A stretch of 33,088 nt of DNA, from the NCBI GenBank assembly GCA_017988335.1, contig JAGNRZ010000013.1, forward strand, positions 1 to 33,088, read 5' to 3'. Every line of letters begins with the position of its first letter. Position 1 is the first letter of the stretch. The translations under genes were made by a program, and so were the position numbers. The notes beneath the pieces are model-generated. The model was not told the DNA's origin. It saw only the letters and a list, made by a program, of their open reading frames with translations, and made no database searches. Shown here piece after piece: positions 1 to 33,088 of the stretch. This DNA comes from Ferruginibacter sp. Lineage in GTDB: Bacteria; Bacteroidota; Bacteroidia; Chitinophagales; Chitinophagaceae.

Positions 1-1071
1 AAAGCCCCGCCTTTAAATAAAGATTTATTGTGGCAATCGCTGCAATCTTTTTTTTATGTAAAGGGAGTGCATAAAAATTATTCAAAAAGCTACAACCGCA
101 TTTTATTACAAAACTATTTTTACCACAATGAACTTGTAAAGCAGTTTGACCACTTTAAGCTGATTAATAAAAAAATACCCAAGGCGGCAGTTTTAACCGA
201 ACCTGAAAAAGAAAAAATAGCTTTTGTAATACGCAACTCCATGCCTTTGGCCATGAGAGAAATAGATACCATAACCTATTTGGATATAAACTCTCTACAA
301 GTGTTTCATTTAGAAAGAGGGCTGTCCTTAGCATTATATATTGCCAAGTCCGAAAGGCAATTGCCCATGCAAAGCTTTGTGGGATACAGTTTATTTAAAA
401 ATGGGTATCCTGTTTCGTATGGCGGCTCATGGATATTTGGCGAATGTTCCTTATTTGGATTAAACATACTGGAAGAATTTAGAGGCGGAGAGTCAAAATA
501 CTTGATGACGCAAATTTTAAGAGTGTATATTCAGTTGTATAAAATTAGCTATTACGAAATTGAAACTTTTCAATTTGGAAACCATGAGGCATTGGAAACA
601 GGGGCGTTTTGGTTTTACTATAAGTATGGGTTTAGATCTAAAAATAGCGAAGTAAACAATCTTGCATTTAAAGAAAATGAAAAGATTAAGGCAAATAAAA
701 ACTACAAAACAAGCATTGCTACTCTAGAGAAATTATCTGAATATAATATTGCCTTGCAATTAAAAAATTACACTCCTGTAAATAGAGAAGACATAATAGG
801 AAAGATAAACAACGTAATTGCAAATACATACAAAGGCGATAGTGCTAAAGCAATAACGGATGCTAAAAACTATTTTAAAAAGAACTATCCTAGTAAACAG
901 GTATTAACCCCAATACAAGAGCAAATATTTGAAGAGGTAGCTTTATGGGCATATGCTCATAAAATAGAAGACAAACAAAGACTGCAATTGTTGTATAAAA
1001 TTATTTTTGTAAAATCAGTAAACTCTATTGCTTATAATAAATTAGTGCTTAAAGTTATTGAGCTATCCTAA
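1..1071 (+). CDS. GNAT-like hypothetical protein, 5' end outside window
   Basis: The reading frame is open to the left edge (KAPPLNKDLLWQSL...), so the TTG at 28 is probably not the start and the N-terminus is missing. The middle part (about residues 110-205 counted from that TTG) looks like an acetyltransferase-type fold. It has an alternating strand pattern with a GYSLFKNGYPVSYGGSWIFGE strand pair, then EEFRGGESKYLM, which resembles the acyl-CoA-binding loop and helix, and then an aromatic FWFYYKYGF segment typical of GNAT C-termini. The last 100 residues are charged and helical, with no recognised domain. The acyl acceptor is unknown. The 3' end overlaps the convergent gene at 1055-1702 by 17 bp. 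The GNAT assignment is inference from pattern; a conserved Bacteroidota protein of unknown role is the safe reading. Confidence 0.6.
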   Translation, partial: KAPPLNKDLLWQSLQSFFYVKGVHKNYSKSYNRILLQNYFYHNELVKQFDHFKLINKKIPKAAVLTEPEKEKIAFVIRNSMPLAMREIDTITYLDINSLQVFHLERGLSLALYIAKSERQLPMQSFVGYSLFKNGYPVSYGGSWIFGECSLFGLNILEEFRGGESKYLMTQILRVYIQLYKISYYEIETFQFGNHEALETGAFWFYYKYGFRSKNSEVNNLAFKENEKIKANKNYKTSIATLEKLSEYNIALQLKNYTPVNREDIIGKINNVIANTYKGDSAKAITDAKNYFKKNYPSKQVLTPIQEQIFEEVALWAYAHKIEDKQRLQLLYKIIFVKSVNSIAYNKLVLKVIELS

Positions 1072-1702
1072 AAGTACTCCAGTCAACCCCAATTCTAAAG
1101 GTTTGATAAATTCTACCATTTTTCATGCTGCTGCCATAATGTTTTGAGGCAGAGTGTAAAGCACCGCTAGGATAGGCTACCATACGGTTAAATTGATGGC
1201 CTACTCTATCAATTTCTAACCACTTTTTACGTTTGGTGCTTTCAATTTCAAACTGTTCAACAAGGTCTGCAAATTTTACTTTTAATCTTCTAGCATCTTG
1301 TGGAGTAGGTGGGTTACATATTTTAGTGGCTTTGTGCATCCATAAAGAAGTGCCACAATCAAAAGGAAGATTAGGCGTAAGGTATATTAATACAGTAATA
1401 TCATTGTACGGCCAATCTGAATGTACTCCGGGTGTTTCTTTTTTCTTCCCTTTTGAAAACCCTTGATAAAAAACACCGTTCTCTTTCTTTGGGTCTATAT
1501 CCCACCTAGTAATTTTTATACCTAAAATTTTTTCTAATTTTTGCTTTACACCTGGCTCATGATATACTGTAGTGCTTCTAAAGCCGGTAGAATCTTCTGG
1601 TTCAAAAAAAGTGGCATCTTTTGCTGCTTTTACTACCTTGGCAGGGTTATCATAAAAGTTATCTTTTACTAATAAAAATCTTTTGTAAATGAGCTTTTCC
1701 AT
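1055..1702 (-). CDS. 2OG-Fe(II) oxygenase-like protein (DUF6445-like)
   Basis: A 215-residue cytoplasmic protein. It carries GVHSDWPYNDITVLIYLTP, an HxD pair inside a beta-strand-rich core, then CGTSLWMHK, and a distal His in YPSGALHSASKHYG followed by an Arg in GRIYQTFRIGV. The order HxD...H...R is that of the iron and 2-oxoglutarate ligands of the double-stranded beta-helix oxygenases, and the overall look fits the DUF6445 group. The substrate is unknown; DUF6445-type proteins often sit near aromatic amino-acid or secondary-metabolite enzymes, but nothing here supports that. It is convergent with, and overlaps, the GNAT-like gene by 17 bp. A CAAAATTA box at 1721-1728 could be a -7 element on this strand, but no -33 partner was found. 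Confidence 0.6.
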   Translation of the reverse strand: MEKLIYKRFLLVKDNFYDNPAKVVKAAKDATFFEPEDSTGFRSTTVYHEPGVKQKLEKILGIKITRWDIDPKKENGVFYQGFSKGKKKETPGVHSDWPYNDITVLIYLTPNLPFDCGTSLWMHKATKICNPPTPQDARRLKVKFADLVEQFEIESTKRKKWLEIDRVGHQFNRMVAYPSGALHSASKHYGSSMKNGRIYQTFRIGVDWSTFRIAQ

Positions 1703-1803
1703 TGTGTAAAAATTTATTTACAAAATTAACCATTATAGGAGTATAAGAATGATGTGTAGCGAAAGAAAATTTTTAAAGACTCATCTTCAAAATACGAGTT
1801 GCT

Positions 1804-2712
1804 CTATTTAGTCAGCTCTCTAAACACATCTTCTAAGCTACTGTTATTTTCACTTTGCAGGCTTTGTATGTTTAGGTTTTTATCTATAGCTAGTTGTAGT
1901 ATTTGTTTTTTTACAGCGTCAGTATCATGGGTTGATAGTTGATAGTTGGTAGTTGATAGTTTTTTTACACCAGTTACTCCTTGTAAACCTTTTAACCATT
2001 CAATACTTACTTCTTCTTTAAATTCAACAGTAATGCTTTGTGTACTTGCATTACCTTTTTGTAGGCTACTTAATTTATCATCGGCTACAATATTGCCTTT
2101 GTTAATAATAATTACTCTATCGCAAATGGCTTCTACCTCTTGCATAATATGTGAAGAGAATAGTACCGTTTTATTTTGCCCAAGGTGTTTTATTACTTCT
2201 CTTATTTCTACAATTTGGTTAGGGTCAAGGCCACTGGTAGGTTCATCTAAAATTAATACCTCTGGATTGTGTAGTAGTGCAGCGGCTAAACCCACCCGTT
2301 GTTTATAACCTTTGCTTAGTTGCCCAATTTTTTTATTGGCTTCTACCTTTAAGCCTACAGTATCTATTACTTCTTCAATTTTTGTTTTTATATTTTCTAC
2401 ATGGTGTATGCCGCCAACAAAACTCAAATACTCTCTTACATACATATCAAAATACAGTGGATTGGCTTCTGGCAAATAACCTATTTTACTTTTTGTTTCG
2501 TTGTTATTTGTGTTTACAGTTAACCCACATACTTGTGCATTACCACCATCAGCTCGTAGGTAGCCTGTAATCATTTTCATGGTAGTGCTTTTGCCAGCAC
2601 CATTGGGGCCTAAAAAACCTACAATTTCACCTTTGTTTACAGTAAATGATATATTGTTTACGGCTTTTTGACTGCCGTAATTTTTGCAGAGATTAGAAAC
2701 GGTGATTGACAT
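1804..2712 (-). CDS. gldA: GldA-type ABC transporter ATP-binding protein
   Basis: A 302-residue ABC ATPase with Walker A GPNGAGKST (about residues 35-43), signature LSKGYKQRVGLAAAL, Walker B VLILDEPTSGLDP and the switch His in SSHIMQEV. The segment IGYLPEANPLYFDMYVREYLSF is characteristic of GldA, the ATPase of the GldA-GldFG transporter linked to gliding motility in Bacteroidota; no gldF or gldG lies in this window. The C-terminal extension (about 225-302) is the usual GldA dimer/regulatory tail. An odd point is that residues 252-261 (TTNYQLSTHD region) are encoded by four tandem heptamers at 1931-1958, in a region that varies in the family. The upstream region holds a set of nested hairpins. 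Other bacitracin-type exporters look similar, so the symbol is probable rather than certain. Confidence 0.8.
   Translation of the reverse strand: MSITVSNLCKNYGSQKAVNNISFTVNKGEIVGFLGPNGAGKSTTMKMITGYLRADGGNAQVCGLTVNTNNNETKSKIGYLPEANPLYFDMYVREYLSFVGGIHHVENIKTKIEEVIDTVGLKVEANKKIGQLSKGYKQRVGLAAALLHNPEVLILDEPTSGLDPNQIVEIREVIKHLGQNKTVLFSSHIMQEVEAICDRVIIINKGNIVADDKLSSLQKGNASTQSITVEFKEEVSIEWLKGLQGVTGVKKLSTTNYQLSTHDTDAVKKQILQLAIDKNLNIQSLQSENNSSLEDVFRELTK
1931..1958 (+). repeat. Tandem heptamers inside gldA
   Basis: Four exact 7-nt units in a row: GTTGATA three times and GTTGGTA once, followed by a partial GTT. They lie within the gldA reading frame. Read on the minus (coding) strand this orientation has no stop in any of the three phases, whereas the plus strand contains TGA and TAG. 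Confidence 0.8.
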
Positions 2713-2748
2713 GTAATGTATTTGTATGCAAATTAATTTATTTTGGTT

Positions 2749-2817
2749 CTACTTTTTGCCTTGACGCAAAAAGTAGCAAAAAAGTCAAGGCAGGAAAGAA
2801 TACAGCCCTTTCCTGCC
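2749..2817. repeat. Three interlocking inverted repeats
   Basis: Three perfect stems overlap. Stem A pairs CTACTTTTTGC (2749-2759) with GCAAAAAGTAG (2766-2776). Stem B pairs GCCTTGAC (2758-2765) with GTCAAGGC (2784-2791). Stem C pairs GGCAGGAAAG (2789-2798) with CTTTCCTGCC (2808-2817). A and B cannot form together, and B and C share bases 2789-2791. Elements of this general sequence appear to me to be common dispersed repeats in Bacteroidota, but that is from memory. Confidence 0.75.
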
Positions 2818-2922
2818 GCATAGCTTTAATCAACTTTAGTACTACTGTAGCTTCAACATCATATCTCTACTCTTAAACTAAAAGCATCAAAACTAATAAC
2901 CAACAGTTTAATTGCTATTCAT

Positions 2923-2953
2923 AAAAAAGCTGAGTGTAATCCTCAGCTTTTTT
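2923..2953 (-). terminator. Rho-independent terminator of ricT (bidirectional form)
   Basis: AAAAAAGCTGAG (2923-2934) pairs perfectly with CTCAGCTTTTTT (2942-2953) around a 7-nt loop. This gives a six-base-pair GC-containing stem with A/T runs on both sides. It lies about 110 bp beyond the ricT stop and upstream of gldA, so it should end ricT transcription on the minus strand. Confidence 0.8.
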
Positions 2954-3023
2954 ACTTTTATATTCTTTCTGTGTTAATCTGAGTAATCTGTGGCTAATCA
3001 TCACATCAGCGTTATAAGCGAAA

Positions 3024-3052
3024 CCTGCCTGCCGGCAAAGGCGGGTCGGCGG
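3024..3052. repeat. GC-rich palindromic repeat
   Basis: CCTGCC and GGCGGG can pair across GGCAAA, and a second GGCGGG-like segment follows. The block is much richer in G and C than its surroundings, which marks it as a dispersed element rather than native spacer. Confidence 0.45.
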
Positions 3053-3062
3053 GAAAATAAAT

Positions 3063-4433
3063 CTAACTCGTTTTATTCCCCTCGTTACTAGGCTTCTGTT
3101 GCTGCCGTTGTTGATTGTTTCTATTTTGCGGTGGCCGCTGTTGCCTATTGCCACCTTGCCTATTATTATTTTGTTGATTTCCTCCTTGTCTGTTTTCGCC
3201 TTGCTTATTGCCTTGTTGTCTATTATTATTTTGTTGGTTACCACCCTGTCTATTACCACCCTGCTGTTGATTACCTTGTTGTTGCCTATTACCACCCTGC
3301 TGCCCTCCACGATCTTTATCCTTACGCTTGCGGCTAGTTTTTTCAAGGCTCTTTAAACTAATTTGCCCTACTAGGTCGGCATACTCTGGTTCTACTTCTT
3401 TAGGCTTGCTGGTAGATACTTCTACAGGCTCTAACTCCTCTGGTTTTATACCTTGGCGATTAAGCTCTTTTATTTTTTTAACCCTTTCAATAGTTAGCGG
3501 ATATTGTTTGTTACTATCTGGTAGGGTGTACCACATTAAGTTTCTAAAAATATCTTTTTTAACTAAAAAGGCACGGCTACGGGCTACTTCAATCATATCT
3601 GCATCATCCGGAAAAAACTGAAGAGCATCCATGTACGTATCTAACTCGTAGTTTAAGCAACACTTTAGCCTACCGCATTGCCCACTAAGTTTTGTTTGAT
3701 TAATACTTAAGTTTTGGTAACGGGCAGCATTGGTATTTACACTGCTAAAATCGGTAAGCCAACTGCTACAACAAAGCTCTCTACCACAACTACCTATACC
3801 ACCCACTTTACCAGCTTCTTGCCTTGCACCAATTTGACGCATTTCTACTTTTACTTTAAACTCACCAGCATATAATTTTATAAGCTCTCTAAAATCAACT
3901 CTATCGTCAGCAATATAAAAGTAGGTGGCTTTTCTGCCATCGGCTTGTATTTCTACCTCGGCAATTTTCATTTCTAACTTTAATTGCCTAGCTATGGCAC
4001 GGCTACGAATAAGCATGGCTGCTTCTCTGTCTTTACTTTCTTTTAGCTTAGCCATATCACCATCGTTGGCACGGCGAAGTATTTTTTTAATATCGGGGCT
4101 TTGTTCATCTACCTTACGCTTTTTCATTTGTATTCTTACAAGCTCACCAGTAAGGTTTACCATGCCTACATCAAAGCCACTTACGCCTTCTACGGCAATC
4201 ATATCGCCTTTTTCGTAATGATTGGAACTAGTATTTTTAAAAAAATCTTTACGGCTACCGTTATTAAAACTTACCTCTACAATTTTGCAACTGCTTTCCA
4301 TATCGGCAAAGGGTAAGTTTGCCAGCCAGTCATGCACATTCATACGATTGCAACCACCACTTGAGCAGTTACCATGACTTTGGCAACCACTTGGTGCTCC
4401 GTCTTTACTTGTACCGCAACTTCCGCAACCCAT
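3063..4433 (-). CDS. ricT: RicT-like PSP1 domain protein
   Basis: A 456-residue homologue of RicT/YaaT, a subunit of the Fe-S-containing Ric complex that in Bacillus affects RNase Y-dependent mRNA processing. The Cys-rich N-terminus (C3, C6, C17, C23, C28) precedes NRMNVHDWLANLPF, a hallmark of the Bacteroidota version. The PSP1 domain spans about 150-300 and contains CGRELCC (C216, C221, C222) and CGRLKCC (C253, C258, C259), the likely cluster-binding cysteines. Residues about 375-456 form a Q/N/G/R-rich disordered tail in which a 12-13-residue unit (NRQGGNQQNNNRQ) occurs twice; it may bind RNA (inference). It lies 236 bp downstream of holB, a neighbour relation also seen in Bacillus (holB-yaaT). 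The start ATG at 4433 is fixed by the conserved MGCGSCG opening. Confidence 0.88.
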   Translation of the reverse strand: MGCGSCGTSKDGAPSGCQSHGNCSSGGCNRMNVHDWLANLPFADMESSCKIVEVSFNNGSRKDFFKNTSSNHYEKGDMIAVEGVSGFDVGMVNLTGELVRIQMKKRKVDEQSPDIKKILRRANDGDMAKLKESKDREAAMLIRSRAIARQLKLEMKIAEVEIQADGRKATYFYIADDRVDFRELIKLYAGEFKVKVEMRQIGARQEAGKVGGIGSCGRELCCSSWLTDFSSVNTNAARYQNLSINQTKLSGQCGRLKCCLNYELDTYMDALQFFPDDADMIEVARSRAFLVKKDIFRNLMWYTLPDSNKQYPLTIERVKKIKELNRQGIKPEELEPVEVSTSKPKEVEPEYADLVGQISLKSLEKTSRKRKDKDRGGQQGGNRQQQGNQQQGGNRQGGNQQNNNRQQGNKQGENRQGGNQQNNNRQGGNRQQRPPQNRNNQQRQQQKPSNEGNKTS

Positions 4434-4446
4434 ATAATTAAATTAA

Positions 4447-4474
4447 TAATTAGTAATTAAAAATTAGTAATTGA
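4447..4474 (+). repeat. Tandem heptamers upstream of ricT
   Basis: Four 7-nt units: TAATTAG, TAATTAA, AAATTAG and TAATTGA, just 13 bp upstream of the ricT start. In the phase used for the other blocks they read GTAATTA-like. Because of low complexity this is the least certain heptamer block. Confidence 0.5.
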
Positions 4475-4520
4475 TGGTGGAGGAGATTTTTATGTACCCA
4501 GCAGATGCACTACTATTAAG

Positions 4521-4546
4521 CTTCATTGGCGTCGCACTCTTGTACA
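4521..4546. repeat. 26-bp repeat, copy 1
   Basis: A 26-bp sequence (CTTCATTGGCGTCGC...TTGTACA) recurs exactly at 31110-31135. A degenerate inverted relative (GAGTGACACAACGATG, about 4594-4609) lies 50 bp downstream, so this copy could be one arm of a roughly 95-bp inverted-repeat element in the holB-ricT spacer. Confidence 0.7.
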
Positions 4547-4669
4547 GTATTTATCTACTCGGCAGGTAAAGCTCAATAATGATATGCCGATGCAGTGAGT
4601 GACACAACGATGTTGAATATAGTTATAAAAGCTTATTACATAATATTAAACCTCATATTCTCAACCACC

Positions 4670-5878
4670 TCAATTAACCAAAATTAACGAATTGTTACTA
4701 ATAATGTGGTATAACTTAATAGAAAGGGCATGAAACAGCATTTTGGCATTGGCGTTACGCTCAATATAGTAGCTGGCTTTGTTTAGCTCATTTATAATGG
4801 CTTCTTGCTGGTGTAGCTGGGTTATTTTGTTTAGGCGGAGGGCAAAATCAACCTCGTTGGAGGGTGGTGGTTGGTCGTTGGTGGTGCTAATACGTACCGC
4901 CAACTCCAATAAATGGGTAAAATATTGCAAAAACTGCTTTTGCTTTTCTCTACCAATTTTGGCGGTTTCATCAATCCATTTTACTTGGGCTTGTGGGTTA
5001 AACTTTACAACCGCATTCAGCCACTCCCTAAGCATAGCTTGCCAATCGTCTTCGCTGTGTTGAAGCATTTGCAGGGCTTCCCTATAGTTACCCTCGGCAA
5101 CGGCAGCTATTTGCTGTGCTTTGGTAGGCGGTACGTTTGCCCTTAGTTCTAATGCACTTTCAATATCTAACTTACTAAGTGCAGGCACTTTTACCAGTTG
5201 TGTACGGCTAAGTATGGTGGGTAATATTTGGTCTTCGTTTTCGGCCACTAAAATAAATAAGGTGTTGGCAGGTGGTTCTTCTATTAACTTCAACAGCTTG
5301 TTACCTTCTTTACCTAAATACTCAGGCATCCACATAATGAGTATTTTGTATTCGCTTTCAAAGCTTTTTAGGCTAAGCTTTCGCAAAATATCGTTACACT
5401 CATGGGCTGTTATGTTTCCTTGCTTATTTTCGGCATTTATAAATTGTAACCAATCGTATACATTACCATATGGACTTTGCTTTACAAACTCTCTCCACTC
5501 GGTAATATAATCGGTAGCTATAGGTTTATCGCCGCTTTTACGTGGAATTACTGGGTAGCTAAAATGTATATCTGGATGTACAAGTTCTTGTGCTTTTTTG
5601 CAAGATGGGCAAGTGCCGCAGGAGTCGTTGTTAGATGTTAGATGTACGATGTTAGATGTTATTGCTGGTTCCAGCTCTCCAAAAAGTGAAGGCCCTGTTG
5701 GTTGGTTGTTGGTCGTTGGTCGGCAGGTAATATATTGTGCAAACGCCATGGCCAATTGCAATGCTCCGCTACCTTCTTTACCTAAAAACAATAATGCATG
5801 GCTTAAGCGGTTGTGCTGTACCATGTGTACCAATTGTTCTTTTACTGCTTTTTGACCAATGATGGAGTTGAAGGACAT
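4670..5878 (-). CDS. holB: DNA polymerase III subunit delta prime
   Basis: A 402-residue clamp-loader protein. It opens SFNSIIGQKAVKEQLVHMV and HALLFLGKEGSGALQLA, a P-loop in which the usual Lys is replaced, as expected of delta prime, which does not hydrolyse ATP. A zinc module is formed by C52 and by CGTCPSC (C87, C90, C93), followed by HPDIHFSYPV. Then come KILIMWMPEYLGKEGNKLLKLIEEPPANTLFILVAEN and the SRTQ motif of the AAA+ core. Two insertions are made of repeat DNA: residues about 53-84, between C52 and C87, and residues about 331-338 (STTNDQPPP). The first lengthens the zinc loop by roughly 25-30 residues compared with what I expect for the family. It precedes ricT, probably in one transcription unit. 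Confidence 0.88.
   Translation of the reverse strand: MSFNSIIGQKAVKEQLVHMVQHNRLSHALLFLGKEGSGALQLAMAFAQYITCRPTTNNQPTGPSLFGELEPAITSNIVHLTSNNDSCGTCPSCKKAQELVHPDIHFSYPVIPRKSGDKPIATDYITEWREFVKQSPYGNVYDWLQFINAENKQGNITAHECNDILRKLSLKSFESEYKILIMWMPEYLGKEGNKLLKLIEEPPANTLFILVAENEDQILPTILSRTQLVKVPALSKLDIESALELRANVPPTKAQQIAAVAEGNYREALQMLQHSEDDWQAMLREWLNAVVKFNPQAQVKWIDETAKIGREKQKQFLQYFTHLLELAVRISTTNDQPPPSNEVDFALRLNKITQLHQQEAIINELNKASYYIERNANAKMLFHALSIKLYHIISNNSLILVN
4866..4886 (+). repeat. Heptamers inside holB (3' block)
   Basis: Three 7-nt units, GGTGGTT, GGTCGTT and GGTGGTG, translated in the minus-strand holB frame as the STTNDQPPP segment. The unit GGTCGTT is shared with the block at 5697-5724 in the same gene. 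Confidence 0.7.
5629..5660 (+). repeat. Heptamers inside holB zinc loop (block 1)
   Basis: The 7-nt unit TGTTAGA is present three times, with one variant TGTACGA in third position and a partial unit at the end. Translated on the minus strand it gives the TSNIVHLTSNND stretch. The variant unit replaces what would be a TAA codon (5647-5645) by GTA. Confidence 0.8.
5697..5724 (+). repeat. Heptamers inside holB zinc loop (block 2)
   Basis: Four 7-nt units: GTTGGTT, GGTTGTT, GGTCGTT and GGTCGGC. The minus strand encodes the PTTNNQPT stretch. Between this and block 1 lies a GGCCCTTCAC...GGAGAGC segment that resembles the GC-rich palindromic repeats found elsewhere in the window. Confidence 0.75.
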
Positions 5879-5938
5879 GGTGCAAAGATAAGGGTGGAGG
5901 ATTTTTTAACCGCAAAGGCACAAAGAGGTTAAGTTTGG

Positions 5939-6352
5939 CTATGCTTCTACAGCTAATTTAATTTTAATTTTTGCTTTTTCTACATAGTCCATTAATCTGC
6001 CAAAGCTAACAGAGGCGTAGTTTTCAGCTTCGTAGCGTTGTAGTTGTTGTTCTTTTATGCCTAAAATTTCGGAGTATTGTTTTTGGGTAAAGCCTTTTGC
6101 TATTTTGTATTGAATTAAAATATTGGGTAATTGCATTACACTTACAGAACGCCTTAATGGAATGCCTTTAGTTTTTAAGGATTCGTATTGTTTAATTTCT
6201 TCTTTAAGATTATTCTTTAAAAGCACAAGTGAACCGATAGCTCCTTCTTGTATGCTATTTGGCTTAACAAGCGGTTTCTTGGCAGCAATTATTTGTTCAA
6301 CTTCTGCCAAACGTTTTTTTGAAATTTTATATTGTTTCTCGTTTTTAATCAT
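5939..6352 (-). CDS. XRE-family HTH protein, probable antitoxin
   Basis: A 137-residue protein. Residues about 76-131 form a helix-turn-helix of the Cro/C1 type: YKIAKGFTQKQYSEILGIKEQQLQRYEAENY, with the expected small residue and Gln/Arg-rich recognition helix. The first 70 residues are charged and helical (KKRLAEVEQIIAAKK and NNLKEEIKQYESLK), suited to coiled-coil or toxin contact. The start overlaps the stop of the upstream DUF6932-like gene by 4 bp (ATGA), so the two are translationally coupled. The pairing with a nucleotidyltransferase-fold protein suggests antitoxin and autorepressor. The order is toxin first, antitoxin second, as in HigBA-like modules. Confidence 0.7.
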   Translation of the reverse strand: MIKNEKQYKISKKRLAEVEQIIAAKKPLVKPNSIQEGAIGSLVLLKNNLKEEIKQYESLKTKGIPLRRSVSVMQLPNILIQYKIAKGFTQKQYSEILGIKEQQLQRYEAENYASVSFGRLMDYVEKAKIKIKLAVEA

Positions 6353-6783
6353 AACCTATCGGTTAAACTTATTTTTACAATTCCTTTGGGGTTATTATCC
6401 CTATCAAATTGAAAAAATTGTAAGATATAATCTTCAAAAGCATTGTAGGCATAAAATTCAGATTGGTATTTTTCTTTCTGAATTTTAGAACCGTTTTTAC
6501 TGTCATTAAATTCTGGATGCTCAGTAATAAATTTTTTCCAATTCATGTGAGTATTGTCATAACAAACATCCACATCATTAGGAAAAGGCTTGCTGGTAAC
6601 AAAGCTACCATCAATACAAACTTCTGTACATCCATACTTTTGTAAGAGCTGTAAACCTTTTTTTAAATCTATTAGTAACTGTTGCCGATGTTGGTTGAAG
6701 CCAAAGGTTTCGTTAAATTGTTGCCAAGTAGCATAGTGGATGCCAACTGGTAATAATCCTGATTTTTTTAAGCTTGGAATCAT
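6349..6783 (-). CDS. DUF6932-like nucleotidyltransferase-fold protein, probable toxin
   Basis: A 144-residue protein opening MIPSLKKSGLLPVGIHYATWQQFNETFG, the typical start of DUF6932 proteins. The core motif GSFVTSKPFPNDVDVCYD (G59, S60, D70, D72) is the GS...DxD signature of the minimal nucleotidyltransferase fold, with both metal-binding acidic residues present. Such proteins can modify tRNA or partner proteins by adding nucleotides; the target here is unknown. It is coupled by an ATGA overlap to an XRE protein. A promoter may lie 130-150 bp upstream, where only an imperfect TACCTTTA box (minus strand, about 6923-6930) was seen. The toxin role is inference from the domain pair. Confidence 0.65.
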   Translation of the reverse strand: MIPSLKKSGLLPVGIHYATWQQFNETFGFNQHRQQLLIDLKKGLQLLQKYGCTEVCIDGSFVTSKPFPNDVDVCYDNTHMNWKKFITEHPEFNDSKNGSKIQKEKYQSEFYAYNAFEDYILQFFQFDRDNNPKGIVKISLTDRL

Positions 6784-6931
6784 AGCTTTTTAAATTTGAA
6801 TTGAATGAACAGAACAAAATAATTGAGGTTTATTTAAACTCCAATTACAAAAGTTATTAGGCTGAAAAATATTGTTCCGTCTTTCAAAGCTCAAAAAGCT
6901 AAGGATATATTGATTTCACAATGTAAAGGTA

Positions 6932-6969
6932 ATAAAAAAAAGAACACAACGAAATAATTGTGTTCCTTT
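6932..6969 (-). terminator. Rho-independent terminator after the glutathione peroxidase gene
   Basis: GAACACAA (6942-6949) pairs with TTGTGTTC (6958-6965) around an 8-nt loop. On the minus strand the stem is followed by a run of eight T residues (complement of the A run at 6934-6941). It starts about 20 bp past the stop at 6990. Confidence 0.8.
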
Positions 6970-6989
6970 TCTAAAAAATATTTCATTTT

Positions 6990-7547
6990 TTACAACTTAC
7001 TTGTAATCTCCTCACTCATAGGTGTAACCTTACTAGGGAAATAGGCTATCATATTGCCGTTTTCATCTAATAAAAATTTACCAAAGTTCCATTTTATTTC
7101 TGCATCTAAAACACCATTTAACTCTTTACTGCAAAGCCATTTGTAAATGGGTGCCATATCGTCTCCTTTTACGCTAACTTTTGCTGCCATAGGAAAAGTA
7201 ACGCTATAGGTTTTGGTACAAAATTCTTTTATTTCAGTATTGGTGCCTGGTTCTTGTCCACCAAAGTTGTTTGCAGGGAAACCCACTATAACTAACTTGT
7301 CTTTATACTTTTGGTACAAAGCTTCTAAATCTTTGTATTGTGGGGTGTAGCCACACTTGCTTGCTGTATTTACAATTAGTATTTTTTTGCCTTTATACTT
7401 TGCAAAATTAATTTTACCTCCCTCTAAGCCAGCTACCTTAAAAGCATAAATACCTTTTTTCTTTTTATTAAGGTTGCTATTTTGTTTTGTAAAAGCAGAT
7501 AATAGCACTATAGCAAACAATGTTGCTAATAAAAATATTTTTTTCAT
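6990..7547 (-). CDS. Secreted glutathione/thioredoxin peroxidase (GPx family)
   Basis: A 185-residue protein that reduces hydroperoxides. A signal peptide (KKIFLLATLFAIVLLSAF, cleavage near 20-23) sends it to the periplasm. The family motifs are VNTASKCGYTPQY with the peroxidatic Cys (C65), GFPANNFGGQEPG with the catalytic Gln (Q98), and IKWNFGKFLLD with the catalytic Trp/Asn (W153, N154). C110 in KEFCTKTY fits the resolving Cys of thioredoxin-dependent members. The additional Cys that many members carry in FPCNQF is Ala here. It follows a lipoprotein gene after 30 bp on the same strand and is closed by a good terminator, so it is probably the last gene of the unit. Confidence 0.9.
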   Translation of the reverse strand: MKKIFLLATLFAIVLLSAFTKQNSNLNKKKKGIYAFKVAGLEGGKINFAKYKGKKILIVNTASKCGYTPQYKDLEALYQKYKDKLVIVGFPANNFGGQEPGTNTEIKEFCTKTYSVTFPMAAKVSVKGDDMAPIYKWLCSKELNGVLDAEIKWNFGKFLLDENGNMIAYFPSKVTPMSEEITSKL

Positions 7548-7577
7548 AACTTAACTTATTTATGTTTATAACAAAAT

Positions 7578-8984
7578 TTATTGCTTTTCGTAACATCCTA
7601 TATCTGGCAAACCTACGCTTCTTGCCCTATCATCTAAATCTTTTAAAAATAAAACTGCTTGCCCTTTATTAATGCCCGGTGCTGCTACATCTTTAGTAAT
7701 TCTAAAATTAAAAATATGCTTGCCCACATCTACACTATCAAATTGTGGGTTTTGATTAGTAATGTTGTTTGTTAAAGTAGCATTTGCAGGGGCTGTTAAG
7801 TTTCTATACAAATTGTTTTCAAACAATACATTAAAAGTAGTAGAGCCTTGTTTTACAGTAACTACTTCATTATCTACAAAGCCATTATCTCCCCAAAAAA
7901 TATTATTACGAAAAACGGCATTAAGATTGGCGGTGAGTATGCCACTAGAAGCATTAATAAAATTAGCAATGCCAAGCACTTCGTTTTTATGAGTGATATA
8001 TTTATTGCTAAAAGTGGCCACTGTATTATTAGTAAAAGTATAATTACCCCCATAGCTAATAAATACATTGTTGCCACAATTGCTAATTAGGCAATTATTG
8101 GCTTGTACATTGGTGTTTACACAAAGTAACCCTTCTTTATACGAATTGTCTATTATACATTGTTGCAATATTAATTTAGGATTAGCATTTACACTAGGTT
8201 GCTCTGCTACTACAGCTTGGTAAGCATTTTTTACAATTGCAAATTGCAGCACATTGTCTTTGCTAAATTCTCTAAAATAAATACCAGGCCAACTGGCAGG
8301 TAAGTCTTTATAGTTTTCATCAAGCCTATCGCCAGCAAATACTACTTCATTATCTTTTGTGCCATTTACAAGTAATGTACCATCTACCAAAATAGGAGCA
8401 TTGGCATGGCAATATATTTTTGTGCCTTGTGGTATGGTAAGAGTGGTGTTAGTCGCAATTTTTAATCCATCTAAAATAACATATGGTTTTGTATTACTCC
8501 AAATGGTATTGCTATTAATAGTTTGATTGCGTAGGAAAATTGCATTTTGCCCAAAAGCTTGTAACTGCACATATCTATTATTACCATTGTAATTTACTTG
8601 TATGCTATCGCTTACAATAAAAGGTAAATTAGTTGCGGTAGGGTTTATGGTTACAGATACAAATACATAAATGCTATCGTTAGCGGCTACTTCTATATTA
8701 TTAGCTTCAATAGTTGGTGTACCATCTACATTAATTTTATAAGCAGAAGTGGCACCACCCATTAATTTTACTTTATTAAGTAAAAGCTTTTGATTGTTTT
8801 CGTTTATTATTTTAAATGATTTGGTGATAGAGCCAGTGGTGGTAAAAACGGTGTCGTATTTTAAGCTATCTACTGTTATGTTTACCCTAGCTTCATTACT
8901 GGTAATAAAGCTATCTTTTTTGCAAGATGTTTGCATGCAACAATAGGCTATAAGCAAAAGGCTATAAACAAATACATTTTTCAT
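7578..8984 (-). CDS. Beta-helix lipoprotein of unknown function
   Basis: A 468-residue exported lipoprotein. The N-terminus KNVFVYSLLLIAYCCMQTSCKKD has a hydrophobic core and a lipobox-like QTSC with the lipidated Cys at 21. Residues about 30-130 look like an immunoglobulin-like strand domain (SFKIINENNQKLLLNKVKL...). From about 165 on, short repeating strands rich in N, I and V (GTKIYCHANAPILVDGTLLVNG, LILQQCIIDNSYKEGLLCVN, NNCLISNCGNNVFISYGGNYTFTNNTVATF) form a right-handed parallel beta-helix. The C-terminal DIGCYE is a common ending for this group in Bacteroidota. Such proteins are often surface-bound, but no catalytic residues could be assigned. It is sandwiched between comF and the peroxidase gene with 19- and 30-bp gaps. 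Confidence 0.75.
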   Translation of the reverse strand: MKNVFVYSLLLIAYCCMQTSCKKDSFITSNEARVNITVDSLKYDTVFTTTGSITKSFKIINENNQKLLLNKVKLMGGATSAYKINVDGTPTIEANNIEVAANDSIYVFVSVTINPTATNLPFIVSDSIQVNYNGNNRYVQLQAFGQNAIFLRNQTINSNTIWSNTKPYVILDGLKIATNTTLTIPQGTKIYCHANAPILVDGTLLVNGTKDNEVVFAGDRLDENYKDLPASWPGIYFREFSKDNVLQFAIVKNAYQAVVAEQPSVNANPKLILQQCIIDNSYKEGLLCVNTNVQANNCLISNCGNNVFISYGGNYTFTNNTVATFSNKYITHKNEVLGIANFINASSGILTANLNAVFRNNIFWGDNGFVDNEVVTVKQGSTTFNVLFENNLYRNLTAPANATLTNNITNQNPQFDSVDVGKHIFNFRITKDVAAPGINKGQAVLFLKDLDDRARSVGLPDIGCYEKQ

Positions 8985-9003
8985 TAATCAAATTTACTTA
9001 AAA

Positions 9004-9705
9004 CTATTTACTTGCTAATGCTAAAGTTGCAATACTTAATTTGGTATTGGGTATTTGCAAAATGGTTGTACCACAAGCTTCTAAAGTAGCCCCGGTGGTA
9101 ATTACATCATCTATCAATAAAATATGCTTGCCCTCCAATGCTGTTGTATTTTTTATAGCAAAACTTTCGGCAACATTTTGCCAACGTTCGGTACGGTGTT
9201 TACGAGTTTGTGTTTCGGTAAATCGCTGACGAATAACTACGTTGTTAAGCACAGGTATGTTTGTAATATTGCTAATGCCATCACAAATAATTTTGGCTTG
9301 ATTATAGCCTCTTTTTCTTTCTTTATCGGGATAAAGTGGCAGAGGCACAAGAGCATCTATTTTCTCAAAACGGTTAGCATTGTTAATAGTGTTGCCTATC
9401 ATTTCTCCTAAATAAATACCAATGGCAGTATTGTTTTTATATTTTAGTTGGTGTATTAAATGCTGTATCAACGATTCTTTATCAAAATAGAATTGGGCAA
9501 AAGCGGCAGTTATAGGTATTCTGCCCCAAAATATTTTTTCAATGGGGTTGTTTGCATACTGTGCATATTGTGTATGAGGTAAACTGTTAAAACATTCAAA
9601 GCATAATAAATTATCATTACTCAGTACATCTGTACCACAGCCATTGCATAAGTGTGGGTAAAAAAGATGTAGGGTAGAGCTGAGTATTTTTTTAAGGGCT
9701 TGCAT
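9004..9705 (-). CDS. comF: ComF family phosphoribosyltransferase
   Basis: A 233-residue protein. A zinc finger near the N-terminus (C20, C23, C35, C38 in LCNGCGTDVLSNDNLLCFEC) is followed by a type I phosphoribosyltransferase domain. Its PRPP-binding loop is ILLIDDVITTGATLEACG near residues 195-212. KRKRGYNQAKII-like text (ERKRGYNQAKIICDGI) and RQRFTETQTRKHRTERWQNV are the other ComF hallmarks. ComF is needed for DNA uptake in several transformable bacteria, where it acts on incoming single strands with the helicase and PriA; its enzymatic role is unsettled. It lies 19 bp upstream of the beta-helix lipoprotein and 87 bp downstream of radA. Confidence 0.9.
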   Translation of the reverse strand: MQALKKILSSTLHLFYPHLCNGCGTDVLSNDNLLCFECFNSLPHTQYAQYANNPIEKIFWGRIPITAAFAQFYFDKESLIQHLIHQLKYKNNTAIGIYLGEMIGNTINNANRFEKIDALVPLPLYPDKERKRGYNQAKIICDGISNITNIPVLNNVVIRQRFTETQTRKHRTERWQNVAESFAIKNTTALEGKHILLIDDVITTGATLEACGTTILQIPNTKLSIATLALASK

Positions 9706-9735
9706 GTGTAAAAATAAAAATAATTAATTTATATA

Positions 9736-9784
9736 GTGAGACAAAGTCTCACAACCAAACCGTCCTCGTCGGGAGACGAGGACG
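9736..9784. repeat. Two hairpins between radA and comF
   Basis: GTGAGAC (9736-9742) pairs with GTCTCAC (9746-9752). CGTCCTCGTC (9761-9770) pairs perfectly with GACGAGGACG (9775-9784) around GGGA. On the plus strand the second is followed by TCTTTTTT, but no plus-strand gene ends here. It lies 9 bp past the radA stop on the minus strand and may trim or stabilise the radA-comF message. Confidence 0.65.
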
Positions 9785-9792
9785 AATCTTTT

Positions 9793-11163
9793 TTAAAACA
9801 AATATTGATACAACTCTTCCACCTTTGCCAATGGCACCACTTCAATTCCAAATTTTTGATTAGCTAAAGATTTAATATTGTATTTACTTACAATAATTTT
9901 TTCAAAACCTAATTTTTCTGCTTCGGCAATGCGTTGTTCTATTCTGTTTACAGCTCTTATTTCTCCGCTTAAACCAACTTCGCCAGCAAAGCAATATTTA
10001 GGATTTACAGCTACATCTTCATAACTACTTAATAATGCTGTAACAATGGCTAAGTCTAATGAAGGGTCTTCAACTTTTAAACCACCAGCAATATTTACAA
10101 ATACATCTTTAATACCAAAATGAAAACCGCCACGTTTTTCTAACACGGCTAATAATAATTGTAAGCGGCGTAAATCGAACCCAGTAACTGTACGTTGTGG
10201 TGTGCCATATACACTTTGAGTAACTAGTGCTTGCCCTTCAATTAGCAATGGCCTTTGCCCTTCAATAGTAGCGGCAATGGCAATTCCACTTAGCTGTTCT
10301 TCTTTTTGAGAAATTAAAAGTTCACTAGGATTGCTTACTACTCTCATGCCAGTACTCGTCATTTCGTAAATACCTAACTCGGCGGTGCTACCAAACCTGT
10401 TTTTAAGTGTACGTAAAATACGGTAAGCATAATTTCGATCGCCTTCAAACTGAAGCACCGTATCTACCATGTGCTCCAAAATTTTTGGTCCAGCAATGTT
10501 GCCATCTTTAGTTATATGACCAATTAAAAATACAGGAGTATTGGTTTCTTTTGCAAAGCGTTGTAACTCTGCGGCACACTCTCTTATTTGGCTAATGCTG
10601 CCAGGGCCACTTTCAACAAAAGGTGATTGTAAGGTTTGAATACTATCTACAATTACTAATTGTGGTCGCAGTTTTTTTATTTCTTGAAAAATAGTTTGTG
10701 TATTGGTTTCAGTAAGTAAATAAAAATTTTCATTGGTAGTACCAATTCTATCTGCTCTCATTTTTATTTGTTGCTCACTTTCTTCACCACTTATATATAA
10801 TGTAGTAATATCAGTTAATTGTAAACCATTTTGTAAAAACAATGTACTCTTTCCAATACCTGGTTCACCAGCTACTAAAACTATACTGCCTAAAACAATG
10901 CCACCACCTAACACTCTATTTAATTCATCATCTTTACTAATTATTCTTTTTTCTTCTGCACTACTTACATCGGTTATCGCAATTGTTTTTTGTTTTGATT
11001 TATCACCAAAGTCTTTCCATTCATCTACTTTTTTATCTGTGCCTTTTACAATTACTTCTTCAACAAATGTATTCCATTGATTACAACTCGGACATTTGCC
11101 AGCCCACTTTGCACTTTCGTATCCACAACTCTGACAAAAAAAAGCTGATTTAGTTTTACTCAT
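9793..11163 (-). CDS. radA: DNA repair protein RadA
   Basis: A 456-residue RadA/Sms of normal length. The N-terminal zinc finger is FFCQSCGYESAKWAGKCPSC (C10, C13, C24, C27). The RecA-like ATPase has Walker A GEPGIGKST, Walker B LVIVDSIQTL and the RadA-specific KNRFG motif (RTLKNRFGSTAELGIYEM). The C-terminal Lon-like domain (about 285-456) contains GGLKVEDPSLDLAIVTALLSS and GEVGLSGEIRAV. RadA promotes branch migration during recombination and transformation, which fits the neighbouring comF. No clear promoter was found upstream. Confidence 0.95.
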   Translation of the reverse strand: MSKTKSAFFCQSCGYESAKWAGKCPSCNQWNTFVEEVIVKGTDKKVDEWKDFGDKSKQKTIAITDVSSAEEKRIISKDDELNRVLGGGIVLGSIVLVAGEPGIGKSTLFLQNGLQLTDITTLYISGEESEQQIKMRADRIGTTNENFYLLTETNTQTIFQEIKKLRPQLVIVDSIQTLQSPFVESGPGSISQIRECAAELQRFAKETNTPVFLIGHITKDGNIAGPKILEHMVDTVLQFEGDRNYAYRILRTLKNRFGSTAELGIYEMTSTGMRVVSNPSELLISQKEEQLSGIAIAATIEGQRPLLIEGQALVTQSVYGTPQRTVTGFDLRRLQLLLAVLEKRGGFHFGIKDVFVNIAGGLKVEDPSLDLAIVTALLSSYEDVAVNPKYCFAGEVGLSGEIRAVNRIEQRIAEAEKLGFEKIIVSKYNIKSLANQKFGIEVVPLAKVEELYQYLF

Positions 11164-11246
11164 TTAATTTTTTGATTTACGATTTCTAGATTTTTGAATT
11201 GAAGGTAATGATAGTAAGGGATTAAATCAATCTGTGATAATTTGTG

Positions 11247-11273
11247 TACTGAGTTTGTCGAAGTATCTGTGGC
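11247..11273 (+). repeat. TACTGAG...TATCTGTGGC dispersed repeat, copy 1
   Basis: About 27 bp beginning TACTGAG and ending CTGTGGC. It matches 20 of 27 positions of the segment at 15785-15811, which begins TACTGAG and ends CTATGGC. Both lie in spacers. Confidence 0.5.
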
Positions 11274-11290
11274 GACTAAAAAGTAAAAGG

Positions 11291-11312
11291 ACTATCATTT
11301 CTGATAGCCCTT
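11291..11312. terminator. Hairpin, possible terminator
   Basis: GGACTATCA pairs with TGATAGCCC with one internal mismatch around a short loop. On the minus strand it is followed by CCTTTTACTTTTT. It points toward radA from upstream, where no minus-strand gene ends, so its role is unclear. Confidence 0.35.
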
Positions 11313-11534
11313 GTTACTTACTAACCCATTAAATTCTATTGCTAAAGTACAATTTTACCCCACATAAAAAAATAAATTTTAGTCAATGTTAATAAGTTTT
11401 CGAGTAGGCTACCTGTTAGTAGGATATGTAAAAATAGATATTCAATATTTTGAAAATCAATCATTTATAATATTATTTTTAATACATAAATCAATGCTTT
11501 TTAGCTATAAAAAAAATTTTTTACATAAAAATAA

Positions 11535-11566
11535 TTTGGTTTATAAAATAAACTACTTTATGTTTG
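11535..11566 (+). promoter_or_regulatory. Bacteroidota-type promoter of the TonB receptor operon
   Basis: TTTG at 11535-11538 and TATGTTTG at 11559-11566 are separated by 20 bp. This matches the Bacteroidota -33/-7 consensus (TTTG, 19-21 bp, TANNTTTG). Transcription would start near 11573, giving a short leader before the ATG at 11585. Confidence 0.7.
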
Positions 11567-11584
11567 TATTGAAATTGATAAGGG

Positions 11585-13840
11585 ATGAAAAAACTATTAA
11601 TGATATTATTTATAGGGGTTGCCTGCTCAGTGCAAGCACAGGTAACAATTTCGGGAGAGGTAAAAGATAGCAGGGGAAAAGGTATATCTGGAGTAAATAT
11701 TGCTATTAAAGACAGCTATGATGGTGCAATAACCGACTCATTAGGTAAGTATAGTTTTACCACCACCGAAACCGGCAGAAAGCTCTTGCAAGCCACAAAA
11801 ACCAATTTTAAGGTATTTGAAGACATGCTTGATATTGCCAATGTAGATATTGTTAAAAATTTTAATTTAAAGCCAGAAATTACTGAAATGCAAGCTGTAG
11901 TAATATCGGCAGGTAGTTTTGAAGCAAGCGATAAAAATAAAGGTGCAGTTTTAACAGCATTGGATATTGTAACTACTGCAAGTGCAAATGGCGATGTTAC
12001 CGAAGCATTTAAAAGTTTACCCGGTACACAGCAAGTTGGCGAAAGCGAAGGTTTGTTTGTACGTGGTGGTACTGCAACCGAAAGTAAAATATATATAGAT
12101 GGCAATTTGGTAAACAATTTTTTCTACGCTAGTACACCAGGTATAGCTACAAGAGGTAGATTTAATCCTTTTCTTTTTAAAGGCACTATTTTTAGTACAG
12201 GCGGATATAGTGCATTGTACGGACAAGCCTTATCATCGGCATTAATTTTAGAAAGTGTTGATTTGCCAGAACGTACACAAGCCGATGTTGGCATAAGTGT
12301 AGTTGGCGTTGGCGGAGGCATTCAAAAGCTGGCAAAAGATAAAAAATCATCTTGGGGTATTTCTGCAAACTATACTCACCTAGGATTAGCGTTTGCTGTA
12401 AATAAACAAAAGCAAGATTATTTTACTGTTCCAAAAGTATTTGAAAGCGATGCTAACTTTAGAATAAAAACTAAAGGTGGATTTATCAAGTACTTTGGTT
12501 ATATGGGAGATAGTAGAGTGGGTTTTAGAATGCCAGATATTGATTCTACTTCTTTTAAAAATACATTTAGTAATCATAACATTAATACCTATAATAACTT
12601 AACATGGAAAGAAAGATTAGGCAAAAGATGGAAAATAAGTACTGGTATTAGTTTAGGTACAAATAAAGATGATATACAAAATGAGTTACAAAATACCAAT
12701 AATCAAAAAGAAATAATAACTACTCCACAATTTTATGCTTTCAAAAATTTTGATGTCATCAATCAATCACAATTTGCACAGGCAAGATTGGTGTTAGAAA
12801 AAAAGTTAAAAGGCATTAGTGCTTTACGATTTGGTACAGATTATTTTTATAGTAAAGAAAAAACAACATTTACACTTTATACAGGTCAAAAATTTACAGA
12901 AACGGTTACCGATAATTTAAAAGCTGTTTTTGCAGAAACAGATATTTATATTACTAACGATTTAGCCCTAAAAGCTGGTACAAGGGTAGAACACTCTCAA
13001 ATAATCGATAAATGGAACATTGCTCCACGTTTATCAGTAGCATATAAATTTAAAGATAATAGTCAGGCATCATTTGCCTACGGAATTTTTTATCAAAACC
13101 CCGAAAGAAAGTTGTTGCCTAATATTGCAAGTATAGACTATGCTAAAGCCATTCACTATATTTTGCAATATGCAAAGCTTACTAAAAACTATACTTTTAG
13201 AACAGAAGTGTTTTTTAAAAAGTATGACAATCTTTTTAAAACAGGCTTTAATAGCAATGGCAGAGAAGTAGCCGCTAACAATAATGGCTTTGGCGATGCT
13301 AAAGGGTTTGAACTATTTTGGAGAGATAAAAAAACATTGAAAAATGTTGACTACTGGATTTCTTATTCTTATTTAGATACTAAAAGAGATTTTTTAAATT
13401 TTCCAAAAGCAATACAGCCATCATTTGTCGCAAACCATACTGCTGCATTTGTATTTAAGCGTTTTGTGTTACCATGGAAAACAGGTTTTAACTTAAGTTA
13501 CAATTTTGCTACTGGTAGGCCATATTACAGAATTGCCTATAACAATGCACTAAGCAAATACGAAATTACAAATGAGGGTAAAACAATTAATTACAATAGC
13601 ATGAGCTTTAGTGTAAACTATTTGCCCAACTTAGGAAAAACGAATAAAAAAACATTTGCCGTATGGGTGTTGGGTATTAATAATGTATTAGGGCAACAGC
13701 AAATTTTTAATTACAATTTTAGTAATGATGGTAGTAGAAAAGAAGCTATAACCAACCCTAGCAAACGCTTTGCATTTATAGGTTTGTTTTTAAGCTTTGG
13801 AATAGATAGAACACAAGATGCTATTAATAATAATTTATAA
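11585..13840 (+). CDS. TonB-dependent outer membrane receptor
   Basis: A 751-residue receptor. The signal peptide MKKLLMILFIGVACSVQAQ is followed by a carboxypeptidase-regulatory-like domain (about 20-105: VTISGEVKDSRGKGISGVNIAIKD...), a plug domain (about 115-230, with GLFVRGGTATESKIYIDGNLV) and a beta-barrel to the C-terminus, which ends in alternating aromatic residues (FAFIGLFLSFGID). No SusD gene follows, so it is not a SusCD pair, and no substrate can be inferred. The ATG at 11585 starts the signal peptide and lies about 12 bp past the predicted transcription start. The next genes follow after 18 and 20 bp, so a polycistronic message is likely. Confidence 0.92.
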   Translation: MKKLLMILFIGVACSVQAQVTISGEVKDSRGKGISGVNIAIKDSYDGAITDSLGKYSFTTTETGRKLLQATKTNFKVFEDMLDIANVDIVKNFNLKPEITEMQAVVISAGSFEASDKNKGAVLTALDIVTTASANGDVTEAFKSLPGTQQVGESEGLFVRGGTATESKIYIDGNLVNNFFYASTPGIATRGRFNPFLFKGTIFSTGGYSALYGQALSSALILESVDLPERTQADVGISVVGVGGGIQKLAKDKKSSWGISANYTHLGLAFAVNKQKQDYFTVPKVFESDANFRIKTKGGFIKYFGYMGDSRVGFRMPDIDSTSFKNTFSNHNINTYNNLTWKERLGKRWKISTGISLGTNKDDIQNELQNTNNQKEIITTPQFYAFKNFDVINQSQFAQARLVLEKKLKGISALRFGTDYFYSKEKTTFTLYTGQKFTETVTDNLKAVFAETDIYITNDLALKAGTRVEHSQIIDKWNIAPRLSVAYKFKDNSQASFAYGIFYQNPERKLLPNIASIDYAKAIHYILQYAKLTKNYTFRTEVFFKKYDNLFKTGFNSNGREVAANNNGFGDAKGFELFWRDKKTLKNVDYWISYSYLDTKRDFLNFPKAIQPSFVANHTAAFVFKRFVLPWKTGFNLSYNFATGRPYYRIAYNNALSKYEITNEGKTINYNSMSFSVNYLPNLGKTNKKTFAVWVLGINNVLGQQQIFNYNFSNDGSRKEAITNPSKRFAFIGLFLSFGIDRTQDAINNNL

Positions 13841-13858
13841 AAATTAAAACATACAACT

Positions 13859-14164
13859 ATGGCAAATTATTCACCAGCACCAGAAGGAAAAGATCCTATA
13901 CTTTGGGAGATAGCTCAAAAAAGAGCATCTTTTAAAAAGCATTTAATGAGTTATATAATAATGAATGCATTTTTTTGGGCAATATGGTTTTTAAGTGGAG
14001 GCATTACAAGAGTATTTAATGGACAATGGGGGTTGCCTTGGCCAGTATGGCCTGCATTAGGTTGGGGTATTGGGCTTGCATTTCATTACATGGATGCTTA
14101 TGTTACACCAAAATCAAATTCGGTAGAACAAGAGTATGAAAAATTAAAAAATCAAAATAAATAA
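13859..14164 (+). CDS. 2TM domain protein
   Basis: A 101-residue membrane protein matching the 2TM domain. A cytoplasmic start (DPILWEIAQKRASFKKHLMSY) leads to two hydrophobic helices (IIMNAFFWAIWFLSGG and WPVWPALGWGIGLAFHYMDAYV), then a charged tail (EQEYEKLKNQNK). In other Bacteroidota such domains occur next to or fused with LytTR-type histidine kinases, but no kinase is present here. Its role is unknown; tight spacing to the receptor and the following secreted protein suggests they are made together. Confidence 0.82.
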   Translation: MANYSPAPEGKDPILWEIAQKRASFKKHLMSYIIMNAFFWAIWFLSGGITRVFNGQWGLPWPVWPALGWGIGLAFHYMDAYVTPKSNSVEQEYEKLKNQNK

Positions 14165-14184
14165 TCTAAGTAAAAATAATAATC

Positions 14185-14826
14185 ATGAAAAAATTAATCT
14201 TCTCAGCAATTTTATTTGCTACAGCTTTAACTACAAATGCACAAAGCGAAAAATATACTGCTACCATGAAAAGCAGTATTGCAGAAATCAATGGAGCCTT
14301 TGGAAACCCGGCAAATTTTGTAACACTTGCCAATAAGTTTGAACGCATTGCCTTAGCCGAAAAAAATCAATGGCTAGCTTATTACTATGCTGCATATTGT
14401 CAGGTAAACTATGGTTTTATCGAACAAGATAAAAGTAAAACAGATGATATAGCAGATAAGGCAACTGCATTAATAAATGTAGCCGACTCATTAATGCCTA
14501 ACAACAGTGAAATAAGTTGCATTAAAAGTATGATTGCTACTTGTCACATGATAGTTGACCCTATGACTAGATGGCAAGAGTATGGACCAATTAGTGCTGA
14601 AAATATGGAAAAAGCTATGCAACAAGACCCAACTAATCCAAGACCATTTATATTAAAAGGGCAAAATTTAAAAAATACGCCGGAGCAGTTTGGTGGTGGA
14701 TGCAAAACTGCCAAGCCAGAATTGCAAACCGCAGTAGATAAATTTGCTATATTTAAACCAGCAAGTGAAATTCATCCTAATTGGGGAAAGGAATACACCG
14801 AAGGATTATTGAAAGAATGCAAATAA
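14185..14826 (+). CDS. Secreted helical (TPR-like) protein
   Basis: A 213-residue exported protein with signal peptide MKKLIFSAILFATALTTNAQ. The mature part is helical, with repeat-like segments (FERIALAEKNQWLAYYYAAYC, IADKATALINVADSLMPNNSEISC, ISAENMEKAMQQDPTNPRPFILKGQNL) that resemble tetratricopeptide helices. Cysteines at SCIKSMIATCH, GGGCK and the terminal ECK could form disulphides in the periplasm. No enzymatic motif is visible. A perfect 26-bp palindrome follows the stop by 14 bp. Confidence 0.7.
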   Translation: MKKLIFSAILFATALTTNAQSEKYTATMKSSIAEINGAFGNPANFVTLANKFERIALAEKNQWLAYYYAAYCQVNYGFIEQDKSKTDDIADKATALINVADSLMPNNSEISCIKSMIATCHMIVDPMTRWQEYGPISAENMEKAMQQDPTNPRPFILKGQNLKNTPEQFGGGCKTAKPELQTAVDKFAIFKPASEIHPNWGKEYTEGLLKECK

Positions 14827-14840
14827 AAAAATATTTTAAG

Positions 14841-14866
14841 GTTCAACTTTTTTAAAAAAGTTGAAC
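14841..14866. repeat. Perfect 26-bp palindrome, possible terminator
   Basis: GTTCAACTTTTTT and AAAAAAGTTGAAC are exact reverse complements with no spacer. As RNA this gives a long A/U stem closed by six GC-containing pairs, without a free U tract. It sits between the secreted protein and the membrane protein genes and may reduce read-through. Confidence 0.65.
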
Positions 14867-14887
14867 GTCGTAATTTAAACTGCAAAT

Positions 14888-15478
14888 ATGAATCAAGAAA
14901 ATTTTTCGCCGCAGGAAAGCTTACAAGTAATTGAAAGCATGATAAAAAAAGTAAAAACAAGCTATCATGATACAGGTGTAGGTCCAATACTTTGGGGGTG
15001 TGTTGTAACAATATGTTCTATTGTTAGTTACTTTGCCCAATTGCACAAACATCCACAATGGTTTGCCATTTGGTTACTTACACTGGTTGCAGTAATACCT
15101 CAAATTGTTATAAGTGTAAGAGAAAGAAAACAGAAAAAATATGTTACGCATAACGATGTAATATCTGGAGCCGTTTGGACAACCTTTGGCTTTTCTATGA
15201 TGGTAATAAGCATGATAGAAAACTTGGGGAAATTGAATATTCATTCCTCTGTTTATATGCTTATCTACGGTATTCCAACAATAATAACGGGTTGGGTTTG
15301 CAAAGTAAAATCAATGATTATTGGTGGTATTTTATGTTGGCTTTTTTCAATAAGCAGTGTATTTGTTGACTATCCATATCCATTTTTATTTATGGCGGCA
15401 AGTGCAATTGCAGCTTGGTTAATACCAGGGTTGTTGCTAAACTATAAATACCGAAAACTTAAAGCAGCTAATGTTTAA
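14888..15478 (+). CDS. Multi-pass membrane protein of unknown function
   Basis: A 196-residue protein. A cytoplasmic N-terminus (NQENFSPQESLQVIESMIKKVKTSYHDTG) is followed by about five hydrophobic segments: VGPILWGCVVTICSIVSYFA, FAIWLLTLVAVIPQIVISV, GAVWTTFGFSMMVISMI, YMLIYGIPTIITGWV plus MIIGGILCWLFSISSVFV, and FLFMAASAIAAWLIPGLLL. It ends KYRKLKAANV. It overlaps the downstream winged-helix regulator by 8 bp, so the two are coupled. The pairing of a small membrane protein with this regulator type suggests a sensing or anti-regulator role, but that is inference. Confidence 0.72.
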   Translation: MNQENFSPQESLQVIESMIKKVKTSYHDTGVGPILWGCVVTICSIVSYFAQLHKHPQWFAIWLLTLVAVIPQIVISVRERKQKKYVTHNDVISGAVWTTFGFSMMVISMIENLGKLNIHSSVYMLIYGIPTIITGWVCKVKSMIIGGILCWLFSISSVFVDYPYPFLFMAASAIAAWLIPGLLLNYKYRKLKAANV

Positions 15479-15764
15479 AGAACTTGATCCCATATTACAC
15501 TCACAATTACGTTTAGCAGTAATGAGCTTGCTTATTAGTGTTAGGGAGGCAGAGTTTACGTTTTTAAAAGAAAAAACAAACTCTACCGCAGGTAATTTAA
15601 GTGTGCAAATAAATAAGTTAAAAGATGTAGGCTATATAGAAGTGCAAAAGCAATTTAAAGACAACTATCCGCAAACTATTTGTAAAGTAACTCCAAAAGG
15701 TATTGAAGCCTTTGAATTGTATGTAAAAGCATTACAATCTTACATGGCGCCAAATGGGCAATAG
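15471..15764 (+). CDS. Winged-helix transcriptional regulator
   Basis: A 97-residue DNA-binding protein. LHSQLRLAVMSLLISVREAEFTFLKEKTNSTAGNLSVQINKLKDVGYIEVQKQF is a winged helix with the recognition helix at STAGNLSVQINKL, followed by the wing (NYPQTICKVTPKGIEAFELYV). This is the small single-domain MarR/ArsR-like group that in many Bacteroidota regulates adjacent ABC or membrane-protein genes. It overlaps the membrane protein gene by 8 bp and lies 150 bp upstream of an ABC transporter operon, a plausible target. Confidence 0.82.
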   Translation: MFKELDPILHSQLRLAVMSLLISVREAEFTFLKEKTNSTAGNLSVQINKLKDVGYIEVQKQFKDNYPQTICKVTPKGIEAFELYVKALQSYMAPNGQ

Positions 15765-15784
15765 CTCATTTGTGTAATCTTTCA

Positions 15785-15811
15785 TACTGAGCGTATTCAA
15801 GCATCTATGGC
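15785..15811 (+). repeat. TACTGAG...TATGGC dispersed repeat, copy 2
   Basis: It starts TACTGAG and ends CATCTATGGC, and is related to 11247-11273 (20 of 27 positions). Confidence 0.45.
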
Positions 15812-15830
15812 AAAATCTTATCTTCCAGTT

Positions 15831-15862
15831 CCCTCTCCTTTAGGAGAGGGGTTGGGGTGAGG
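15831..15862. repeat. CCCTCTCC palindrome with GTTGGGGTGAGG tail
   Basis: CCCTCTCC (15831-15838) pairs with GGAGAGGG (15843-15850) around TTTA, followed directly by GTTGGGGTGAGG. The same 12-base tail follows another palindrome at 31228-31258, inside a gene. Confidence 0.75.
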
Positions 15863-15891
15863 TTTCAAACAATTTTATCAATATTACGTTA

Positions 15892-15899
15892 TACCTTTG
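15892..15899 (+). promoter_or_regulatory. -7 promoter element of the ABC operon
   Basis: TACCTTTG matches TANNTTTG and lies 16 bp before the ATPase ATG. No good TTTG partner was found 19-21 bp upstream, where repeat DNA ends. Confidence 0.45.
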
Positions 15900-15915
15900 C
15901 ACATATTTAATCTTC

Positions 15916-16848
15916 ATGTCATTTGCAATTAAGGTAGATAATCTTTCCAAAAAATTTAATGATTTTACAGCTGTAAATAATTTATCTTTTACTGTTAACA
16001 AAGGCGATGTGTACGGTTTTTTAGGGCAAAATGGTGCTGGTAAAAGCACCACCATTCGAATGCTGCTAACCCTAATAAAACCTACTAGCGGTTCTATTTC
16101 CATCTTCGATAAAAATATTACTACTCATCGTAAACAAATTTTACAACAAGTAGGTGCAGTTATTGAAAAACCCGATTTATATAAGTATTTATCAGCCTAC
16201 GATAATCTTTCCATATTTGCCAAAATGAGTGGTATAAAAGTTACCAAGCAATTATTGATGAATCAGCTTGAAGTAGTTGGCTTAGCACAAAGGGCAAAAG
16301 ATAAAGTAGAAACCTACAGCCAAGGCATGAAACAACGCTTAGGCATAGCAGTGGCATTAGTGCATAATCCAGATTTAATTATTTTAGATGAACCTACCAA
16401 TGGGCTAGACCCTCAAGGGATAACCGATATACGAAACTTAATTTTGAGTTTAAGTAGAGATAGTAATAAAACAGTTGTAGTAAGCTCACACTTACTTAGC
16501 GAAATAGAGTTAGTAGCCAATAGAATGATAATAATACATAAGGGCAAAAAAATTGTAGAAGGTGCTGTTGCCGAATTGCTTGACCCAAGCAAAGCTTTAA
16601 TACAATTACAAACTACCGATGATATTTTTGCAAGGCAACAATTACAGCAAACTAAATGGGGTAGTGCAATACAAGCAGATGTTTCAAAATTGCAATTAAT
16701 AATGCCTAAAAACGAAGTACCTCAATTAGTAAACGAGTTGGTTAGCAAAAATGTGGCTATACTTTCTATATCTCCAATGCATGCTTTAGAAAATTATTTT
16801 TTATCCTTAACCAACAATACTACCCATGTGGAATTTGCTGCAAATTGA
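15916..16848 (+). CDS. ABC transporter ATP-binding protein (ABC-2 type exporter)
   Basis: A 310-residue ATPase with Walker A GQNGAGKST (about 36-44), signature YSQGMKQRLGIAVAL, Walker B LIILDEPTNGLDPQG and switch His in SSHLLSE. The long C-terminal part (about 225-310) is typical of BcrA/NatA-like export ATPases. It overlaps the permease gene by 23 bp, so the two form one transporter. The cargo is unknown. The winged-helix gene immediately upstream is a likely regulator. Confidence 0.9.
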   Translation: MSFAIKVDNLSKKFNDFTAVNNLSFTVNKGDVYGFLGQNGAGKSTTIRMLLTLIKPTSGSISIFDKNITTHRKQILQQVGAVIEKPDLYKYLSAYDNLSIFAKMSGIKVTKQLLMNQLEVVGLAQRAKDKVETYSQGMKQRLGIAVALVHNPDLIILDEPTNGLDPQGITDIRNLILSLSRDSNKTVVVSSHLLSEIELVANRMIIIHKGKKIVEGAVAELLDPSKALIQLQTTDDIFARQQLQQTKWGSAIQADVSKLQLIMPKNEVPQLVNELVSKNVAILSISPMHALENYFLSLTNNTTHVEFAAN

Positions 16849-17707
16849 GTTGTTTAAAATATTCAAGAAGCCTCGTACATATTTAGCTTTTGCCATAATA
16901 GCTGCATTTATTTTTTTAATACAAATAGGGCTATTAGCAAATGGTAAAGATTGGATGAAGTTTATGTTAGCAGGGCTTGATGAAACAATGGATATGGAGT
17001 ACGACAAACTAATTAATGGTTATGCAGTTTGCTTTTTTGTGCTAAATCTATTATTAGTACATGTGCCAATATTAGTAGCATTAGTAGCTGGTGATGTAGT
17101 TTCTGGCGAAGCAAGTATGGGTACACTTAGGCTACTAGCTGCTAAACCCATAAGTAGAACACAAATTATTTTAGCTAAATTTTTTGCTAGTGCAATTTAC
17201 GTTTTTGCCTTATTGTTATGGATTGCAATTATTTCATTAGTTATAAGTATTGCCGTATTTGGGGTAAACGATTTAGTTGTTGCCAAGCAAAATGGTATAC
17301 AGCTTATTGAGGCAAATGATATTTTGTGGCGATATTTTTATGCCTTTGGTTTTGCCTTTATTGCCATGTTAGTGGTGGCAGCAATTGCATTGTTGCTTTC
17401 TGTGTTATCCAAAAATTCAATTGGCCCAATTGTGGCTACAGTGGGTATTATTATTGTTTTTACTTTGGTAAGTGAAATGGAAATACCCATTTATCAAAAA
17501 TATATTAAGCCTTATTTATTTACAACATATATGCTGGGGTGGAAAGGGTTCTTTTATATAAAATCAAATGCAGATGGCGAAACTATAAAAGGTTCAATTG
17601 AATATGTACCTGCAATTGTAAAAAGTATAGGAGCTTTATTAGCCTACATTGTGGGCTTAGTTACCCTTTCTATTTATATATTTCGTAAAAAAGATATTTT
17701 AACATAA
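16826..17707 (+). CDS. ABC-2 type transporter permease
   Basis: A 293-residue inner membrane protein with about six hydrophobic helices: TYLAFAIIAAFIFLIQIGLL, VCFFVLNLLLVHVPILVALVAG, FFASAIYVFALLLWIAIISLVISI, FYAFGFAFIAMLVVAAIALLLSV, IGPIVATVGIIIVFTLV, and a last helix near SIGALLAYIVGLVTLSIYIF. The conserved GEASMGTLRLLAAKPISRTQIILAKF segment after helix 2 is the coupling motif of ABC-2 permeases. It starts inside the ATPase gene (23-bp overlap) and is followed after 10 bp by a LolA-like gene. Confidence 0.9.
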   Translation: MWNLLQIELFKIFKKPRTYLAFAIIAAFIFLIQIGLLANGKDWMKFMLAGLDETMDMEYDKLINGYAVCFFVLNLLLVHVPILVALVAGDVVSGEASMGTLRLLAAKPISRTQIILAKFFASAIYVFALLLWIAIISLVISIAVFGVNDLVVAKQNGIQLIEANDILWRYFYAFGFAFIAMLVVAAIALLLSVLSKNSIGPIVATVGIIIVFTLVSEMEIPIYQKYIKPYLFTTYMLGWKGFFYIKSNADGETIKGSIEYVPAIVKSIGALLAYIVGLVTLSIYIFRKKDILT

Positions 17708-17717
17708 AAAGAAAGTT

Positions 17718-18407
17718 ATGAAGAAAATTATTTTGTTGTTACTTGTGTATTGTCCATTTTTTGTGTTGGCACAAGATGTAAATAGCTTGGTGCAAAAAGT
17801 AAAAGCAAAAATTGAGTTAGTTAATGATTATATAGCAGATGGAGAAATGAAAACAAATATTAGTTTTTTAAAAGTACCACAGGCTAATGTAAAAGTGTAT
17901 TACAAAAAAATAAATAAATTAAAAATTAAAAACGAAAAAGGCATTTCATTTGTACCAAAAGGAGCCGTAAATATGAATATGGCCAGTGTATTAAGTAATG
18001 GAAAATATACAGTTTTAGATGCTGGCGTTGAAAAGCTTACAGGTATTTCGGTAAGGGTTGTAAAACTTTTGCCAGAAGATGATAACGCTGATATTGTATT
18101 AAGCACTTTATATATTGATGAAACTAACTTAGTAATTAAAAAAGCTAAAACTACTACAAAAGATAATGGCACTTACGAATTAGAAATGAGCTATGGAAAG
18201 TACATTTCCTATGGATTGGCAGATAAAATAACATTTAGTTTCAATACCAAAGACTATAAATTACCTAAAGGTGTAACATTTGACTTTGATGATGGGGCCG
18301 ACAAAACAAAAGCTGCCGACAAAACAAAACCTAAAAAAGGAACAATACAACTTAGCTTTAAATCTTACATAATAAATAAAGGCGTAGCCGATAGTGTATT
18401 TCAATAA
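17718..18407 (+). CDS. LolA-like periplasmic protein
   Basis: A 229-residue exported protein with signal peptide MKKIILLLLVYCPFFVLAQ. The mature part resembles the outer membrane lipoprotein-sorting (LolA/LolB) fold. It has a first helix (VNSLVQKVKAKIELVNDYIADGEMKTNI) and then curved beta-strands (ANVKVYYKKINKLKIKNEKGISFVPKG, YTVLDAGVEKL, VLSTLYIDETNLVIKKAKTTT, YELEMSYGKYISYG). The Gly-Asp/Lys-rich segment near 190-208 contains a repeated DKTK. Linked to an ABC exporter, it may carry a lipid or lipoprotein across the periplasm, but this is inference; it is not the housekeeping lolA by obvious sequence. Confidence 0.7.
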   Translation: MKKIILLLLVYCPFFVLAQDVNSLVQKVKAKIELVNDYIADGEMKTNISFLKVPQANVKVYYKKINKLKIKNEKGISFVPKGAVNMNMASVLSNGKYTVLDAGVEKLTGISVRVVKLLPEDDNADIVLSTLYIDETNLVIKKAKTTTKDNGTYELEMSYGKYISYGLADKITFSFNTKDYKLPKGVTFDFDDGADKTKAADKTKPKKGTIQLSFKSYIINKGVADSVFQ

Positions 18408-18437
18408 TAATTAGTAACTTTTACAAAAATTACAACT

Positions 18438-18641
18438 ATGGCTATTTTAAAAGTAATCGAAATTTTAGCTAACTCAAAAAAGAGTTGGGAAGATGCTACT
18501 CAAAATGCAGTAAAGCATGCAGCAAAATCATTGCGTAACATTCGTAGCGTTAATGTAAACAATATGAGTGCAAACGTAGATAAAAAAGGTACTATTACTG
18601 AGTTTAGGGTTAATGTAAAAATTAGTTTTGAGGTAGAGTAA
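18438..18641 (+). CDS. Dodecin (flavin-storage protein)
   Basis: A 67-residue protein matching the dodecin family. It has VIEILANSKKSWEDATQNAV with the flavin-stacking Trp, then the helix KHAAKSLRNIRSVNV and the closing strand TEFRVNVKISFEVE. Dodecins assemble as hollow 12-mers that bind pairs of flavins and protect the cell from free flavin. It lies 30 bp after the LolA-like gene and is followed by a terminator, so it ends the operon or has its own weak promoter. Confidence 0.9.
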   Translation: MAILKVIEILANSKKSWEDATQNAVKHAAKSLRNIRSVNVNNMSANVDKKGTITEFRVNVKISFEVE

Positions 18642-18666
18642 CAATTAAGCTACTTCAAAAGTAAGG

Positions 18667-18696
18667 CCCCAAGAATGTTTGTCTCTGGGGTTTTTT
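18667..18696 (+). terminator. Rho-independent terminator after dodecin
   Basis: CCCCA and TGGGG pair (with a few weaker inner pairs) and are followed by six T residues, about 25 bp past the dodecin stop. Confidence 0.7.
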
Positions 18697-18799
18697 ACAT
18701 CTTAATATGTAAGGCATACTTTTTTGAAATTAAACTTACCACAATTTTGCCAATCTTTTTTATTCAAAACTTTAGGCAAAGAGTATAAATAATTATTAA

Positions 18800-19939
18800 T
18801 TACTTCAACACCTCTCTACTAATCACCAGCTTTTGTATTTCGCTAGTACCTTCACCAATGGTGCAAAGTTTACTATCTCTATAAAATTTTTCTACTGGAA
18901 AATCTTTGGTGTAGCCATAGCCGCCAAAAATTTGTACTGCATCTGTACTTACCTCTACCGATACTTCACTGGCATAATATTTTGCCATAGCAGCTTCTTT
19001 AGTCATAGGCAAGCCTTTCATTTTTAAATCGCAGGCTTGGTTAATTAATAACTCGGCACATTCAATTTTTGTTGCCATATCTGCCAATTTAAAACTTATA
19101 CCTTGAAAGTTTGCTATGGGTTGATCAAACTGATAACGTTCTTTTGCATATTGCTTACTAGCTTCGTAAGCACCTTTTGCAATTCCAAGGCTTAATGCTG
19201 CAATAGAAATTCTTCCTCCATCTAATACCTTCATACTTTGTTTAAAACCGCTACCAATTTCACCCATTCTATTAGCATCGGGTATTCTGCAATTATCAAA
19301 AATCATTTCGGCGGTTTCGCTAGCTCTCATACCTAGTTTATTTTCTTTTTTACCTCCACTAAAACCGGGTGTTCCTCTTTCTACAATAAAGGCTGTTGCA
19401 TTATCTTTTGTACGTGGCTCACCTGTACGGCAAATTACCACAGCAATATCGCCTGTTTTACCATGGGTAATCCAATTTTTTGTACCATTAATAATCCAAT
19501 TATTGCCATCTTTTACAGCCGTTGTTTTCATATTGCCTGCATCGCTACCTGTATTAGCTTCTGTTAAACCCCAAGCACCAATATGCTCTGCAGTAGCTAG
19601 CTTTGGCAAGTATTTTTTCTTTTGATCTTCGTTACCAAAAGTAAGTATATGCCCTGTACATAAGCTATTGTGTGCTGCTAACGATAACCCAATACTACCA
19701 CATACTTTTGCTACTTCTTGTATGGCCACACTGTATTCAAAATAACTTAAGCCGCTGCCTCCATATTCTTCTGGCACTAAAATACCCATTAAACCTAGCT
19801 TACCTAATTCTTTAAAAATATGTAGTGGAAATTCTTGGCTTTCATCCCACTCCATCAAATGTGGTTTAATATATTGAAGGGCAAAATCTCTAGCTGTTTG
19901 AGCTACTTGTGTAGTCAACTCGTTTTGTTGAAAATTCAT
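18800..19939 (-). CDS. Acyl-CoA dehydrogenase
   Basis: A flavoenzyme of about 379 residues that introduces the alpha-beta double bond in acyl-CoA, passing electrons to ETF. Seen are the helical N-domain (LMGILVPEEYGGSGLSYFEYSVAIQE), the FAD/substrate motif GAWGLTEANTGSDAG, the beta-domain WIINGTKNWITHG, and the C-terminal RYQFDQPIANFQGISFKLADMA and QIFGGYGYTKDFPVEKFYRDSK. The catalytic Glu is in IGEGTSEIQKLVI. The length and the GEGTSEIQ ending suit short- or branched-chain members. I prefer the start MNFQQNEL (19939) over an ATG three codons upstream (19948). A TATCTTTG box lies 25 bp upstream. Confidence 0.92.
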   Translation of the reverse strand: MNFQQNELTTQVAQTARDFALQYIKPHLMEWDESQEFPLHIFKELGKLGLMGILVPEEYGGSGLSYFEYSVAIQEVAKVCGSIGLSLAAHNSLCTGHILTFGNEDQKKKYLPKLATAEHIGAWGLTEANTGSDAGNMKTTAVKDGNNWIINGTKNWITHGKTGDIAVVICRTGEPRTKDNATAFIVERGTPGFSGGKKENKLGMRASETAEMIFDNCRIPDANRMGEIGSGFKQSMKVLDGGRISIAALSLGIAKGAYEASKQYAKERYQFDQPIANFQGISFKLADMATKIECAELLINQACDLKMKGLPMTKEAAMAKYYASEVSVEVSTDAVQIFGGYGYTKDFPVEKFYRDSKLCTIGEGTSEIQKLVISREVLK

Positions 19940-19964
19940 AAAATGCAATCGCTTTTTTTCGTTG

Positions 19965-19972
19965 CAAAGATA
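19965..19972 (-). promoter_or_regulatory. -7 promoter element of the acyl-CoA dehydrogenase gene
   Basis: On the minus strand the sequence is TATCTTTG, a match to TANNTTTG. The expected -33 TTTG is absent; a heptamer block occupies that position. Confidence 0.45.
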
Positions 19973-19981
19973 CTTGATTTT

Positions 19982-20017
19982 GAATTTTGAATGGTGAATT
20001 TTTGAATGGCGAATTTA
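19982..20017 (+). repeat. Heptamer block upstream of acyl-CoA dehydrogenase
   Basis: Units GAATTTT, GAATGGT, GAATTTTT (8 nt), GAATGGC and GAATTTA follow each other, so the period is 7 with one 8-nt unit. In rotated phase the main unit is GTGAATG. Confidence 0.7.
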
Positions 20018-20082
20018 ACCACTAAATTTTAACATTGTGCTGTTTATTACACTTATAGTTCAATAAGTCAAGTACGCCAATT

Positions 20083-21036
20083 TTATTGAGTGGTTAAATA
20101 AGGAGAAATTTTTGCAAACACTTCCTCATCAATTATCATTATCTTTTTTAAATCATTTATAGATTGATAGTTACCATGTTGTGTTCTATAATTTAATATT
20201 ACTTTGGCTAAGTTTTGTTTAAGGTAAGGATGTACTTTAAGTTCTTCAATAGTAGCAGTGTTAATATTAATTTGTGTAACAGCTTTGGTGTTCAATACCA
20301 ATCTATCTTTTATTTTTTGAAAAGTGCTATCAGCCAATCCAAAGGTTTCTTTAATTTGTTCTACTTTATAAAAGCCCCCTAACTTATCTCTATAGTTTAC
20401 AATTCTGTTAGCTAATTTACTACCAATGCCTGGCAATTCAATATAGGCAGATGTATCTGCCATATTTATATCAACAATTTTAGGCGTATATTTTGGTTTA
20501 TCGTAGGTTTTGTTTTCGTAATTATTGTAGTAGTTGTTTGTTTTATAATTTCCATTTGGCACAATTTGTACATAAGGCAGTAATCTATCTACCTCATTTG
20601 GAAAAAAGCCCCAAATTTTTGTAATATCTTCTGGCTTATAAAACTTACCGCCTTTGCTTAAATAATTTTGAATAGTGGCAATAGTTTTATCTCTTACACC
20701 AAGCCTTTTCCATTCAGCGGCAGAAATAGTGTTAGGGTCAAAATAAAAAAGCTCTCCTTTAATTACATAGTTTTTATAGTTGGGTTGATGGTAGTTTTGA
20801 AAATTATTGTCATCATCATAATTATTAGAATAAAAATTACGGCTACTATCTTGTTGCTTTAGTACAAGCCTAGCAATGTCTTTTTCAAATGCATCTGTAT
20901 TTTGCACTTTAGGTTTAATAAAATAAGGAAATACTTTAGGTAGAAAAGAAACCGCAATAATTAGTAAGAAAAGCGTTAAAATTCCACGCCTTTCTTGTTT
21001 TGAAAAATCAAAGTAGGATTTAATAAAATTTTTCAA
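20083..21036 (-). CDS. Membrane-anchored helix-hairpin-helix protein (ComEA-like)
   Basis: A 317-residue protein. One membrane helix (GILTLFLLIIAVSFLPKVFPYF, about 18-40) anchors it with the bulk outside. Three helix-hairpin-helix units follow: about 105-150 (ISAAEWKRLGVRDKTIATIQNYLSKGGKF), 190-250 (VDINMADTSAYIELPGIGSKLANRIVNYRDKLGGF) and 255-315 (ININTATIEELKVHPYLKQNLAKVILNYRTQHGNY). The second holds the classic LPGIGSKLANRI DNA-binding turn. ComEA-type proteins bind incoming DNA, which fits the comF and radA genes in this window, though it may equally be a general surface DNA-binding protein. The linker (about 60-100) is rich in N, D and Y. Confidence 0.82.
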   Translation of the reverse strand: MKNFIKSYFDFSKQERRGILTLFLLIIAVSFLPKVFPYFIKPKVQNTDAFEKDIARLVLKQQDSSRNFYSNNYDDDNNFQNYHQPNYKNYVIKGELFYFDPNTISAAEWKRLGVRDKTIATIQNYLSKGGKFYKPEDITKIWGFFPNEVDRLLPYVQIVPNGNYKTNNYYNNYENKTYDKPKYTPKIVDINMADTSAYIELPGIGSKLANRIVNYRDKLGGFYKVEQIKETFGLADSTFQKIKDRLVLNTKAVTQININTATIEELKVHPYLKQNLAKVILNYRTQHGNYQSINDLKKIMIIDEEVFAKISPYLTTQ

Positions 21037-21224
21037 TGGTACAATTTTTAGGGTTAATTGTAACTCTAAAATACTAAATTTCTATTACTAACCTATCCCA
21101 TGCCTAAGCAAATTCTCTGTAGCGAAATGCCATTTACTACAGCATACAAATCCATTAGTTTTTTCTACCAAGGCTTTATTTTTAAAAAAATGTTATTTTT
21201 ATTCACCCATTAGCCAATTTAATG

Positions 21225-21247
21225 TATATTTGGTCAGTCAAATGACT
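21225..21247 (+). promoter_or_regulatory. -7 element and inverted repeat before the AAA ATPase
   Basis: TATATTTG (21225-21232) matches TANNTTTG. Right after it, AGTCA-AA-TGACT (21236-21247) is a perfect inverted repeat at the expected transcription start, which could be an operator. No clear -33 site was found. Confidence 0.35.
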
Positions 21248-21259
21248 ATTTTAATATAA

Positions 21260-22384
21260 ATGTTTGAAAGATTACTTGAAAAGGAAATAATAAAAACACT
21301 TGCTACACAAAAAGTAACGATTTTGTTAGGGGCAAGAAGGGTAGGCAAAACATCTTTATTAAACAAAATTTTTGAAAGCTACACTAAGCCAAAACTTTGG
21401 TTAAATGCTGAAGATAGCGACACAAAAAAATTACTAGAAAATAGAAGTATTACTAGTTATAAATTATTATTACAATTTACAACTTTATTAATTATTGATG
21501 AAGCACAGCATATCCCTAACATTGGATTGGTTGTAAAATTAATGATTGATGAGATAAAACCGCTACATATAATTATTACAGGTTCTTCAGCATTCGATTT
21601 AGCACAAAGCGGTTATCCATTAGTAGGCAGAAGTATTACACAACATTTATTTGCCATTGCACAACAAGAAATATCATTAAAAGAAAATAGTTTACAAACA
21701 ACACAAAATTTAGAAAGCCGTTTAATTTATGGTAGTTACCCAGAGTTGTTGATGTATGAACCTATACAACAAAAGCAACGTTATTTAAAAGAATTGGTAA
21801 ACACATATTTGTTGAAAGATATTTTAGAGTTTGAAAATATTAAAAACGCTGCTATATTAAAAAAACTTTTGGAGCTTATTGCTTATCAGGTAGGCAATGA
21901 GGTATCGGAAACTGAACTTGGAACCACACTTGGAATAAGCAAAAACACAGTAGCAAGGTATTTAGACTTACTAGAAAAAGTATTTGTTATTTTTCCATTA
22001 ACTGGATATAGTAAAAACTTACGAAAAGAGGTTAGTAAAAGTAAAAAATGGTATTTTTTTGACAATGGCATACGCAATGCTATCATCAACAATTTCAGTA
22101 CTATTCCAATACGGCAAGATGTTGGCCAACTTTGGGAAAATTACTTAATAACCGAACGAAAAAAAGCAAATGCCTACAACAACAATTTTGCAAATTCATT
22201 TTTTTGGCGTACATACGATATGCAAGAAATTGACTATATAGAAGAACTAAACGATAATCTTACTGCATTTGAAATTAAATGGAATAATAAAAAAGTAAAA
22301 ATGCCTATCGCTTTTGCGAATGCTTATCCTAAATGCTCTTTCACTGTACTTAATAAAGAAAATTATTTAAATTGGATTATTTAA
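21260..22384 (+). CDS. AAA-family ATPase with DUF4143 domain
   Basis: A 374-residue protein of the AAA_14/DUF4143 architecture. Walker A is LGARRVGKTSLL (about 24-35), Walker B LLIIDEAQHI, and the sensor IIITGSSAFDLAQ. A winged-helix segment (ETELGTTLGISKNTVARYLDLLEKVFVIFPL, about 217-248) leads to the DUF4143 C-domain (KKWYFFDNGIRNAIINNF, WENYLITERKK, FFWRTYDMQEIDYI) with a nuclease-like strand order DYIEELNDNLTAFEIKW, reminiscent of PD-(D/E)XK sites. The cellular role of this family is not known; members are strongly accessory and vary between strains. The 3' end overlaps the convergent MBL gene by 4 bp. Confidence 0.82.
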   Translation: MFERLLEKEIIKTLATQKVTILLGARRVGKTSLLNKIFESYTKPKLWLNAEDSDTKKLLENRSITSYKLLLQFTTLLIIDEAQHIPNIGLVVKLMIDEIKPLHIIITGSSAFDLAQSGYPLVGRSITQHLFAIAQQEISLKENSLQTTQNLESRLIYGSYPELLMYEPIQQKQRYLKELVNTYLLKDILEFENIKNAAILKKLLELIAYQVGNEVSETELGTTLGISKNTVARYLDLLEKVFVIFPLTGYSKNLRKEVSKSKKWYFFDNGIRNAIINNFSTIPIRQDVGQLWENYLITERKKANAYNNNFANSFFWRTYDMQEIDYIEELNDNLTAFEIKWNNKKVKMPIAFANAYPKCSFTVLNKENYLNWII

Positions 22385-23157
22385 ATTTCCAACTCCAACC
22401 CATCCCATGCCAAATTAATCCCTTGCGGTAATTCTTCACTTACTTCAGTATGCAAACCCATTTGATGGCTTAAGTGAGTAAAATATGTTTGCGGTATTTG
22501 TAATTGTTGTGCAAGTGCAATGGCTTCTTCTAAATTAAAATGCGATATATGTTTTTCTTTACGCAACGCATTTAGCACTAAAATTTTTGAACCCACAATT
22601 TTTTGCAATTCGTCCTCATCAATTTTATTAGCATCGGTTATGTAGGTAAAATCACCCATTCTAAAACCAAGCACAGGCATTTTTATATGCCAAACTAAAA
22701 TAGGTTGTATAAAAATATCACCTATATAAAATGGTTGGTCGTCTATTGTGTTAATATTTAAATTAGGTAAGCCCGGATATTTTTTATCAGAAAAAGCATA
22801 AGCAAATTCTCTTTTTATTGCCTCCTCTGTTAAAGAGTTTGCATATAGCTCCATTGGCTTTTGGGTAAAAAAATTAAATGCTCTTACATCATCAAGCCCA
22901 GCAATATGGTCTTTATGTGGATGGGTAAATAAAACTGCATCTAACTGTTGCACATTTGCCCTTAGCATTTGATAACGAAAATCGGGGGTGGTATCAATTA
23001 CAAATTTTGTGGTATTGCTTTCCACTAAAATACTACTTCGTAAGCGGTTATCTTTTTTATTTGTTGATTTGCAAACTACGCAATTACAACCAATCATAGG
23101 CACACCACTGCTTGTGCCTGTACCAAGGAATGTTATTTTTAAATTAGGAAATTGCAT
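22381..23157 (-). CDS. PhnP-like MBL-fold metallo-hydrolase
   Basis: A 258-residue hydrolase of the metallo-beta-lactamase fold. It has ITFLGTGTSSGVPMIGCNCVVC, with the Cys residues that bind a structural metal in PhnP-like phosphodiesterases, and FTHPHKDHIAGLDDVRAF, the HxHxDH active-site motif that binds the dinuclear centre. The distal metal ligands lie around FTYITDANKID (Asp) and YFTHLSHQMG (His). The natural substrate in Bacteroidota is not established; a cyclic phosphodiester is likely. It is followed by a small conserved protein gene upstream at 23199-23462. Confidence 0.88.
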   Translation of the reverse strand: MQFPNLKITFLGTGTSSGVPMIGCNCVVCKSTNKKDNRLRSSILVESNTTKFVIDTTPDFRYQMLRANVQQLDAVLFTHPHKDHIAGLDDVRAFNFFTQKPMELYANSLTEEAIKREFAYAFSDKKYPGLPNLNINTIDDQPFYIGDIFIQPILVWHIKMPVLGFRMGDFTYITDANKIDEDELQKIVGSKILVLNALRKEKHISHFNLEEAIALAQQLQIPQTYFTHLSHQMGLHTEVSEELPQGINLAWDGLELEI

Positions 23158-23198
23158 GTGTAATGCAAATTAAGGAATTCACCGCAGAGAAAGAATTG

Positions 23199-23462
23199 TT
23201 AAGCCTTTACTGTCATAACCTCATCGTACATTTTTTGGCTCTCTAGAGTTAATGCGTCAAAATTAATATCTAATTGAGGCATTAAATCTATTAATGTATT
23301 TATTCTGCCTTCGGTTTGAAAAAACTTATTTAGTACAATTACTTTTTTGGCTTGCAATATGCAGTAGCCGCTTTGAAAATTTCCTCTTTCGTAACGAATT
23401 ACATAACCAGCTTCTTCTGCAATTTTTTCTATTTTGTCTAATATGCTTTGTGTGTATTTCAT
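23199..23462 (-). CDS. Small conserved hypothetical protein
   Basis: An 87-residue soluble protein: KIEKIAEEAGYVIRYERGNFQSGYCILQAKKVIVLNKFFQTEGRINTLIDLMPQL. The centre YERGNFQSGYCIL and VLNKF look like a short beta meander, followed by a helix. I recognise it as a type widespread in Bacteroidota but know no function. It lies 41 bp upstream of the MBL gene on the same strand and is probably cotranscribed with it. Confidence 0.72.
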   Translation of the reverse strand: MKYTQSILDKIEKIAEEAGYVIRYERGNFQSGYCILQAKKVIVLNKFFQTEGRINTLIDLMPQLDINFDALTLESQKMYDEVMTVKA

Positions 23463-23470
23463 ACCCCAAA

Positions 23471-23482
23471 CCCCTAAAGGGG
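23471..23482. repeat. CCCCTAAAGGGG palindrome
   Basis: CCCCT and AGGGG pair around AA, followed on the plus strand by CTTTTT. It belongs to the same class as 30201-30212 and 31037-31050. Confidence 0.7.
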
Positions 23483-23577
23483 CTTTTTCAACTTTTTAAT
23501 TTAACTGCAACTTCCTACAAACAAAACGCTTTAAAAAATAAAATTGTCAACAACCGTTAATAAGTTAATTTGATTAC

Positions 23578-23605
23578 TCACTAATCACTACTCACCATTC
23601 ACTAT
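23578..23605 (+). repeat. Heptamer block at the porX stop codon
   Basis: Units TCACTAA, TCACTAC, TCACCAT and TCACTAT follow each other without gaps. On the minus strand they read ATAGTGA, ATGGTGA and so on, the same unit as at 19982-20017. The last unit supplies the TAG stop of porX (23604-23602). Confidence 0.75.
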
Positions 23606-25158
23606 TTATTGCTCATTCTTATCACTGGCACAATCATTTCTTCCAAACTTATACCGCCATGCTGGAAAGTGTTTCGGTAATAATTTACAAAATGATTATA
23701 ATTGTTGGGGTAGCATAAATACAAATCGCCTTTAGCAAAAATAAAACTGCTATTTACATTTGGCGATGGTAGCCCTGCCTCTCTTGGGTCTCTAAAAGCT
23801 AGCACCTCTTTGGCTTCATAGTTTAAATTTCTGCCATGCTTGTAGCGTAAGTTAGCGGTGGTTTGTTTGTCGCCAATAACTTTTGCAGGGTTTTTTACTC
23901 TTACACTACCATGGTCGGTAGCCACAATTAAATTAATTTTTTTATCGGCAATTTTTTTAAGTGCTTGGTGCAAAGGAGAATGCTCAAACCAACTTTGCGT
24001 TATACTTCTATAGCTTACCTCATCGCCAGCTAATTCTTTCAACACTTCCATTTCGGTTCTAGCATGGCTTAGCATATCCACAAAATTGTAAACAATAATA
24101 TTAATGTCGTTTTGCATCATATTGTGCATATTGTCTACCAGCTTTTGTCCATCATTATTATTGGTAATTTTTGTGTATGAATATTTTAAATCGCCTTTAC
24201 CCAAGCGTTTTAATTGTGCCTTAAAAAATTCTTCTTCATATAAATTTTTACCCCCTTCTTCATCATCATTCTTCCATTGCACCGGAAATTGCTTTTCAAT
24301 ATCAATGGGCATCATGCCTGCAAATATTGCATTACGGGCATATTGTGTAGCAGTAGGTAAAATGGCATAAAAAGTTTCTTCCTCGTGTATTCTAAAACTT
24401 TCTGCAAAAATGGGTTGTATGGTTTTCCATTGGTCAAAACGCAAATTATCAATCAGTACAAAAAAAAGTGGTGTGCCTTTTTCTAAGTGAGGAAATACTT
24501 TATACTTCATCAAAGTATTACTCATTATAGGGGCATCTGTATTTTTAGGGTTTACCCAGTTTGCATAATTTTTACTAATAAATTTAAAAAAATCTGTATT
24601 GGCTTCTTGCTTTTGCGAATTAAAAACCTCTTGCATTTCGGGGCTATCGCTTTTTTTCATTTCCAACTCCCAATACACTAGTTTTTTATAAATTTCCATC
24701 CACTCATTGTAATTAGGATTGCTATTTAATGCCCCAAACAAACTGGTAAATTGCTGCTGATAGCTTGATGTTGTTTTTTCGGCCACCAAACGTTTATTAT
24801 CAATTATCTTTTTTAAACTTAGTAATACCTGATTAGGATTTACCGGCTTAATCAAATAATCACTTATTTGGCTGCCAATGGCTTCGTCCATTATATTTTC
24901 CGCCTCGTTTTTAGTAATCATTACAATAGGCAAGGAGCTGTTAATTTCTTTTATTTGCTGCAAAGTTTGCAAGCCTGTAATGCCAGGCATACTTTCGTCA
25001 AGCAACACCACATCTACTGCGTTTTCTTTTACAAACTCTACGGCATCGTATCCGTTAGATTTTGTTGTAACTTCATAGCCTTTGTTTTCTAAAAACATTA
25101 TTTGAGAGTTTAGGCTATCTATCTCATCATCTACCCAAAGTATTTTGGCTGTACTCAT
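23602..25158 (-). CDS. porX: Response regulator PorX (receiver plus PglZ)
   Basis: A protein of about 518 residues. The N-terminal CheY-like receiver (1-120) has D10 and D11, the phospho-acceptor D54 (VVLLDESMPG), T82 and K104 (IKPVNPNQ). A helical linker leads to a PglZ/alkaline-phosphatase-like domain (about 200-518) with FFVLIDNLRFDQW, ATQYARNAIFAGMMP, IYNFVDMLSHAR and ATDHGSVRV, the likely zinc-binding residues. This two-domain architecture is that of PorX, which controls type IX secretion genes in Porphyromonas with PorY and SigP. I place the start at MSTAKILWVDDE; the frame extends 20 codons upstream, but that part is repeat DNA. No T9SS structural gene lies in the window. Divergent from the HD gene. 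Confidence 0.9.
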   Translation of the reverse strand: MSTAKILWVDDEIDSLNSQIMFLENKGYEVTTKSNGYDAVEFVKENAVDVVLLDESMPGITGLQTLQQIKEINSSLPIVMITKNEAENIMDEAIGSQISDYLIKPVNPNQVLLSLKKIIDNKRLVAEKTTSSYQQQFTSLFGALNSNPNYNEWMEIYKKLVYWELEMKKSDSPEMQEVFNSQKQEANTDFFKFISKNYANWVNPKNTDAPIMSNTLMKYKVFPHLEKGTPLFFVLIDNLRFDQWKTIQPIFAESFRIHEEETFYAILPTATQYARNAIFAGMMPIDIEKQFPVQWKNDDEEGGKNLYEEEFFKAQLKRLGKGDLKYSYTKITNNNDGQKLVDNMHNMMQNDINIIVYNFVDMLSHARTEMEVLKELAGDEVSYRSITQSWFEHSPLHQALKKIADKKINLIVATDHGSVRVKNPAKVIGDKQTTANLRYKHGRNLNYEAKEVLAFRDPREAGLPSPNVNSSFIFAKGDLYLCYPNNYNHFVNYYRNTFQHGGISLEEMIVPVIRMSNK

Positions 25159-25168
25159 TTGGCTCATT

Positions 25169-25244
25169 GTTAATGGTTCATTGTTCATAATAAAAGATGT
25201 ATTACCATGTATAACCATGAACTACCATCTATGTACTATGAACT
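25169..25244. repeat. Inverted heptamer arms in the porX leader
   Basis: The left arm has GTTAATG, GTTCATT and GTTCATA (25169-25189). The right arm has ATGAACT, ACCATCT, ATGTACT and ATGAACT (25217-25244). GTTCATTGTTCATA (25176-25189) and TATGTACTATGAAC (25230-25243) pair at 12 of 14 positions. The block lies directly upstream of the porX start, inside its probable leader. Confidence 0.75.
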
Positions 25245-25251
25245 TACTCTA

Positions 25252-25259
25252 CAAATTTA
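25252..25259 (-). promoter_or_regulatory. Possible -7 element of porX
   Basis: TAAATTTG on the minus strand fits TANNTTTG. If used, the heptamer hairpin would be transcribed as the 5' leader of porX. No -33 partner. Confidence 0.3.
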
Positions 25260-25290
25260 ATTTTTTATACCATACATAATCAGCTTTATT

Positions 25291-25298
25291 TAGCTTTG
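25291..25298 (+). promoter_or_regulatory. Possible -7 element of the HD-lpxD unit
   Basis: TAGCTTTG matches TANNTTTG, 43 bp before the HD gene ATG. The upstream TTTG is replaced by a T run at 25261-25266. Confidence 0.4.
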
Positions 25299-25341
25299 TG
25301 TATCTTTTAACAAAACGGTAAATTTCAAACTAAGTACGGTT

Positions 25342-26523
25342 ATGCCTTTTAGAAAAATAATTAACGACCCTGTTTACGGCTTTATTACAATAGATGATGA
25401 ATTAATTAATCAGATAATTGCTCATCCATTTTATCAACGCTTACGCCGCATTAATCAAATGGCAATGGCTAATGTAGTGTACCCAGGAGCAGTGCATAGC
25501 CGTTTACATCACTCTTTAGGGGCTTATCATTTAATGGGTTTAGCACTAACCGAATTGAGTAGAAAGGGTGTTGAAATTACTTTTGAAGAACAGCAAGCCG
25601 CTAAAATTGCTATTCTGTTGCATGATGTAGGTCATGGTCCATTTAGTCATGCTTTAGAACACACTTTAATTGAGGGCATGCATCATGAAGAAATTTCTTT
25701 ACTCATTATTAAGGAACTTAACCAACAATTTAATGGTAAACTGCAATTGGCTTTAGATATTTTTACCAACAACTATCATAAAAAATTTTTACATCAATTA
25801 ATAAGTGGTCAGCTTGATGTTGATAGAATGGACTACTTAACTAGAGATAGTTTTTTTACAGGAGTAATAGAAGGCAGTATTGGCTATGATAGAATTATTA
25901 AAATGATGGTGGTGCATAATGGCGAATTAATGGTAGAGGAAAAAGGTATTTACTCTATTGAAAAATTTTTGGTAAGCCGTAGGTTAATGTATTGGCAAGT
26001 GTATTTACACAAAACAGTTTTGTGTGCTGAGCAAATGCTAAAACAAATTATTAAAAGAGCAAAACACATTAAAGCTAAAAGCAGTACCGCCTTACATAAA
26101 TTTATTAACGAACCTATTAGTAATGTATCGTTACAAGAGTTTTGTAGTATAGATGATTACGATGTATTGGCTGCCATTAAAGAATGGTGTAACCATAGCG
26201 ATAAAGTGCTTTCTTTTTTATGCAATGGTGTTTTAAATAGGCAATTATTAAAAGTAAAATATCAACCTACTCTTTTTGAAAACAATACCATACAAGAACA
26301 AATTTCAAAAGTTTCACAAAATTTTAATTTAACTTTAGATGATGCCCAATGGCTAGTGTTTAGCGGCGAAAGCAGTAACAGTATGTACAATTTTAAAGAC
26401 GAACATATATATATATTGTTTAAAAATGGAGATGTAAAAGATATAAGTGAGGTGGATAATGCTTTAATAAACGAAAACTTAACAGGTAAGGTTACAAAAT
26501 ATTATATTTGCTATCCTAGATGA
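25342..26523 (+). CDS. HD-domain phosphohydrolase
   Basis: A 393-residue protein of the HD superfamily. FRKIINDPVYGFITIDDEL and HPFYQRLRRINQMAMANVVYPGAVHSRLHHSLGAYHL are the hallmarks of the dNTPase/SAMHD1-like subgroup. The metal site comes from HSRLHHSLG, LLHDVGHGPFSHALEH (HD motif) and QLDVDRMDYLTRDSFFTG (distal Asp). The C-terminal half carries QVYLHKTVLCAEQMLK and a helical region with no known domain. Its substrate is not known; dNTP or other nucleotides are likely. In Bacteroidota this gene commonly sits immediately before lpxD, as here (95 bp, occupied by a heptamer hairpin), suggesting a conserved link with lipid A synthesis of unknown nature. Confidence 0.88.
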   Translation: MPFRKIINDPVYGFITIDDELINQIIAHPFYQRLRRINQMAMANVVYPGAVHSRLHHSLGAYHLMGLALTELSRKGVEITFEEQQAAKIAILLHDVGHGPFSHALEHTLIEGMHHEEISLLIIKELNQQFNGKLQLALDIFTNNYHKKFLHQLISGQLDVDRMDYLTRDSFFTGVIEGSIGYDRIIKMMVVHNGELMVEEKGIYSIEKFLVSRRLMYWQVYLHKTVLCAEQMLKQIIKRAKHIKAKSSTALHKFINEPISNVSLQEFCSIDDYDVLAAIKEWCNHSDKVLSFLCNGVLNRQLLKVKYQPTLFENNTIQEQISKVSQNFNLTLDDAQWLVFSGESSNSMYNFKDEHIYILFKNGDVKDISEVDNALINENLTGKVTKYYICYPR

Positions 26524-26529
26524 TAGGCA

Positions 26530-26608
26530 ATAGTTCATGGTTCATAGCTACTAAATACTTTAATATTACAGCTACCATGAACTATGATCTATGAACTATA
26601 AGCAATGA
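26530..26608. repeat. Inverted heptamer arms between the HD gene and lpxD
   Basis: The left arm has AGTTCAT and GGTTCAT (26532-26545). The right arm has ACCATGA, ACTATGA, TCTATGA, ACTATAA and GCAATGA (26574-26608). ATAGTTCATGGT (26530-26541) and ACCATGAACTAT (26574-26585) are exact reverse complements. It begins 6 bp after the HD stop. Confidence 0.8.
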
Positions 26609-26618
26609 ACTAAAATAT

Positions 26619-27656
26619 ATGCAATTCACCGCAGCACAAATAGCAGCAATTATTAATGGTAAAGTAGATGGCAATGCAGATACTGCTGTTGCCTCTTTTG
26701 GTAAAATTGAAGAAGCTCAGCAAGGGCAATTAGCCTTTTTGGCTAACCCTAAATACGAAGATTTTTTATACTCTACCAAAGCATCAATAATTATTGTAAA
26801 TGAAACACAGGAAATAAAACAACCTGTTGCAGCAACCCTTATAAAAGTACCCGATGCTTACAGTGCATTTGCAACTTTACTTGATAAATACCAACAAATA
26901 CAACAACAACAAATAACAGGTGTACAACAACCTGTTTATATAGAAGCCACTGCAAAAATTGGCGAAAATGTTTTTATAGGTGCATTTGCCTATATTGGTA
27001 AAAATGTAATTATTAGTAATGGTGTAAAAGTTTATCCTAATGCTTACATTGGCGATAATGTTACAATAGCTGATAATACCATAATACACCCTGGTGTAAA
27101 AATTTATCATAACTGTGTAGTTGGTAAAAATGTAATTGTACATGCAGGCACAGTAATTGGTGCCGATGGTTTTGGCTTTGCTCCGCAGGCAGATGGTAGC
27201 CTAAAAAAAGTACCTCAAATTGGTAATGTAGTTATTGAAGATAATGTAGAAATAGGTAGCAACACTTGTATTGATAGAGCCACCATTGGTAGCACCATTA
27301 TTAAAGCTGGTGCTAAATTGGATAATCTGTTACAAATAGCCCACAACGTAGAAGTAGGCAACAATACTGTAATTGCTGCACAAACGGGCATTAGCGGCAG
27401 TACCAAAATTGGCAATAATGTTATGATTGGGGGCCAAGCTGGTATTGCAGGCCATTTAACCGTAGGCGATGGTGCTAAAATAAATGCACAAAGCGGCTTA
27501 GGAAAATCTTTAAAACCTGGGCAATCGGTAACTAGCAGCCCTGCATACGATTACAACAAAGCTATACGTAGCCAAGCCACAGCCCGTAACTTACCCGAAA
27601 TGGAAAAGAGAATAAAGGAATTAGAAGAGTTGGTGAAGGGGTTGATGGGGAAGTAA
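26619..27656 (+). CDS. lpxD: UDP-3-O-acylglucosamine N-acyltransferase LpxD
   Basis: A 345-residue trimeric acyltransferase that adds the second acyl chain in the third step of lipid A synthesis. The N-terminal uridine-binding domain (1-100: [45 protein letters not shown]) precedes a left-handed beta-helix of hexapeptides ([17 protein letters not shown]..., [51 protein letters not shown]) carrying the catalytic His in QIAHNV. A C-terminal helix ends the protein ([21 protein letters not shown]). It follows the HD gene and precedes, after inserted genes, lpxC-fabZ and lpxA. Confidence 0.95.
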
Positions 27657-27695
27657 TAAAATTGTCAAAACACATATTACCTATAATTAAAAATG

Positions 27696-27703
27696 TAAAT
27701 TTG
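27696..27703 (+). promoter_or_regulatory. Possible -7 element of the toxin-antitoxin pair
   Basis: TAAATTTG matches TANNTTTG, 17 bp before the antitoxin ATG. It would give the pair its own promoter inside the lpx cluster. Confidence 0.35.
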
Positions 27704-27720
27704 TTAAAATAATAATAGTT

Positions 27721-27942
27721 ATGAAGACTGCAGTAATACGTCAGAGATTATCAAATTTTATGCAGGTTGCAGACGATAAAAAGATAAAAGGCTTATATGC
27801 TCTTTTAGAAGATGATATACAAGAAGGTGAAAGAATTAGTGTGGCTCAGTATAACAAAGAAATAGATGAAGCAATGGAAGAAGTAAAACGTGGAGATGTT
27901 TATACCCATGAAGAAGTTGTGAAAATGTCAAAAAAATGGTAA
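27721..27942 (+). CDS. Antitoxin of a ParE/RelE-type pair
   Basis: A 73-residue acidic protein. The start KTAVIRQRLSNFMQVADDKKIKGLYALLEDDI is helical, and the second half (SVAQYNKEIDEAMEEVKRGDVYTHEEVVKMSKKW) has the YNKEIDEAmxxvxxGxxxTHEEV pattern of small antitoxins that wrap around ParE/RelE toxins. It overlaps the toxin gene by 7 bp, so translation is coupled. No DNA-binding domain is evident, so autoregulation would rely on the helical N-terminus. Inserted between lpxD and lpxC. Confidence 0.78.
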   Translation: MKTAVIRQRLSNFMQVADDKKIKGLYALLEDDIQEGERISVAQYNKEIDEAMEEVKRGDVYTHEEVVKMSKKW

Positions 27943-28241
27943 GAAAGAAGAGGAAAGTTGTTTGGACAAAGTTGGCTACAAAACAATTTAATGCTGCTAT
28001 CAAATACATTCGTAAAGACTCTGTACAAAATTCCGAAAAAGTAAAAGTTACAATACTTGATAAGGTAATGGGTTTAGAAGATGACAGAAAGGTACATAGG
28101 CAAGACCCTTACAAAAGAAATAATGACGGCAACTATCTTTATTTTGAAATACTACACTACCGTATTGTTTATTACACAACACCTAACGAAGTATTTATAA
28201 TTCGTATAAGGCATACAAGTAGGGAGCCTAAGAAGTATTAG
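27936..28241 (+). CDS. RelE/ParE family toxin
   Basis: A 101-residue basic protein. VVWTKLATKQFNAAIKYIRKDSVQNSEKVKVTILDKVMGLEDDRKVHRQDPYKRNNDGNYLYFEILHYRIVYYTTPNEVFIIRIRHTSREPKKY has the RelE/ParE fold pattern: helical hairpin, then the strands YRIVYY and VFIIRIRHTSREP with the terminal basic residues. The target may be gyrase (ParE-type) or ribosome-bound mRNA (RelE-type); the sequence does not decide. The C-terminus ends 7 bp before the convergent small lipoprotein gene. Confidence 0.85.
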   Translation: MVRKKRKVVWTKLATKQFNAAIKYIRKDSVQNSEKVKVTILDKVMGLEDDRKVHRQDPYKRNNDGNYLYFEILHYRIVYYTTPNEVFIIRIRHTSREPKKY

Positions 28242-28248
28242 TTAAGCT

Positions 28249-28578
28249 CTACTTAAATCTAATGTAATTACATTTATTCCCCTCATACCACTGTATCCAT
28301 CCCTTTTTATCAGTTTCAAACGCACTAGAAGGATATAGTCCAGCGTAATTTAACATTTCTTCAAGAGATACATGAGTATATCTAGATATAAAAATTAGAG
28401 AATTTTTAAAAGCACTGTCTTGTCTTACAAAAATGTTTCTTTCAATGTTTTCAACATGATTAAAAAAAGTCTCCTTGAATTCTCTATTTTCGTTGCAGTC
28501 ATTCACCTTGCCGCCATTTAGCTTTGAACTACATCCAATAAATAATGAAATAGATATCATCAAATAAATAATCTTCAT
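28249..28578 (-). CDS. Small lipoprotein of unknown function
   Basis: A 109-residue exported lipoprotein. The signal MKIIYLMISISLFIGC ends in the lipobox LFIGC with the lipidated Cys at 16. The mature part is charged (RNIFVRQDSAFKNSLIFISRYTHVSLEEMLNYAGLYPSSAFETDKKGWIQWYEGNKCNYIRFK) with one further pair of Cys. No known domain. It is on the opposite strand to the lpx genes and 7 bp from the toxin stop, and looks like cargo inserted with the toxin-antitoxin pair. It has no visible promoter and no partner gene. Confidence 0.65.
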   Translation of the reverse strand: MKIIYLMISISLFIGCSSKLNGGKVNDCNENREFKETFFNHVENIERNIFVRQDSAFKNSLIFISRYTHVSLEEMLNYAGLYPSSAFETDKKGWIQWYEGNKCNYIRFK

Positions 28579-28680
28579 ACAAAATAATTTTACTTTTTGT
28601 CAATAAAAACTTGTTCTAATGAGCTCATAATCATAAATAGTTCCCCAACAACATCCCACCGCCAGTTAACAAAAATAAAA

Positions 28681-28688
28681 TATCTTTG
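28681..28688 (+). promoter_or_regulatory. Possible -7 promoter element of lpxC-fabZ
   Basis: TATCTTTG, 23 bp before the ATG, matches TANNTTTG. No TTTG lies 19-21 bp upstream. It would restore lpxC-fabZ transcription after the inserted genes. Confidence 0.45.
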
Positions 28689-28711
28689 CACATCTTTACA
28701 AAAACAAACGC

Positions 28712-30118
28712 ATGGACGCTAACTTCAATCCTGATAAACAACACACTATAGCTAATGCAGTAAGCATTTCGGGTACTGGTTTACATACCGGCATTAATGT
28801 AGATATGACACTTAAACCTGCCAACCCCGGCTTTGGTTTTCAATTTCAACGCATTGACTTAGCTGGCATGCCCATTATTAAAGCCGATTGCGACCTTGTG
28901 ACCGATACTAGCCGTGGCACTACCTTGGAGCAAGGCGAAGCCAAAGTAAGTACCGTTGAGCATATTTTAGCAGCTTTAGTGGGTATGGGTGTAGATAATT
29001 GTTTGATTGAATTAAACGGTCCTGAAATTCCTATTATTGATGGTAGTAGTGAACCTTTTGTAGAAATTATTGAAGAAGTTGGAGTAGTTGAGCAAGATGC
29101 TGCCAAAGCTTGGTACACTATTGATACCAACATTAGTTTTTACGACGAACAAAAAAGGGTAGATATGACGGCCCTACCTTCTACCAATTATCAAATAACA
29201 ACACTTATAGATTTTAATAGCCCTGTTTTAGGCACACAACATGCTAGTTTAAAAAGCATGGTAGATTTTAAAAAAGAAATTGCTCCTTGCCGTACATTTT
29301 GTTTTTTGCATGAGTTAGAAATGCTATTAGATAACAACTTAGTAAAAGGTGGCGATATTAATAATGCAATAGTAGTGGTAGATAAGCCTGTAACTGAAGA
29401 AGAAATGAGCAGACTGGCTAAGGCATTTGGAAGAGAAAAAGTAGAAGTTAAAAGCGAAGGTTATTTAAATAATTTAGAGCTACGCTATCCCAACGAACCT
29501 GCAAGGCATAAGTTGTTAGATGTGGTTGGCGATCTTGCATTAATTGGTTACCCTATTAAAGGGCATATAATTGCTAACCGCCCCGGCCACAGTAGCAATG
29601 TAGAGTTTGCCAAAAAAATAAAACAGTACATCAAAAAAAATAAACACACAAAGGATATTCCTATTTACGATCCTAACCAAAAGCCTGTTTATAGCTTAGA
29701 ACAAATAGAAAAAACGTTACCACACCGTTACCCATTTTTATTTGTAGATAAAATAATTGAGTTAACAGATACTCAAATTGTAGGTATAAAAAATGTAACC
29801 TTTAATGAGCATTTCTTTTTAGGGCATTTTCCTGGTAACCCCGTAATGCCTGGTGTTTTACAAATTGAAGCCTTAGCACAAACAGGTGGCATACTTTGTA
29901 TAAATGCAATGCCAGAAGGGCAATACGATACTTATTTTTTAAAAATAGATAACTGTAAGTTTAAACAAAAAGTAGTACCCGGCGACACTATGATTTTAAA
30001 AATGGAATTAACCGAACCAATACGCAGAGGAATTTGTGTAATGAGAGGCAGCGTTTATGTAGGTAATAAACTCTGTACAGAGGCAGATTTAACAGCACAG
30101 TTAGTAAAACGTAATTAA
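28712..30118 (+). CDS. lpxC: LpxC-FabZ fusion (deacetylase / 3-hydroxyacyl-ACP dehydratase)
   Basis: A 468-residue bifunctional enzyme typical of Bacteroidota. The LpxC half (1-305) performs the committed deacetylation of lipid A synthesis: GTGLHTGINVDMTLKPA, VEHILAALVGMGVDNCLIELNGPEIPIIDGSSEPFV with zinc-binding H84, and EPARHKLLDVVGDLALIGYPIKGHIIANRPGHSSNVEFA with the other zinc ligands and the general base region. The FabZ half (about 325-468) has IEKTLPHRYPFLFVDKIIEL, HFFLGHFPGNPVMPGVLQIEALAQTGG with the hot-dog catalytic His and Glu, and FLKIDNCKFKQKVVPGDTM. Fusion couples lipid A flux with fatty acid synthesis. The downstream gene is lpxA. Confidence 0.96.
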   Translation: MDANFNPDKQHTIANAVSISGTGLHTGINVDMTLKPANPGFGFQFQRIDLAGMPIIKADCDLVTDTSRGTTLEQGEAKVSTVEHILAALVGMGVDNCLIELNGPEIPIIDGSSEPFVEIIEEVGVVEQDAAKAWYTIDTNISFYDEQKRVDMTALPSTNYQITTLIDFNSPVLGTQHASLKSMVDFKKEIAPCRTFCFLHELEMLLDNNLVKGGDINNAIVVVDKPVTEEEMSRLAKAFGREKVEVKSEGYLNNLELRYPNEPARHKLLDVVGDLALIGYPIKGHIIANRPGHSSNVEFAKKIKQYIKKNKHTKDIPIYDPNQKPVYSLEQIEKTLPHRYPFLFVDKIIELTDTQIVGIKNVTFNEHFFLGHFPGNPVMPGVLQIEALAQTGGILCINAMPEGQYDTYFLKIDNCKFKQKVVPGDTMILKMELTEPIRRGICVMRGSVYVGNKLCTEADLTAQLVKRN

Positions 30119-30136
30119 ACACCAACTCCCTACCTG

Positions 30137-30153
30137 TCCCGATAATTTCGGGA
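30137..30153. repeat. TCCCGA palindrome after lpxC-fabZ
   Basis: TCCCGA and TCGGGA pair around a 5-nt loop; the segment continues AAGGGGCTTTT. Related to the palindrome inside the ABC ATPase gene (31228-31246). Confidence 0.55.
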
Positions 30154-30200
30154 AAGGGGCTTTTGGTTCATTATATTAATAATTCAAAACACAATTAAAG

Positions 30201-30212
30201 TCCCTTTAGGGA
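30201..30212. repeat. TCCCTTTAGGGA palindrome before lpxA
   Basis: TCCCT and AGGGA pair around TT, followed by TTTAGGG. It lies 17 bp before the lpxA ATG. Confidence 0.6.
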
Positions 30213-30228
30213 TTTAGGGTAAATAAAT

Positions 30229-31026
30229 ATGATTCATCCACACACATACATACACCCCAATGCTAAGTTGGCTACCAATGTAAAAATTGATCCTTTTAGT
30301 GTAATACACCCCAATGTAGAAATTGGCGAAGGCACTTGGATAGGTAGCAATGTAACCATTATGGAAGGGGCAAGAGTTGGCAAAAACTGTCGCATTTTTC
30401 CTGGTGCTGTAATTGCCGCTATACCACAAGATTTAAAGTTTGATGGCGAACAAACCACAGTAGAAATTGGCGACAATACCACCATAAGAGAGTTTGTAAC
30501 CATTAACCGTGGCAGTAAAGATAAGTGGACCACAAAGGTTGGTAACAACTGCTTAATAATGGCATACAGCCACGTAGCACATGATTGTACCATTGGTAAC
30601 AATTGTATAATGAGCAACAACACTCAAATGGCTGGGCATGTAACCCTTGGCGATAATGCTATTTTAGCTGGTATGTGTGCCGTACATCAGTTTGTGCAAA
30701 TAGGGCAGCATGCTTTTGTGGCTGGAGGTTCTTTAGTAAGTAAAGATGTTCCACCTTTTATAAAAGCTGGCCGTACACCATTAAGTTACGCAGGTGTAAA
30801 TTCGGTTGGGTTGAAACGCCGTGGTTTTTCATTAGATAGAATAAATGCTATTTTAGATATTTATAGAATTATTTATAACAAAGGCATGAACACATCGCAA
30901 GCCTTAAATTATATTGAAGAAGAGTTACCAGCTACCGATGAACGAGATGAAATTGTAACTTTTATTAGAGACAGTGGCAGAGGAATAATAAAAAGATTTA
31001 CCAAGGGCAGTATGGATGATGAATAA
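30229..31026 (+). CDS. lpxA: UDP-GlcNAc O-acyltransferase LpxA
   Basis: A 265-residue trimeric enzyme of normal length that starts lipid A synthesis by attaching 3-hydroxyacyl to UDP-GlcNAc. It has hexapeptide repeats from the N-terminus (IHPNAKLATNVKIDPFSVIHPNVEIGEGTWIGSNVTI), the substrate loop FPGAVIAAIPQDLKFDGEQTTVEIGDNTTIREFVTINRG, the catalytic His in SHVAHDCTIGNN, QMAGHVTLGDNAILAG and a helical C-domain (AGVNSVGLKRRGFSLDRINAILDIYRIIY). The order lpxD, lpxC-fabZ, lpxA is standard for the phylum. Confidence 0.96.
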   Translation: MIHPHTYIHPNAKLATNVKIDPFSVIHPNVEIGEGTWIGSNVTIMEGARVGKNCRIFPGAVIAAIPQDLKFDGEQTTVEIGDNTTIREFVTINRGSKDKWTTKVGNNCLIMAYSHVAHDCTIGNNCIMSNNTQMAGHVTLGDNAILAGMCAVHQFVQIGQHAFVAGGSLVSKDVPPFIKAGRTPLSYAGVNSVGLKRRGFSLDRINAILDIYRIIYNKGMNTSQALNYIEEELPATDERDEIVTFIRDSGRGIIKRFTKGSMDDE

Positions 31027-31036
31027 AACCCCTTAA

Positions 31037-31050
31037 CCCCCTAAAGGGGG
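31037..31050. repeat. CCCCCTAAAGGGGG palindrome after lpxA
   Basis: CCCCCT and AGGGGG pair around AA, 10 bp after the lpxA stop, preceded by CCCCTTAA. No long T run follows, so it is not a clear terminator. Confidence 0.7.
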
Positions 31051-31109
31051 AATTAGCGAAGATTGTGTTCTATTTTTTTTATGAACTAAGCATTTGTAAT
31101 TCTATTCAT

Positions 31110-31135
31110 CTTCATTGGCGTCGCACTCTTGTACA
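31110..31135. repeat. 26-bp repeat, copy 2
   Basis: Exact second copy of the sequence at 4521-4546, in the spacer between lpxA and the ABC ATPase gene. The flanks do not match those of copy 1. Confidence 0.7.
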
Positions 31136-31192
31136 TTAGTTCTTTACTCACCCCATCCAATTCAAACCTTCTTTTAAAATAGAAAAAAATTA

Positions 31193-31858
31193 ATGAGCCA
31201 AGCTAAATTAGAAACCCAAATCGAGTTCTCCCGAAACAATCGGGAGGTTGGGGTGAGGCTGCATAATATTGGCAAACGCTTTAACAGAGAATGGATTTTT
31301 CGTCATGTTGATTATGAGTTTATTGTAGGAAAAAAATATGCCATTACAGGCTCAAATGGTTCAGGTAAATCAACTTTACTACAAGTAATAGCTGGCTCAC
31401 TTACTCACAACGAAGGGAGTGTGGAAGTTAATATCGACGAACTAGCAATCAACAACGACCAACATTACCAAAACATTTCCATAGCCACTCCTTATTTAGA
31501 ATTAGTAGAAGAAATGACTGCTTTAGAAATGATACAATTTCATTCTACCTTTAAGCCACTAACCATATCTGCAAACGAAATTTTACAGCAAGTAAATTTA
31601 CAAGCTGCCGCTAATAAGCAAATACGCTATTATAGCAGTGGTATGAAACAGCGTTTAAAACTAGCTTTAGCTTTTTTTAGCAATACTCCCATTTTATTGC
31701 TCGACGAACCCACAACCAATTTAGACGAAGATGGTATTGCCCTTTATCATCAGCTTATACAAAACCATACCACCAATAAACTAGTAATTGTTTGCAGTAA
31801 TGATAGGCAAGAGTATAGTTTTTGTGAGGAGGTTTTGGAAGTGGGGAGGTATAAGTAG
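31193..31858 (+). CDS. Stand-alone ABC ATPase of the lpx cluster
   Basis: A 221-residue ABC ATPase with Walker A GSNGSGKST, signature YYSSGMKQRLKLALAF, Walker B ILLLDEPTTNLDED and a final NDRQEYSFCEEV. No permease gene is near. The domain proper begins VRLHNIGKRFNREWIFRHVDYEF. The residues before it (about 10-21, EFSRNNREVGVR) are encoded by a dispersed palindrome (31228-31258), so the N-terminus is partly repeat-derived and the ATG at 31193 is provisional. Neighbourhood suggests involvement in envelope lipid transport or assembly, but a regulatory ABC protein is possible. It is short, with the ATPase core only. Confidence 0.82.
   Translation: MSQAKLETQIEFSRNNREVGVRLHNIGKRFNREWIFRHVDYEFIVGKKYAITGSNGSGKSTLLQVIAGSLTHNEGSVEVNIDELAINNDQHYQNISIATPYLELVEEMTALEMIQFHSTFKPLTISANEILQQVNLQAAANKQIRYYSSGMKQRLKLALAFFSNTPILLLDEPTTNLDEDGIALYHQLIQNHTTNKLVIVCSNDRQEYSFCEEVLEVGRYK
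31228..31258. repeat. Translated palindrome in the ABC ATPase gene
   Basis: CTCCCGA (31228-31234) pairs with TCGGGAG (31240-31246), followed by GTTGGGGTGAGG (31247-31258), the same 12-base tail as in the intergenic element at 15831-15862. It is in frame. Confidence 0.75.
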
Positions 31859-31861
31859 ATA

Positions 31862-32392
31862 TCACTTTGATTTTAGCTTAAATGTATTTTTTATTAACTC
31901 AATTCCTCTGCTATCCTTGGCTTTATCTGATTCGTTAATTTGAGAAACTGATATAAATGAAGCTTCAGGAGTAGAATAACAAAAGATTTCAAGCTCACTT
32001 TTAAAAATTCCCATTGCTTTCCCTTTTATAATAGCACCCGATCCATTATAATTAACTCCCCATTTTGAAAAATATTCTACAGCCCCATTCTTAAAAGTTC
32101 TTTTTAGATGTGCATTTATTTGTTCTTCTAAATTTTCTTTAGCATCAATTGAAGTATTAAAAATAAAAAAGGTTATAAATGATTGGTCTGGTGAATCGAA
32201 AGTAAAATAGTTATCAATATCAAAATCAATATCGGATGAATCAATTCTCCAAGTAGTAAGATATCTCAAACTATAATTATCTCTTGACAAAAAAGTATTA
32301 TCAACTTTTTTTTCTTCTATTTTCTTTTCTTTAATTTCATTACTAAAGCATGAAATAAAAAAAACAGAAAGAAGTAATCCAAAAATTTTCAT
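31862..32392 (-). CDS. Lipoprotein of unknown function
   Basis: A 176-residue exported lipoprotein. MKIFGLLLSVFFISC ends in a lipobox (FISC, Cys at 15), followed by a charged linker (EIKEKKIEEKKVD). The mature domain (NYSLRYLTTWRIDSSDIDFDIDNYFTFDSPDQSFITFFIFNT..., then SISVSQI-like strands) resembles the PsbP/DcrB-like fold in its strand spacing, and WRIDSS is typical of its start, but this is a weak match. It ends 3 bp from the stop of the ABC ATPase gene on the other strand. Confidence 0.62.
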   Translation of the reverse strand: MKIFGLLLSVFFISCFSNEIKEKKIEEKKVDNTFLSRDNYSLRYLTTWRIDSSDIDFDIDNYFTFDSPDQSFITFFIFNTSIDAKENLEEQINAHLKRTFKNGAVEYFSKWGVNYNGSGAIIKGKAMGIFKSELEIFCYSTPEASFISVSQINESDKAKDSRGIELIKNTFKLKSK

Positions 32393-32417
32393 ACATTTTT
32401 AAATTTAAGAGACAACA

Positions 32418-33088
32418 TTACCTCCTACTAGCCACCAACAAATTCAAATCGGTAAACTTTAAATCAAAGCGTTCACTTAAGTAAAAATTGGTAAGGCTAC
32501 CTTTAAATAAATAAATACCGCTACGTATATTTATTTTATGCCAAATAGTTTTTTCTATTCCACCATCTTCACCTGTTTCAAGCATTAGCGGCATTAATAC
32601 ATTACTAATAGCTTGGCTAGCAGTACGGGCAAAGCCGCTAGGTATATTGGGCACACAATAATGTATTACATCGTATTTGGTAAACACTGGGTTTTCGTGG
32701 CTAGTTACATCACTAGTTTCAAAGCAACCGCCACGGTCAATACTAACGTCAACTATTACACTGCCGGCTCTCATTTGGCTTACCATGTCTTCACTAACCA
32801 CAATAGGCGTTCTGCCACCATCACCGCTTAAAGCACCAACTGCCACATCGCAAGTTTTTAATTGCTTAGCTAATATTTTAGGCTCAATTACACTAGTCCA
32901 TAATCTTCCGCCAATATTATTTTGCAAACGTTTTAATCTATAAATATCGTTATCAAATATTTTTACACTGTCTCCCATTGCCAAAGCTGTTCTTGCAGCA
33001 TATTCACCTACAATACCTGCTCCAATTATAATAACTTTTGTGGGTGGTATGCCGCTTATTCCTCCTACCAAAACACCTTTACCATTAT
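32418..33088 (-). CDS. ald: Alanine dehydrogenase, N-terminus outside window
   Basis: The frame is open to the right edge (NGKGVLVGGISGIPP...), so the TTG at 33071 is not the start and about 40 percent of the protein is missing. Seen is the NAD-binding fold (TKVIIIGAGIVGEYAARTALAMGDSVKIFDND), then CDVAVGALSGDGGRTPIVVSEDMVSQMRAGSVIVDVSIDRGGCFETSD and HYCVPNIPSGFARTASQAISNVLMPLML, the diagnostic alanine dehydrogenase/transhydrogenase-like motifs. It converts alanine to pyruvate and ammonia with NAD. In some Bacteroidota it lies near porX, in keeping with porX 8 kb away here. Confidence 0.88.
   Translation of the reverse strand, partial: NGKGVLVGGISGIPPTKVIIIGAGIVGEYAARTALAMGDSVKIFDNDIYRLKRLQNNIGGRLWTSVIEPKILAKQLKTCDVAVGALSGDGGRTPIVVSEDMVSQMRAGSVIVDVSIDRGGCFETSDVTSHENPVFTKYDVIHYCVPNIPSGFARTASQAISNVLMPLMLETGEDGGIEKTIWHKINIRSGIYLFKGSLTNFYLSERFDLKFTDLNLLVASRR

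Follow-up and report, generated by a model that had tools for sequence, protein, structure and literature searches.

Degenerate heptamer arrays in Chitinophagaceae and their likeness to cyanobacterial STRRs

Arrays in the window

The window, a 33,088-nt stretch of contig JAGNRZ010000013.1 from a Ferruginibacter genome, carries 7-nt arrays both within genes and in the short gaps between them (Table 1). The original prediction listed nine such places. Each was read directly and scanned with TRF, and protein domains were assigned with Pfam. Gene starts follow the longest-ORF rule, and distances to starts are approximate. For the PglZ gene a start near 25158 was inferred, since alignments with homologues mostly begin at about residue 20. 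Rfam at the gathering threshold gave no match in the window.

Table 1. Heptamer arrays and array arms in the window
Coordinates	Strand	Feature	Evidence	Context
1931..1961		GTTGATA array, 4.4 units	TRF, 91% match; strict run	Inside ABC-transporter ATPase ORF 1804-2712 (-), close to gene 3' end (Pfam); related degenerate array at same place in G068
4441..4474		A+T-rich 7/14-nt array	TRF over 4441-4472; strict lag test failed	About 8 nt upstream of start of PSP1-domain ORF 3063-4433 (-); similar G068 array at L205:6068-6097, flanking letters alike (by eye)
4854..4886		Weak GGTCGTT-type array	TRF score 30 (the floor) over 4854-4882; strict lag run	3' part of DNA polymerase III delta-prime ORF 4670-5878 (-) (Pfam)
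5625..5661		TGTTAGA array	TRF, 84% match over 5629-5661; strict run; alignment	Variable linker of delta-prime; length equal to G068, above most other relatives
5697..5724		GTTGGTC array	TRF, 93% match over 5701-5722; strict test failed	Second, length-variable delta-prime linker; GTTGGCA-type array there in G068
17906..17943		AAAAATT array	TRF; strict run	Inside ORF 17718-18407 (+)
19977..20017		Mixed 7/8-nt array	TRF over 19977-20016, best as 15-mer; strict test failed	Upstream of acyl-CoA dehydrogenase ORF 18800-19948 (-) (Pfam)
23575..23606		TCACTAA array	TRF, 80% match over 23578-23604; strict run	3' end of response-regulator/PglZ ORF 23602-25218 (-); no inverted partner found within 200 nt
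25169..25189	-	Left arm, GTTNAT units, inverted heptamer pair	Sequence reading	About 10 nt upstream of inferred PglZ-gene start
25213..25244	+	Right arm, ATNAAC units, imperfect, partner of 25169 arm	Sequence reading	Followed by HD-domain ORF start at 25342 (+); like pair in corresponding divergent spacer of G068 (L206 6752/6809)
26530..26550	-	Left arm, GTTCAT units, inverted pair in lpxD leader		6 nt after HD-gene stop
26577..26612	+	Right arm, ATGAACT units, lpxD-leader pair	TRF	6 nt before lpxD ATG at 26619

A run counts as strict when 17 of 21 positions match at lag 7 and no shorter lag does as well. By this test the listed blocks at 1931, 4866, 5629 and 23578 and the right arm of the block at 26530 stand as period-7 runs, and those at 4447, 5697, 19982 and 25169 do not. 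One strict run (17914-17943) lies outside the nine. Units within blocks are degenerate, as had been described (TRF match 80–93% in clear runs). In the two largest blocks, 25169-25244 and 26530-26612, TRF scores one arm as period 7. Neither block is one continuous heptamer run: each is an inverted pair, with two opposed arms around a loop. This architecture was absent from the earlier description.

Reality of the period-7 signal

The window has six strict lag-7 runs, compared with a mean of 0.04 and a maximum of 1 in 200 first-order shuffles, and 0–2 runs at each of the other lags from 4 to 15. We also sampled 424,832 of the 3,082,516 bases of the Ferruginibacter genome, made up of the window and 40 stretches of its contigs. 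The sample holds 25 runs at lag 7; 0, 2, 6, 3 and 2 at lags 5, 6, 8, 9 and 10; and 7 at lag 15. The predicted excess of period 7 over periods 6 and 8 is present, and one shuffle of the sample gave no lag-7 run. Lag 7 leads lags 5–15 in this sample, in the genomes G068 and G002, and in 80 loci of relatives. Spacer autocorrelation is highest at 7 (then 14) in the Ferruginibacter genome and at 7 in relatives; in G002 14 is level with 7, and in G068 the maximum is at 8. In 150 kb of E. coli there was no strict lag-7 run, and the spacer autocorrelation peak was not at 7.

Shuffled and codon-matched controls had been set beforehand as tests of the prediction, which survived them except in the ORFs of G002, where there are only slightly more runs than in the codon-matched control (5 vs 3.6). 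Ferruginibacter ORFs have 13 lag-7 runs against 1.2 codon-matched. The shuffles were mostly first-order resamplings, often with one or ten replicates. A chance or base-composition artefact is scarcely credible as a general account and is excluded for the array set as a whole, as the excess does not appear at nearby lags, in E. coli, or in shuffled sequence, whether codon-matched or not. Four of the nine blocks fail the strict test, however, and those at 4447, 4866 and 19982 are weak or of low complexity; single weak blocks may be chance.

Most arrays consist of about 3–5 imperfect units, and long regular arrays also occur. Strict-array density ranges from 0.5 to 6.6 per 100 kb across genome samples. 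Ferruginibacter arrays divide into 12 intergenic and 13 in ORFs, and those of relatives into 36 and 11. Since spacers make up about one tenth of the DNA, arrays are concentrated in spacers per base.

Arrays in coding sequence

The original prediction gave the blocks a common origin, which the protein alignments and the differing units of lpxD leaders (below) do not bear out. The array stretch of the ABC gene has no gap relative to 25 of 29 orthologues and gaps of 1–3 residues relative to the other four. The delta-prime array at 5629 has no gap relative to G068, and most other relatives are shorter there. By these alignments, the coding blocks occupy variable stretches of protein and do not resemble a common insert. 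The arrays also suggest a period-7 mutational footprint within genes, where selection should act against any step not divisible by three.

Inverted pairs

In Ferruginibacter and its relatives, many short intergenic gaps and some loose gene stretches carry imperfect heptamers, often as mirrored pairs from which hairpins could form. An inverted partner lies within 200 nt of 30 of the 64 intergenic arrays, compared with 9 of 192 random segments; complement, reversed and direct partners of the same 64 number 3, 1 and 6. Among ORF arrays, 7 of 37 have an inverted partner.

A separate scan of 1224 spacers yielded 192 inverted repeats. Those whose arms match at 11 or more of 14 positions at a given lag number 38 for lag 7 (14 in shuffled arms) and 20 for lag 8 (5 shuffled). 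There is no excess at lag 9 (7 vs 6), and lags 4–6 and 10–12 have 1–3 each. The core arms of period-7 pairs are separated by a median of 37.5 nt, compared with 11 nt for inverted repeats lacking both of the periods 7 and 8. Intrinsic terminators are inverted repeats with short loops and are common where genes converge. The period-7 inverted repeats do not fit this description: loops are long, and 1 of 38 period-7 inverted repeats lies between convergent genes, compared with 44 of 154 others. The 3' arm shows no A-richness for period 7 (12 of 28). As a side observation, the 3' arm is A-rich in 10 of 12 period-8 inverted repeats.

Spacers with arrays have slightly more stable predicted folds than the rest (median z −0.80 vs −0.40, p 0.04), but strongly stable folds (z below −2) are not more frequent among them (9 of 49 vs 30 of 150). 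The signal of selection on RNA folding is weak, and this reading was set aside.

The lpxD leader across species

We collected 108 lpxD leaders, 103 of them distinct; the 54 distinct leaders of 63–160 nt amount to 54 long natural versions of one site. Period 7 is present in 20 of the 54, compared with 49 of 414 other co-directional spacers. Leaders vary in unit sequence, in unit length (7, 8 or 9) and in whether an array is present, and sister tips of the tree differ in unit (labels assigned by eye). Leaders that keep period 7 with differing units imply a lasting site at which units are replaced. The Ferruginibacter leader has a predicted fold of −22.5 kcal/mol.

In the two cases looked at, arms or arrays of sister species differ by whole units. 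Relative to G068, the Ferruginibacter leader has a left arm 7 nt shorter, an equal loop, and a right side 7 nt longer with 2 nt more at its end. G033 and G038 have 128 and 107 nt between shared flanks, a difference of 21 nt or three units (by eye). Indels of the 7-nt class in non-coding DNA of close pairs are small in number (1 in G003/G060, 3 in G033/G038), and one of the four is a tandem duplication.

Proposed origin by slippage and fold-back

The reading we prefer, at a probability a little above one half (about 0.53), is that these are degenerate Chitinophagaceae heptamer arrays that work like cyanobacterial STRRs and arise by slippage together with fold-back template switching. As DNA replicates, the nascent strand would slip in 7–8 nt steps, gaining or losing whole units. 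Fold-back template switching would then copy the unit array across a loop to give inverted arms; template switching as a source of RNA hairpins has been published (excerpts of PMC8794818). Selection would purge the resulting arrays from conserved coding regions and tolerate intercistronic hairpins, the lpxD leader hairpin perhaps being used, and repeated cycles would swap the unit at a lasting site. No mirroring of unit order between arms was detected (0 of 38 pairs at p<0.05 against permuted units, a test of low power with 3–4 units). That arms are no better matched than with permuted units weighs against recent arm-to-arm copying. The small number of 7-nt indels between close pairs, the slim codon-matched excess in G002 and fold stability little above that of other spacers also count against this origin, for which direct support is thin.

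Array position bears on a possible but clearly less favoured reading, in which the heptamers are functional sites, in leaders and between co-transcribed genes, contacting a nucleic-acid-binding protein or the ribosome, and the preferred unit drifts with the factor. Of 59 spacer arrays, 45 lie between co-directional genes (0.36 per kb vs 0.15 in divergent and 0.18 in convergent spacers), and for 24 of these 45 the downstream start, set by the longest-ORF rule, is at most 20 nt from the array end. TAACTGA arrays in other bacteria likewise occur just before start codons (PMC4679880, in part), and predicted folds of lpxD leaders are somewhat more stable where period 7 is present than where it is absent (median z −1.53 vs −0.62). 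However, 18 of the 45 are also within 20 nt of the upstream stop, so nearness to starts is not special, and arrays are present inside genes as well.

Unit families

The many different units that were predicted are found (17 distinct among 25 arrays in the Ferruginibacter genome), a diversity that counts against binding sites. The loose consensus GTNNNTN fits 15 of the 25 (6.2 expected), as proposed for this genome, but it fails as a family consensus: 6 of 17 in G068 (4.4 expected), 1 of 12 in G002 (1.5) and 7 of 47 at relatives' loci (10.0). Units are shared within genomes more often than letter-shuffled units, as binding sites could explain: 30 of 298 pairs in Ferruginibacter (14.4 shuffled), 9 of 135 in G068 (2.6) and 10 of 64 in G002 (2.3).

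About 20 sites, spread over 19 contigs, carry the unit ATGAACY in the Ferruginibacter genome (at most two mismatches). In all 12 two-armed clusters examined, the left arm reads GTTNAT and the right ATNAAC, one cluster having an extra outlying unit; the lpxD-leader pair has the same polarity, which was tested for this family only. The letters are kept across loci, and the loops look different, with no evident common sequence (by eye). A purely local process does not explain this recurrence and single polarity. The constant letters and polarity favour the binding-site reading; the pattern is nevertheless missing from 73 of 93 genus genomes at one mismatch. A stronger version of that reading is a maintained system and not mutational debris, in which a trans-acting factor would read arrays in fixed polarity, each lineage would change its heptamer together with the factor, and orthologous leaders would keep the hairpin and rewrite the letters. 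We consider this unlikely.

The same recurrence and polarity could reflect dispersed mobile palindromes (REP/RAYT, IS200/605-like or MITE) that a transposase once dispersed and that have since decayed, and Y1_Tnp matches occur in 82 of 93 genus genomes. This is improbable: the ATGAACY loops show no evident common sequence by eye, and different units at one orthologous site, the lpxD leader, are unlike one element family. G068 is richer in arrays per base (sample) than the Ferruginibacter genome yet has no Y1_Tnp match, and G065 has 52 ATGAACY-pattern matches with one weak Y1_Tnp match. Two of the four Ferruginibacter Y1_Tnp matches were examined (about 1.5 kb each) and had no array around them. 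REP/RAYT was rejected on these grounds, the palindrome being neither beside the two Y1_Tnp matches examined nor tracking Y1_Tnp in G068 and G065.

The original prediction also raised an enzyme-driven origin, for which we found no evidence; Y1_Tnp, the sole enzyme sought, does not track arrays in G068 and G065. An RNA-templated or template-independent polymerase adding heptamers would give each genome its own lexicon. The abundant unit does differ between genomes, and a reversed control pattern is plentiful in some (87 matches in G083, 45 in G062). Yet many units coexist in one genome, and the sharing rate within the Ferruginibacter genome (0.101) is close to that with G068 (0.087) and G002 (0.083), so the lexicon is not private. 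Such addition is very improbable.

Relation to known repeats

STRR is the name for heptameric repeats of Nostocalean cyanobacteria, defined by several unit families per genome concentrated in spacers. The arrays here share this trait, together with degenerate tandem 7-mers in excess over other unit lengths. Slippage and fold-back remain our preferred origin, and the arrays are probably best read as the Chitinophagaceae counterpart of these cyanobacterial repeats and of the Xanthomonas GGGAATC pairs. The host belongs to another phylum, descent from cyanobacterial sequences was not found, and there is no common consensus; we therefore say that the arrays work like STRRs, not that they are STRRs.

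The suggested likeness to cyanobacterial heptamers is strengthened by Nostoc 7120, where intergenic sequences read as heptamer repeats, ccactgactactgac and ttgtcagttgtcagttgtca (PMC2408588); the former matches an array unit at locus L039. The excerpts of that paper do not label either one STRR. In P6b of the Nostoc trnL intron, a stem of 7-mers stands at a fixed site, and its unit class (TDNGATT or NNTGAGT) has been repeatedly replaced with the structure staying similar (PMC4476775 and PMC2408588, in part). The Chitinophagaceae lpxD leader is likewise a fixed site with a replaced unit. It differs in that many unit families are found, from species to species, in the leader of a single protein gene; coding segments here hold arrays too.

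Excerpts of PMC4679880 describe TAACTGA repeats from Beggiatoaceae, Cyanobacteria and five Bacteroidetes, and other heptamer direct repeats in Gramella/Aequorivita spacers. These too are heptamers in spacers near start codons. In those excerpts, however, TAACTGA is one exact unit in direct repeats (the Maribeggiatoa draft has 169 sets of these and one indirect repeat), and related heptamers rarely or never form direct repeats. Both PMC4679880 and PMC4692102 cite Mrazek et al. (2007) for a heptamer peak among long simple sequence repeats, for which slippage over a 7-nt polymerase contact was proposed. 'Long' there is set by a statistical threshold, whereas arrays here mostly have about 3–5 imperfect units. 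The lpxD leader makes two questions directly testable in one family: what lets heptamers dominate longer bacterial repeats, and whether such hairpins come from replication error or are retained for a function.

The matches listed in an open-access literature search included no account of these repeats in Chitinophagaceae, though such an account may exist beyond them. Viral contigs scanned with GAACYATGAACYATGAAC yielded 46 stretches, a count that may include chance matches and host DNA.

The Xanthomonas GGGAATC heptamers are intergenic and form close convergent site pairs (70 in Xcc, 75 in Xac); most sites are common to both species and vary in length and sequence (PMC4692102, in part). Close inverted pairs are found here as well, with one polarity in the ATGAACY family, at the frequencies given above. 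The Xanthomonas unit is single, G-rich and quadruplex-capable in the same excerpts. Here units are numerous, most of them A+T-rich or mixed, and one site can change its unit; a G- or C-run of three occurs in 4 of 67 distinct units (AACAGGG, AAGTGGG, AATGGGC and ACTGCCC).

Genomes and samples

The draft genome comprises 3.08 Mb in 261 contigs, and the window is contig 178. The own sample consists of the window and 40 contig stretches and covers 14% of the genome (424,832 bases). Further samples were 400 kb of G002 and 258 kb of G068 (G numbers denote genus genomes, L numbers loci), 80 lpxD-surrounding loci of relatives (1.37 Mb) and 150 kb of Escherichia coli. The genus comparison set comprised 93 genomes, of which G068 was closest by searched locus (80% identity over 4.7 kb). 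Among the matches listed, the closest LpxD proteins are in records labelled Sphingobacteriales (77% identity), then in ones labelled Bacteroidota and Ferruginibacter (76% each), followed by many from Chitinophagaceae. Neighbouring genes were named from Pfam. A strict run has at least 17/21 matches at its lag, better than every shorter lag.

Excess of period 7

The original prediction listed nine places with a 7-nt period. Direct reading and TRF bear out most of them, but the period is weak at 4447, 4866 and 19982; five of the nine blocks pass the strict test. The window contains six strict lag-7 runs (mean 0.04, maximum 1 in 200 shuffles) and 0–2 at each remaining lag from 4 to 15. The expected excess over periods 6 and 8 holds in the own sample, with 25 strict runs at lag 7 (none after shuffling) and 2, 6, 3 and 7 at lags 6, 8, 9 and 15. 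Lag-7 runs number 12 in G002, 17 in G068, 3 and 1 per 200 kb in G033 and G003, and none in the E. coli sample. The relatives' loci have 47 at lag 7, 19 at lag 8 and 6 at lag 6. Compared with synonymous-codon shuffles (10 each), lag-7 runs in ORFs are in excess in the own sample (13 versus 1.2), G068 (6 versus 0.5) and the relatives (8 versus 0.5), but only slightly in G002 (5 versus 3.6). Spacer autocorrelation peaks at 7 in relatives and in the own genome, where 14 comes second; in G068 the peak is at 8, and in G002 it is at 14, on a level with 7.

Features of the window and of other loci
Feature	Location	Remarks
Strict period-7 run, unit AAAAATT	window 17906-17943	within an ORF; TRF and lag test; absent from the original list
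Inverted pair	window 25169-25244	
Inverted pair, lpxD leader	window 26530-26612	from 6 nt past HD-gene stop to 6 nt ahead of lpxD ATG
TATTAYATTTG-like string	window ~26500-26510	HD-gene 3' end; kept in many relatives
Dispersed repeat, core GCGTCGCACTCTTGTAC	window 4526-4547, 31115-31136	
Long direct heptamer array	L185 2731-2836	
Long direct heptamer array	L197 6907-6997	
Long direct heptamer array	L214 5020-5144	
Long direct heptamer array	L166 12939-13149	within predicted ORFs

Inverted pairs and their placement

The two largest window blocks are inverted pairs, with GTTNAT units on the left, a loop, and ATNAAC units on the right. An inverted partner (15/18 matches within 200 nt) is present for 30 of 64 intergenic arrays; control partners for the same arrays number 3 (complement), 1 (reversed) and 6 (direct). 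Random spacer segments have inverted partners in 9/192 cases and ORF arrays in 7/37. In the reverse approach, 1224 spacers yielded 192 inverted repeats in all (34 when shuffled). At 11/14 or better, their arms show lag 7 in 38 repeats, against 14 with shuffled arms; the corresponding counts are 20 and 5 for lag 8 and 7 and 6 for lag 9, and lags 4–6 and 10–12 give 1–3 each.

The period-7 inverted repeats are not ordinary terminators, because of their long loops (the core arms are a median of 37.5 nt apart, versus 11 for inverted repeats lacking period 7 or 8) and because convergent placement is rare: 28 lie in co-directional spacers, 9 in divergent and 1 in convergent, while 44/154 non-period-7 repeats lie between convergent genes. 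Arrays overall number 45 in 123 kb of co-directional, 8 in 53 kb of divergent and 6 in 33 kb of convergent spacer. Those in co-directional spacers come to within 20 nt of the downstream start in 24/45 cases and of the upstream stop in 18/45.

Four loci carry long, near-regular direct arrays of ~13 to 30 units by length (Table). A partner search around those in L185, L197 and L214 found no inverted partner. They possibly form a second class alongside the short degenerate pairs.

Varied units at the lpxD leader

We extracted lpxD leaders from 108 loci (103 distinct); 51 of the 108 are shorter than 60 nt, mostly too short for an array. In the 54 distinct leaders of 63–160 nt, counted with the stop codon, period 7 occurs in 20 and only period 8 or 9 in 4 more, against period 7 in 49/414 other co-directional spacers of like length. 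With duplicates counted, the 57 leaders of at least 60 nt show lag 7 in 23, lag 8 in 4, lags 9 and 10 in 1 each, and lags 5 and 6 in none (shuffles about 1 each).

Among the units, assigned by eye, are ATGAACY, TTAGCYA, AACTAAA, AAAGTCC, GAGCCTC and ACCAGAA. In an HD+LpxD tree of 43 rows, ATGAACY-like units turn up in distinct clades, and sister tips such as L058 and L067 carry different units. Relative to G068, the own leader has a similar loop of equal length; its left arm is shorter by 7 nt and its right side longer by 7 nt, with a further 2 nt at the end of that side. A G033 array and its G038 counterpart differ by 21 nt between shared flanks (by eye). In two relatives the inverted array of this leader has units of 8 nt (L114, predicted fold -29.3 kcal/mol) or 9 nt (L066, -34.2 kcal/mol). 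The string at the HD-gene end resembles the Bacteroidota promoter -7 box, so lpxD may have a promoter within the HD gene.

Arrays inside genes

The blocks had been proposed to share a common origin; the ABC-ATPase and delta-prime alignments indicate local overwriting or expansion instead. Across the ABC-ATPase array, 25/29 orthologues align without a gap and the other 4 differ by 1–3 residues. The delta-prime array at 5629 equals G068 in length, most other relatives being shorter there; that at 5697 falls within a linker of variable length, in which G068 has another unit. The coding blocks are tolerant protein segments, locally overwritten or expanded, and do not look like sites of a common insert.

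Units, polarity and origin

Enrichment of GTNNNTN, the proposed shared consensus, is limited to the own genome. Within this genome, 30/298 unit pairs match at up to one mismatch (14.4 for letter-shuffled units); own–G068 pairs are near this level (37/425) and own–relatives pairs lower (38/1175). At one mismatch, GAACYATGAACYATGAAC occurs in 20/93 genus genomes, with up to 53 matches. Its reversed control (CAAGTAY units) is abundant in G083 (87 matches), G062 (45), G073 (20), G056 (15) and G060 (14), apparently another heptamer family.

We favour slippage, which would generate the arrays in steps of 7–8 nt, accompanied by fold-back template switching. Template switching is described as a maker of RNA hairpins in PMC8794818, and passages in PMC4679880 and PMC4692102 cite the idea that 7 nt reflects polymerase contact. 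Direct support is limited, because close-pair indels are few (tandem duplication in just 1/4 of the 7-nt ones), unit-order mirroring between arms was not found, and fold stability is raised just slightly. The main rival is a maintained binding-site system. The best hint that something beyond independent local slippage is involved comes from ATGAACY pairs, since their loops look dissimilar and their polarity is fixed (GTTNAT then ATNAAC in 12/12 two-armed clusters listed). Arrays did not track Y1 transposases in the places examined.

The suggested likeness to cyanobacterial heptamers is sound: these are among the nearest kinds, foremost the Nostoc trnL intron, whose P6b stem is retained while its unit class is swapped (passages in PMC4476775), as are inverted GGGAATC pairs of Xanthomonas (passages in PMC4692102). 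Because these are the nearest kinds, the Ferruginibacter arrays are placed as working like both, not as members by descent.

A dispersed repeat

An Rfam search of the window gave no match. Allowing three mismatches, the 22-base pattern of the GCGTCGCACTCTTGTAC repeat has 41 matches in the own genome (20 forward, 21 reverse) and its reversed control none. The exact core is absent from the G068, G003, G033 and E. coli samples; it occurs in L078, L079, L099 and L112 and once in the G002 sample. By eye, similarity between copies reaches some tens of bases.
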